From: Adenophora triphylla var. japonica
Taxonomy: Eukaryota; Streptophyta; Magnoliopsida; Asterales; Campanulaceae
Reading direction: 5' to 3'
NCBI GenBank assembly: GCA_022495995.1
Contig: JAFEMH010002090.1
Coordinates: forward strand, 248,001-312,000
Length of the DNA stretch: 64,000 nt
Shown: positions 1 through 64,000 of the stretch, in pieces
Layout: the number at the start of each line of letters is the position of its first letter
Position numbering within the stretch: position 1 is the first letter of the stretch
Program-made: the position numbers and the translations under genes
The notes under the pieces: generated by a model
The model's input: only the letters and a program-made list of their open reading frames with translations
The model's database searches: none
What the model was told of the DNA's origin: nothing

Positions 1-469
1 GTCCCAAGAGACATCACTCTCATCATCAACCATGAACCGCTCCGGCGGCTCGAAATGTCAATATGACCCGAATCGAGGATCATGCCACTGCACTTCTTCC
101 AACGAAGTACGAAGAAAGCACACGCAAGCTTCACGCTCACGCGCACCACCAATCAAAGGAAGCGAGATGGCCTCCACCTCCGGTCCTCCAATCAAAGCCT
201 GAAAATCCTCAAAGGTGGGCACCATTTCATTGTAGGAGAAACAATACACATGCCTCCTAACATCCCGAACTTCGCGGCGGCCGCAGCAAATCCCAATCGG
301 GAACCCAACTCCTTAAAAGACCAAATCGAGCAAAGACGAAACCTTACCTCGAAAACCCGTCTACGATGCCTCATACGGCGCCGCATCCACATTTTCAGCT
401 GCTCAAGGAAGTGTGCTTGCCTCTCTGCGAAAGCCTCGGCAAAATTCTAGGGACGTACGAAGAATCCAT
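1..469 (-). pseudogene. Antisense gene 1 of element C, 5' exons (partial)
   Basis: Minus-strand coding remnant that runs off the left edge. A first exon (about 469 down to 348) ends at a good donor (GAG|GTAAGG), a 91-nt intron (347-257) ends in TTAG, and exon 2 continues from 256 with a segment containing EMVPTFEDFQALIGGP. That resembles the N-terminal region of plant retrotransposon-associated PMD or DUF7745-like proteins (family memory, not searched). From the ATG at 469 the frame closes before the donor, while another frame stays open through it. A frameshift or a different start is therefore likely. Two TCCGTACGGA boxes (591-631) lie 120-160 bp upstream of this start. Confidence 0.5.
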
Positions 470-590
470 GGCAAAAATGGAGGTTCCTAGAGAAAATGGG
501 AAAGAAAGCTCGAAAATGGCTGCAAATGGGGAAATGGGGAAGGAACCAGACACTGGAAAGCATTTATTTCCTTCCCAAAAGCAAGGTTGG

Positions 591-631
591 TCCGTACGGA
601 CCTCTTTGCATGCTAAGTATGTCCGTACGGA
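591..631 (-). promoter_or_regulatory. Pair of TCCGTACGGA palindromic boxes upstream of antisense gene 1
   Basis: Perfect 10-bp palindromes at 591-600 and 622-631, each followed by the sequence CCTCTTTGCA or a near match. An AT-rich, TATA-like stretch lies between the boxes and the gene start (about 560-570, minus). The same box sits upstream of antisense gene 2 and upstream of the LTR TATA box, so a promoter role is inferred. Confidence 0.5.
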
Positions 632-964
632 CCTCCTTGCAATCATGACCCATTTCCCCAGCAAATGGTACAACAACCCTTTGTTCTCGGCGGGACCTTG
701 CTCCAAAGCGCCCAAACAACGGCCAAAGCCATTTCGGCAAACATACACTACCCACAAACGCACTCTCGGCTCACGTGGCATGCACAAAATAAAAAAAATA
801 ATAGCAACAATTTCTAGGACAATTCAGGAATCACAAAAATGACATTACATCCTAAAATAAAATGCGTTTGCCATGCAAATACGAGTGTTTTATTACAGGT
901 ACATCTAATGTCTGTTGCTAAAAGAAAAAAAAGAAGATATGGAAAGAGGGAAAGCAAATGAACC
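632..964. other. Spacer between the two antisense genes of element C
   Basis: About 330 bp between the promoter-side boxes of antisense gene 1 and the stop codon of antisense gene 2. It contains AT-rich stretches (790-930) that could serve as the 3' end of gene 2. No open frame with recognisable similarity was seen. Confidence 0.4.
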
Positions 965-3859
965 CTAGTCCGAATCCTCAGCATCATCATCCTCGCCAAG
1001 ATCATCAAGAGAGAAGTCGGGCATCCCGGTGAACTCGCCCGTCATATCCTCGTCATCAGAGTACCGAGCCCCCTCCGGAGGTTGGTACTCAAAGTACTCA
1101 GAAGGATCAAATCCGGCGAAAAGAAAGAAGGCTCGACGAACCCTCACCTGTGCATCTGGCGAGGAAAGAAGCTGGTAAAGTGCAACGGCCTCGGAGCTCC
1201 CGAAGACGTCCGGCATCCATGCTATGCCGCCCCCTCGAAGGTCCCTCCTGTTGGCTCCGGCTCGGCTCTCGGTGGAGGAACATCTGAGAATGCCTCGAAG
1301 GCATCGGCTCGTGCGCCGGCACACGCCGCGAGGACCGGCAAGACGGCTTCGACGCCATCTTCTTCGCGAAAGACCGCATCGCCACGTAGCGGCGGGTCGG
1401 CATGTCAAAAGCCCTCCCGGGACACTGCACAAGCAAGCGGCCAAAGAAACGCTCGGCAATACGGTCATACTCGACAACAAAAAGAAAAATACGAAAAGAT
1501 GCCAAGATGGAAAAGAGTAAGCACACTCACCGGTCTATCGGGATCCACGCGGTAGGCGGCGGGGAGCACTGCTCGGGGACAGTACGAGACACCCTCCTCC
1601 TCGAGGAATCCCCACGAACATACGTAAAGTCCGGCCCGAGCACCGGAACCTGCAGGGGACCTGCGGACCGGCCTCCCTCTCCCTCGCCCGACACATGGCG
1701 TCCTCGGCTTCCTCCTCACGAAGGCCCCATGCTCCTCTCTATACAAAACAAACTCATCGGCACTCACGCCGCCCGAAGACCTCTCAAAATCTAACACATC
1801 CATATCCCGAGAATCCAACATCCCAAAGGAGGGTCCCTCGGAGCAGGAAGCATACCGGGCCATCTTTGCCCAGAAGACCCGCTCCCAGTGTACATGACGT
1901 CACAAGTCGGGCCCCGCGGCATCTTCCGCTGGCACCGTCACAGGGGAGCCCCCTCGAAATCATCATCCTCATATCGAGCCCAAGGATACAAAACAAACCT
2001 CTCCGGGCTATCTCTCTCCAAATGCTCCTGCACATCCCCGTAGGCGATGGTGAGCTTCCCCCTGCTGGTCCTCCTCCTCCTCGCCGGGCGGGCCCAGCCT
2101 AACATAGCGGGATACGCTGCTACAGCCCCAGGATCTCTATCCCACGGGAAGCACTGAAAAATCTCATAGAACCACACCTGTGACAAAAGCAGAAAAGGCT
2201 CAGTGCAAAAGAAAATGGAGAAACGACAAGTTGCTAAATCAAAAACAGCAATGAACTCATACCTCCAAAGCAAAGTCAAAACAAGCCAAGGAACTGGCTA
2301 CACCCCGGCTAAACCGGTCCAAGGAGAAGTAGAGCTCGGCCAGGCCCGCCTCGCCCCAAGCAATATCACAAACTCTCTCCAAATCAATCAAGCTCTCCAG
2401 CAGAGCAAAAGGAGCCGTAGTCGAGTGGTTCGAGAACAAAGTCTCGGAAAGCGCAAACCACAGGAAGGAGCGCGCCAGCTGCTCCGCCGTCACTGGCCGG
2501 TACCCGGACATAGGCCCAATGCGGCCGTGATCCTCATCTCAACATCACTATACGGCATGCAGAGACCCTGCGAGGAACGGGCGCAAAGCCCGGCGGCTCC
2601 GTCGGCCACATCCTCGGCAATCATATCTCGCCGCCTTTGGCCCTCCTTTGAAGGAAAGCCCGGTGATAGCGACAAAATCGGTGGGCGTCACCGTCACCTC
2701 TCCCGGCTCGGATGGAAGGTGTGGGTGGTATCCGCCAATACTCGAAAGGCCAAGGAAGACGCTCTTGTTCTTCCTCGTGTCGAAAACCCCGGCCAAGTTC
2801 TCCACGAACACGCCCGAGGCCGAAGCGTAGACCGGCCTCACGGGACTCGGCCTACCATCCACGAAATATCGGGCATCCATTGCCACAACTCAACAACTGG
2901 CCTCGAGCGATCCCGAGTCTTCATCTTCTTGGCCTTCCCGGCCAGAGCCCCTCATCTGCGAGGTAAACACGGCAAAGGTACGTCATTCACGTACTTAATG
3001 CAAAAGAAAATCAAAGCACAAAAGACCGCTCCAACACGGCAAAGCACATATATCCGTCACGAAACACGGCACATATTGCACATAATTTTTACATGCAACT
3101 CAAAACATGACATGCATTATACATAATTTTTCCATACGATCCGTCACAAAACACGGCACACCTTTGTACAAATTTTCTCAACAAAGGGATCCAGCCCTAC
3201 ACGACACATTTTCAAAATAACCCGTCACAAAACACGGCACATATTGCACATATTTTCCCCACAAAGTCCGTCACCAAAAACACGGCACACATTGCATAAC
3301 ACATTTTCAAAAGAAAAGTCCGTCCCTACACGGCACATACTTTCAGACAAAACCCGTCACGAAACACGGCACATGTCACATTTTTCTACAAAATTTGTCC
3401 CTACATGACAATTTTTCCCACATTGTACATACATAAATAGCATAAGGTACAAAAAACCAAAACATGCATTTTCATAGAGAGGCACTTTATTTTCACAAAT
3501 AAAAGCTAATCTACACATTTTTGCACAAAATGCACATATTCACAATATTTACATGCTAACTTTCAACAATTCGTCAAGAATTTCACAAAAGGCATGGCAA
3601 ATAACAAAAGCCCCAAAATGCGAAAAACTAAAACCTAGTTCTAGCATTCAAAAAATTCGAGCAGGGAATCAAAACGGAACGGATTTCTTACCTCCCCGAC
3701 GTTCCTAGAGCGACGATTGTGCACCTCCGGATTCGGATACAGTACATCCGGGTTCTTCGAAGATGGAACAAAGGAGATCCAATTTCTTTGGAGCTCCATC
3801 CTTTGCTCGACCACTTCTTGACTGCGTTGTCGACGACCTCTCCGAGATCCTTCCGCCAT
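965..3859 (-). pseudogene. Antisense gene 2 of element C: plant mobile domain (PMD, PF10536-like) protein, spliced, frame-damaged
   Basis: Minus-strand gene inside an LTR element. Exon 1 (3859-3692, 56 codons from MAEGSRR) ends GAG|GTAAG. A 736-nt intron ends at 2956 with TCGCAG. Downstream segments match the PMD pattern: a strand-turn segment with EVTVTPTDFVAITGLSFKGG (about 2700-2640), a helical block with ARSFLWFALSETLF and LESLIDLERVCDIAWGEA (2480-2330), and after a GT-AG intron (about 2253-2183) a VWFYEIFQCFPWDRDP block. The 3' end is an acidic tail (DDEDMTGEF to EDDDAEDSD) with the stop at 965. Frame changes between blocks show decay. PMD proteins occur both as host nuclear proteins (MAIN/MAIL1) and in transposons. 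This copy is element-borne and runs against the element's own transcription. Confidence 0.75.
3040..3420. repeat. Degenerate tandem repeat in intron 1 of antisense gene 2
   Basis: Irregular units of roughly 50-60 bp built around CCGTCAC..AACACGGCACAT followed by T-rich spacers. The repeat lies wholly within the 736-nt intron of the antisense PMD gene. Confidence 0.6.
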
Positions 3860-4016
3860 TTGCGAACAATTCAAGCTAAAGTTGGAGGATTTTGGTTAAC
3901 AATGGAGGTTTTCTCTCCCTCTCTCTCTCGGGTTCACGCACTGAAGAAGAAGGAATGGGGAAAGGCTCGGCATTTAATCCCAGTCAAAACCTGGGAACTG
4001 TAAAAAACCAACTTGG

Positions 4017-4057
4017 TCCGTACGGACCTCTTTGCATCCCAGGTTGGTCCGTACGGA
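4017..4057 (-). promoter_or_regulatory. Pair of TCCGTACGGA boxes upstream of antisense gene 2
   Basis: Exact boxes at 4017-4026 and 4048-4057, each in a GGTCCGTACGGACC context. They lie about 160-200 bp upstream of the exon 1 ATG at 3859 on the minus strand, with a TTAAAT-like element between. Spacing and context match the boxes in the LTR promoter. Confidence 0.5.
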
Positions 4058-4177
4058 CCTTCTTGCAAGGGAGGGCCAAATTACTTTCCTGCCCTTATAA
4101 TCTTTGCCCCTGGCTGTCCTAAGGCCTATTTCAGCAAATTCAGTGCAGTTTGGTCCTTAACCAATCAATTCAACCAC

Positions 4178-4650
4178 CGGACGTCAATGTAAGCCCGGAC
4201 CTCGCCCACTCAACGGCAATTCAAGAACCGACCGTCAATGTAAGCCCGGACCTCGCCCACTCAACGGCAATTCAAGAACCGACCGTCAATGTAAGCCCGG
4301 ACCTCGCCCACTCAACAGCAATTCAACCACCGGCTGTCAATGTAAGCCCGAACCTTGCCCACTCAACGGCAATTCAAGAACTGGCCGTCAATGTAAGCCC
4401 GGACCTCGCCCACTCAACGGCAATTCAACCACCGGCCGTCAATGTAAGCCCGGACCTTGCCCACTCAACGGCAATTCAAGAACCGGCCGTCAATGTAAGC
4501 CCGGACCTTGCCCACTCAACGGCAATTCAAGAACCGGCCGTCAATGTAAGCCCGGACCTCACCCACTCAACGGCAATTCAACCACCGGCCGTCAATGTAA
4601 GCCCGGACCTTGCCCACTCAACGGCAATTCAAGAATCGGCCGTCAAGCCT
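4178..4650 (+). repeat. Tandem array of about nine 51-bp units
   Basis: Unit of 51 bp containing CACTCAACGGCAATTCAA and CCGTCAATGTAAGCC. Because 51 is divisible by 3, the array keeps a 207-codon + strand frame open (4150-4773) as repeats of a 17-residue unit NVSPDLAHSTAIQEPAV. I regard the frame as a by-product of the array, though translation cannot be excluded. Degenerate single units continue to about 4950. Confidence 0.8.
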
Positions 4651-5099
4651 GACACCTCCCGCTCAGGCACGGTTCAAGAGCCAGGCCATCAAAGTAAGCC
4701 CGAGCTCCTTCCCGACAAGTCAAAAGGAAGTCGTACAAGACTACATATCCCCGGCCACCGGCCGTCAATGTAAGCCCGGACTTCGCCCACTCAGCGGCAA
4801 AACAAGCGCAAGAAGGAGCCAACACCTCCAGTACAAATCCCAGGCACGAAACGCCTCCAAAGCGCCAAATGGTGAAGCAATCACCGGCCGTCATCCTTGC
4901 CCGCTCAGCGGCAACTCAAACACCGGCCATCAAAGTAAGCCCGAAGTCACCCTCTCGGCATGAAGGCCCTACAAGGCCACGATGATCCCAACGGACGAAC
5001 ACCGGCGGCCATCGTAAGTCCAACTTTCTCCCGGCGAGATAAAGCACGAGGCATCTACACCTCTCGCAATCAAAGCTCAAGGCGGCCATGCCTCCACAC

Positions 5100-5580
5100 T
5101 GACCGGAAGACGATTCAAAGTCCTCACGCATGGCAAACCGCAGCCGAAGACGATTCAAAGTCCTCACGCATAGCAAACTGCAGTCAGAAGATGACTCAAG
5201 TTTTCATACATGACACCACCATAGCCAGAAGACGATTCAAAGTCCTCACGCATGGCAAACCGCAGTCAGAAGACGACTCAAGTCTTCATACATGACAAAA
5301 CCGCAGCCAGAAGACGATTCAAAGTCCTCACGCATGGCAAACCGCAGCCAGAAGACGATTCAAAGTCCTCACGCATGGCAAACCGCAGCCAGAAGACGAC
5401 TCAAGTCTTCATACATGACACAACCACAGCCAGAAGACGATTCAAAGTCCTCACGCATGGCAAACCGCGGCCGAAGATGATTCAAGTTTTCGCATGGACA
5501 TGACACATGGCAAACCGCAGCCAGAAGACGATTCAAAGTCCTCACGCATGGCAAACTGCAACCAGAAGATGACTCAAGTC
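5100..5580. repeat. Tandem array of about eleven 41-bp units
   Basis: Unit about 41 bp with AGAAGACGATTCAAAGTCCT and CACGCATGGCAAACCGCAG, plus variants carrying GACTCAAGTCTTCATACATG. The reverse complement of the same array family is present in element A at 47030-47400, in the same structural place, between the antisense genes and the 3' LTR. Confidence 0.8.
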
Positions 5581-6218
5581 TTCATACTACCTCCAGCCCG
5601 GAAGGCTTTAAACCACTCGGTCCGGAAGACCGTATAAACCTCCCAAATCACTATCTCCGGCCCGGAAGGCCTTAAACCACCCGATTAGGAAAATCGTAAA
5701 ATTTCCACCCCAGGACACCACCACGTCCTCACAATTGACCTCGGCGGTCACCACATCTTAGGACACCACCCTGTCCTTACCACTGACCTCGGCGGTCACA
5801 CGATACTTCAGGGCACCATCACGCCCACATACACTCACAATTTCACGACCTCTGAACTACGGCCAGGCTTGATTCCCGCCAGGGATACGTAGGAATCCTA
5901 TCACAGGGTCCAGCCATCGACCTATACGGTCACCCAGGACACCACCACGTCCACCCATAGAGTCTTAGTCAGAGGACATCTCCCGTCCTCTTGCACTACA
6001 ACACTCACCCCACACACGAACTACGATCAGGCTTGATTCCCGCCAGGGATACGTAGGAATCCTATCACAGGGTCCAGCCAATTGACCTAAACGGTCACAC
6101 AACAGGACACCGCCACGTCCTCCCACCGACCTCCACGGTCACTTCCTCTCCCAGCACGCGATCCAGATTAGGACCCTTATCTTATCAACGACCCCACTTC
6201 CTCCGAAAGTGACGTCGT
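5581..6218. repeat. Short-period repeats next to the 3' LTR of element C
   Basis: Repeated blocks of AGGACACCACCACGTCC and GACCTCGGCGGTCAC. A longer block with CGCCAGGGATACGTAGGAAT occurs twice (about 5870-5920 and 6025-6080). Matching blocks are found beside the 3' LTR of A (45890, 46460) and B (38480). No gene seen. Confidence 0.65.
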
Positions 6219-6229
6219 TGAGGGGCTTC
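6219..6229 (+). other. Polypurine tract of element C
   Basis: TGAGGGGCTTC lies immediately before the LTR start TGTAAGTACC. The equivalent tract is present, reversed, next to the left LTRs of A (from 45724) and B (from 38356). This fixes the orientation of all three elements. Confidence 0.7.
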
Positions 6230-7707
6230 TGTAAGTACCCCAATCTGGATCACCCTCTGCCGAACACACAGGAAACACCGCAGACTCACAAACACAGTCT
6301 CGAAGACCTATGGCACTCAAAACCCTCTCAAAACCCTCAACCAAACCAAGGGAGGGGCCTTTGCAGGATAAAGGGACAGAAGGACCTTTTGGGAATTTTC
6401 AGGAAATTGAAAAAGCATAAGTAGTCCGTACGGACCTCTTTGCTTTAATAATTACTGAATCCTCTTAAAGTCCACCATATTCCCTCAAATCCCGGAGAAA
6501 ATGATTACCCTCATGCATGGTTGGTCCGTACGGAGCTCTTTGCATGCCAAGATGGTCCGTACGGACCTCTTTGCATAGGGGACATCATAATTCCAAAATA
6601 TTCACCATCATCACATATTCCCTCAAATCGAGGAAAACCAAAATTCTGGATAACATCGGAGGTCCGTACGGACCTCTTTGCAAATTTTTCCTACTATAAA
6701 TAGAGGGCTCCCCCTCCCTCATTTTAGACACCTCCCTCTTCTCTCTTCCTCCCTTAGCCTTCAGGCTCCCCTCTAAGACCCTTCGGGGCAATCCCGGCCC
6801 CTTTCGAATCCTTTCGAGGCCTTTCGAGCCCCCTCGTGGTGCTCCGAAGCCTCCCAGCGCTCCGCGACGCTCCCGCTGCCCGAGGCACTCTCGAGGTACT
6901 ACGAGGCCCCTCGTGGTACTCAGAGGCCTTGCACAGTCTTTCCCGAGGCGTCCGGCTCTTTCAGAGTCAAACCAGGCGATCCCAAACCACGCCGAAACTG
7001 CGCCGAGTGACTCCTGCCACCCCAACGCACGCCGAACCTCTGCCCGAGTGATCCCTGCGATCCCAACGCACGCCGAAACTCTGCCCGAACGCAGCCTACA
7101 ATCTCAACTCAGGCCGAAACTCTGTCCGCAGACAACCGCCCCCTCCCGAAGCAATCCCGGTCCGTGCCGGAACATCATTTCATCCCCAAACACTATTCCC
7201 CAGCGGAAGACAAACACGAACCAACATTGGTAAGGCTTCCTTCCATTACTATTTCAATACATTTCAATACGTAGTGTACAATGTAGACATCTGACACAGC
7301 ATGCATTTTTAAAAGCACACACACACACACACAACATTTAAAGAATATTAGGGGTATCCGAAAGACTCGTTTTTACGAGGCGACTCGGGTGAGCTCTAAG
7401 ATTCTAATATTCTCTTCCCGAGGAGTCATCTGACCTCCGAACTCAAAATATCATCACACAAAAATAGTTTATTATTATTTTTAAACTGATGCCCTTTCTC
7501 AATGTTTTAGGCTTAATAATAAAAACGGCGTGGCGACTCTACAAAGCAAAACACGGTGAGACACCTCCAACCGAAAATGCTGCAAAGCGGGAATAAAGCC
7601 AGATGCCGGGGTGCGAACGCGCTGCCTCTCGGATCCGGGCGAACATTTCCCCGAACAGCGACTCCGCGAATGCGAGATGCGCGGGAGCCGGATCCCGGGT
7701 AATTTCA
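6230..7707 (+). repeat. 3' LTR of element C
   Basis: A 1478-bp LTR, TG...CA. U3 has four TCCGTACGGA boxes (6425, 6525, 6556, 6663), then a TATA box (CTATAAATAGAGGG, about 6693-6706). Downstream there are degenerate roughly 41-bp repeats (about 6985-7120), an (AC)n tract (7317-7334), and a conserved end with GGCGTGGCGACTCTACAAAG. It aligns with the LTRs of A and B in reverse orientation. Confidence 0.85.
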
Positions 7708-8428
7708 ATACCCCAATGCAATTGGATTATCATTATACTCAAAATCGAGAAAGCATTGAACAAGTACAAGTTGACTTGGACCATGACTTGTGTTCAATAT
7801 AACATCATGAGAGAAAGGGAGAAATGGAAGTGTACCATTGGAAACGTGAACTCTTACGTTATATTATTTGGGTAGACATAATGGCTTGCTAGAGTCCGCT
7901 TATGTCTTATGAGAATCGATGTGATCGAACTCATTGCCAACATAATATAATCCTATTGGGTCACACACAATTAGAATGAATTGATTAAACCAAAGAAAGA
8001 ATGATTGAGAAAATTCCTCACATGGCCTTGCTTGGTCGTGCGACAGATCCAGTCCATGTGACTCGACTGGTCGTGCGACAGAAGAAGACCAGAGAAGCGG
8101 TTTGAAGACTGGTTTCCTAATTTGATTAGGAAACATATTCTATACTAATGTAGTATAAATATGAAGGTCTTTCAACCAAAAACCCTAGCCGAAATTCTGA
8201 AAAGAAATTCACAACAATATTCTCAATATTATTCCAAGGTTTAAGAGATCTAGCAATCTTCAAGAAAAGTTTTTGCATTCATTCAAAGGTGTGGATACCG
8301 AAAGAGGGACTTCGCTCATTCATTGATCAAGGCCTAGAGTTCAAGAAATCTGAAGAACGAAGTTTGTGATTCGAGATCATATCATTAAATCGTTCGATAG
8401 CTCAAGAACGGAAAGCATTCAAGGTTGG
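7708..8428 (+). repeat. Copia-1 5' LTR, left retained part
   Basis: Aligns with 24173-24893 of the 3' LTR. It contains a TATA-like GTATAAATATGAAGG (about 8152-8166) and two copies of TCGTGCGACAG. It ends with GTTGG (8424-8428), the TSD of the Tat element. Confidence 0.9.
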
Positions 8429-9013
8429 TGTTGTGGGTAAAATTCAGGATTGCTACATCTTGAGTTGTTATCAGCATGTCGACATCTTCACACTCGGAGA
8501 CAAGGTAAAAATTATTTACTTAATTAATTCATTATTTATTTATGTTATATTTAACTACAGGGATAAATAGAACGTGGGAAAAATATGTGCTCAGAGGACT
8601 CCTTTCAATGGTTTATAAGACCAAGTCAAGATGAAGATATTATGCCGAGATAATAGGGGAGTTTGTTAGGATTTTATTTTTCTGTTATTTCCTTTTCTAT
8701 TTATAAGCTCATGGCTGGAAACACACGACACAACACAAAAACACACGCTTCACTCACGCATAGCTCACATACAGTTTGTAATCTGCCATAGCTTACTCTC
8801 TTGTAATTCAAAGATACTAATACAATTGTTTGGGAAGGTAGGTGCTCATAATCACCTCCCGAGGTTTTGTGCCGGCGAGATAGTTATCTCAAGGGTTTTC
8901 CTCGTTACATGATCGAGCCATCCTAGTTACATTGTTGTACCAATTATACTCCATTGCGCCCTCCTTAGCTTCACTTCAAATTTCTTCATTGTTGATTGTT
9001 TTTTACCAAAACA
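8429..9013 (+). repeat. Tat element 5' LTR
   Basis: 585 bp starting TGTTGTGGGTAAAATTC and ending TTTTTTACCAAAACA, with a TATA-like TATTTATAAGC at about 8699-8709. Confidence 0.95.
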
Positions 9014-9016
9014 GTT

Positions 9017-9034
9017 TGGCGCCCACCATGGGGC
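9017..9034 (+). other. Primer-binding site of the Tat element
   Basis: TGGCGCCCACCATGGGGC begins three bases after the LTR end. It is the standard place and TGG start for a plant Ty3/gypsy primer site. I do not assign the tRNA. Confidence 0.75.
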
Positions 9035-9075
9035 CCTTGGTTTTTTAATTGGTTCAAAATTCTTACGTTTCTACT

Positions 9076-12000
9076 ATGTCTACCCAACCTTTGACTTCCG
9101 CCGTCACCAAAGCCCTTCCTAGCAGTGTGAATCCTCAAACCAGTAGCAGGTCGACAACCGGAGGCCAAGAAACATTGCCTCCTCCTCCGCCTGTGAATTT
9201 TGGAAAGAAGCAGATGTCGCCATCTCCTGATCTTGAGATCAAGAACATGCTCATTCAGATGAAGAATCATATAGATCGTCAATAGAATAGCACCTCCTTG
9301 ATAGCCGAAAGCTTGATAAAGGTGCAGAAAGAGCAAGAGCTGCTCTCCAAAAGAATTGATGCCATCTCTCCTTATCGTCCTAGAGTCCTTGATTTCAACA
9401 TTGGGGACAGCTCTCAAACTTTCAACGAATTCCTTCCAATGGCTTCATCTGTGAGGATGTCAACATCTTCTCCTCCCATTACAACTTCTGTGGCGATGTC
9501 GACACCCTTAGCCACCAGTGCCTACAGGATGACTTTTCCAGAAGGGCCCATCTTCACTAATAGCACCGTTCTGACATCCTCTGCAGATAATGCTAATCCT
9601 TACATTAATTTCAATACTAGTTCTGCTTTAGATAATACTGCTCGTACCACTAACCCTTTTGCAGGAACCTACATTGCAAATCAGCTTCAGGAATTGAGAG
9701 ATATGATCATGAATGTACCAGGTGTCACCCCGCCTATCCAACAAGTCTCCCCAACATGTTACAATCAATCTCGCTTTACTCCAGGGATTGCGCATGTCGA
9801 CATCCCAAAAGGATTCACCGTTCCTGCCATGAAATTGTATGATGGAAGTTCTGATCCTGAGGAGCATGTCGCCCATTACCAAGAAAAGATGGAGATCGTT
9901 CGCATCCCACTCCAGTTTCGTGAGGCTTGTTTGTGTCGAGGGTTCGGTTCGACGTTGGTAGGACCGGCATTGAAGTGGCTGATCCGTCAACCTCCTGGTT
10001 CTATTGGCTCATTTGCTCAGCTTGTCAACCTGTTCAACAATCAATTTTCTTGCAGCCGACAATTTGAAAAGCTCACCAGTGATCTTTACCGTGTCACTCA
10101 GCAACCCACTGAAGCCTTAAAAGATTTTGTTAACAGGTTTAATAAAGAAGTCTTGGAGATCCCCAACCTGGACATGGCGACAGCTGCAGAAGCTTTCAAA
10201 ATGGGCTTGAAGAAGGATTCCCCGTACTATGAAGATCTGGTGATGAACCCATGAAAGAAGATGGAGGATATCCAAAATCGGGCCCTAAGATTTATCAGGC
10301 TGGAAGAGGACAAGGTGCAGCAATCCAAGAATCCTGACAAAGCTTCAGCATATGACCATCCTGACAGGAAGATAGAGTCATCTCACCAAAGACAGAGCAG
10401 ATCCAGACCCTACTAGAAAAATGACCATAACAAAGTCAATTATGTGGAAGATGATGGAGATGATGACGATTTTGAATCTCCTAAAATTTCTGATTATTGT
10501 TTCTCTGTTGATGTTTCAGGTATCTTGTGTGCAATGAGCAATCTTGGAGATAAAGCATGGTGGCCTCGAAAGGCTGACAAGTCATCCGGCTGGAAGGATA
10601 AGTCCAAGTAGTGTGATTATCACGAAGATTTTGGACATCTTACCGAAGATTGCATTGCCTTAAGGAGAGAGATTAGTTACATGTTGTCTATGGGACATCT
10701 GAAAGAGCTCCTTGGAAACCGCAAGACCAAGACGGAGAACAAAGAGCCCGTTGCAACCAGACCGCCATCTCCTCCACCGGTAACAAAGGTAGTTAATGTT
10801 ATTAGTGGTGGTTCTGATATTTGTGGTACTTCTTATTCTGCAGCTAAGAGATTTGCCAAGCAAGATAAGGATGAGAAGCTAGAAAGATCCTCCAAGATGT
10901 CACAGCTCACATCCCAAGATGTCATCTCCTTCGAATAAAGCAACAGGGACAATGTTATGGATCCTCATCATGATGCCTTGGTCATTGCACTTCAGATCGC
11001 CAATTGCAAAGTCAAACGTATACTAGTAGATGGAGGAAGTTCAGTGAACCTCATTATGCTGGATGCCTTGAAAGAAATGAAGATCCTTGAAGATAGCATT
11101 ATAAAAAGAACCTCCGTGCTCATAGGCTTCAGTGGAGAAACCAAAAGCATAGTGGGAGAAATTACACTTCCAGTTTATGTCGAAGGTATCAACTCCATGG
11201 AGAGATTCTGCGTGATTGATAGTATTACCTGTTACAATATAATCCTTGGAAGACCCTGGATCCACGGAATGAAGGCAGTGCCATCCACTTATCACCAATG
11301 TTTCAAGATGCCGACACCTTGGGGAGTTGTCAAGGTTTACAGTGATCAACAGTCAGCTAAAGAATGTTATATGACTTCCATGAAGGCGTCAACAACCCCT
11401 AAGATGGCATAGCAATTACAGAGAAAGGCACATGAGGTACTGGAGGCGAAGGAGCATGACTTGAAAGAGATACTCTTAGACCCCTCAAACCCAGATCTCA
11501 AGGTGCTGGTTGGTCAAGATGTTTCGGAAGAAATCGAAGAAGACCTTATCAACCTCTTGAAAAGCAGGACTAGAAGCTTCGCCTGGAAGTATGAAGATAT
11601 GACAGGCATCAGTAAGGACGTCATCACCCACAAACTCAACATCGATCCATCCTTCAGACCAATTCATCAAAAGAGACGGAAGTTCGCTCAAGAAAGGAAC
11701 ATAATCATTCAGGAAGAAGTAGACAGATTGCTCAAAGCTAAGATGATCAGGGAGGTCGAGTACCCAAGATGGCTAGCAAATGTGGTGGTGGTGGTAGAAA
11801 AGAAGAACGGCAAATGGAGAGTTTGTGTTGACTTCACAGACTTAAACAAAGCTTGTCCCAAAGATCCTTTCCCCTTGCCAAACATTGATACTTTGGTAGA
11901 TGCTACTTCTGGACATGAGGTGTTGACTTTCTTGGATGCATCTTCAGGATTCCAGCAAATCCAGATGGAGCCATCCGATCAAGAGGACACCGCCTTTATC

Positions 12001-14712
12001 ACTCCAACAGGTATTTATTGTTATATTGCAATGCCTTTTGGACTAAGAAATGGAGGTGCTACATACCAGAGGCTAGTCAACATGATGTTCAAAGAGCAGA
12101 TTGGGGACACCATGGAGGTATACATCGATGATATAGTGATAAAGTCAAAGAGAGCTGAAGATTATGTTCAAGATCTTACTCAAGCATTTGACATCCTGGA
12201 CAAGTTCAACATGAAGTTGAACCCAGCAAAGTGCAATTTTGGCATAAAGTCCGGGAAGTTTTTGGGGTACATGGTGACATAAAGAGGGATAGAGGCAAGC
12301 CCAGAGCAGATAAGAGCGATCATCAATCTAATGTCGCCCAAATCCATAAAAGATGTTCAAAGATTGACAGGGAAAGTGGCAGCATTGAATCGATTCATCT
12401 CAAAATCCTCAGACAGATGCAAGCCATTCTACGACATCTTGAAGAAAAATAGCAGATTTGAATGGACTGAAAAGCATGAACAAGCCTTTCAAGATTTGAA
12501 GTTGTACCTGTGAACACCTCCCTTACTTTCAAAGCCTCAAGAAGGTGAGCCATTATGTGTTTACTTAGCTGTCTCTGAGACCGCAGTTAGTGCCGTTCTG
12601 GTCCGCGATCAAGATGGCGTCCAGCAGCCAATATACTATGTAAGTAAAACATTGCTCGATGCGAAAACCAGGTATTCACATCTTGAAAAGTTAATATTAG
12701 CTTTAATTTCTGCTTCAATTAAGTTAAGGCATTATTTTGAAACACATATCATTGTCATTCGTACTAACTATCCAATAAAAAGTGTAATGAGAAAACCAGA
12801 AATGTCATGAAGGATGGCCTAATGGTCAGTTCAACTAAGCACCTATGGCATCAAGTATGAACCTAGAACAGCGATAAAATCACAAGCACTTGCAGACTTT
12901 GTGGCAGACTTTAGTCCAAGCATGCAACCAGAAGTAGAACTTGAAGTCCAACAACTCCAAGATGGGGACATCCTGAGGAAGTGGACTCTATTCACGGATG
13001 GTGCTTCTAATATGAGGGGCACAGGGCTAGGTGTTGTCCTAAAGTCACCACAAGGGGACATCATACCCAAGGCCATTAGTTGTGATTTTAAAGCCACCAA
13101 TAATGAAGCAGAGTACGAAGCCTTAATTGTGGGCCTGATCGTAGCTCTAGACATGAACATTAAAGCAATACAGGTATATAGTGATTCATTATCACTTGTA
13201 AATCATTTTAACGGTTCTTATGCAGCAAAAAATGCCAAGATGACAGCTTATTTGGGCATTGTGAAAATTTTGGCAAGCAAATTTCAAATCTTCTCTTTTG
13301 AACAAATACCCCGAGAGGAGAACTCTCAAGCATATGCATTGGCCAATCTTGGATCAGCTTTCAAGAGTTTATCTCAGACCAATATACCAATCATACATGT
13401 TGACATCCCTGCTGTAGAAAGGTTAGAACTATTCAGCATAGATGATGATATCCCAGATAGTCAGATGGAGATATCTTGGATGACGCCAATAATTAAATAT
13501 CTTCAAGATGGTACCATCCCTGATGAAGAAAAAAATGCTAGAGCATTCAGGGTAAGGATTTCAAGATTCGTATTAATAGATAATATGATGTTTAAGAAAT
13601 CATTTGCAGGTCCATATTTGAGATGTCTTGAAGCTGACAAAGCCAATAAAGTCTTAAGAGAGCTACATGAAGGATCATGTGGTAACCATTCTGGGGGTAG
13701 AAGCTTATATACAAAGGCTCTAAGAATGAGTTATTACTGGCCAACAATGCGCCAAGATGCTGCCATCTTTGCTAAGAAATGTGATTCTTGCCAGAGGCAT
13801 AGCGACATCTTGCATCAACCTGCAGAATTGCTTCATCCAATCCTCTCTCCTTGGCCGTTCATGAGGTGGGGAATGGATATAGTGGGAAAATTGCCTAAAG
13901 CTCCTGGAGGAAAAGTATTCTTGCTTGCTATGACTGATTATTTCTCTAAATGGGTTGAGGCCGAATCCTACGTACAAGTTCGTGATAAAGAAGTCATATC
14001 CTTCATTAAGAGAAATATATTTAGTAGGTTTGGCATCCCCTCTGAAATAATATGTGACAACGTCTCTCAATTCATCATCAAGAAGACGCAGGATTTCCTT
14101 GCTAGGTGGGGAGTAAAGATGGTGACATCCTCACCTGTGCATCCTCAAGCTAATGGCCAGGCAGAGTCAAGCAACAAAATAATTATCAATAACCTAAAGA
14201 AGAGTCTAGATCAAAAGAAAGGAAGATAGGCAGAGGAGCTCCCATTTGTCCTTTGGGCAGATAGAACCACACCAAAGAATGCGACAGGCTAAACCCCTTA
14301 TTCCTTAGTATTTGGAGCAGAAGCAGTCATTCCAGCAGAAGTTGTCGTCCCCACTTCCAGATTCAAAATGTTGACACCCGAGCAAAATGATTCCAACCTG
14401 AGTCATGACCTAGACACCATTGATGAGCTAAGGGACCTTGCCAAGATCAGGATAGCAGCATATCAACAGAAGATTGCTAGATCCTATAACAAAAATGTTA
14501 GATTACGAAAATTCCAAGTTGGTGATCTAGTCCTGCGAAAGGTGTTTCAGAATACAAGAGTGTCCAATGCTGGAAAGATGGCTCCCAAATGGGAAGGGCC
14601 ATACCTAGTAGATGCTGAAGCAGGCAAAGGCTCCTATTGGCTATCAACTCTAGAGGGAGCAAGGATTCCCAGAAGCTGGAATGCCATTCATCTCAAGACC
14701 TACTTTATGTAA
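9076..14712 (+). pseudogene. Tat gag-pol polyprotein, one frame with multiple stop codons
   Basis: All segments share one frame across roughly 1,880 codons. Gag (9076-10650) includes a Retrotrans_gag block (VPAMKLYDGSSDPEEHV to FVNRFNKEVLEI) and a CDYHEDFGHLTEDC knuckle-like motif. Protease has LVDGGSSVNL (about 11020). RT has WRVCVDFTDLNKACPKD, PFGLRNGGATYQR and the YIDD box (about 12120). A Ty3-type RNase H follows (12480-12790). A second, archaeal-type RNase H has FTDGASNMRGTGLGVVL and NNEAEYEALI (12990-13350), a hallmark of Tat elements. Integrase has an H-H-C-C zinc region (CDSCQRH), [17 protein letters not shown] and NGQAESS (13660-14230), then a C-terminal domain with WEGPY. In-frame stops lie at 9283, 10252, 10414, 10609, 10936, 11410, 12280, 12511, 12808, 12820, 14227 and 14290, so it cannot be translated as it stands. 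Confidence 0.92.
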
Positions 14713-15646
14713 GTTTACATGACTACTTTACAGTGCAAATAAAACCAAGGTACGATCTTTACCATTCTAATTTCAATAAAAGTACTTGTTTCCATTTTTA
14801 TTTATTTTTTGGAATAATTACTGACTTAGGCATCGGAGGGGCGTTAGCTAAGTTAACACCCACCCCTAACGTGTTTCTGTTTTGCAAGGAAACATGAAGC
14901 ATTTGAATAAAACCCGTTGGTTAACCAAGATGTTAGTATCCTTCCAAGAACTTAACATCTTAGCACAGGTACGACCTTTCTCTTACTTTCTGTTTAAAAA
15001 GTATTTTTATAGTTCTAGCACTCTTTTACTTTCTTTTATCAAATAGAATATGACATCAGAAAAGATGTCGAAATCTCTCATTAACTTGTTATTTTGCAAG
15101 AAATTGACATCTTAAATCAGAAGTCTCCAATTCATTCCAAATCCTCATGAAAACAACCGTTTTGAGACTGGCCATCTCACCTCCGTTTAAGGTACTTAAT
15201 CCCTTCAAAGGTTTAAAGAAATTACTTTCTTTCATCGCATTTGGTTAGACCCTAAGATCTTTACAATTGGTTATGACACATACGTATCATCTAAGAACAA
15301 ACGGTTATTGACATTTACATGTCAATCTAAGTAATTGCAAAGGATTTTTACATCCACTTGCAAGTTGTTACCATCTACGGAGAGGTTAACATATCAACCT
15401 CCTAAAATTATTTTTCACAAAGATACTTGGGGAAAGTTTTTACCAAAACCCAAGTAAATGTTTTTACTACGGAAAGCATAAAAAGTGTTGGACCAACACA
15501 ACACTTGGAAAAAAAATTGTCTTGACCCTTATGGGCCCATTACAAACCAAAAAATTGTCTTCGGGACGCAGCCCAATTCAAACCAAAGTTTTTAAACCAA
15601 ATTTTTCAAAAACAAAAGTTTTTAAAAAACATATTACTTTCTTCCT
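14713..15646. other. Non-coding spacer between pol and the antisense gene of the Tat element
   Basis: AT-rich stretch of about 930 bp. Short similar segments recur (GACATCTTA, CCAAAACCC, AGGTACGACC), suggesting old local duplications. No gene seen on either strand. Confidence 0.6.
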
Positions 15647-17270
15647 TCACGGGGTGGCTACTGCCGCTGGTGTTGTTGCTGTTCCTACTTCAAAGACATC
15701 ATCATCTTTAGCTGCTGAAGATCCTTCTCCTACCTCCTCTCCCTTAGCATCCAGGGCCCTCAAAAGAGAATGTTGTTGTTCAACATCCCACTCTTTGTGC
15801 CTTCCAGCATGAAACTCCTCCATCATTTGAACTTTGATCTCTATCATGCTTCGTGCAGCAGAAGCCATCATGTTCTTCTTTAAATCTTCAATCTCATGCA
15901 GCTGGGTATCTTGGAGAGAAGACATTCATGTCATCAAGCTTTCTACCTCCTTCTGTAATCCTTCATTCTTCGCAGCCAAAGCTTCCCTCTGTTTCTTGAC
16001 CTGAATGATCTCCAACACCAACTTTTCCTTTCCTCGAGACTGCTCACTTTCATCTTAGCTGCATCAATGCCCTGCAAAAACCAAAATTTAGAGATGCATT
16101 GTTCGAATAAAAAACTTCTTTGAAAGACTCTGTTTTTCAAGAAACTCACCGCTGCAACCCTAGTAAGTGCCTCCTCTGCATCAGCCAAGCCCGCTTCATC
16201 CACATTTATTACCTCCTTGGAACTGCTCTTCCTCTTCTTCACTTTGGCTCCTACAGATGGTGCCTCCATTTCTCTTTTAGGCAGCAGGATCTGATTGCTT
16301 GCCTGAGTTTGCCCAACAAAATCCTGAAGATCTTTAAGAGAAAAAGCAGCAGTAGACTTTGAAACTGTCAAAGAAAGCATGCTGTCAGAAGAATGCAGAA
16401 TCCAGAAACACCAAAAGAATTTGCACAAAGATTAAATGGTCTCACCAGTAAACCTTTCGGTAGAGGGTGGTATATCCTTGTCCTCAAAAATTGCTATGTC
16501 TTCAAAAGGTTGGAAAGATCGTTCCCCCTCTGAGAACTCCAATAACCTATTCACCTTCCCAATTGTCTCAGCAGATGGAGGGAAAAGCTTAACCCAATCG
16601 ATAGCTGCAAAAACAAACAAAGAAAATTAAAACAGGTAAGTGCGGGAAATAAGGGAAAATTGAAGTTTGAAAGAGGGATACCTTCCCTATTCCATTCAGT
16701 CGCCAAGAAATCTCCTTCCTCCAAGGAATCCTTCTCGACAAAAAAGTATTTTGATTTCTAACCCCTATCACTCACAGTTACTTTCAAGAATAAAGGTTTC
16801 ATGCCAGGCCTAATCTTAAGGAGGTATCTCGTGGAACCAAAAGTTTGGAGTTCATACACAAAGGCCAACTCCTTCAAACCTATCTCTAAATCGAATTCAC
16901 GGTTCACCCTCAGAACACAAGAAAAGACCCTCCAAACCATAGGCATCAGTTGAACAAAAACAAGGTTAGTCTTTCTAAAAAACTCGTTTATCAGTGCAGG
17001 GAAAGGATAAGAGAAACCTAGAGTGAAGGGGTATTCATAAAAACAAACCCATTTCGGAGAAACAAAATCAGACCTAAGGAGAACATCAAATGGCCTAAAG
17101 ATGGTAGAATCCGGGAAGCAGTGACGATCTTTGACAGATTCAATCAGTTCATTGTTAAAAACACAGATTTCCTCATCTGGTTTTTTCAATAAACCTTCGC
17201 ACGAAAAACCCCCATCCTCGTTCGAACTCAGAGGGTTTTTCGCCGCCTTGCCCTTCTTCGATTTAACCAT
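15647..17270 (-). pseudogene. Spliced antisense gene of the Tat element, Transposase_28-like (PF04195) with C-terminal coiled coil
   Basis: Minus-strand gene with four exons: 17270-16682, 16604-16446, 16364-16150 and 16071-15647. Introns of 77, 81 and 78 nt all have GT-AG ends. The phases at the first three junctions keep the frame open, which supports real splicing. Exon 1 starts MVKSKKGKAAK and holds FYEYPFTLGFSYPFPALINE, a QLMPMVWRVF stretch and a KELAFVYEL stretch, as in the 'putative gypsy type transposon' family PF04195 (from memory). Exon 3 has a basic KVKKRKSSSK stretch that could act as a nuclear signal. Exon 4 encodes a charged, probably coiled-coil tail ending near 15647. Damage: a TAG at 16758-16760, a TGA at 15926-15928 and a frame change near 16040. 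Antisense extra genes are known in Tat-lineage elements such as Grande and Retand; function unknown. Confidence 0.75.
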
Positions 17271-17561
17271 TTTTTGAAAAAGCAAAAGGAAGAAAAAAGA
17301 GAGGGAAAGATTTTACCTTCAAGGAAGAATCACCGCTGTGAAGAAGAGGATGGTTGAAAGTGATAGGAAAAAGTGGAGAAGAAAGTGAAAAAACACCTCG
17401 GTTAAAAACCCTAGATCTTGGGGGTGGTTACGCTAATTAAGTGGAGATTAACTCCACAACCGCCACGTACCTCTTCAATTAATTAACCGCAGAGCTTCTA
17501 GAAAGAAGTAGAAAAAACTGACCTTTTAAATTCATTTAAAAGACAGTTTTTTGGGGACAAT
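17271..17561. other. Putative antisense promoter region and 3' end of the Tat internal region
   Basis: About 290 bp between the antisense gene ATG and the 3' LTR. A purine-rich stretch in CAGTTTTTTGGGGACAAT lies just before the LTR and is the likely plus-strand primer. The segment would have to contain the antisense gene promoter unless the LTR itself supplies it. No TATA box could be assigned. Confidence 0.4.
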
Positions 17562-18146
17562 TGTTGTGGGTAAAATTCAGGATTGCTACATCTTGAGTTG
17601 TTATCAGCATGTCGACATCTTCACACTCGGAGACAAGGTAAAAATTATTTACTTAATTAATTCATTATTTATTTCTGTTATATTTAATTACTAGGATAAA
17701 TAGAACGTGGGAAAAATATATGCTCAGAGGACTCCTTTCAACGGTTTATAAGACCAAGTCAAGATGAAGATATTATGCCGAGATAATAGGGGAGTTTGTT
17801 AGGATTTTATTTTTCTGTTATTTCCTTTTCTATTTATAAGCTCATGGCTGGAAACACACGACACAACACAAAAACACATGCTTCACTCACGCATAGCTCA
17901 CATACAGTTTGTAATCCGCCATAGCTTACTCTCTTGTAATTCAAAGATACTAAAACAATTGTTTGGGAAGGTAGGTGCTCATAATCACCTCCCGAGGTTT
18001 TGTGCCGGTGAGATAGTTATCTCAAGGGTTTTCCTCGTTACATGATCGAGCCATCCTAGTTACATTATTGTACCAATTATACTCCATTGCGCCCTCCTTA
18101 GCTTCACTTCAAATTTCTTCATTGTTGATTGTTTTTTACCAAAACA
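17562..18146 (+). repeat. Tat element 3' LTR
   Basis: 585 bp, the same length as the 5' LTR, with about 11 substitutions and no indels by eye. It is followed by the TSD GTTGG at 18147-18151. Confidence 0.95.
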
Positions 18147-18151
18147 GTTGG

Positions 18152-18264
18152 TTACATCTATCTCATATGATTCAATTTAATTATATAGAACGGATCCTAG
18201 GCTCCATGGGTTTTATGTTATTTAATGCTTAATACCGCTGCGCATGGACCCGTAAAACCCAACA
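18152..18264 (+). repeat. Copia-1 5' LTR, right retained part
   Basis: Continues the 5' LTR after the Tat insertion, aligning with 24894-25006, and ends CCAACA. Confidence 0.9.
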
Positions 18265-18265
18265 G

Positions 18266-18277
18266 TGGTATTAGAGC
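18266..18277 (+). other. Copia-1 primer-binding site (initiator tRNA-Met type)
   Basis: TGGTATTAGAGC lies one base after the LTR end. It matches the usual plant copia site TGGTATCAGAGC with one C-to-T change. Confidence 0.85.
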
Positions 18278-19666
18278 CCCATTCGTATCGTTAAGTTTGA
18301 ATAAACATGCTTAGAAAGTGATATAAATTGTTTATATATGTTCCTTGCATGTTTTGTATGCGATAGATTGGTTGTTTTTTAAACAATATGCTTAAATCGT
18401 GTTCTATTGATATTGAATTAAATATGTTAAAAGTCGTTTGCATGATTTAATTGCTCTGTGAAATAGAATTGATTGAACTCTGCAAATCTGCAAACTGGTA
18501 GTATGGTGTCACGCGACACTGCTTACCAGTGTCACGCGACAGAGTTTGGCTGATGGCTTCTCTCAGTCGTGCGACATATCGTGACTCTAAGAATCTCTGT
18601 CATGCGACAAAACAAGCTCAATCTAGGCAGAATCAGTTTATTAAACAATCCTGCTAATCTGTGAATGTGTTTACAACCTGATATGTTTATGTATTAATCT
18701 GGATGCTATAAATTTACGGATATAAAGTTTATAGGGATATGCTAGATTAATTCAAGGTTTATGCATGCTTAATTGTTTAAAATATGATTTTATTAATTGT
18801 TGCGATGCATGATCTATGTGTTCTTACATGCTAAGAATTTTAATTAGATGTTTAGTTGAAACAGGATATTGTAATTTCCTAATTGTTTAGATTTAAACAT
18901 TGAAATTTTGGTTTTATGATTGTCTATGAGAAACAAGTCATTTTACGCAAAATTTAAAAGGAAATTGCTCGTTTATATAAAGTGTTGATTATGTTGCAAA
19001 TCAGAGCTGATTTCTGATTGTGCATGTCTAGGAAAGTTCTGTCGAAGGAGAGATTTGGTACTTAAGTAGTCCTTGTGGCTCACCTATCTTCCTGGGAACT
19101 TACCTGGTGCACGATTATGACTATCTTTGCTGATACGCTTATAATCTACTTTAAAGAACCTTCTTTTAACTTTTAAGTTCTTTATGCCAATTCATGATTA
19201 AAACACTTGAGACCATTCGGATAGTTTTGGGTGGGCTTGCCATAGCAAGGTACTTTGATTCTATTCGTCTGCGAGCAAGATGAGGAAATGGTGGTTCCTA
19301 TACGTTTAAAATGAATGAACTTATTTGGGTTATCAAAATGGTTTTGGACCCAAGGCATAAGATGAGATTAAAATATGCTAAGACATATGATGTCTTGAAT
19401 AAATCTCACAAAAGATCTAAGAGTCATATATGTGATATGATTGATGTTTCTACCTAATTAATTTAATTTTGAGCGGTTTGCCATAGCAAACTTGAAATTA
19501 AATTAAAGTTGGATCTTAGCCCGTTAAATGTATATTATGCTTATTTGCATTGGAAGGTGTATAATTTAGTGGGAGCATTTATTTGTTATAAATGCATTAT
19601 ACTTTTCATATAATATGTGTTACTTATAAGTGCTCATATTTTATGCATATCTTTTTTGTAGAATAA
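18278..19666 (+). other. Copia-1 untranslated leader
   Basis: About 1.4 kb, AT-rich, without a supported gene. It contains several near-copies of TGTCGYGCGACA (18510-18610), the same motif found twice in the LTR. A GTGGGAGCATTTATTTG stretch lies near the end, before the gag ATG at 19667. Confidence 0.6.
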
Positions 19667-22600
19667 ATGGCATCAAACAATAATCATCTGTCACTGCGAT
19701 CTGTCCTTGAGAAGGAAAATTTGGAAGAGAACGGTACAAACTATATGGATTGGATCCGTAGCGTGAGAATTGTTCTCAGGCAAGAGGAGAAATTGTACGT
19801 TCTCGAAGAACCTATTCCACCTGAACCTGCTGCCAATGCTACTAGGGCAGTGAGGGACCAATATCTGAAGCACAAGCGTGATTCTACTGATGTTGGTTGC
19901 CTCATGCTCTCTGCCATGTGCAAGAGCCTTCAAAAGGATCTTGAGCACTTGGGGACAGTTGATCTCAACAATCGACTGATGGAAATGTTCCAAGTACAAG
20001 CAAGGCAGGAAAGGTATAACATAGTCAAGGCCCTAACCTTATGCAAGATGAGTGAAGGGCAAGTTGTTGGTCCTCATGCTTTAAAGATGAAAGACCACAT
20101 CGAGCATCTTGAAAGGCTCGGATTTCCGATTAGCCAAGAGTTGGCTACTGACTTGATATTGAATTCATTGTCCGAAGGTTTTAGTAATTTTATAATGAAC
20201 TATAACATGGGGAACATGAATAGAAACCTTTCAGAGTTAGTTCAAATGTTGAACACTGCGGAAATCAATATCGTCAAAAGGAAAACTGCCGATCAAGTGT
20301 TGATGGTTAACAAGGGGAAATGTTTCAAGGGTAAAGGAAAGGCAAAGGTTGCTAATCCTAAGGCAAATGTTGCCAAACCCAAAGAGGCTACCAAACCCAA
20401 ATTGGCTAAGCCCAAGTCCCAAGAGGACGCAGTCTGCTTCCATTGCAATGAGATTGGTCATTGGAGGAGAAACTGCACAAAATACAAGGAAGTGCTGAAG
20501 AAGAGCAAAGGAGTTGCTTCGACTTCAGGTATCTTTGTTATAGATATATTCCTATCTATTTCTAGTTCTTGGGTATTGGATACCGAATGTGGAACTCACA
20601 TTTGTCTAAATGTGTTGGGTCTAAAGAACAGAAGGATGCTTGAGGAAGGTGAAGTGGACCTACGTGTGGGGAATGGAGCAAGAGTTTCTGCATTAGCCGT
20701 AGGAACTTATGAAGTTACTTTACCTAGTGGACTAATACTTGTCTTGAACAATTGTTATTACGTTCCATCTTTAAGTAGGAATATTATTTCAATTTCCTGT
20801 TTGGATAATGAAGGTTTTAATTTTCTTATATGTGATAAGAAATTTTCTATTTACAAGAGTGATATGCATTATTGTACTGCTATTTCATTCAATGGACATT
20901 ATATCCTTGATGTTGAAAATCGTGATAATGTTTTCTATAACATTAACAAGAAATCTAAACCCAATGATGTAAACCACACTTACTTATGGCATTGTCGTCT
21001 TGGCCATATAAATGAGAAACGCATTTCCAAACTCCACAAAGATGGATTTTTGGACTCACATGATTATGAATCATATGAGACATGCGAATCTTGTTTACTT
21101 GGCAAGATGACCAAGGACCCATTTACCAAAACCGGTGAAAGGGCGGGCGACTTATTAGGACTCATACATACCGATGTATGTGGGCCTATGAGTAGCAATG
21201 CTAGGGGAGGATTTCAGTACTTCATAACATTCACTGATGATTATAGTAGATTTGGATATGTTTATCTAATAAAGCATAAAAGTGAATCGTTTGAGATATT
21301 TTGAATATTTCAAAATGAGGTGCAAAATCAACTTGGAAAAACTATTAAAGCACTCCGATCCGATCGAGGTGGCGAATATTTGAGCCAAGAATTTGACAGT
21401 CATCTTAAGAGTTATGGAATCGTTTCAGAACTCTCTCCACCCGAAATACCACAATGGAATGGTGTGTCTGAAAGAAGGAATAGAACTTTGTTGGACATGG
21501 TTCGTTCTATGATGAGTCAAGTTGAGCTTCCTGTATCCTTTTGGGGACATGCACTAGAAACTGCTGCTTTCACCATAAACAGAGTTCCTACCAAATCGGT
21601 TCAAAAGACCCCATATGAGATGTGGAATGAAAGAAAACCTAGTTTGTCTGTCATGAAGATTTGGGGTTGCGATGCATATGTCAAGAAGTTAACTTCTGAC
21701 AAGCTAGCACCCAAGTCTAATAAATGTGTTTTCGTGGGTTATCCTAAGGAAACTAAAGGATACTATTTCTACAACCAAAACGAGAACAAAGTGTTTGTTG
21801 CTCGTAATGGTACTTTCTTAGAAAAGGAGTTTCTTTGCAAAGGAACCAGTGGGAGTAAAATAGATCTTGAAGAAATTCGAGAACCCGAAAACAACATTGA
21901 ACCAATGCTAGAAACTGAACCAAGTTCACAAAGAGTTGTGGAACAGGTTCAAGATGCACAAGTTCTTCGCCGAAGTGGTAGGTCACGATCCGAAATCGAG
22001 AGATATGGATTTCTCGTTACGGAAAATGATGAAGTGGAGTTAATCGAAAACGATGAACCTACTTGCTATCAAGAGGCGATGTCCACTCCTGATTCGGAAA
22101 AATGACAAGAGGCCATGAAGTCTGAATTACAATCCATGGATGATAATCAAGTTTGAAACTTGATTGATCCACCCGAAGGTGTAAAAACCATAGGGTGCAA
22201 ATGGGTCTTCAATAAGAAGACCGACATGGATGGGAAGGTGCACACCTATAAGGCTAGGCTAGTAGCTAAGGGATATAAGCAGATTCATGGCATCGACTAT
22301 GATGAAACCTTTTCGCCTGTAGCTATGCTCAAGTCTATTAGAATTTTAATTGCCATAGCCGCATATTACGACTATGAGATATGGCAAATGGATGTCAAAA
22401 CAGCTTTCCTAAATGGGAAGTTACTTGAGGATGTATACATGATACAACCTGAAGGTTTTGTCAGTCCAGAAAATTCTAACAAAGTGTGTAAGTTGCAAAG
22501 ATCCATTTATGGATTGAAGCAAGCTTCTAGGAGTTGGAATCTACGTTTTGATGAAGCAATCAAGGAGTTTGGCTTTATCAAAAACGAAGATGAACCTTGT

Positions 22601-23638
22601 GTATACAAGAAAATTAGTGGGAGCGTAGCACTATTTTTAGTGTTGTATGTCGACGATGTCTTACTTATTGGAAATGACATTCCTACACTACAGACTGTCA
22701 AGTCTTGGTTGGGGAAGTGCTTTTCAATGAAAGATATGGGTGAAGCTGCGTATATCCTTGGTATCAAGATCTATAGAGATAGATCTAAGAGGATGATTGG
22801 TTTAAGTCAAAGTACTTACATTGACAAGGTTCTTAGAAGATTCCAAATGGAAAATTCTAAAAGGGGAAACTTGCCAATGTTACATGGTATATCTCTTAGC
22901 AAGACTCAAAGTCCTAAGACTAATGATGAGCGAAAGAGAATGAATGGTATTCCATATGCTTCGACTATTGGGTCTATCATGTATGCTATGTTATGTACTA
23001 GACCCGATGTCTCGTGTGCTCTAAGCATGACGAGTAGGTACCAATCGGATCCCGGCGAACCACATTGGATAGCAGTCAAGAATATCCTTAACTACTTGCG
23101 AAGAACTAAGGATGTATTCTTGGTCTTTGGAGGAATGGAAGAAGATCTTGTAGTAAAAGGCTACACAGATGCTAGCTTTCAAACCGACAAAGATGATTTC
23201 AGATCGCAATCTGGATTTTTGTTTACGCTGAATGGAGGCAATGTGAGTTGGAAAAGTTCCAAGCAAAGTACCGTCGCTGATTCTACAACCGAAGCTGAGT
23301 ACATAGCGGCATCCGATGCAGCTAAGGAAGCAGTTTGGATCAAAAAGTTCATTAGTGATTTGGAAGTCGTTCCAAGCATCAGAGATACTATTGAACTTTA
23401 CTGTGACAACAATGGTTCCATTGCTCAAGCAAAGGAACCAAGGTCACACCAGAGATCCAAACACATACTTCGGCGTTTCCACATTATTCGAGAGATATGT
23501 GAAAGGAAAGATGTAAAGATATGCAGAGTAGACACGGATGACAACGTGGCGGACCTATTAATTAAGGCTCTCCCGCAAGCTAAGCATGATGGTCATGTTA
23601 GGTCTATGGGTATTCGATACATGGTAGATTGGGCCTAG
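19667..23638 (+). pseudogene. Copia-1 gag-pol polyprotein, one frame with three stop codons
   Basis: Begins MASNNNHLSLRSV. Gag ends with a zinc knuckle CFHCNEIGHWRRNC (about 20430). The protease motif reads WVLDTECGTH, where the catalytic Asp-Thr-Gly is expected. The integrase pre-domain has LWHCRLGHIN and CESCLLGK; the core has HTDVCGP, FTDDYSRFG and NGVSERRNR. RT has CKWVFNKK, WQMDVKTAFLNG and LYVDDVLLIG. RNase H has DASFQ and the TTEAEYIAASDAAKEA block. Domain order with integrase before RT is diagnostic of Ty1/copia. Stops at 21302, 22103 and 22154 are all TGA; the last two stand where Trp is expected. With the Gly-to-Glu change in protease, the damage looks like G-to-A/C-to-T transition. 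Confidence 0.93.
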
Positions 23639-23652
23639 TGCAAGTAGGAGAC
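23639..23652 (+). other. Copia-1 polypurine tract
   Basis: TGCAAGTAGGAGAC immediately precedes the LTR start TGTTGGTGTTATG, the usual copia arrangement. Confidence 0.75.
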
Positions 23653-25006
23653 TGTTGGTGTTATGCCATAGGCATATGGTTGATAGACTTATGTATTGAC
23701 ATTATTTATTATTATATGAAAAGTTTATTATTTGATTATTATATGTTTTGCATATTACTTGTAATAATCTCCGTCCCTAATTATTAAGTGAATAATTAGT
23801 ATAAATGTTAATGGATAATCATATGATGATTATATGCATATAGATGCACATTAAATTTATGGGTACTTGTTAGAGAACAAGTGACTGGACTTGACCCGTA
23901 TGAGATTTATGTCATGGTCATATGTCATAATTAAATCTCATATGGTCACTTCATTTAGTCCCTAGACCTGAGATTATCATGACCTTACATATGATGAAAG
24001 TCATGTTTGATTTTAGTCAAACGATATCTTAACACGATATCTATAAAGGCTACTTTTGGCATGATAGGATTCATGATGGTAAGGATGATAAGTTAAGATG
24101 GAATTTGTCCCTCGGAAGAGAGATGTTTTGCTTGGGCCCCTCGATGAGTGATAATGATGAAAGTGTATGGCCATACCCCAATGCGATGGGATTATCATCA
24201 TACTCAAAATCGAGAAAGCATTGAACAAGTACAAGTTGACTTGGACCATGACTTGTGTTCAATATAACATCATGAGACAAAGGGAGAAATGGAAGTGTAC
24301 CAGTGAAAACGTGAACTCTTACGTTATATTATTTGGGTAGACATAATGGCTTGCTAGAGTCCGCTTATGTCTTATGAGAATCGATGTGATCGAACTCATT
24401 GCCAACATAATATAATTCTATTGGGTCACACACAATTAGAATGAATTGATTAAACTAAAGGAAGAATGATTGAGAAAATTCCTCACATGGCCTTGCTTGG
24501 TCGTGCGACAAATCCAGTCCATGTGACTCGACTGGTCGTGCGACAGAAGAAGACCACAGAGGCGGTTTGAAGACTGGTTTCCTAATTTGATTAGGAAACA
24601 TATTCTATACTAATGTAGTATAAATATGAAGGTCTGTCAACCAAAAACCCTTGCCGAAATTCTGAAAAGAAATTCACAACAATATTCTCAATATTATTCC
24701 AAGGTTTAAGAGATCTAGCAATCTTCATGAAATGTTCTTGCATTCATTCAAAGGTGTGGATACCGAAAGAGGGTCTTCGCTCATTCATTGATCAAGGCCT
24801 AGAGTTCAAGCAATCTGAAGAACGAAGTTTGTGATTCTAGATCACATCATTAAATCGTTCGATAGCTCAAGAATGGAAAGCATTCAAGGTTGGTTACATC
24901 TATCTCATAAGATTCAATTTAATTGTATAGAACGGATCCTAGGCTCCATGGGTTTTATGTTATTTAATGCTTAATTCCGCTGCGCATGGACCCGTAAAAC
25001 CCAATA
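23653..25006 (+). repeat. Copia-1 3' LTR (full length)
   Basis: 1354 bp, starting TGTTGGTGTTATGCC and ending CCCAATA (expected CCCAACA). It shows the unfilled target sites of both element C (ATACC at 24173) and the Tat element (GTTGG at about 24889-24893). The next base starts copia-2 gag sequence. Confidence 0.9.
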
Positions 25007-28000
25007 ATAGGGTCCCGAAACATGATGATGTTTGTAACTATTGCAAGAGGAAGGGACATTGGAAGATAGATTGTCCTGTGAAGAAGCGAGGCGAGCCTCG
25101 AAATCGCATTGAAGCTAATGTTGCTGTAGTTGATACGAGCAGCTCTAATGGGAATTATGCTATATTAATAGAAGAATCTGCAAAACCGTCTGATACGTGG
25201 ATTCTTAATTTTGGGGCTTCTTATCATATCAGTACGAGGAGAGAGTGGTTTACAACCTATGAGCAGGTAGATGTTGGTAATATTCATATGGCCAACAGTG
25301 CTACTTGAAGGGTGGTTGGTATTGGCTCTATCAAGCTACGGACTCATGATGATAAGTTGTACACTTTGAACGATGTGAGGCATATTACACAGATGAGGAA
25401 TAACCTAATATCTCTTAGTCAGCTCGACAGCAAAGGGTACAGTTTCAAAGGTAAAGGTGGAGCAGTTTATGTCTGCAAAGGTTCTGAAGTGATTCTAAGA
25501 GGCCTCAGGCGGGGCTCCTTGTATTTCCTCCAAGGAAGGACGCTTTCTCAGTCAATATTGGTTGCATCATCTGAAGTAGTCAACGAGGATATGACAAAGT
25601 TGTGGCATATTAGGCTTAGGCACATGAGCATTAGAGGGATGCAGATATTGGCTAATCATGGTCTTTTTGTTTGGCCATAAGGTCAAGGATCTTAAGTTCT
25701 GCGAGCTTTGTTTACTTAGGAAGATGTAGTGAAGCAAATTTCCTAAGGGGTTCATAGAACGAACGGTAGTGTGTATTACATTCACTCGGATTGTTGGAGA
25801 CCTTCACGTCAGGAATCATTGAGGGTTCGCAGGTATTTCTTGTCCATGATAGATAACTACTCGAGGAAGACATAGATAATTATTATAAAGCACAAGAGTG
25901 AGGCTCTCCCCAATTTCAGACAGTGGAAGACTTAGTGGAGAATCAGACAGGGAAGAAGATCAAGAGACTTCAGACAAATAATGGGTTGGAGTTCTGCAGT
26001 GCTGAGTTCGATGAGTTCTGTAAGCAAGTGGGGATTTCTAGGCATCTCACTATCAGAGGTACACCACAACAAAATGGTGTAGCAGAGCGTCTGAATCAGA
26101 CATTGTTGGCTAGGGCAAGTTGCATGCTCTCCAATGCTGGGTTGTCTAAGCGATTCTGGGAATAAGCGGTTTGTACATCATGTTATTTGATAAATCGCGG
26201 ACCACATACATGTATCAGTGTCAAACTTCCCAATGAGGTATGGTCATGTAAACCTGTTGATTACTCTAATTTAAGGGCTTTTGGTTGTACTACTTATTAT
26301 CATGTGGATGATGGAAAGTTGGAGACGAGGGCTAGAAAAGGATTATTCATGGGTTATGTGGATGGTGTCAATGGATACCCGATTTGGTATCTATCAAAGG
26401 GTAGGGTAATAATAAGCAGGAATGTTGTTTTTGATGAAAACTCTTTGCTTAACCCTATTATGAGATCTGTGGTTGTATCAAGTGTTGGTAGTGTTGATAA
26501 ACAGGTTGAGCTACAAGATACTTCAGAGTTGAGCAGTCCATAGTCAGATGTTCATCAGGATCTACCGTCAGAAATAGAAGCACCAGAAAGTTCATCACCA
26601 GTTTTCGATGAACATGGGTTAGCTCAAGAGAGGTCTAGGCGGGCTAATTTCGGGAAGCCTCCAGTGAGGTATGGGTTTGAAGACATGATATCTTATTCAC
26701 TTTAGGTTGATGAGAAGGTAGAGCCCGATGCTTCGAAGCCAACTACTTTCAAGGAAGCAGTTACATGTTCAGAGTCCACTCAGTGGCATGCAGCTATGGG
26801 GGATGAGATGGAGTCAATTCACAAGAATTTGACATGTGAACTAAACAAAAGGCCAGTAGGCACGAAGATTGTGACTTGAAAGTGGGTATTCAAGGAAAAT
26901 GAAGGTATGTCAACATCAGAGGGGGTCAAATATAAAACTCGTGTAGTTGCAAGGGGTTTCACACAGCGGGAGGGCGTTGACTACAATGAGATCTTCTTAC
27001 CAGTGGTTAGACACACTTCTATCAGAGTGCTATTAGAAATGGTGGCACATCAGGATTTGGAGCTCAAGCAACTATATGTGAAAACAACTTTTCTACATGA
27101 AGAGTTTGAAGAGGAGATTTATATGACACAATCAGATGGGTTTCAGGTTGTGGGAAAAGAAGACTACATGTTTAAGTTGAAGAAGTCCTTGTATGGGCTT
27201 AAGCAATCTCCTAGGTAGTGGTACAAGCAGTTTAACAGCTATATAATAGAGATTGGCTACACGAGGAGCGCGTATGACTGTTGTGTGTATCACAGTAAGT
27301 TAATGGATAGTTTGATCATCTATCTGGTTCTTTATGTTGACGATATGTTGATAGCGGCTGTCAAGAAGTCGGATATTCAGAAGTTGAAGGGTCTACTGTC
27401 TGCAGAGTTCGAGATGAAAGACTTGGGTGCGGCAAAGAAAATTATGGGTATGGAGATCTATAGGGATAGAAGCCAACGAAAAATGTTTTTATCCTAGAAA
27501 GGTTATATCAAGAAAGTTTTAGAGAGGCTTGGTATATCTACAACAAAGCCGTTAGATTCTCCGAGTGCAGCAAATGCACATCTGTCAGTTGCCTTTGCAC
27601 CTAAGTCAGATGAGGAGAAAGAGTACATGGCTCGAGTACCCTATGCTAGTGCAGTTGGTAGTTTGATGTATGCTATGGTTTGCACTAGGCCGGATCTTGC
27701 TCATGTTGTTAGTGTTGTTAGTAGGTTCTTGGGGATTCCTTTGTAAGGAACATTGGCAGGCAGTAGAGAGGATCTTCAGGTACTTTAGGGGTACATAATA
27801 TGTTGAGATCATTTATGGAGGTGGTACAGAATGTTCAGTTAAGGGCTATTGTGATTCAGACTACTTTAGGGATGTTAACACGAGTAGATCTTTGACCGGG
27901 TATGTGTTCACTCTTGGTGGGTCATTTGTCAGTTGGAAAGCTACTATACAATCGACAGTGACGTTGTCTACTACGGAGGCGAAGTACATGGCATTGACAG

Positions 28001-28290
28001 AAGCTGCTAAAGAGGGGATATGGCTAAAGGGTTTGATCAGCGACTTTGCGTTATATCAGGATCAGGTTACAATAATTTGTGACAGTTTGAGTGTAATTTG
28101 CTTGGCCAAGGATCAAGTTTATCATGAGAGGATCAAACAAATAGATGTGAGGTATCATTTTCTGAGGAGTGAGAAGCGGATCAAGGTGAAGAAAGTGGGT
28201 AATGCGGACAACCCTGATGACATGTTCACGAAGTCCGTTCCAACTAGCAAGTTCCAACATTGTTTGGACTTGCTATATGTTCCCAGCTAG
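25007..28290 (+). pseudogene. Copia-2 gag-pol remnant, frameshifted and stop-rich
   Basis: Starts inside gag, where copia-1 inserted, just before a zinc knuckle CNYCKRKGHWKIDC (about 25036). The protease site is degenerate (WILNFGASYHIS, catalytic Asp changed to Asn). Next come LWHIRLRHMS of the integrase pre-domain, NGVAERLNQT of the integrase core, KYKTRVVARGFTQREGVDY and LYVDDMLIAAVKK of RT, and TTEAKYMALTEAAKEG of RNase H. The frame changes at least twice (pieces at 25007-25680, 25923-27497 and 27892-28290) and has several stops. It is older than copia-1. The 5' part is displaced left of the copia-1 insertion and outside the window. Confidence 0.9.
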
Positions 28291-28358
28291 TAGATAGCAT
28301 ATGAGGAAGATGGGGAGTTCTGGTTATGTTTTGGAGGTTAGATGTCAAGTTGGAGATT

Positions 28359-29322
28359 TGTTGGGTTTGGTGTCACATAAGTTGGGGATGCCTAAATTAG
28401 AGGGTTAAACAAGCAAATTCGAAATTCCTGATACAGCCGAGGGGAGCGACCGCGTGATATGGGGCGCGCGACCGCGCCAATTTACAGGACAAAGCGAGCG
28501 ATCACGCGGGTACCTGTTTTGGGGATGGGGCGATCACGCCCTACAATGGGGCAATCGTGTCCTCAGTACGGAAAGGCCTATTTAGCGGCAGATTTGGATT
28601 AGGGATGTAAAACCCTGCATGTAGACGTGTCCAAAATCTAACCGGAACCGGCTAACCGGCGGTTTGTAACCAGTCAATTTTTTAAAGTTTCCAGTTAGCT
28701 TTTAGGAATTTCAGTCAGTTTTTTATAGTTTTCAGTTAGTTTTTCAGAATTTCAGTTAGTTTTTTGAAATCCCAGTCAATTTTTTAATGTTTTCAGTTAG
28801 TTTTTAAGAATTCCAGTTAGTTTTTTAACGTTTTCAGTTAACAGAAACTGTTAAAAAATCCGTTAAAATGACTAATCTGGAAAAAAAAGGCTTCAGTTAA
28901 CCGTTTTAACCGGATAAATCGTGTTAACCGGTTATAACCATTAACCGGATAACTGTAACCGTTAGTACACGGTTAACGGTTAGGTTACGGTTAAATTTTA
29001 ACGATTTTTTAACCGGCGGTTATAACCGTTTGGACACGTCTACCTGCATGTTTAGGAATAGGGCATATAAATAGACCATACCTCCAACCATATTTGTAGT
29101 TGCTTTTGCTCATTTGTTTCTCTAGATTTAGGGTTTGCATTGACATCAATTATTTGCCAAGAATTCGTGTATTATATTATAGATTGTAATATTTTGATTT
29201 ACAGAAGATGATAATATTCTCTCGCTATACCCGTGAATGTAGCAAAATTAGTGAAACACGTATATTCTTATTTTGTGTGATTATTGCGTATTTTCTATAT
29301 TCTACGTATACTCTGTTCTAAC
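28359..29322 (+). repeat. Copia-2 3' LTR, carrying a MITE
   Basis: Starts TGTTGGGTTTGGTG after the tract CAAGTTGGAGATT. It has a TATA-like GGCATATAAATAGACC (29066-29081). The 3' border near TCTGTTCTAAC (about 29322) is approximate because no partner LTR is in the window. Without the MITE it is about 535 bp. Confidence 0.7.
28622..29042. mobile_element. hAT-type MITE inside the copia-2 LTR
   Basis: 421 bp with terminal inverted repeats TAGACGTGTCCAAA / TTTGGACACGTCTA and an exact 8-bp TSD CCTGCATG (28614-28621 and 29043-29050). An 8-bp TSD with TAG ends is typical of hAT. The interior is AT-rich with repeated TTCAGTTAGTTTTT and AACCGGTTAACCG motifs, and has no coding capacity. Confidence 0.88.
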
Positions 29323-29718
29323 GGTTGCCGTATCATTTAACGGCCTCTCTTTACCTTATTTTATCGGTACAAAAAGGCCCTCTCTTTACGACTTTACCAT
29401 AGTTACAGGATATGACCTTTTTTTTTCAATTATTTTCTCTTTGGCTATTTATCTCATGAATCGTATTCTCTTTCCTTTCATTTCAGGTATAGGATTTGTT
29501 TTTTTTTATTTATTTATTTTATTTCAATTGTCCTATTCCCTTTTGAATGTTCATTTGAATTATTTTACCTTTTCTTATGGGTAAAAGATTTTTTTTATTC
29601 TTTTTTAATAATTATTGTATTTCCTTTTCTGATAAAGGATTTTTAATTTTTTTTAATAATTATTGTATTTCCTTTTCGGGTATAGAACTCTGGTTCTTTT
29701 TGTACGTATATATACATC
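29323..29718. other. T-rich spacer with a short direct duplication
   Basis: No gene. A 50-odd-bp block containing AATAATTATTGTATTTCCTT is repeated at about 29607 and 29658. Confidence 0.5.
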
Positions 29719-30394
29719 TAGAGATGCCCCGCCGGTTCGGATCGGCGGTTCCGGTTTTGAACTGGCGGTTCAGCCAACTGTGGAGCCTTGAACCGTAACT
29801 GGACTGGATATAGACGGTTCCAGTTCACGGTTCCGAACCGTCCGTACGGTTCCGATTTTAAACCGTGATTTTCAAAAAAAAAAATTGTTTTTTATTTGTT
29901 ATGTTTTTTTATATATTTTTTAAACTTTGTAAATTGTAATAATTTTGTATATATATATTTTTTGTTTTTTACTTGTTACCAATTTAAATAAAATTACATT
30001 CAAAAGTATTTTAAAAAAAACAGGGAAGGTACCCTGGCCAATTTTATTAATAAAAATAACAAATTATGAGGGGGACAACCAATGAACCAAAGCCAAAGGA
30101 GCCTTACCTCTAATTACATTATCTTCAAAAAAAAGAAAGTCTAATATATTAAAAAAAAAAGTCTAATATATATATAAAAAAAAAGTCTAATCTATAAAAT
30201 TACAATTAACTTACCTTATGGAGCGGTGTAGTTCATTTGCTCCCCGTCGATGTATCTTCATCATCAAAGCCCGCCTCGTCCTCGAAACTGCTTCTTTTAT
30301 CTTGAGTTCTTAGTTCGGCTTTTGTCCAATCGCCGAGCCCCATTTGAAATTCTAAAGACTTTACTTGTGCAGATTTTTCAAGTGGCGGAAGACT
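29719..30394 (-). mobile_element. Possible hAT transposon remnant (3' end, minus orientation)
   Basis: The left end reads TAGAGATGCCCCGCCGG followed by CGGTTC-rich sub-terminal repeats (29719-29870), as at many plant hAT ends. At 30388-30233 the minus strand has a 52-codon open segment with SLEFQMGLGDWTKAELRTQD and an acidic end EDEAGFDDEDTSTGSK before a stop, compatible with a hAT transposase C-terminus. Between them is AT-rich DNA with repeated AAAAGTCTAATATAT. The other terminus was not found. The assignment is tentative. Confidence 0.35.
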
Positions 30395-30481
30395 TTTTTA
30401 GGTGAAGAGAAGACATAACAAGGTAAAAGAAGGCTTGCTGAAAACCAGGTGTGCTGAAGGCATAAAAGAGGTGAAATTAAC

Positions 30482-31432
30482 ATGGATGAAGATCAAGAGC
30501 GATCGTTGTCAGATCTTCCCTTAGATACTTCGTGGTTGATCCGTCAGTATGTGTCCCCCTCTCTAATGATTTTCATCGATGATGTCAAATGCAAATTCTA
30601 TCATCCGATATTTGAAGACACATACTGTAATATAATTAATTTTCAGAGCTGCGTGATGCGCATATTTGCTCCTCCAATTTTGGGTGGTTGCTCATGACTG
30701 AAGGTTAATGTTGTCTTTTTTTCTTCAATCCCTTTCACATTTGAGAGGATTGAAGTCCCTTGCTCTTATGATAGATATTTAGACATTCTTCACTTTTCAG
30801 CTCCGCCAACTTCATCCTCATGTACATTATTGCAACAACAACAATAACCAAAAATACTTATATCGGTATCATAACGCGTGGAGAAGCAAAATGGACTATC
30901 ACCGAATTTAAACATGATCGTAAGTTTACTCCCTCGTTATGTAACCCGGTTTTCTATGATGATCATTGCTACTTTATGGGAGATCATGGGAACATCGGGA
31001 TTTATGATGCTAAAGCCAACAAATGGGAAGTTTTTGATAAGCCAATTGTACCCTATCACAAGTGTTTTTGGAAGCGCACTATTGCAATGGCAGAGTATAA
31101 TGGGGGGTATTATGGTCATTTAAGAACCTCGTGAACATGAGAAACTTTGTGTTGCAAGGTTTGATCTGTCGAAGATGATATGGGAGCAAGTGGATTGTTT
31201 AGGAGATGATAAGGTTCTCTATGTTAGCAGATGGACATCTTACTTGAAAACAATTGCAGCAAAAGGGATGGGCAACAAGATTTACTTACCCATATTTTAT
31301 AGAGGAAACGGTGTTTATTATTCTTTTGTTTCCAAGAAGTTTCACTCGTTAAATTTTTTGATATTGGATTCAATTTTAATACAATATTCAAATAATTCCC
31401 TTTTGTTTCCATGTGATAATCACTTGTTGTAG
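30482..31432 (+). pseudogene. DUF295/F-box-like protein pseudogene
   Basis: The ATG at 30482 (MDEDQERSLSDLPLD) opens a reading frame that is later broken. Segments in shifting frames match the plant DUF295 family, often C-terminal in F-box proteins. These include GGCSW-like and FFFNPFTFERIEVP regions (30690-30760), AKWTITEFKHDRKF, CNPVFYDDHCYFMGDHGNIGIYD split over 30935-31010, NKWEVFDKP, then a C-terminal block with WEQVDCLGDDKVLYVSR and NKIYLPIF to about 31360. Frame changes lie near 30695, 30830 and 31125. No F-box domain proper was recognised. It lies next to a real host gene and probably represents host sequence rather than transposon. Confidence 0.7.
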
Positions 31433-31459
31433 GATGAGACATATCTGATTTCTTTTGTA

Positions 31460-31573
31460 GTCCCTCCGCCCTTAAATGAATATGAATGTCGAAAGAAAAA
31501 AAAAATCAAATTTGCTCTTGATCTAGAGCACGTTTGAATTTTTTTCGCTATTTATATAGGGAGAGAGAGAGTA
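31460..31573. mobile_element. Degenerate Stowaway-like MITE
   Basis: Starts TAGTCCCTCCGCCC and ends AGGGAGAGAGAGAGTA, resembling the CTCCCTCCGTCCC termini and TA target of Stowaway MITEs. The right terminus is simple-sequence-like, so confidence is low. Confidence 0.35.
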
Positions 31574-31788
31574 CGACTCTTGTTACATGCCCTTATTAAT
31601 GCTCATAGATATACAGAATAGGCTATTCAAAGCCCTTGCCACTCAGAAGCAATGTTGGAGTTAACTGAAATAATAAATGTTTCATGTAAAAGAGTCAAAA
31701 GCTTTTTATTAGCATACAACTAAGAGACGTACAAAAGGTTCTTCCTATATATTGGAATGAACATTCCTTCCCTTGGTACAAAGATGGA

Positions 31789-34667
31789 CTAGTCTCCAAA
31801 TGTATCAGTGTCGCGGACAATCTTCATTGACGGAAGCACAATTGCAGCCACTGGATTTTGTTCAAGCCCGCCTCCTTGGTCAATGATTAGCCGAAAACCA
31901 TCTATATGGAGCTTCCCATGGTGACCACTCACAATGATAGTAGGAGGATTGGTGAGCTCCTATTTTATGCAAAAAATTAATAAATAAAATCATTTATTTT
32001 AGTGAAGCAATGTTAGGGGCGCAAAAATAATTACAAAATTTTGGCCACAAACATAGTTGGCAATAATTGATTGAATGTTGAATAAGTAGTGGAGTCTACA
32101 ATAACAACATCCAATCATTTGCTAACACCGTTTGTGAGCAAAATTTCGTGAAGAGAAATTCAAAGGAAACAAATTCAAGACTAAAAGATCATCAAATGAT
32201 GTGTATATGGCTCTTAATGACTCATCTTATGTTACAATCACAATCCAAATCACAATCAAAATCAAAATCAAAATCAAAATTAAAAATCAAAATTAAAAAT
32301 CAAAATCAACTTAATAAATGTAAAGTGCATAGCGTTTAGGAGCAATTACCTCAGGGATATCCCATACGCTCTTTCTCCCGCTTAGAGCCTCCACCTTAGG
32401 AATCGTAGTGTCCTTTTCTTTTAAATGCTTCAGCTGCTCTTTAACATCTTTACCTTTCGCCAAACCGGCATGAACAGCAATCAGTTTACATTGTTTGATT
32501 CCTTCCTCAGTCTCAATGGACACATTATCCTAAAGAGTATGATCATCAGCACAAGTTGCTATAACCTTCGTGTAACTTGGCTTTTATTTCAATTCATCTC
32601 ACAATTATGTTTATAAAGTTTTTCCTCAAAAATTCAGTTGGATACATAAATAATCACCTTTGCCATGTCATTCCAGAAGTAAAAAAGAGAGAGAGGCCTA
32701 ACCTCTTCATGGACCCAAACTAAATCAGCCAGAAACTTCTTGTGCTCATCAGGAACGGCTTTCATCAAATCTGTACAGAACAATTAAGTCTTAACAACAA
32801 ACTTACCACAGCTAAATCCGCACAATTCATTAACAAAGGGATCTATGAAGATGAAATCTTTTTCTTTTATCAAAAATTAAAATAAAACGATCTCTAAAGA
32901 TAAAAAACAAGAAATTGATACACAGGTAATTACTTGTAAGCTTGGAAAAATAGTTTCAAATGCGATCCAGAGTTTATCGTAATTGTTAATCAAAATCGAA
33001 CAACTAGGAACAGAACTTGTAAAACCATATATTCACATAACGAGTCTCGATAATTCACTCTGAGCTTACAAGCATATAAATCATATTCATCATATTGAAC
33101 AACTAGGAACAGAACTTGTAACCACATATTTATAAAAGATTGATCCACCATTAACAATCCTTCAAAAATTGTGATGACGCCATGACCCGGGGCGGCAAAG
33201 GTTGCAGAACACGCGTCGGCACCTCGGGCAAGAATCTGCAAAACAGCACCGTTAGAGGTGCGGGGGTTGCCCCGCTATAACCCTCGGACGTAAGAATCAG
33301 AATCTGTATATGTTTGATATAGAGAACTCTTAGAGAGAGAGAGCTGTAGAGAGAGAGAGTGTTTGGGTGAATCAGAGATTACCTTAGTCTTGAAGGAGGC
33401 TTATAGAATTTATAGGGGACAAAAGTGGGTATGTGGCACTTTGTCCGGGGGTCCATCGTATATATTTGGTATATGTATATATGTGATATATTTGACTGTA
33501 TGGGACGGTGTATATGTGTATATATAAATATATATAAAAGTCAGGGCTCCAATCTCCAATCTATCAGGCTCCAGGATTCAAGTCAATCTTGCCAGATCAG
33601 AGCTCCGACCATAAATATATATTCAAGCTAGTCTCTACCAAAATCGTACTCCTCGTTCCGACCATAAATAATCATCACTTGGAGTAGGGGGCTACTGATG
33701 AGCCCTGACTTTTATATATATTTATACATACACATATACACCGTCCCCTCCATACAGTCAAATATATCACATATATACATATACCAAATATATACAACGG
33801 GACCCGAACAAAGTGCCACATACCCACTTTTGTCCCCTATAAATACTATAACCCTCCTTCAAGGCTAAGGTAATCTCTGATTCACCCAAACACTCTCTCT
33901 CTCTACAGCTCTCTCTAAGAGCTCTTACGCCCGAGTGTTATAGTGGGGCAACCCCGCACCCCTAACGGTGCTGTTTTGTAGATTCTTGTCCGAGGTGCCG
34001 ACGCGTGTTCTGCAACCTTTGCCGCCACGGATCATGGAGTCATCAAATTGACTACGGAATAATCACAAAATCAAGAACTCCAGAATAAAATGAAAATAAG
34101 AACCATACCAGCCGATCCATGAGGGACACCATAAGATTCAAAAGTAGGACTGGCGTCGTAAATTGAACCTTTGTACTCAGTCCCCTTAGCAGCATTAAAC
34201 TTAACAGTAATTTTCCCACTCCACCTCCTCCCCTGCAAATGCATACTCTCATACCCTTCCCCCTTATACCACCCTTCTCTCTCCTCGCTCAATTTATACT
34301 CCTCCCATGTGTCCTTCCACTCCGACCCATCTGCCGGCGCCGGCAGAGTTCCGACGAACGCCCCAAACGCGAAATCATGGTTTCCTGCGAGAAAGACGCG
34401 GGATTGATTTGGGTATTGCGTTGGCAAATTGATCAAGAAATCGATGACTTCGCGAGTGTTGGGGCCGCGGTCACAGTAATCGCCCAAGAAAATGACGAGG
34501 GCAGATTGGAATTGAGGTGGGTCGATTAGGGTTTGGATATTGGACCAGAGATTCTGGAGCTTGGTGATGTAGCCATGGATGTCACCTATGCAAATTACGA
34601 TTCTGTCCTTGTTGGGAGATTGGGGTTGTTCTCCTTCTCCATCTTCTTTTTGGTGTTCCTGTTCCAT
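31789..34667 (-). CDS. RLPH2: RLPH2-like PPP-family phosphatase (calcineurin-like metallophosphoesterase), four exons
   Basis: Minus-strand host gene. Exons: 34667-34109, 32770-32703, 32529-32350 and 31959-31789 (978 nt, 325 residues plus stop). All three introns are GT-AG and the frame is open throughout. Motifs: GDIHG (28-32), GDYCDRG (62-68), GNHDF (95-99), HAGL (229-232) and GHHG (281-284), the metal-binding and catalytic motifs of PPP phosphatases, with the bacterial-like GNHD variant. Conserved blocks [16 protein letters not shown] and [14 protein letters not shown] match my memory of Arabidopsis RLPH2 (At3g09970), a Rhizobiales-like phosphatase with tyrosine-phosphatase activity. The length is near the family's usual 300 residues. 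Intron 1 (34108-32771) is enlarged by an 874-bp inverted-LTR element. No defect is visible in the coding sequence. Confidence 0.88.
33172..34045 (+). mobile_element. Inverted-LTR (foldback) retroelement derivative in RLPH2 intron 1
   Basis: 874 bp flanked by a 5-bp TSD AATTG (33167-33171 and 34046-34050). The right arm (33696-34045, 350 bp) looks like an LTR, TGATGAGCCC...AGTCATCA, preceded by a polypurine tract GGAGTAGGGGGCTAC and containing a TATA-like CCCTATAAATAC. The left arm (33172-about 33549) is its reverse complement with one roughly 31-bp extra block. About 145 bp of internal sequence lie between. No coding region. Confidence 0.82.
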
Positions 34668-34798
34668 AGGTTCAGTGAGTGGATTGTATATGGGTAGAAT
34701 GCGCCGTAAATTGTAAAAACGTATTGCTTTCGTTTCCTTTTAAAATTAATAAATATCAAAAATGATATATCTTTCAAACTATTTTTCAGAAGAGTAGG
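34668..34798. promoter_or_regulatory. Upstream region of the RLPH2-like gene
   Basis: Only about 130 bp separate the ATG from a foldback repeat. No clear TATA box could be assigned. The transcription start may lie within or beyond the repeat. Confidence 0.3.
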
Positions 34799-34935
34799 TT
34801 TTGGGGGAAACTAGTTTCTCCCTAACATTATAAAAAGTCTTGTTTTAAAAACCGAACAAAGACACGTACAATTTTTTTTTTAAAATAAAAAACAAGACTT
34901 TTTATAATATTTGGGGAAACTAGTTTCCCCCAAAA
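34799..34935. repeat. 137-bp foldback repeat
   Basis: Near-perfect arms of about 47 bp starting TTTTGGGGGAAACTAGTTTC on one strand and matching on the other, around a T-rich loop. The arms also contain a small palindrome GGGAAACTAGTTTCCC. MITE-like; no clear TSD. Confidence 0.7.
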
Positions 34936-35350
34936 TTTTCTGTTTTCAGAATAACAATTTTTATAAAACTCGATACACACGATATATCGAATTTAAATTT
35001 GATCAATTTTATTTTAATATTTATAAATATTAAAAAAAAACCTAAAATTTAAATTCGCTACTTGAAATATAGAAACATAGAGTTCAATGTAACATTAGCT
35101 AGAAGACATTGAAAAGGTTCGTTTCACACCACATGAAAATACTATTTCTCTGTATCACTTCAAAATAATGTATACAAAAAATATGTCTTAATAAAGAAAA
35201 TTAAAAGAAAGTACTATTCTTCCGTTTCAAATAAATACTTTGAAAAAATGTACTTCTATAAAAAAAATTATTTTCTTCATTTAAAAAATAAATATTATTT
35301 TCAACCAAAAATGAATAATCAAAAAATAATACTACATTTTTTGTCAAAAA
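34936..35350. other. AT-rich spacer
   Basis: No gene or strong repeat structure seen. It contains several imperfect ATAAATATT/AATAATACTAC segments related to the next feature. Confidence 0.4.
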
Positions 35351-35540
35351 AAATGAACATTACTTCCTTCATCCCAATAAATATTTTTTAAAAAATAATA
35401 CTACTTCTTTCGCCTTAAAAATTAATATTTGTAATGTTAGCGCCTTCGTCTCAAAATATGATATTAATTTTTTAGATGAATGAAGTAGTATTATTCTCTA
35501 AAATATTCATTGGGACGACGAAGGAAATAATGTTCATTTT
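35351..35540. repeat. 190-bp foldback repeat with related fragments to 35675
   Basis: Arms containing ACTTCCTTCATCCCAATAA and its complement, with AATACTAC..CTTC blocks, pair over about 75 bp. A further partial copy lies at 35590-35675. It resembles a degraded MITE of the 'CCTTCGTCCCAATAA' type. No TSD assigned. Confidence 0.55.
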
Positions 35541-35934
35541 TTAGACGAATTAGTATTCTTTTCTAAAAATTAATGTTTATATTATTAGTATAATCGTCTA
35601 AAAAAACATTAACTTTTGAGACAAATGAAGTAGTATTCTTTTTCTAAAATATTCATTGAGACGAAGGAAACAATTTTTTTGGAAATTAGTTTAAAAGATT
35701 TGTCATTTTGATATTTATTTATTTTAAAAGGAATTATTTGATAAAAGTTTCATTTTTTCATGTTTTATTATTATTTTGCATTATTTTGTAAAAATACTGT
35801 ACACTCCCCGTCACAACTTAAGCTTCACATTTTATCTAAAGAGCTATCCCATTACAAGATTCATCCTTATTAAAACCGCAAAAGTTTATTAGTATTATAT
35901 AATGCATATGCTAAAATACGTATATCCCCCAAAA
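35541..35934. other. AT-rich spacer
   Basis: Partial foldback fragments up to 35675, then AT-rich sequence without a gene or supported element. Confidence 0.4.
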
Positions 35935-36120
35935 GTATACAGTCAATCTCCTTTATAACTCAAACCGAATTTTGTCCCATAGAAAGTAAGACTTTAATTT
36001 GCCTTTAGTCCCAATTTGATCCATGACCCCTAATGGCGTTAGAAATTTAACGAAATTTGATCATGTGCATTTTAAGTGAGGGACTTTTAAATATTTATTT
36101 TTGAAAAGAGAAGGGCATAG
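35935..36120 (+). repeat. Dispersed repeat, also present inverted at about 62190-62380
   Basis: Contains TTTAGTCCCAATTTGATCCA, CATGACCCCTAATGGCGTTAG and TGATCATGTGCA. A reverse-complement relative lies on the other side of element B. Type unknown. Confidence 0.5.
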
Positions 36121-37024
36121 ATGCCAATCCATTATTGATGGTGCAATACATTTTCCACCCAATCCCACCATCCCCACTGGTCAACAACCACGGCCCATCA
36201 ACCACCACCCCCACCCAATCCCACCATCCCCACTGGTCAACAACCACCGCTCATCAACCACCACCCCCACCCATTCCGTCCACCAACACCCAATTCATGC
36301 CACCACCATCGCCACCACCCAATTTCCGCCACCACCTTAACCAATCAACCATAAAAATCCCCAATAAAATCAGATACCACTGTTTCTTACATATTGGATT
36401 CAAATTCCATTAAAAAAATACAGAAATTACACCATAACTTTGAAATCCAAATTCAAAATTACACATATGACTCCAAGTACGAAAAAAGATCCAAAAATCG
36501 CATGTAGTTCTTGAAGAAATTGGTTCGTGTTTCTAAGAGGTAACGTAAATACGTTTGTTAATTCAAATGGAAAAGAGTGCAGATTTTGTTGAGATGAAAC
36601 ACAGATGTTGGGGAGGACTGAGGAGACACAAAACAGGTGGAGAGGTGAACAATGGCAGCGACTTCAGACATGGGAAGGGTAAGCGGACATGAAAGGGGTT
36701 AGGTGGGGATCATCGAAGGAAGAAGGGAGATATTATGGAACATGAAAAGGAGGGAGTATTGAGGGTGGGATGGGGAAGAACATAGTCATGTAGGTTTTCT
36801 TTATCTTTATCTTTTTCTTATTATTTTTGGGTTAGGTTAGATATTATTTATTTTAAAATATTGTTAGTATATATTTTATTTAAAATAATTAAATTTATAA
36901 AAATATATTTTCTTTTTGTAGCATATAAGAATGTATATTAAGATGATAATAATAATAATATTGTGTTAATTTATTGATATAATAATGTATAGATTACTTA
37001 ATATAAAATAAATTATTTTGGCAC
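36121..37024. other. Spacer with a C-rich low-complexity block
   Basis: 36160-36330 has a duplicated CCACCATCCCCACTGGTCAA block that yields proline- and histidine-rich short frames with no family resemblance. The rest is AT-rich, non-coding by eye, and reaches the TSD ATGGG of element B at 37025-37029. Confidence 0.45.
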
Positions 37025-37029
37025 ATGGG

Positions 37030-38355
37030 CTAAATTACCCGATCCTGCGCGCGGACTGGCATCTCGCATTTTCGAAAGTGTGTAGTTTTTGTAGAGTCGC
37101 CACGCCGTTTTGATTATGTCCAAAATATTGAGAAAAGAATTTGTTTGTTTTTGTTTTGTTGTGTGATGAGATTTTTGAGTTCGGATGTCAGGTTACACCT
37201 CGGGAAGAAATATTTGAGCTCACCCGAGTCACCTCGTATACACGAGTCTTTCGATACCCTTCTTTCTTTAAAAGTTTTGTGTGTGTGTGTGTGATTTTAA
37301 AAATGCATTTTGAAAATGATGTCTACATTGTAGACGATGTATTTACAAGAAATATTTAAATACTCAAAGCAATTAAATGAGATTTGGAAGAAGATCGTAC
37401 CAATGTTGGTTTGTGTCTATCATCCGCGTGGGAATGTTTTTGATTTGAGACGTCAGGGGTCGATCGGGACAGACCGGGTTGGATCGGGATTGCCTCGGGA
37501 TGGACCGGTGTGTGCCGGCAGAACTTCGGGATGCTTCGGGATGGACCAGTGTGTGTCGGCAGAGCTTTGGGATGCTTCGAGAGGGCCTCGGGATGGCTTG
37601 GGATGGACCGACAGAGCTTCGGGATGCCTCAGGATGCCTTGGGATGGACCGGCTGGGCTTCGGGATGCTTCGAAATGCCTCGGAATGGACCGGTAGAGCT
37701 TCAGGATGGCTCGGGAGCGCCTCGATAAGGCTCAGGAGCGCCTCGGGATGGCTCGGGAGGGACTGGTGTGTGCCGAACGAGCTTCGGGATGCTTTGGGAG
37801 GGCCTCGGGATGGCTCGGGATGGACCGACAGAGCTTCGGGATGCCTCGGGAGCGCCTCGGGATGGAACGACAGAGCTTCTGGATGTCTCGGGATGGACCA
37901 ATAGGGCTTCAGGATGGCTCTGGAGTGCCTCGGGATGGCCGGAAAAGTCCGGGAAGGATTAGAAGTGTGCCTGAAGGCTGGGGGGAGAGAGGAGAGAAGG
38001 GAGGTGTGAATGAAATGGGAGGGGGAGCCTTCTATTTATAGGCCTCAAAAAATTGCAAAGTGGTCCGTACGGACTCTTCTGTCATTACTGATTTTTTGGT
38101 TTTCCTGGATTTCAGGGAATATTGTGGACTTTTGGGAGATTTGGGGGATTTTTTGCGTGTTTGACAAAGTAGTCCGTACGGACCATCTTGCATTGCAAAG
38201 TGGTCCATACAGACATTATTCCAAGATAGTTCTCATTGAGAGCTTTCCAACCATATATGACACGTCTCAATCGGAGTCCGTATGAAGGAGTTATGACCTC
38301 CGGAAGTTCACCCTTGGTATTTTCTGTATGCTCAGATTGAGAAGGGGTACTTACA
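37030..38355 (-). repeat. Element B 3' LTR (left)
   Basis: 1326 bp. In element orientation it begins TGTAAGTACC, has boxes TCCGTACGGA at 38173-38182 and 38064-38073 plus a mutated copy (about 38203), then a TATA box (CTATAAATAGAAGG, about 38030-38043). It continues into repeats of about 40 bp rich in CGGGATG, and ends near 37030 with a mutated terminus (CT in place of TG when read on the + strand). Confidence 0.85.
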
Positions 38356-40330
38356 GAAGCCCCTTGGCGAAGTCACTTGTGAAGGAAGTGGGGTCGTCGA
38401 TAAAAATAAGAATCTCGATCTGGACTGCTCGTCGGGAGGGAAGAGATAAGTGACCAGGTTGGTCGGACGTTGGACCCTTTGATATGATTCCTACGTATCC
38501 CTGAGTGGGAATCAAGCCAATCGTAGTTCATGTGTGAGGGAAATTTTTGAGGGGGATCGACTGGTGGGGATCAAGCCAATCGTAGTTAATGTGTGACTAT
38601 TCCTTGAGGCGTCTAGACCTGAGTTGAGACTATTCCTTGAGGCGTCTGGACCTGAGTTGAGACGGTTCCTTGAGGCGTCTTGACCTGAGTGTAACTATTC
38701 GAAGGGGTCTACCTAAGATGGCTAATCTTACGAAACTATTTGGTAATCTTACGAAAAGACATGTAATCTACTAAAAGATTGCCATTCTTACGAAAAGGTA
38801 GGTAATCTTACTAAAAGATGGGTAATCTTACAAAAAGGTAGGTAATCTTACTACAAGGTACGTAATCTTACTAAAAGATAGGTAATCTTACTAAAAGATA
38901 GGTAATCTTACTAAAAGATATGTAATCCTACCAAAAGATATGTAATCTTACTAAAAGATGGTTTGTGGTGGCGTCTCTGAACTTGTTGAAATATTTGGGG
39001 ACTTAGTGGTGTCCTGAGATGAAATTGTGAGGACGTGGTGGTGTCCTGAGATGAAGTTGTGAGGACGTGGTGGTGTCCTGAGATGAAGTTGTGAGGATGT
39101 AGTGGTGTCCTGAGATGAAGTTGTGAGGAATTAGTGGTGTCCTGAGATGAAATTGTGAGGACGTGGTGGTGTCCCGAGATGAAATTGTGAGGATGTGGTG
39201 GTGTGCTAAAATGGTGAGGACGTGGTGGTGTCCTGAGATGAAGTTGTGAGGTCGTGGTGGTATCCTGAGATGAAATTGTGAGGACGTGGTGGTGTCCTGA
39301 GATGTGTGAGGACGTGGTGGTGTCCTGATATGAAATTGTGAGGACGTGGTGGTGTCCTGAGATGAAGTTGTGAGGACGTAATGGTGTCCTGAGATGAAAT
39401 TGTGAGGACGTTGTGGTGTCCTGAAATGAAGTTGTGAGGACGTAATGGTGTCCTGAGATGAAGTTGTGAGGACGTGGTGGTGTCCTGAGATGAAATTGTG
39501 TTGTGTAGGGACGGACTCTGTTTGTTGAAAACTTGTTGTGTAGGGACGGACCCCTTTTATGAAAATGTGTAGTGGAGGAGGTATTCGTCTTGAGTGAGAA
39601 TGTTCGAAGGCGTCTATACCTAAGTGAGATTTTTCAAAGGCGTCTATACCTATGTTGAGGCTTAGTTCAGGAGTATGAACCTAGGTTGAGGCTTAGTTTA
39701 GGAGTATGAACCTAGGTTGAGACTTAGTTCAGGAGTATGAACCTAAATTGAGACTTAGTTTAGTAGTATGACCCCAAGTTGAGACTTAGTTCAGGAGTAT
39801 GAACCTAAGTTGAGACTATTCTAAGGTGTCTGGACCTAAGGGAGACTATTCTAAGGCGTCTGGACCTAAGTTGTGTTTGATGGTGTATTTTGTGAATCAT
39901 GTAGGAACTTTGTTTGTGGGCATTTTCAGAAAGGAAACATGCCATGCTGGGACTCTTCTTTTATGTAGTGTTTATTACTGCTATGTCGTGCATTTGAAGT
40001 TTATTGACATACCTTTGTTGTGTTTACCTGCAGCAGGAGGTGCCTTTGTGAGGAGGAAGTTGAGGAGGACAGAGTGGCTCCTCTGGCTAAAATAATGAGG
40101 ACGTGGTGACGCCTCTGGCTGAGATAATAAGGACGTGGTGGCGCCTCTGACCGAGTTGTTGAAATGTTTGAGGACGTGGGGCACCTCTGACCGAATTGTT
40201 GAAATGTTAAGGACGTGGGGCGCCTCTGACCGAGTTGTTGAAATGTTTAGGACGTGGGGCGCCTCTGATCGAGTTGTTGAAATGTTTGAAGACGTGAGGC
40301 ACCTCTGATCGAGATAAGGAGGACGTGAAA
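38356..40330. repeat. Tandem arrays beside the 3' LTR of element B
   Basis: Successive arrays: about thirteen 20-bp units GGTAATCTTACTAAAAGATA (38700-38960); about fifteen 32-bp units with GAGGACGTGGTGGTGTCCTG (39000-39500); about 31-bp units with GACTTAGTTCAGGAGTATGA (39640-39820); and units with GACGTGGGGCGCCTCTGACC (40140-40330). A conserved block with GATTCCTACGTATCCCTGAG lies at about 38485. No gene. Confidence 0.75.
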
Positions 40331-40331
40331 G

Positions 40332-41880
40332 GTGCTGGCCAAGGAGAGGAGAGATGTCTCGTCTTCTTCTTCGTTCTTACTTCTGCAGACTTCTCGGAGT
40401 TATCTGGTCAAGGAAGGTACTGAGCTCACCGAGGATGATGACATGGCTGGCGGAGGCGCCGGGATACAGGAGTCTTACCAAGTGGTGGTGCCGATGACTC
40501 AGAGTAGGACTCTTTTTTTCTTTTCTGTGCATGTTAGTGAGGAGAACAACAAAATATTTGTATTTATATGCACAATGTGTTCATATGTAATGAACTCCTT
40601 TATTTGCACTTTATTGGTGATAACTTAGGAGTTATTTATACTTCTCTTTTTATTTTGTTCATGTCGCATGAGCTTGAAATGTTTGTGGTATATGGAGGCT
40701 GAGGCAGCTTTGGCAGGTTTTCTGACTAGTTTGGGGCTGAAACAACTTTGACAGTTTCATGCGCTACGGTGGGAGTGACGTCTCATGTGACGTGTTTGTT
40801 TTGTTCGTGATAGCCACTCTTTTCATGGTTAGCTCCCTCAGGATATGCCACAGCGCTTTGTTGGATGTGGTAAGCCACTGCCGAGCGGGCGAGGATTTCG
40901 TTCCTTTGGTTCTGGGGGAAACCTTCCACGGTGTAGACCGTCTGGCGATGGGGGACCGATTCATGCGCGGAGGAAGCCCCACTTTGCTTGCTTTATGGTT
41001 GCGAGAGAAACTTTAAGCTACGCTTGTGCTTCCGACATCTTTTAGTCCGTGGACATTTGCTCAGGGACCCTTGGGTCTTGGAGACGGGTCAGTCTGCTTG
41101 GGAGAGGTAGATGGCTCGACTTGGCACGTATAGCATCCGTTCGTGGGTTCCTCATTGGAAGATTGAGACTAGGAGGGCCTTTCAGGAAGGTTCCTATGTT
41201 GTCAGGGTTCCGGGGTTGTCTCAGTCTTCTTTCTACATCCCGTCCCTTGTTTCCAGACAATTTGGGATGAGGCAGGAGCCTTTGTTGGGCTTGAGTGACA
41301 TCGCCACCATGGAGGTAGCTTCTTTCTCTATGACAGATCCAGATGCTTTCCTTTTCTTTCTGAGGGCTTGGAAGCATTCTGCTTTTCCTCCTGTGGTACT
41401 CCTTAAACGATGGGAGAGTATTGTTATGTTCACCGAGTACCTGGATTGGTACAAGCGGCACCTTGGACAGACTCGAATGATTCTGGGGAGCAGGCGCGAG
41501 GCAATTCTGGGGAACAGACGCGAGGCGATTCTGGGGCAGGATTGCCGTTCCAGTTACGACCTTAGGAGCACGGAAGCTTGGTCTAACCCTCAGGGTGTCA
41601 CGAGTGACGCTTTGTTTGACTATGAGACTAGAGTTGATCGATTGACGGTGAGAGGTCCCCTTTTGCAGACTCGCATGGAAGGGATCCGAGCCGAGGCACG
41701 GACGAACGAGACTCTGAGAGCGACTGAATTGCTTCACTCAACGGGGAGGACTCCTGATCTCAGAATGAGGGAGATATAACTCGCTTATGTGGAACAAAAT
41801 AAGATTCGTTGGGGACGAGGGAAGAAAGGAAAGAGTGACGAAGGGACAAGCGCGAGTAGCATGGAATGACCTTCTAAAAC
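40332..41880 (+). pseudogene. Antisense PMD-like sequence of element B
   Basis: Runs opposite to the element's own strand. 40360-40510 is an acidic gene tail (TELTEDDDMAGGG) equivalent to 48270-48415 in element A. From about 40759 a second gene follows: LFVIATLFMVSS, PLVLGETFHGVDR and GGSPTLLALWLREKL, then after a frame change GSYVVRVPGLSQSSFYIPSL, SRQFGMRQEP and MTDPDAFLFFLRAWK (about 41190-41380), and a C-terminal segment to 41779. The SSFYIPSL..RQFG..Q block and the LLALWL segment are PMD-like by memory. A duplicated ILG(S/N)RREA stretch lies near 41490. Confidence 0.65.
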
Positions 41881-43265
41881 AATGAGTATCCATTCATTGT
41901 CATTGCAGACACATTAATTACTAGATGTCTTATGTTATCTTAGCATGTTGTGAGTCGAGAGTAGACCGTGCTTGAACTCATCAAGAAGTGTTTTAACTGT
42001 GATGATTTGTGGTTTACTTTTAAAGCTTTGTCGAGACGCAAAATCTCTTGCTTGCTTTTTGTCTGAGCCTTGATGGTATCCAATTTTTGGAGTTTTGTGT
42101 ATGCTTTAGACCGAACCAATGAAGGATGCCTACGTTCCCCTCGGACTGAGGGGCTCAGGTCTCCGTAGTTCGACCTTCTTTTTGTGAGAGAAGAGGAGAC
42201 AGAGAAGGGGGAGAATGGTGCAACCCTGATTTTTCCTAGACTGCCCTTTTAGGGTTTTCAATCTAGCTGGGTATGTTCTTCAACACATTTGTATATTTTT
42301 TTTAATCAATCAGTCAATCAAAAATGTGAAAGAAATGACTTGTAATGTACACTCATATGGGCATATATATTAATTTTTGAAAAGGTGGGAACTGGTCCCT
42401 TTTTGTATGAATGTCTTATTTGATGTAGGCACAAAAAACATGCTTTTGGGTTTGACTCTTTTGAGAGAGTATGAGCACTGAAAAGCTTGTAAAAGTGTAT
42501 GGAAGCCCTTGCTGACAGAAAATCAGTGTTTAGCTCTATTTTTCCTATTTTGTAGAAAAAGAAGACTTGTCGATACATCTGAAAACTTGATTTGCTCACA
42601 ATGATCACATGTTTGCTTAAAACCCTTTGTTGATTTGTTCAGGTTATTCAACAATTAAACTTGATGTGCTTGATTAATCATGAGGAGAAAGTCAACCGGC
42701 ATCAAGGATCGGGTTGGGTTAGAAGGCTTGGTATAGGAGAGGTCATTGGTGAGACCATGCTTGTGGATTTGTATGTGTTTATAACCGGACCATTTTTGGT
42801 TGCCTACGTTCTCCTTAAGACAAGGAGCTCAGGTCTCCGTGGTTCGGGGCCAAATCGTGTTTGGCTTTAGGGCAAGGTCATGAATATTTGTGTGACCTTT
42901 GGCGAGAAGGCTCGGACGGAAGGTCTGATAATGAGGCACGGGCCTCGAGGTGATTCCTTGACAAGTCGTATTTGACGGAGACTTCAACGATTCCATTTCT
43001 TTATTGTTTCTCTCATGGGAAGAGAAAGAATTTGAATATGGCTTAAGGACTTATGATACGCTTTTGCCTTTGCCTTCCTTCATTGAGCTTCTTACTAGCG
43101 GTGCTAGGTCCTTGGCTCCTTTTTTTTTTTTTTTTGAAGCCCCTGCTTGAACTTGCTTGATGCACATGAGGGGGAAGGAAAAGCCCCTAGCTTGTTGTTG
43201 ACATAAGAGCAATCATTTAATGATGTCGCTGCCGTCGTTGACTTGGTCAAGGTGATGGTAGGGAT
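41881..43265. other. Non-coding middle region of element B, conserved with A
   Basis: Aligns by eye with 50950-52290 of element A (for example CATGTTGTGAGTCGAGAG versus CATGTTGTGAATCGAGAG). It has no supported gene and contains a T tract at 43118-43135. Confidence 0.55.
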
Positions 43266-43472
43266 GTGATTTTGGAAAGTATATGTCTTGATGGAGGCCT
43301 TTGTGTGGGGTATGGTAAGGTGTATGGGGAGCTATCGGTTGACTTTCTCACACCAATTAATCAAAGCATTAATCCTTTGGGGAATTATTTGTTAAGCAAT
43401 GCAAGTGATCATATAGAGCAAAACCTTTTCATTAAATGTAATGTGGGGTGCAAAATAATGTCTCAAGTCTAG
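43266..43472 (+). other. Short conserved frame (about 68 codons) also in element A
   Basis: The + strand frame with DGGLCVGYGKVYGELSVDFL and CNVGCKIMSQV is retained in A at 52298-52498 (66 codons). It may be a real small product or simply low divergence. No family is recognised. Confidence 0.3.
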
Positions 43473-43989
43473 TAAGAAAAGAAAGAAAACTTGTGTATGG
43501 AAAATTGAAGACTTAATTACAATGTCCGAGGAGGACTTTATTGAATGAGAAAAGTACTAGAACCTACGAGGTTTGACTGTGTGATTTTTTGTGTTTTATT
43601 TTTCTGAGCGTAGAGGGGAGAAGAAGACACGATATTCTTTAGGAGAAGTATCGACGGAGAATTCTCCGATTTGCGTCTCTGCAGTCCCCAAATTCACTTT
43701 GGTCAAAACCTCCTCATCAACTTGGGCCCGATTTTCCTCTCGTTTGACAACATGCTTAAATATTTGCTTAATGTATTGTTCATTTAATGTGTCTGCATTT
43801 TTATCAAGTGAATCATTATTAACTGTTTTTGATTAGTTAATTTATCATATGTTAAAGTGGCAATGAGGGGATACTCAGAGATGTCGAATTTTTTTTTATT
43901 TAATGCAAAGGGGAATACAGTTTTTGCTATAAACGCATAATCTTCAGGCGTAAAGGCCGTCAAACGACTCGAGAGACTCAAACTAAACA
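43473..43989. other. Spacer between the small conserved frame and the gag end of element B
   Basis: About 520 bp that align by eye with 52499-53000 of element A. No supported gene on either strand. Confidence 0.45.
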
Positions 43990-44321
43990 CGACAGACTCT
44001 AAGTGAGAGGGTGCGAGGATCGAAAGGCTTTGTGCTGCAGTCCCTAATCATTGAGCAGAAGTGGTCACGATGTTGAGCTGACCCTTTCCAGAGGATAACA
44101 TCGTCCTTTTCGCCCATCTTTTTTTGGTTACTCGCTGTGAGTACATAGGACTCATCCATGCTAAATGCCACCATGTTCACCCTATCATTTCTGGGGAATG
44201 GATTTTCGAATGTGTTGGGACCGCGGGGGCATTCCAACTTTCCTTCTTCAATTAGCCCTTGGACAACTTGTTTCAGCACGAAGCAATTGTCGGTGGTATG
44301 GCCGGGGTAGTTGTAGAAGGC
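43990..44321 (-). pseudogene. Gag C-terminal part of element B, left of the A insertion
   Basis: Contains CAFYNYPGHTTDNC, VLKQVVQGLIEEGKLECP and NRVNMVAF-like segments: a knuckle-like gag C-terminus as in Ogre/Tat elements. It continues the gag interrupted at 58109. Element A inserted just upstream of this motif. Confidence 0.7.
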
Positions 44322-44326
44322 ACACC

Positions 44327-45723
44327 TGAAATTACCCGGGATCCGGCTCGCGCGCGGAGCCCCGGCATCTCGCATTCGTCGCTTTTCGGGAAGGTCGCCC
44401 GGATCCGAGAGGCAGCGCAATCGCGCCCCGGCATCTGGCTTATTCCGTTTTAGCGTTGCGTGTTGGAGGAGGTGTCTCGCTGTGTTTTGCTTTGTAGAGT
44501 CGCCACGCCGTTTTTATTAGTAAGCCCAAAACATTGAAAAAGGGCATCAGTTTAAAAATAATAATAAACTGTTTTTGTGTGATGAGATTTTGAGTTCGGA
44601 GGTCAAGTTACTCCTCGGGAAGAGAATATTAGAATCTTAGAGCTCACCCGAGTCGCCTCGTAAAAACGAGTCTTTCGGTACCCCTTATATTCTTTAACTG
44701 TTGTGTGTGTGTGTGTGTGCTTTTAAAAATGCATGCTGTATCGGATGTCTACATTGTACACTGCTTTATTGAAATGTATTGAAATAGTGTAGGAAGGAAG
44801 CCTTACCAATGTTGGTTCGTGTCTGTCTTCCGCTGGGGAATAGTGCTTGAGGATGAAATAGTGCTCCGGGACGGACCGGGATTGCTTCGGAAGGAGCCGG
44901 TTGTCTGCGGACAGAACTTCGGCGTGCCTCGGGATTGTCAAGTGTGCACTCGGGCAGAGTTTCGGCGTGGGTTGGAATCGTCGGTTGGATTCGGGCAGAG
45001 GTTCGGCGTGCGTTGGAATCGTCGGTTGGATTCGGGCAGAGGTTCGGCGTGCGTTGGAATCGTCGGTTGGATTCGGGCAGAGGTTCGGCGTGATTTGGGA
45101 TCGCCGGTTTGACTCGGAAAGAGCCGGGACGCCTTGGAAAGACCAGGCAAGGCCTCGGAGTACCACGAGGGGCCTCGGAGTACCTCGAGAGTGCCTCAGG
45201 ACAGCGCGGGAGCGTCGCGGGAGCGCTCGGAGAGGCTTCGAAGCACCACAAGGGAGCTCGAAAGGCCTCGGAAGGATCCGAAAGGGGCCGGGATTGCCCC
45301 GAAGGGTCTTAGAGGGGAGCCTGAAGGCTGGGGGGAGAGGAGAGAAGAGGGAGGTGTGAAAAATGAGGGAGGGGGAGCCCTCTATTTATAGTGTAGGAAA
45401 AATGCAAAGAGGTCCGTACGGACCTCTTAGGTAATTATAGATTTCCGGGATTTGAGGGAATCTCGTGGACTTTAAGGGGATTTTCGTAATGATTATGTCT
45501 GGTGCAAAGAGGTCCGTACGGACCTTTTGGCATGCAAAGAGGTCCGTACGGACTTTCCATGCTCTTGTGAATGTGATGGCAAGCTAGCTCTCGTCGAGAG
45601 CTTTCCAACCATATATGGCACGTCTCAATCGGAGTTCGTATGAAGGAGTTATGACCTCCGGAAGTTTGCCTCTGGTTTTGTCGTATGCTGGGATGGAGAG
45701 CGATCCAGATTGGGGTACTTACA
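44327..45723 (-). repeat. Element A 3' LTR (left)
   Basis: 1397 bp. In element orientation: boxes at 45543-45552, 45513-45522 and 45413-45422, TATA box CTATAAATAGAGGG (about 45384-45397), four 41-bp units (about 44950-45090), an (AC)n tract (44703-44720), and an end with GGTAATTTCA. It has about 60 bp near 44340-44400 that the right LTR lacks. Confidence 0.88.
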
Positions 45724-45830
45724 GAAGCCCCTCGGCGACGTCACTTATGAAAGAAGTGGGGTCGTCGATAAGATAAGGGTCCTGATCTGGATCGCGTGCT
45801 GAGAGAGAAGGTGACCGTGTAGGTCAGTGC
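45724..45830 (-). other. Polypurine tract and adjacent unique sequence of element A
   Basis: Reads CCGAGGGGCTTC up to the LTR start TGTAAGTACC on the minus strand, the same tract as in element C at 6219-6229. Confidence 0.65.
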
Positions 45831-47700
45831 GTGAGGACATGGCGGTGTCCTGTTGTGTGACCGTTTAGGTCAGTTGGCTGGACCCTGTGATAGGATTCCT
45901 ACGTATCCCTAGCGGGAATCAAGCCTGATCGTAGTTCGTGTGTGGGGTGAGTGTTGTGTACGAGGACGTGAGCTGTCCTCTAACTGAGACTCTGTGTGTG
46001 GATGTGATGGTATCCTGTGGGTGACCGCATAGGTTGGTGGTAAGGACGTGGAGGCGTCCAGGGTGACGTGGAGGCGTCCAGGGTGACCGCATAGGTCGGT
46101 GGTAAGGACGTGGAGGCGTCCTGGGTGACCGCATAGGTCGGTGGTAAGGACGTGGAGGCGTCCTGGGTGACGTGGAGGCATCCAGGGTGACCGCATAGGT
46201 CGGTGGTAAGGACGTGGAGGCGTCCTAGGTGACCGCATAGGTCGGTGGTAAGGACGTGGTGGCATCCTGGGTGACCGCATAGGTCGGTGGTAAGGATGTG
46301 GAGGCGTCCTGGGTGACGTGGAGGCGTCCAGGGTGACCGCATAGGTCGGTGGTAAGGACGTGGAGGCGTCCTGGGTGACGTGGAGGCGTCCAGGGTGACC
46401 GCATAGGTCGGTGATAAGGACGTGGAGGAATCCTGGGTGACCGTATAGGTCGATGGCTAGACCCTGTGACAGGATTCCTACGTATCCCTAGCGGGAATCA
46501 AGCCTGGTCGTAGTTCAGAGGTGGTGAATTTGTGAGTGTATGTGGGCGTGGTGGTGCCCTGAAGTGTCGTATGACTGCCAAGGTCAGTGGTAAGGACGGG
46601 GTGGTGTCCTAAGATGTGGTGACCGCTGAGGTCAATTGTGAGGACGTGGTGGTGTCCTGGGATGGAAATTTTACGATTTTCCTAATCGGGTGGTTTAAGG
46701 CCTTCCGGGCCGGGGATAATGATTTGGGAGGTTTATACGGTCTTCCGGACCGAGTGATTTAAAGCCTTCCGGGCTGGGGATTGTAGTTTGGCTGATTTAT
46801 ACGATCTCCGGTGAGTGGTTTAAAGCCTTAGAGTGGAGGTAGTAGTTTGGGCGATTTATACGATCTCCGGGGAGTGGTTTAAAGCCTTAGGGCTGGAGGT
46901 AGTAGTTTGGCTGATTTATACGGTCTCCGGACCGAGTGGTTTAAAGCCTTCCTGGCTGGAGGTAGTAGTTTGGGTGATTTATACGATCTCCGGACGAGTG
47001 GTTTAAAGCCTTTGGAGGTAGTGATGATACTTGAATCGTCTTCGAATGTGGTTGCGCCATGCGTGAGGACTTTGAATCGTCTTACGCGGCGGTTGGTGCC
47101 ACGCAGGAGGACTTTGAATCGTCTTACGGCGGCGGTTGGTGCCACCGGCCGGAGGACTTTGAATCGTCTTACGGCGGCGGTTGGTGCCACGCGTGAGGAC
47201 TTTGAATCGTCTTACGGCGGCGGTTGGTGCCACGCTTGGGAGGACTTTGAATCGTCTTGCGGCGGTTGGTGCCACGCGCAGAGGACTTTGAATCGTCTTA
47301 CGGCGGCGATTGGTGCCACGCGGGAGGACTTTGAATCGTCTTACGGCGGTTGGTGCCACGCGGGAGGACTTTGAATCGTCTTACGGCGGCGGTGGTGGAG
47401 GCATGGGCGCCTTGAGATGTGAGAAGTGCGATTGGCTCACGCTTTGTCTGTTGGGGAAAAGGGTGGATTTATGATGACTTTGCCGGTGTTCATCCGTTGG
47501 GGTCATTGGGGCCTTGTAGGGGCTCTTCTGGCGAGAAAGGTGACGTCGGGCTTACTTTGATGGCGGTGCTTGCGTTGTCGTTGAGCGTTTTGGAGGCGTT
47601 TTGTGCCTTGAGATTTGTCTTTGGGAGGTGTTGGCTCCTTCTTGTGCTTGTTTTGCCGTTGAGTGGGCAAGGATGATGGCCGGTCTTTGAGGATATGCGG
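45831..47700. repeat. Tandem arrays beside the 3' LTR of element A
   Basis: 46020-46440: 42-bp units with GACCGCATAGGTCGGTGGTA mixed with 20-bp units GACGTGGAGGCGTCCAGGGT. 46680-47020: about 60-bp units with GTGGTTTAAAGCCTT. 47030-47400: about 41-bp units with GAGGACTTTGAATCGTCTTA, the complement of the array in C at 5100-5580. A GATTCCTACGTATCCCTAGC block occurs twice (45893 and 46470). The 47400-47700 end holds G-rich sequence related to 4790-5100 of element C. Confidence 0.8.
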
Positions 47701-48240
47701 TCTTGTACGACTTTCCTTTGACTTGTTGGGGAGGAGCTCGGGCTTACTTTGATGGGCGATGTTTGAATTGCGAGGATGCGTGACCTTGTAGGGGCTTTTC
47801 TGTTGGGAAAGTGTCTTTGGACCTTTCTTTGTGTTTACTGCGGGGAGGAGGTGCTTGTGACCGAAGTCGCGGAAATGCGAGGACGCGCCGACGTTTATTT
47901 TTGAACAAAGTTCTTTGAAATGATGAGGACGCTATGGCGCCTTTGTGCGAACTTGCGGTGAGGGCGAGGTAGCGCCTTTGTTTGAACTTGTTGTGAGGAC
48001 GGGTGGTGCCTGCATGCAGAACTTACGGTGAGGGTGAGGTGGCACCTGTCTGGACTTATGGTGAGGGCGAGGTGGTGCCTGCTGTCGAACTTGCGGTGAG
48101 GACGTGGTGGTGCCTCTGTCCGAACTTGCGGTGAGGGCGCGGTAGCGCCTCTGCATGCAGGCTTGTTGAAATGTTTGAGGCCGTGGGGCGCCTGCGGCCG
48201 AGTTGTTGAGGTGTTGAGGACGTGGTACGCCTCGGAGTCT
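47701..48240. repeat. Degenerate GAGG(A/G)CG-GTGGTGCCT repeats of element A
   Basis: Loose units with CGAACTTGCGGTGAGG and CGCCTTTGTTTG. No gene seen. Confidence 0.5.
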
Positions 48241-48249
48241 TTGGACAAG

Positions 48250-48415
48250 GAGAGGAGGGATGGCTCGTCTTCTCTTTCCTTCTTCGTTCTTACTCCTACG
48301 GACTTCTTAGACTATCCGATCGAGGAAGGTGCTGGGTTCACAGAGGATGATGAGGTGGCTGGCGGAGGCCCCGAGCTGCAGGAGTCTTTACCAGGCGGTG
48401 GTGCGATGACTTAGA
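48250..48415 (+). pseudogene. Antisense gene tail in element A
   Basis: Acidic end segment with GFTEDDEVAGGGPELQES and a stop after AMT. It matches 40360-40510 in element B. The body of this gene is not recognisable upstream. Confidence 0.45.
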
Positions 48416-48439
48416 GTAGGACTCCCCCTTTTACATTAC

Positions 48440-49625
48440 ATGCACTATACGCTTTTGTTGCGAGGCGGGGTGCTATGAGATCTTCCGTTGCCCAGTAGTG
48501 GGGCCCCAGGAGGATGAGGCCGTGTTCGGTTATCCCGCCAGGATGTGATGGGCTCATCCTTTGAGGAAGAGGAGGACGGGAGAGGGATAGTTTGGAGGGG
48601 TTTCCGCTGTATACTTGGACTCGGTATGATGAGGATGAGCCGGAGGGTGCCCCACAGGTGATGCGGCGGTGGAGGCTTGCGGGGTCTTACTTGTGACTCT
48701 GTGTACTTGGGGGAGAGGTTATCTGGTAGTATGGCACAGGTGCGCCTCCTATAGCTTTGAGGGATCCGCCCTTCCATATGATGAGTCCTCTTGATTTGGA
48801 CGTGCTGGAGTATGAGAGCTACCGATCCGGCGTGAGTGCGAGGAGTTCGTCTGGAGGGCGAGGAGTATGCGGCCTTGGTCGACAAAAGCCGAGGACGCCC
48901 ATAGGTGTTGGTGAGAAAGACAGCGGCTCGTCACGTCCTCTAGATGTTCGGTGCCTTGGTTTGGACTTCACGTATGTTTGCGAGGGATTCGTCGAGGCGG
49001 AGGGTGTCGGTACCGTCCACGAGCGAGCTCCTGCGCCCTATCGGGTTGGCCGGATGCGCCGTGAATGTGCTTACTCTTTTCCATCTTGGCATCTTTTACG
49101 TATTTTTCTCTTTTTTGTTGGGTATATTTGTATCTATTTTCTTTGGCGTTTCTTTGGTTGTTTGCTTGTGCGGGCCTCGGGGAGATCCTTTGACACGTTG
49201 ACCCGCCGTTATGTGGCGATGCGGCCTTTTTACAAGGAAGTTCGCGGGAAGCCGTCTTGCGGGTCTTCGCGGCACGCGGCGGCGTTCGAGCCAGTGCCTT
49301 TGAGGAGGTCAGTGGATACTCCTTCTTCGAGGGCTGAGCCAGGGCCACAGCCGGAGGTGCCGGTTCGAGAACAGCACGGCTTTGATGTGGGGACGACCGG
49401 GGCTCGGAGGCCGCGGACCCTTCATCGGTTCTTTCCTCCGCCGGAGCGCACAGGGGTGAGGTTCATCCTTGCATCCCTTCTTTGATCCTTTCACCGGGTT
49501 TTGACCCTTGAGTACTTTGAGTACCCGCACGAGGAGAGTCTTTGTATCTGATGACGAGGATGTGGCTGCCGAGTTTTCCGAGATGCCGATTTCTCATTTG
49601 TGGAGGATGATGATGATGAGTCGGA
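48440..49625 (+). pseudogene. Antisense PMD-like gene of element A (equivalent to antisense gene 2 of C)
   Basis: Opens with a segment equivalent to C's WFYEIFQC block (GCTATGAGATCTTCCGTTGCC near 48470). Then come MSPLDLDVLEYESYRSG, FTYVCEGFVEAEGVGTV and a probable intron after CRR (compare C at about 1530). The next segment has TRRYVAMRPFYKEV, a Pro/Arg-rich part and an acidic end (VSDDEDVAAEFSEMP). Multiple frame changes. The N-terminal PMD half present in C was not found here, so the gene is truncated. Confidence 0.6.
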
Positions 49626-49889
49626 TAGGGCTCTTTTGCTTTCCCTCTTTCCGTTGTTTTTTTTTTTGTAGAGCAGACATTTTGTACTGTAATAAAACAC
49701 TTGTATTTGCACAACAAAGTATTTTATTTTAAGATGTAATGACGTATTTGTGATTCCCGGGATTAACCTAGGAATTGTTGCTAGCTTATTATTATTTTTG
49801 TGCATGTCGCATGGTGGGAATGCATTTGTGGTTAGTGGAGTGAGGCGGCTTTGGCAAGTTTTACGGCGGTTAGGGGCTGAAGTAGCTTA

Positions 49890-50951
49890 GCGGTTTCATG
49901 AGCGGTGGCGGGAGTGATGTCTCTGGGGACGCGTTCGCTTTGTGCTTGATAGCCACTCTTTTCGGGGTTGGCTACCTCGGGATATGTGACGGTGCTGCGG
50001 TGGATGTGGCGAGGCCATTGTCGGGCGGGCGAGATATCATTCCTTTGGTTAGGGAAAACCTTCCACGGTGTGGATCGTCTGGTGATGAGAACCGATTCAT
50101 GCGGGGAAGCCCCTGCTTTGCTTGCATTATGGTCGCGAGAGAGGCTTGAGCCATACACGAGTCTCAGGCGTCTCTTAGTCGCGTGGACGTTTGCTTGGCG
50201 ACCTCTTGTCTTGGACATGGATCAATGCTTGGGAGAGATGGATGACACATCTTGGTATGCATCGGCTTATTTAGTGGGTTTCCCCTTTGGGGGATTGAGA
50301 CTAGGAGGGCCTTGCGAGAAGGTTCCTATGTTGTCGGAGTTCCGTGTTTGCCTTGGTCCTCTTTCTATGTTCCGTTGCTTGTTTCCGGCGGTTCGGGATG
50401 AGGCGGGAGCCTTTCTTTGGGGCTGGGATGGCATTGCCAATGTGGAGGTAGCTTCTTTCTGCATGACAGATCCCGATGCCTTTCTGTATTTTCTGAGGGC
50501 ATGGAAGTATTCCGCTTTCCCTCATGTGGTGCTCCTTCGACGTCGGGAGAGTGTTGTGTTGACCACCGAATACATAGATGAGCAGCATGTCGGGCCGACC
50601 CAATTGGTTTTGGGAAGCGGCGCAGCGGTTACGGGGCAAGATTTCCATTTCGGCTGCGACCTTAGGAGTGCGAAGCTTGGGTTAACCCTCGGGGTGTCAC
50701 GGGAGACGCTTTATTTGACTACGGGACTCGAGTTGACAAGGCGGCGGGTAGAGGTCCCCTTTTGCGGACTCGTAGGGGAGGAGATCCGAGCCGAGGCACG
50801 GGTGAAACGATGCTCGAGAGCGGCGGATTCGTTTGACACGACTAGGAGGACTCCACGATCTCGGAATGAGGGAGACGAGAACTCGCTCATGTGGAATAAA
50901 GAAGACTTCGTTGGGGACGAGGGAAGAAAGGAAAGAGTGATGAAGGGCTAA
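49890..50951 (+). pseudogene. Second antisense PMD-like gene of element A
   Basis: Equivalent to 40750-41880 in element B. Segments CLIATLFGVGYLGIC, RDIIPLVRENLPRCG, LRLGGPCEKVPMLSEFRVC and MTDPDAFLYFLRAWKYSAFP are recognisable, spread over two frames. It ends near 50951 with ENSLMWNKEDFVGDEGRKE. CTG/CAG sites of the B copy are often changed to NCG here. Confidence 0.6.
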
Positions 50952-52297
50952 ATGCGAGTAGCATGGAATGACCTTACGAAACATTGAGTATCCATTCATC
51001 GTCATTGCGAACACATTGATTGTTAAATGTTTTAAGTTGTCTTTTAGCATGTTGTGAATCGAGAGTGGACCGTGCTTGAACTCATCAAAAAGTGTTTTAA
51101 GCTGTGATGATTTGTGATTTACTTTTAAAGCTTTGTCGAGGACGCAAAATCTCTTGTTTGCTTCTTTTCGAGCCTTGGTGGCGTCAATTTTGGAATTTTG
51201 TGTATTCCTTAGACCGAAACAATGAAGAGGCGCCTACGTTCCCCTCGGTGAGAGGCTCGGAGTCTGCGTAGTTCGACCCTCTTTTGTGGGAGAAATGACT
51301 CGTAATGTACACTTGCAAGGGCGTATTTATTTTTGAAAAGGTGGGAACGGGTCCCCTTTTGTGTGAATGCCTTATTTGATGTAGGCACAAAAGAAATGCT
51401 TTTGGGTTTGACTCTTTTGAGAGAGTATGAGTCTTGAAAAGCTTGTAAAAGTGTATGGAAGCCCTTTCTTGTGAAAATCGGTGTTTAGCTCTATTTTCCG
51501 ATTTTGTAGAAAAAGAAGACTTGTCGAGACATTTGAAAACCTGATTTGTTCACAATGATCACTTGTTTGCTTAAAACCCTTTGTTGATGTTCAGGTTATT
51601 CAACAATTAAACCTGATATGCTTTGATTAATCACGAGGAGAAAGTCAATCGGTATCAAGGATCGAGTTGGTCTGGTGTGAAAGAAGGTTTGTGTATAGGA
51701 GAGGTCATTGGTGAGACCGGGTTTGTGGATTTGTATGTGTTTATGACCGGACCATTTCTGGTTACCTACGTTTCCCTTGAGACAAGGAGCTCAGGTCGAC
51801 GTAGTTCGGGGTCGAACCGTGTTTGGCTTTGGGGCCAGGGCATGAGTATTTATGCGGCCTTTGGCGAAAATGCTCGGAAGGTTGAATGATGAGGCACGGG
51901 CCTTGAGGTGATTCCTTGACAAGTCGTATTTGACGGCAGTTTCAATGAATCCATTGCTTCTTGATCGCTGGCGCTGGGTCTTTGACCTCATTTATTTTTG
52001 CGAAGCTTCTGCTTGAGCTCTTTTTTTTTGTAGCTTCGCGAGCTTTTTTTTTTTTTTTTTAGCTTACGCTTGAGCTTCTTTTTTTTTTTTTTTTGCGGCT
52101 TACGCTTGAGCTCTTTTTTGAAGCATTTGAGGGCGAAGGAAAGCCCCTGCTTGAACTTTCTTGATGCGCACGAGGCGAAGGCAAGCCCCTAGATTGTTGT
52201 CGACATGGGGTCAATCTTTTGATCTTTGAGTGACCTTTTGTTGTCCTTTGATGTTCTGCCGTCGTTGACTTGGTCAAGGTGATGGTGGGGACATGTT
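50952..52297. other. Non-coding middle region of element A
   Basis: Aligns with 41880-43265 of element B. At 52020-52115 four long T runs alternate with a GCTTACGCTTGAGC unit, a local expansion not seen in B. Confidence 0.55.
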
Positions 52298-52498
52298 TTG
52301 GAAAGTGTATGGCTTGATGGAGGCCTTTGTGTGGGGTATGGTAAGGTGTATGGGGAGCTATCGATTGACTTTCTCACACCAATTAATCAAAGAATTAATC
52401 ATTTGTGGAATTACTTGTTGAGCAATGCAAGTGATCACATAGAACAAAACCATTTCATTAAATGTAATGTGGGGTGCAAAATAATGTCTCAAGTCTAG
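52298..52498 (+). other. Short conserved frame (66 codons), counterpart of 43266-43472
   Basis: Keeps DGGLCVGYGKVYGELSIDFL and KCNVGCKIMSQV and the same stop. No family recognised. Confidence 0.3.
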
Positions 52499-52603
52499 CA
52501 AGAAACGAAAGAAGACTTATGTATGGAAAATTGAAGACTTAATTACAATGTCAGGAGGACTTGATTGAATGAAAACGATTACTAGAACCTACGAGGTGGG
52601 TTT

Positions 52604-52637
<34 letters not shown>

Positions 52638-53289
52638 GATTTGCGTCTCTTTGGGCTCTCCAGCAGTTCCCAAATTCATTTTGGTTAGAACCTTCTCGGC
52701 AGCTTGGGCCAGATTTTCCTCTCGTTTGACAACATGCTTAAAGATTTGTTTAATGCATTGTTCATTAATGTATCTGCGTCTTTATCAAGTGAATCATTAT
52801 TAACTGTTTTGGTTAGTTAATTTATCATTTGTTAAAGTGGCAATGAGGATACTCGAAAGGTCGATCTTTTATTCGAAGCATAAGGAAGCGCGATTTTTGT
52901 TACAAACGCATAATCTTCAGGCGTAAGGCCGTCAGACGACTCGAGAGACTCAAACTTAAATACGACAGACTCGGGGTCTTTTATTTTCAAAGCTAGACTC
53001 TAGGAGATTGGGGTTAAATTAAGCTTCCGGACCATTTCCTCTTTCTTTGTTTGTGGGTCCGCGTTTTTGAAAGGTTACGCCGTTTTCTGTTGCTACTTGG
53101 TCGGCTGTCTCGAAGCGCCTTATCTACAGGGAAGGCTCGATCCATCCCTTAGTGTGCCCCGATCTTTGGAAAGGATTGTTGGGGAATAACCATTCTTGGG
53201 TTTTCTTTCTGAATTTTCGTTGCGGAAGCCCCATGTATTGCCTTCACGTCCACACGATCATCACGAGAATTTGCCGAGGACTTATCCAC
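52499..53289. other. Spacer with a T tract between the small frame and gag in element A
   Basis: A T run at 52608-52637 and sequence equivalent to 43500-43990 of B. The part from about 53000 to 53290 has no close match in B by eye. Confidence 0.45.
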
Positions 53290-55540
53290 CATGCTTACCC
53301 CGTCATTTCTAGGGAAAGGGTTTCCATTGTGTTGGGACCGCGGGGCATTCCCACTTTCCCTCTTCGATCAAGCCTTGGACCGCTTGTTTTAGTGTGATGC
53401 AATTGTCTGTAGTGTGGCCGGGGTAGTTGTGAAAAGCACACCATTTGCTCATGTCCATGTTAGGTGCGAGAGTCCTTGGTGGAAATTTTCGAGAGGTTTG
53501 AGGATGTTCGGCTTCACCAACGTCTCGAACACTTGGCTTAGAGGCATTCGAGGTTGTCGAAGTGAATGAAAGGTTGCTTCCCAAAAGAGTTGTCACTTCG
53601 TTGGGTGTGTTCCCCTTGTTCACCTCATTGTTCCGAGGGAGCAGTTTCCGTCTGTATTGGGGCCGTCGGGGCGTTCTAACGTTCCTTCTTCAATTAGCCC
53701 TTGGACCGCTTGTTTTAGTATGATGCAATTGTCGGTGGTGTGGCCGGGGTAGTTATGAAAAGCACACCGCTTGCTCATATCCAAGTTCGGGTTAGGAGTC
53801 CTCGGTTGATAATTCTCGAGGGCTTGAGCATGTTACGCTTCTTGACTCCTCGAATACTTGGCTTAGAGGCATTAGAGGTTGTCGAAGTGTTGAAGCACGC
53901 TGCCGTTTATTCCTCGGGAGTGCTTGGTCACGGCTTCTTTGGATTTCATTACGAATGTAGTGGAATGCCTCGGTAGCCCTTTTTCCTTTGTTTGGGGCGA
54001 GATGCCGAGGTAGGCGGGGCTGCCTTGCGGCGGTAGGAAGAAGCGGGAGCGGCTACCATTTCTGCGTGCTCAAAGCTTTTTCAAACTTGGTACCGGCATT
54101 CACCATAGCGTGAAGATCGGGATAGGGGTGGTGGGCGATCAATGTCCTCAACGATGGTTTGAGGCGGGAGTGGAAAGATGTTCATTTGTTCTTCCTTGGA
54201 TAGGAGGTCCACTATCTCGCTTAACTTCCAATTCCATCTTTTGTAAAATTCCTCCACCGAGCTCATCATCTTTTTGCTCGGTGGCGGCGGGTCATGCGAT
54301 TTGTTTTCCACTTGAGGTTAGCACGGTATTTTTCAAGGAAGATATCACTTATTTGCTCCCAGTGGAGCGGTTTTACGCTTTTACTTTAAGAAACCATGTC
54401 AAGGCCGTGTATTTTAGAGAGCGTTGAAAGTGATGCGCCATTTGTTGAGGTGTGGCCCCCTTGGTCTTCATACCTAAGACATAGGTATTGATATGGGTCC
54501 TCGGGCATTACGTCCCATCGAACTTTTCCATTTCCGGCATTTTGAACTTTGGGGGAGAGGAATTACCTTGCTCGGATACGTGGGCGTGAGTGGGTCTTTC
54601 AGAGAGTTGGCCATTTTCCCTTGCATATCTTTTATACATTCAACCAACCAAGCCACATGAGGGTCGGTAGGCGGAGCGGGAGCCATTTTCCGGGATGGAA
54701 GCCGAGGATGGAGGTGGATTGGCTAATGAGATCGCCATTCGGGAATCTTGGGGAGGTAGTTGAGTGTATACCATCCCGTACCACAGGTTGCGAAATTGGA
54801 GCCAAGGGCGTGATTGCCGGACCGCCAAGGGTTGTGTTTGGGAAGCTGAGGGAAATGTTTCGGTAGCCCCAAGTGGCGATCCGGCCCGGGTGGAAAGGTT
54901 TGAGATGTCGGGATATCCGCGGGGGATGTCTGTCCACTGGCGAGGCATTGAGATTTCAAATTGTAGGCTGCGAGGCTCGTATAGAGGCAAAGGATTGAAT
55001 CACTGGGGATGTCGAGATGCATTAGGATCGACGGAGCGAGCACGTATGTGTCTTTGTTGAGTGCGAAGCTTGATGTGCGAGCCGGGAGGCCCAGCTGTCT
55101 TGGCGGAGCATGTCGGGCTAGCTTGGCCCAGCGCTGAGGAGCTTTGAGCGGGGCTGCTGCGTTCTTTGGGATCTCGTAGCTTGGCGGAGGCGGAACTTGC
55201 TTGATAGCTTTGAGAAATCGGGGAGCCGGTATGTCTTCGTCCTTTATGAGAACAAAGGTTCCGTCGGGTTGGGAAGCTGCCACGGCTCCGCGGCGCGCAT
55301 AGTGTCTACGATCCGGGCTTGCTTTGCTCTTCTGGCGCTTCTTGAGAGTTTCGAAGGCTCGTAGCACCTCCTCCATTGTGCAGAGGTTTCTCGGTGGTGG
55401 GGTTCCGTTTCCCTCAACATTGTTATCTGATCCTTGGCCATGGGGAGTAGCGGAGCTGACATTCGGACCGGCTGAGCAGGAAGAGGCTATCGGACCTTGT
55501 GACCTTGATGCGAAAAGGCGGCTCCCGTGTACTCTCAACC
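53290..55540 (-). pseudogene. Element A gag (frameshifted, knuckle segment duplicated)
   Basis: Begins near 55538. An N-terminal segment with MEEVLRAFETLKKRQK and QPDGTFVLIKDED leads into a Pro-rich middle. From about 54660 come VAWLVECIKDMQGKMANSLK and then EFYKRWNWKLSEIVDLLSKEEQ (split here by frame noise, 54270-54180), which fit the Ogre/Tat gag capsid region. The C-terminal knuckle-like motif CAFHNYPGHTTDNC with a following LIEEGK occurs at about 53460-53350 and again, damaged, at about 53770-53690. Gag forms the particle; no protease or RT follows. Frame breaks are more frequent than in the B copy. Confidence 0.72.
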
Positions 55541-56714
55541 ACTCTCGGTTATTTGGAGGGTGACGGGTAAGGTTTAGACATGGGAAGGCCTTTTGGATAA
55601 AAGGGAAAGCTCGTGTGACATGCAGTTTCCGCCTTTTATTAATGATTTTTTTGTTGTTTTAATTTACTTAAAACAATGTTTTCTCTGAATCCTAGGTAGG
55701 TTGGAAAAGATTGCTCTTCTTTTTCGCAACTATGCTAGATCTGGGTCGATGGAGACCATACGTGCGGCTATAAGCCCCTCGTTTTGCACACTGTATTTCG
55801 ACATCCCGGGGTGGACGGCCCGGGCGAGGTCATGGGGCAAGCGGTTTCCACCGGCCTAAAAGAAAAATCGAACCTAAGGACCGAGCTGTCATGTTCGTTT
55901 TGATGCGTTAGCCATGTGAATAGTGAACCGAGCACACTTGAGTCAAGATCGGAGTCAAGAGTTCGGCATGACCTCTCTTTACCTTGCTTGCGCAAGGGAT
56001 GCGTGACATTAGGCTTTGGGTGGGTCATATTGTCATGGGCGACGTATCAAAGGCGTGATGACATGGTGTCATGTGAGCATGGATGTATATCAGGGACGGA
56101 ACATCGTGCAGGTGTAGCTTCGGAAATCAAGATCGGGTCAAGATTTTAGCATGACCTTTCATCGCCTTGCTTGCGCAAGGATCTTGAATTCCGAGCCTTG
56201 ACTCAGAAAAATGGCCGGCATGGTATATGTATCCGAGGTTGTATGACCTGATTTGGGTAAAAACCAACCGAGTGCGGGCCGAGTGTGACTCAAGACTCAA
56301 ACGTGCGGGGTTGACGCTTGGCTAGGATGGGATGTTTGGAATGATCCCGTGCGCATCAGAGAGGCCTAGGAAGACCAAGCACGGTTGCAAGCGAGACCAC
56401 TCCGGGTTAAGGGTTGTAGCGTGCGGTGTAGCAAAGCGGCAGTGTGAGTAGGGTGCGGTGTAGCACCGAGCGGCGATGCGCGTAGTGTGCGGTCTCTAAA
56501 ATTCTTTTACGAGTAAAAACGAAGTTTTGAAGAATTTTAAATGTATGCGCGAGATGTATATTGATGCATTTTTTTGTATTTTTTTTTGAAAAATAAAAAG
56601 AAGCACGTGCACACACACACAACAGTTAAAGGAAGGGGTAAAATGAAAGTTTGACCCTCATCATCGTTTTAAAAATCTTTTGTTTTGTTTAAAAGTTTTT
56701 TTTAAAACAAAATG
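55541..56714 (-). other. Untranslated leader of element A
   Basis: Between the primer site and gag. It aligns with 59880-60960 of element B. It holds repeated TTGCTTGCGCAAG, CAAGATCGG and GACATGGTGTCATG motifs and a T tract. No gene seen. Confidence 0.55.
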
Positions 56715-56732
56715 TCCCCAGCGGAGTCGCCA
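56715..56732 (-). other. Primer-binding site of element A (tRNA-Arg type)
   Basis: Read on the minus strand: TGGCGACTCCGCTGGGGA, two bases inside the 5' LTR end. It matches the 3' end expected of plant tRNA-Arg(ACG) with about one mismatch, from memory. It fixes the minus orientation. Confidence 0.78.
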
Positions 56733-56734
56733 AC

Positions 56735-58103
56735 TGAAATTACCCGGATCCGAGAGGCAGCGCATTCGCGCCCCGGCATCTGGCTTATTCCGTTTTAGCG
56801 TTGCGTGTTGGAGGAGGTGTCTCGCTGTGTTTTGCTTTGTAGAGTCGCCACGCCGTTTTTATTAGTAAGCCCCAGAAACATTGAAAAAAGGGCATCGGTT
56901 TAAAAATAATAATAAACTGTTTTTGTGTGATGAGATTTTGAGTTCGGAGGTCAAGTTACTCCTCGGGAAGAGAATATTAAAATCTTAGAGCTCACCCGAG
57001 TCGCCTCGTAAAAACGAGTCTTTAGGTACCCCTTATATTCTTTAAGCATTGTGTGTGTGTGTGTGTGCTTTTAAAAATGCATCTTTGTATCGGATGTCTA
57101 CATTGTACCTGTGCTTTATTGAAATGTATTGAAAGAGTGTAGGAAGGAAGCCTTACAAATGTTGGTTCGTAATGCATCTTCCGGCGGGAATAGTGCTTGA
57201 GATGAAATAGTGCTCCGGGACGGACGGGATTGCTTCGGAAGGAGCCGGTTGTCTACGGACGAGCCGGCGTGCCTCGGGATTGTCGAGTGTGCGCTCGGGC
57301 GGGGTTTCGGCGTGGGTTGGAATCGTCGGTTGGATTCGGGCGAGAGGTTCGGCGTGCGTTGGAATCGTCGGTTGGATTCGGGCGAGAGGTTCGGCGTGCG
57401 TTGGAATCGTCGGTTGGATTCGGGCAAAGGTTCGGCGTGCGTTGGAATCGTCGGTTGGATTCGGGCGAGAGGTTCGGCGTGATTTGGGATCGCCGGTTTG
57501 ACTCGGAAAGAGCGGAACGCCTTAGGAAAGACCGGGCAAGGCCTCGGAGTACCACGAGGGCCTCGAGTACCTCGAGAGTGCCTCGGGGCAGCGCGGGAGC
57601 GTCGCGGGAGCGCTCGGAGAGGCCGGAGCACCACAAGGAGCTCGGAAGGCCTCGGAAGGATCGAAAGGGGCCGAGATTGCCCAGAAGGGTCTTAGAGGAG
57701 CTGAAGAGGCTGGGGAGAGGAGAGAAGAGGGAGGTGTGAAAAATGAGGGAGGGGGAGCCCTCTATTTATAGTGTAGGAAAAATGCAAAGAGGTCCGTACG
57801 GACCTCTTAGGTAATTATAGATTTCCGGGATTTGAGGGAATCTCGTGGACTTTAAGGGGATTTTCGTAATGATTATGTCTGCTGCAAAGAGGTCCGTACG
57901 GACCTTTTGGCATGCAAAGAGGTCCGTACGGACTTTCCATGCTCTTGTGAATGTGATGGCAAGCTAGCTCTCGTCGAGAGCTTTCCAACCATATATGGCA
58001 CTTCTCAATCGGAGTTCGTATGAAGGAGTTATGACCTCCGGAAGTTTGCCTCTGGTTTTGTCGTATGCTGGGATGGAGAGCGATCCAGATTGGGGTACTT
58101 ACA
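56735..58103 (-). repeat. Element A 5' LTR (right)
   Basis: 1369 bp. Boxes TCCGTACGGA at 57923-57932, 57893-57902 and 57793-57802 lie upstream of the TATA box (about 57763-57776). It has 41-bp units (57310-57480, about five copies, one more than the left LTR). It lacks about 60 bp between two CCCGG-GATCC repeats near its 3' end, and differs from the left LTR at many CAG/CTG sites. Confidence 0.88.
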
Positions 58104-58108
58104 ACACC

Positions 58109-59860
58109 GTTTGCTCATGTCCAAGTTGGGATTGAGAGTCTTTGGCTAGAAATTTTCAAGCTGTTTGAGGATGTTCCGTTTTACCAATGCTTCAAATACT
58201 TGGCTCAGGAGCATCTCGAGGTTATCAAAGTGCTGAAAACGCTGCCGTTTATTCCTCGGGGGTGCTTGGTCACGGATTCTCTAAATTTCATTCTGAATGT
58301 AGTGGAATGCCTCGGTAGTCCTTTTTCCCTTGTTTGGGGCAGATGCCAGATTAGGCGGGACTGCCTTGCAGTGGTAGGAAGAAGCAGGACTGGCTACTGT
58401 TTCCTGCGTGCTCAAAGCTTTTTCAAACTTGGTACCGGCGTTGACCATAGTGCGAAGATCAGGATAGGGGTGGTTGCTGATCAATGTCCTCAATGATGGT
58501 TTGAGGCAGGAGTGGAAGATGTCCATCCGTTCTTCCTTGGATAGGAGGACCACTATCTCGCTTAACTTCATATTCCATCTTTTGTAAAATTCCCTCACCG
58601 GCTCATCATCTTTCTGCTCAGTGACCTGCAGGTCATGCCGGTTTGTTTCCCACTTGAGGTTAGCATGGTATTTCTCCGGGAAGATGTCACTTATTTGCTC
58701 CTAGGTGGAGCGGTTTTCTGCTTTTACTTTAAGAAACCACCTCAAGGCTGTGTATTTTAGGGAGCGTTGGAAGTGATCTGCCATTTGTTGTGGAGTAGCA
58801 CCTTTGGTCCTCATACCTAATACATAGGTATTGATATGGGTCCTCGAGCATTCCGTCCCATCAAACTTTTCCATTTCTGGCATCCTGAACTTCATGGGGA
58901 GAGGAACCACCTTACTTGGATCCGTGGGCGTGAGCGAGTCTCTCCGAGAGTTGGCCATTTTCCCTTGCATCTCCTTCATTTGTTCGACAAACCAAGCCAT
59001 ATGAGGGTCACTAGGCAGAGGCAGACTGCCATTTTCTGGGATAGAAATCTAAGGCGGAGGTGGATTGGTTGACGGGATTTCCATTCGGGAATCTTGGGTA
59101 GGCAACTGAGTGTATACCAATCCGTATCCTGGATTACTGAAATTGGAGCCGGGAGCGTGATTGCTTGGACCACCATAGGTTGTGTTTGGGAGCTAAGCAA
59201 ATATCTCATTAGCCCCAAGAGGTAGTCTGGCGGGTGGCAGATTCAAAATGTCTGGGTATCCGCTCGGTATGTCTGTCCCTGGCAGGCATTGGGATTTCAA
59301 GTTGTGGCCGCGAGGCTCGTATAGAGGCAATGGATTGAATCCCGGGGGATATTGAGAGACATTGGGATCTGGGGGAGCGGGCCCATAGGTGTGCTGGTGA
59401 TATTGAGTTTGCGGAGAGGAGCCGAAGCGGTGTCTTTGGGGTTAGCGGTCGGAGGCTGCTTGGCCCGAGGCTCAAATGGAGCTTTGAGCGGGAGATAATT
59501 TGCATGGCTGAATTTTCATAGCTTTGTGAAGGAGGAACCTGCTGATAGCTTTGGGAAACCGGGGGAGTAGGCATGTCTTCGCCTTCTAAGAGGATGAAGG
59601 TCCCATCGGTTTGGGGAACCGCAACAGCCCCGCTACGGCGCATGGTGTCTACAATCCAAGCTTGCTGCTCTTTATGGTGCTTCTTAAGGATTTTAAAGGC
59701 TTGCAGCACCTCCTCCATTGTCTGGAGATTCTTAGAGGCGGAGTACCATTTCCCTCACTATTATCTGTCGACCCTGCCATGGGAGAGTAACAGACTTTTT
59801 GGACCGCTGAACCGGAAGGGATGTCGGACATTATGACCTCGATACTAAAAAGATGGCACT
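58109..59860 (-). pseudogene. Element B gag, N-terminal and capsid part
   Basis: Starts near 59830 with an ATG in MSDIPSGSAVQK. A frame change near 59730 leads to MEEVLQAFKILKKHHKEQQ, TDGTFILLEGEDMPTPP and a Pro/Ser-rich region. The capsid-like block follows at 59000-58280: VEQMKEMQGKMANSRRDS, MPEMEKFDGTECSRTHINTY, QQMADHFQRSLKYTALRWF, a stop near 58700, then REFYKRWNMKLSEIVVLLSK and HPYPDLRTMVNAGTKFEKAL. The FDGTE..T and W-x-L style fits Ogre/Tat gag. It is broken by element A at 58108. Confidence 0.78.
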
Positions 59861-60964
59861 CGGGCACACTCAACCACTCTCAGTTCGCTGGAGGGGTGAA
59901 AGGTAGGGTTTAGACTCAGAAGGGCTTTTTGGATGGAGGAGGAAAACTCATGCAACATGCAGTTTCACTTTTTTTTTATTAATTTACTTAAAACATGTTT
60001 TGTCAGAATCCTATATGGGTTGGAAAAGATTTCTCTTATTTTTTGCCACTATTCTAGATTCTGGGTCAGTGGAAACCATCACTACGGCTATAAGCCCCTC
60101 GTTTTGCACCTGTATTTCGACTTCCCAGGGTGGACAGCCCCGGGCCAGGGTCCTATAGGGTAAGCGGTTTCCACCGACCAAAAGAAAAACGAACCTAAGG
60201 ACCGAGCTTGTCATGTTCATTTTAATGCGTCTGCCATGTGAATAGTGAACGGAGCCAGTACCTAAATCAAGATCGAGTCAAGAGTTTGGCATGACCTCTC
60301 TTTTTCTTGCTTGCACAAGGGATCTATGACTTTAGGTTTTTTGCTAGGTCGTATTGTCATGGATGACGCATTAAAGGCTTGATGACATGGTGCCATGTGG
60401 GCATGGACGTATATCCGGTACGGATCATTGTCTGAGTGTAGCTTTAGAAATCAAGATCGGGTCAAGATTTTAGCATGACCTTTCATTGTCTTGCTTGCGC
60501 AAGAGATCTTGATTTCTGGGCTTTTGACTCAGACAATGGCTGACATGGGATATGTATCTAGGCTTTATGACATGGACTAGGTCAAAAATCAATCGAGTCT
60601 GGATAGAGTGTGACACAAAAGTGCATGGTTGACACTGGCTAGGATGTAAAGTTTGGAATGATCCCATGCGCGCTCGAGAGGCATAGAAATAGCAATCGAA
60701 CTGCATCTGAGACCATCCCGAGTTTGGGGTTGTAGTGTGCAGTGTACAGGATAAGAGTGCGCGTAGTGTGCGGTCACTATAATTCTTTTTTTGAGTAAAA
60801 CAAAAATTTTTGCAGAATGTATTTTAAAGTATGTACACAGATAATGCATTTTTTTGTATTTTTTTTTTGAAAAAGTGAAAACAATAAAACACATACACAC
60901 ACAACAGTTAAAGAAAGGGTAAAATGAAAGTTTGACCCTCATCATTGTTTTAAAAATCTTTTTA
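59861..60964 (-). other. Untranslated leader of element B
   Basis: Aligns with the element A leader. The primer site is absent because a deletion joins the leader (about 60964) directly to the interior of the LTR. Confidence 0.6.
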
Positions 60965-62037
60965 AAAGTTTTGAAAATGATGTCTACATTGTAGACGGTG
61001 TATTTAAAAGAAATATTTAAATACTGAAAGCAATTAAATGAAATTTGGATGGAGATCGAACCAATGTTGGTTTGTGTCTATCTTCCGCGGGGGAATATAC
61101 TTGATTTGAGACATCAGGGGTAGATCGGGACGGACATGGATGGACCGGGATTGCCTCGGGATGGACCGGTGTGTGCCGACAGAGCTTCAGGATGCTTCGG
61201 GATGGACCAGTGTGTGCCAACAGAGCTTCGGGATGCTTCGAGAGCGCCTCGGATGGCTCAGGATGGACCGACAGAGCTTCGGGATGCCACGAGATGTCTC
61301 AGGATGGACCGGCAAGGCTTTGGGATGCTTCAGAATGCCTCGGGATGGACCGACAGAGCTTTGGGATGGCTCAGGACCGCCTCGGGAAGGCTCAGGAGCG
61401 CCTCAGGATGGCTCAAGAGGGACCGGTGTGTGCCAACAGAGCTTTGGGATGCTTTGGGAGCGCCTCAGGATGGCTCAGGATGGACCGACAGAGCTTCGGG
61501 ATGCCTCAGGAGCGCCTCGAGATGGACCAGTAGAGCTTTAGGATGACCCGGGATGGACCGACAGGTCTTCGAGATGGCTCGGGAGTGCTTTGGGATGGCT
61601 CGAGATCACCTCGGGATGGCTCGGGAGCGCCTCGAGAAGGTCGGAAGAGGCCGAAAAGGCTTAGAAGTGTGCCTGAAGGCTGGGGGGAGAGAGGAGAGAA
61701 GGGAGGTGTGAATGTAATGAGAGGGGGAGCCTTCTATTTATATGCCTCAAAAAATTGCAAAGTGGTCCATACGGACTCTTCTGTCATTACTAATTTTTTA
61801 GTTTTCCTGAATTTCAGGAAATATTGTGGACTTTTGGAAGATTTGGGGGATTTTTTGCGTGTTTGACAAAGTGGTCCATACGGATATCATTGCAAGCTAG
61901 TTCTCGTCGAGAGTTTTCCAACCATATATGACACATCTCAATCGGAGCCTGTATGAAGGAGTTATGATCTCCGAAAGTTCGCCCTTTGTATTTTTCGTAT
62001 GCTCGAATGGAGAGCGGTCTGGATTGGGGTACTTACA
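60965..62037 (-). repeat. Element B 5' LTR (right), truncated at its 3' end
   Basis: About 1073 bp. It ends TACTTACA at 62037, has only mutated box copies (TCCATACGGA near 61765 and 61880) and a TATA-like CATATAAATAGAAGG (about 61730-61744). Repeats of about 40 bp rich in CGGGATG lie at 61140-61620. About 260 bp of LTR plus the primer site are missing relative to the left LTR. Confidence 0.8.
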
Positions 62038-62042
62038 ATGGG

Positions 62043-64000
62043 GCTTTTCATAACTTTTTTATTTTATCACAATGTAAATTCTTTATTTTAGATAATAATA
62101 ACTATTTTATTTTTCATATAATAATACTTCTATGTTTTATATAAATAAGATTAAAGAGTATAATATATAAAAGGTTAAATAAAAGCTAAAATGAGAATGA
62201 CTAAACTAACCCTAACATGACATGCACATGACCAAATTTTGTTAAATTTGTAATGTCGTTAGGGGTCATGTGTCAAAGTGGGACTAAATGCAAATTAGAG
62301 TATTACTATGAAACAAAATTTGGTTGGAGTGCAAAGTAGGATTGTCTGGATAGTTTGGGGGGGGGAGGGGTAAACATATTTTTGCCTAATGCATACCCTA
62401 CTTGTTATACCCACATCCTTAAATTATGAGCCCCACTTATCAATCTCAATCACTTATTACACTCACAATCTATTTTCCACTCACATTACTTTTGAATATA
62501 AATAAACTTTTATTAATATTTTATGCCCCATGAAAAGAGTGAAGTTTTCATTAGAACGGAGGGAGTACATGATAGTGGATAATAATGCAAACTGAATATA
62601 ATACAACATGGTGGTGACTGGTGGCGATCGGCGATCGACGACTATCGATCGATTTTCGGCGACCGGTGATCGATTTCTGGCGACCTTCCGATGATCGGTA
62701 GTGATGGCAGGAGGCAGTATTGATAATTATGTATCATAATATTTATATACAGCATATTACTATATAATAATTTGTAGGACATTTAATTTAATACATAAAT
62801 TGAGGGAAAATAATTTGTTCCAAAATAAATTTATGGGTCAAATTCCCTTATGTTTGACTATGTGTGAATATAATTTTTGTTTTTACAAAATTTGCTTTCT
62901 AGAGCAAGATTTTTTTTATCATTTATTTTGATACAAAAGTAATATAAAGGTAATATAAGTTATAAGTTATAAGTTTTGATTGAATTGTGATTTAGTCACC
63001 AAAACTTTTCCAATCATGAACTCCCTCTTCTTATGTCTTTAAATAAATATCTATTTTCAAATAATTTTTGTTCCAAAATAAATATTATTTGTGGGAAAAA
63101 ATTGTTTCAAATATTTATTCAATAAATTATTTTCACTACTTACTTTATATTTATAAAACTAGATGTTTAAAAAGAGGATAAACATAATGTATATGTATCT
63201 TTCTTGTAAAGTTATATAAGAAGTGAATATTTTTATACTGTCCCCAAAAATGAAATTTAAATATCCATTTAATAAGCAAGGGAGCAATATAATTACCAAA
63301 ATATTAATTTAACATGTTTGGTAACCCAATTAAGATTTTAAATTGGAATACTTTTTAAGAGATTAAGAAGTTAAGCATGTTTGCTAAAGAAAAATTGAAT
63401 CACTTAAATAATTAAGATGGTATTAAAAATAACTTTTAATTTTTAAGTTGGAAAGGGGTAGCTTAACACAATAAGAGGAGGAAAAAGAAAGGAAGTGGGT
63501 TCAAATCCATTCATCAACATATTTCATTTATTTATGACTACTTTATTTTTTTGAAATATTTTAATTTCTCATACATAAAATTATAGGAAAAATTGCAAAT
63601 AAAATCACTGTACTATTTTGGTTTAGCGTGTTTCACCACAAAACTAATTTTGCATACAACACATTAAACTAATTTACATACAACCCATTGAACTATTTTA
63701 TTTTTGCATCCATGGTCACTAATGTAAAGTAAACGCCGCGGAATTAAAATAAAAACAAGATAATCAATTCAATCCTCGGAAAAGGAGTAAAATCGATTAA
63801 CGAACAAAGGGATATGATTAAAATCTCGCAAAAGAATTTAACCTAGTAATCAACCGAAGAAGATTATTCTGCAAGCCAACGAATTGAGTTAATAAGAAAC
63901 TCCTGAGAGAATCTTCTGCAAGCTAAAAGCTTAAGGGAAAATCCCACAATTGCAAAGCAATAATTTTATTAATAAAAAATAGTCTAAATTCGGATTACAA
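62043..64000. other. AT-rich flank of element B, no supported gene
   Basis: Contains a dispersed repeat in inverse orientation to 35935-36120 (about 62190-62380), a probable half of a Stowaway-like MITE ending GAACGGAGGGAGTA (62553-62566), a short CGATCG-rich stretch (62620-62720) and, at 63455-63508, tRNA-like A and B box sequences. No open reading frame of note. Confidence 0.5.

What the first reader, a model, noticed from the sequence alone, without database searches (positions are those of the whole stretch)
37030..62037. Family of pol-less LTR elements pairing a gag with antisense PMD genes
Elements A and B have LTRs, TSDs and a gag but no visible pol. C has no visible pol in the 6.2 kb of interior present. 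All carry PMD-like genes on the opposite strand between gag and the 3' LTR. Two antisense genes per element are seen in A and C. Keeping both a gag and an antisense nuclear-type protein while dispensing with replication enzymes suggests these two products matter for the parasite: particle formation in sense, and possibly a silencing-related or nuclear function in antisense. PMD proteins of the host (MAIN/MAIL1) act in transposon silencing, so a TE-borne PMD could be an interfering copy. That last step is inference.
Basis: partly seen in the sequence, partly recalled or inferred. Interest (0 to 1): 0.8.

Follow-up and report, generated by a model that had tools for sequence, protein, structure and literature searches.

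The report
Split gag/pol retroelement family, antisense genes
This plant genome holds a repeated jumping-gene family in which some examined copies carry the shell-protein gene without copying enzymes and others seem to carry enzymes without the shell gene, and the copies examined also bear an extra gene on the opposite strand that selection appears to have preserved.

Summary
The elements are real, but "pol-less family" is only part of the story. A (37030-62037) and B (44327-58103, nested in A) have LTRs, 5-bp TSDs and gag, and no detected pol. Six further same-LTR interiors from this 2.48-Gb genome look alike: RT, RNase H or integrase in 0 of 6, antisense gene 2 in 6 of 6. C is not pol-less: beyond the window edge it has gag, a protease-like stretch and integrase, but no detected RT; 30 further genomic places repeat that RT-less stretch (their gag unread). 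A third type shares LTR, primer site, leader and antisense gene 2 and carries protease-RT-RNase H-integrase (one copy read, L047/L048); no gag core was detected in 3 of 3 copies read there.
PMD is firm for gene 1 of C (E 7.8e-8), only suggestive for gene 2, and unseen by Pfam in A and B. Codon tests favour constraint on gag and, less cleanly, on antisense gene 2.
Best reading: an Ogre/Tat-like Ty3/gypsy family with gag and pol on partner types, complementing in trans (inferred). Its separate parts are already known. Interference with MAIN/MAIL1 is untested.

The parts
37030..62037 (-). Element A, interrupted by B; TSD ATGGG at 37025-37029 and 62038-62042
37030..38355 (-). 3' LTR of A
60969..62037 (-). 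5' LTR of A, truncated at its 3' end; primer site lost; LTR pair K2P 0.122
58284..59440 (-). gag of A (with stops); sense frame constrained against B (92 nonsynonymous codons, 124.7 expected, 0 of 2000 permutations)
41111..41776 (+). Antisense gene 2 of A, 222-aa open exon; weak match to the PMD C-terminal motif
40741..41013 (+). Upstream open piece of antisense gene 2 of A; no codon constraint seen in 40741-41110
44327..58103 (-). Element B nested in A; TSD ACACC at 44322-44326 and 58104-58108
44327..45723 (-). 3' LTR of B; query of the genome search (40 candidates scored of 9493 in the first look)
56735..58103 (-). 5' LTR of B; LTR pair K2P 0.057
56715..56732 (-). Primer binding site of B; the same 18 bases in C (L038) and in the pol-bearing L047
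53309..55658 (-). gag region of B with a duplicated zinc-knuckle-like stretch (53286-53442, 53645-53768)
49953..50948 (+). Antisense gene 2 of B, 332-aa open frame
48518..49482 (+). Tail of antisense gene 1 of B, homologous to the tail in C (window 968-2297)
1..7707 (+). 3' half of element C: interior 1-6229, 3' LTR 6230-7707; TSD ATACC on both sides; 5' half in L037 and L038
2260..2889 (-). Antisense gene 1 of C, PMD exons; 2260-2538 hits PF10536
968..2297 (-). Downstream exons (tail) of antisense gene 1 of C
1..312 (-). N-terminal part of antisense gene 2 of C (read by eye); continues in L037 8000-6911
41800..43600 (+). Stretch shared by A and B at low divergence, largely without match in C, which has integrase in the corresponding place

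Best explanation
A, B and C belong to one multi-copy Ty3/gypsy family of the Ogre/Tat kind whose ancestor probably carried gag, protease, RT, RNase H and integrase in sense and two PMD-related genes in antisense before the 3' LTR. The family has split into types: gag without pol (A, B and six more), gag-protease-integrase without RT (C; 30 other places share the RT-less stretch), and protease-RT-RNase H-integrase without a gag core (read through pol in one copy, gag place read in three). Where read, they share LTR ends, primer site, leader and antisense gene 2. Most likely they replicate by complementation: Gag from one type packages RNA of the others through the shared leader, and enzymes come from the pol type. 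The antisense protein is a maintained accessory factor, probably nuclear and acting on transcription or silencing of the family. Shown: layouts, shared LTR/PBS/leader, repeated layouts, codon constraint. Inferred: ancestor, trans-complementation, accessory function.
For: LTR/TSD/PBS anatomy. No pol in A and B by Pfam or tblastn, and in 0 of 6 fetched interiors (6 of the 8 same-contig LTR pairs). C gag (PF03732 3.2e-6) and integrase; 31 of 40 scored places (C included) collinear with the RT-less C stretch. L047: LTR 90-91% to C's, same PBS, leader 92%, RT by tblastn E 1.3e-19, G-patch, RT_RNaseH and RVT_3 over cut-off, protease under it; integrase 94% to C's follows; antisense gene 2 downstream (L048). 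Gag profile: finds an unrelated Tat element (E 4.5e-16) and D weakly (0.031), nothing better than E 1.2 in L047/L049/L050. Gag constrained in 6 of 6 pairs with A, antisense gene 2 in A's frame in 8 of 8.
Against: LTR, PBS, RT and antisense gene 2 of the pol type rest on one copy; gag absence on 3 of the 9 places that broke at the integrase, from 40 scored of 8045 candidates picked for likeness to C. Gag-pol copies may exist. Gag was not read in the 30 other C-like places. A, B and C carry stops or frameshifts; intactness of other copies was not assessed. The pol-type LTR is near C's (K2P 0.09) but far from B's (0.28), so it is a poorer helper candidate for B-type copies. The selection test is somewhat liberal: a stop-rich stretch (41800-43000) gave p 0.005 in two of six frames. 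Upstream gene 2 (40741-41110) shows no constraint; the full C ORF gives p 0.47 against A and 0.02 against B. Pairs share ancestry. L049 has one 23-residue match to the gag end (E 0.004). No transcript, protein or mobility was tested.
Confidence: 0.55

Rival explanations
1. Ordinary non-autonomous (TR-GAG-like and deleted) derivatives of an Ogre/Tat element that also exists in intact gag-pol form; complementation runs one way from the intact form.
For: TR-GAG elements and deleted Retand clusters are known in plants (PMC5818461, PMC8704663 passages; PMC11963269 parts 1-3 of 5). Only 40 candidates were scored per DNA search, out of 9493 and 8045.
Against: Layouts recur collinearly (31 of 40; L047, L049, L050 over 2.8 kb at the gag place; 6 of 6 interiors), which fits amplified types better than scattered decay.
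Confidence: 0.3
2. The antisense genes are non-functional passengers; their open frames reflect base composition or once-captured PMD sequence, and what matters, if anything, is antisense RNA.
For: The PMD exon of C was found whole in 0 of 6 other interiors, as fragments of 15 and 21 residues in 2; gene 1 was not found in A or L043; some frame tests are null and a non-coding control gave p 0.005.
Against: Open frames beat a Markov null in A, B and C. In 8 of 8 comparisons with A the constrained frame is A's open one; the other two frames on that strand are not, save L042 f2 (p 0.015).
Confidence: 0.25
3. The TE-borne PMD protein is a decoy or interfering copy of host MAIN/MAIL1 and blocks silencing.
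For: MAIN and MAIL1 act in TE silencing (PMC5418596, PMC7156037; passages read); PMC5418596 speculates about anti-silencing for MULE-borne PMDs.
Against: No direct evidence here; gene 2 resembles PMD only weakly (E 0.0022, 0.05 to 0.47; 0.19 to 3). Gypsy PMDs form their own clades in that paper.
Confidence: 0.1

Closest known systems
Ogre lineage (OTA/Tat, Ty3/gypsy)
   Same: PBS of the Ogre tRNA-Arg type (type from PMC9289625 passage; matching these letters to tRNA-Arg is recalled), second RNase H between RH and IN in L047; PMD reported in 57% of Ogre elements (PMC6317226, passages read); tandem repeats in the interior.
   Different: In the copies read, gag and full pol lie on different types; two antisense genes before the 3' LTR; no RT tree was made.
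Retand elements with antisense ORFs (PMC11963269, parts 1-3 of 5 read)
   Same: Antisense ORFs and tandem repeats between the sense genes and the 3' LTR; 10 of 63 clusters lack a typical domain.
   Different: Retand antisense ORFs carry TRP28 (PF04195) in nearly all clusters; none of 122 antisense ORFs here hit it.
TR-GAG elements (PMC5818461, PMC8704663, passages read)
   Same: LTRs plus gag without pol; one shown to move in Arabidopsis ddm1 (PMC8704663).
   Different: Here antisense genes are kept with gag, and the pol-bearing relatives read lack a detectable gag core.
Gag-less elements BARE-2 and Tos17 (PMC3977881, passages; BARE-2 title seen in its reference list)
   Same: LTR elements without gag that need a partner.
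   Different: Copia elements (Tos17 per that paper; BARE-2 recalled); here the gag-bearing type is itself pol-less.
PMD genes such as MAIN/MAIL1 (PMC5418596, PMC7156037, passages read)
   Same: Gene 1 of C matches a profile of 16 PMD sequences, 15 of them from this genome (genic or TE-borne not determined; E 5.6e-8).
   Different: TE-borne, repeated, antisense; clade not tested.

Membership tests
Ogre/Tat lineage | PBS complementary to tRNA-Arg | tested here: inconclusive
   TGGCGACTCCGCTGGGGA in B, C and L047; identity as tRNA-Arg is recalled
Ogre/Tat lineage | additional RNase H (aRH) between RH and integrase | tested here: met
   one copy: L047 RT_RNaseH in 7069-7581, RVT_3 in 7410-7997, integrase from contig 48987
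Ogre/Tat lineage | RT phylogeny within the lineage | not tested
   no tree built
Ogre/Tat lineage | PMD-bearing extra ORF (57% of Ogre) | tested here: met
   C exon 2260-2538 minus, E 7.8e-8, slightly under Pfam cut-off
Retand | antisense TRP28 (PF04195) ORF | tested here: not met
   0 of 122 antisense ORFs of 45 aa or more from A, B and C-in-window at E 0.05 or less
TR-GAG | LTRs, gag, no pol | tested here: met
   A, B; 0 of 6 interiors with RT/RH/IN, gag partial in 2 of the 6; not met by C
PMD family (gene 1) | PF10536 match | tested here: met
   one exon, bits under the curated cut-off; E1 and E2 fall in order on the own-genome profile (9-60, 106-172)
PMD family (gene 2) | PF10536 match | tested here: not met
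   0 of 6 gene-2 pieces; weak C-terminal match to the own-genome profile, E 0.19 A, 0.28 L043, 1.2 C, 3 L045, 0.01 L048

The most novel reading that the evidence does not exclude
A bipartite retrotransposon: gag-only and pol-only types with shared ends are mutually dependent, neither being autonomous, and both keep a selected antisense PMD-related protein as a common accessory factor.
Probability: 0.3. Interest if true: 0.8.

Novelty: new variant of a known kind. Interest (0 to 1): 0.6.

Why it matters
Non-autonomous LTR elements are usually seen as parasites of one intact helper. A family whose copies split gag and pol, each repeated, would be a clean case of division of labour among transposons. 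Constraint on an antisense PMD-related gene in pol-less copies would make the unknown role of these widespread antisense genes testable: selection would have kept them after pol was lost.

Tried and rejected
Public protein search found one PMD fragment for gene 1 (P0001), nothing for gag and one 61% relative of gene 2 (P0002). C1837 looked like a partner with LTR and RT, but its RT belongs to a nested different Tat element with the same primer site. The 30 PMD loci L001-L030 show no DNA match to this family. Rfam and tRNA scans of the window were empty. NCBIfam gave nothing for 4 pieces. Full-ORF tests of C against A and B for gene 2 were null or weak; gene-1 tail C against B gave p 0.0025 and 0.0075 in two frames. 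A census of gag in pol-bearing copies (query L047:2900-7900) did not complete. No structure job was run. Element ages are given only as LTR divergence; no rate was assumed. TSDs were checked for A, B and C only.
Full report
Anatomy. Self-comparison and terminus searches give A at 37030-62037 (minus orientation, TSD ATGGG), B at 44327-58103 nested in A (minus, TSD ACACC, primer site 56715-56732), and C reading on the plus strand with its 3' LTR at 6230-7707. A's 5' LTR lacks its last part and the primer site. LTR pair divergence (K2P) is 0.122 for A, 0.057 for B and 0.036 for C.

C is longer than the window. The window lies at contig C2090:248001-312000 of an unnamed 2.48-Gb assembly. The 18 kb before it (L037, L038) hold C's 5' LTR, the same primer site, and TSD ATACC matching the right flank. 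C there carries gag (PF03732 E 3.2e-6), a zinc-knuckle and protease-like stretch (read by eye; no Pfam hit), and integrase (tblastn to the integrase of element D, E 3e-34; PF00665 only E 0.012). No RT or RNase H was found.

Is A/B pol-less? Pfam on 150 of 180 sense ORFs of A, B and C-in-window gave no pol family at E 0.05 or less (of the 30 left out about 20 were C ORFs, the rest from repeat stretches of A and B). As a control, element D in the same window shows RVT_1, RNase H, RVT_3 and integrase at once. No gag family was hit in A or B either, so sensitivity is limited. tblastn (E up to 1) with D's RT, RNase H and integrase and with C's protease-region and integrase pieces found nothing of pol in A and B; only the gag-end zinc stretch at the start of C's protease-region ORF matched. 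A and B share the layout, including a stretch near 41.8-43.6 kb largely without match in C, so the simplest view is descent from a pol-lacking ancestor.

Other copies. B's LTR gave 9493 first-look candidates, 40 scored. Eight contigs other than the window's hold two of these LTRs in one orientation; I fetched six of the interiors (two cut at 10 kb). All six carry gag or part of it (four long; L043 and L046 partial), antisense gene 2 in 6 of 6, the antisense gene 1 tail in 5 of 6 (not L043), and RT/RH/IN in 0 of 6 at E 1e-3 or less. C's PMD exon was found whole in none of them and as 15- and 21-residue fragments in L044 and L046.

Partner types. A DNA search with C's gag-end to integrase stretch (L037:3030-5850) scored 40 of 8045 candidates, chosen for likeness to it: 31 (C included) match end to end, so the RT-less stretch is repeated (gag upstream of the other 30 was not read); 9 match only from the integrase side. 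One of the nine, C4340 (L047), has an LTR 90-91% identical to C's, the same primer site, a 92% leader, RT and RNase H by tblastn, and G-patch, RT_RNaseH and RVT_3 over the Pfam cut-offs, with protease under it. Two more (L049, L050) are collinear with it at 91% over the 2.8 kb from leader to protease, where gag would be; their LTR, RT and 3' parts were not fetched. A gag profile from eight copies (C and L041 among them, so their hits are no test) finds an unrelated Tat element (E 4.5e-16) and D (0.031) but nothing better than E 1.2 in L047, L049 or L050; tblastn with C's gag gave E 0.2 in L047 and one 23-residue match in L049 (E 0.004). Downstream of its integrase the C4340 element carries antisense gene 2 (L048, E 1.7e-38). 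A PMD core also lies in L048 on the pol strand (E 1.5e-14) in a stretch that does not align to C; I cannot tell whether it belongs to the element.

Are the antisense genes PMD? Gene 1 of C: yes, by PF10536 (E 7.8e-8, under the curated cut-off) and by a profile of 15 PMD sequences of this genome plus P0001 (E 5.6e-8). Gene 2: no Pfam hit in 6 pieces. In a scan of 2061 ORFs of both strands, 12 matched that profile at E 5 or less; the six best were all antisense: two exons of C gene 1 (1.2e-7, 0.0056) and four of gene 2 (A, L043, C, L045) reaching the profile's C-terminal part (E 0.19 to 3). L048 adds E 0.01; hhalign gave E 0.0022 for A's exon and 0.05 to 0.47 for others. I take gene 2 as probably PMD-related and much diverged; no single match proves it.

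Selection. Permutation tests that keep base and CpG classes, A against B: gag 92 nonsynonymous codons, 124.7 expected, 0 of 2000; antisense exon 75, 89.5 expected, p 0.0005, the other plus frames null, one minus frame p 0.0035. Controls in the same call: the mirror frame of gag also looks constrained; the stop-rich stretch 41800-43000 gave p 0.005 in two of six frames; the upstream piece of gene 2 (40741-41110) was null in all six. With A as reference, antisense gene 2 is constrained in A's frame in 8 of 8 copies (ratio 0.74-0.91; 0 of 400 in seven, p 0.022 in L041) and gag in 6 of 6 (0.54-0.79). With C as reference, C's own frame (f2 there) reaches p 0.007 or less in 4 of 7. The full C ORF gave p 0.47 against A and 0.02 against B, with another frame at 0.01. 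Codon-position counts alone were significant for gag parts only. The pairs share history and the test is somewhat liberal, so this is support, not proof.

Literature. PMD occurs in 57% of Ogre elements (PMC6317226, passages); it is the commonest extra domain in the gypsy consensuses of PMC9289625 (passages); Gypsy-borne PMDs form clades A1/A2 (PMC5418596, passages). Antisense ORFs before the 3' LTR are general in recently active Retand elements (PMC11963269, parts 1-3 of 5) and reviewed in PMC7264820 (passages). A TR-GAG element moved in Arabidopsis (PMC8704663, passages). Gag-less Tos17 needs a partner (PMC3977881, passages). The searches listed no paper on a family split into gag-only and pol-only partners with antisense PMD genes; the library holds open-licence papers only, and I judged mainly by the listings.

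Mechanism. Shared LTR ends, primer site and leader, where read, mean that the types could be transcribed, primed and packaged alike. The simplest working model is complementation in trans. Which way help flows, and whether any autonomous copy is left, is open. The antisense protein is most likely an accessory factor; nuclear action is inferred from PMD biology and from the nuclear Grande antisense protein reported in PMC7264820.

Noticed in passing
window 8429-18149: Tat-type element D (gag, RVT_1, RNase H, RVT_3, integrase) with 98.1% identical LTRs and antisense ORFs (15946-16431, 16761-17312 minus) without a Pfam family over cut-off, lying at the LTR edge of a copia element (LTRs 7708-8429 and 24173-24894).
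   Followed up: partly
window 43270-43526 and 52296-52552: 257-bp block 94% identical between A and B, inside a stretch whose divergence is near the minimum set by their LTR ages; no clear coding signal, no Rfam hit. Recent recombination or a conserved control region.
   Followed up: partly
L048 3435-4179: PMD core on the same strand as pol downstream of the pol-bearing element's antisense gene 2; belongs to the element or to a nested one.
   Followed up: no
L047 4308-5642: G-patch domain (PF01585 E 2.5e-5) behind the protease of the pol-bearing type.
   Followed up: no
L034 4078-6294 (C1837): A different Tat-type element with the same primer site and a gag about 29% identical, nested in a B-like copy.
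   Followed up: partly
window 34074-34739: Metallophosphatase fragment (PF00149 E 2.1e-12), probably host; also a KIB1-4 beta-propeller-like fragment at 30775-31134, below cut-off.
   Followed up: no
window 6258-6514: About 257 bp in C's LTR without match in B's LTR; the 5' LTR of C and the LTR of L047 align through it.
   Followed up: no
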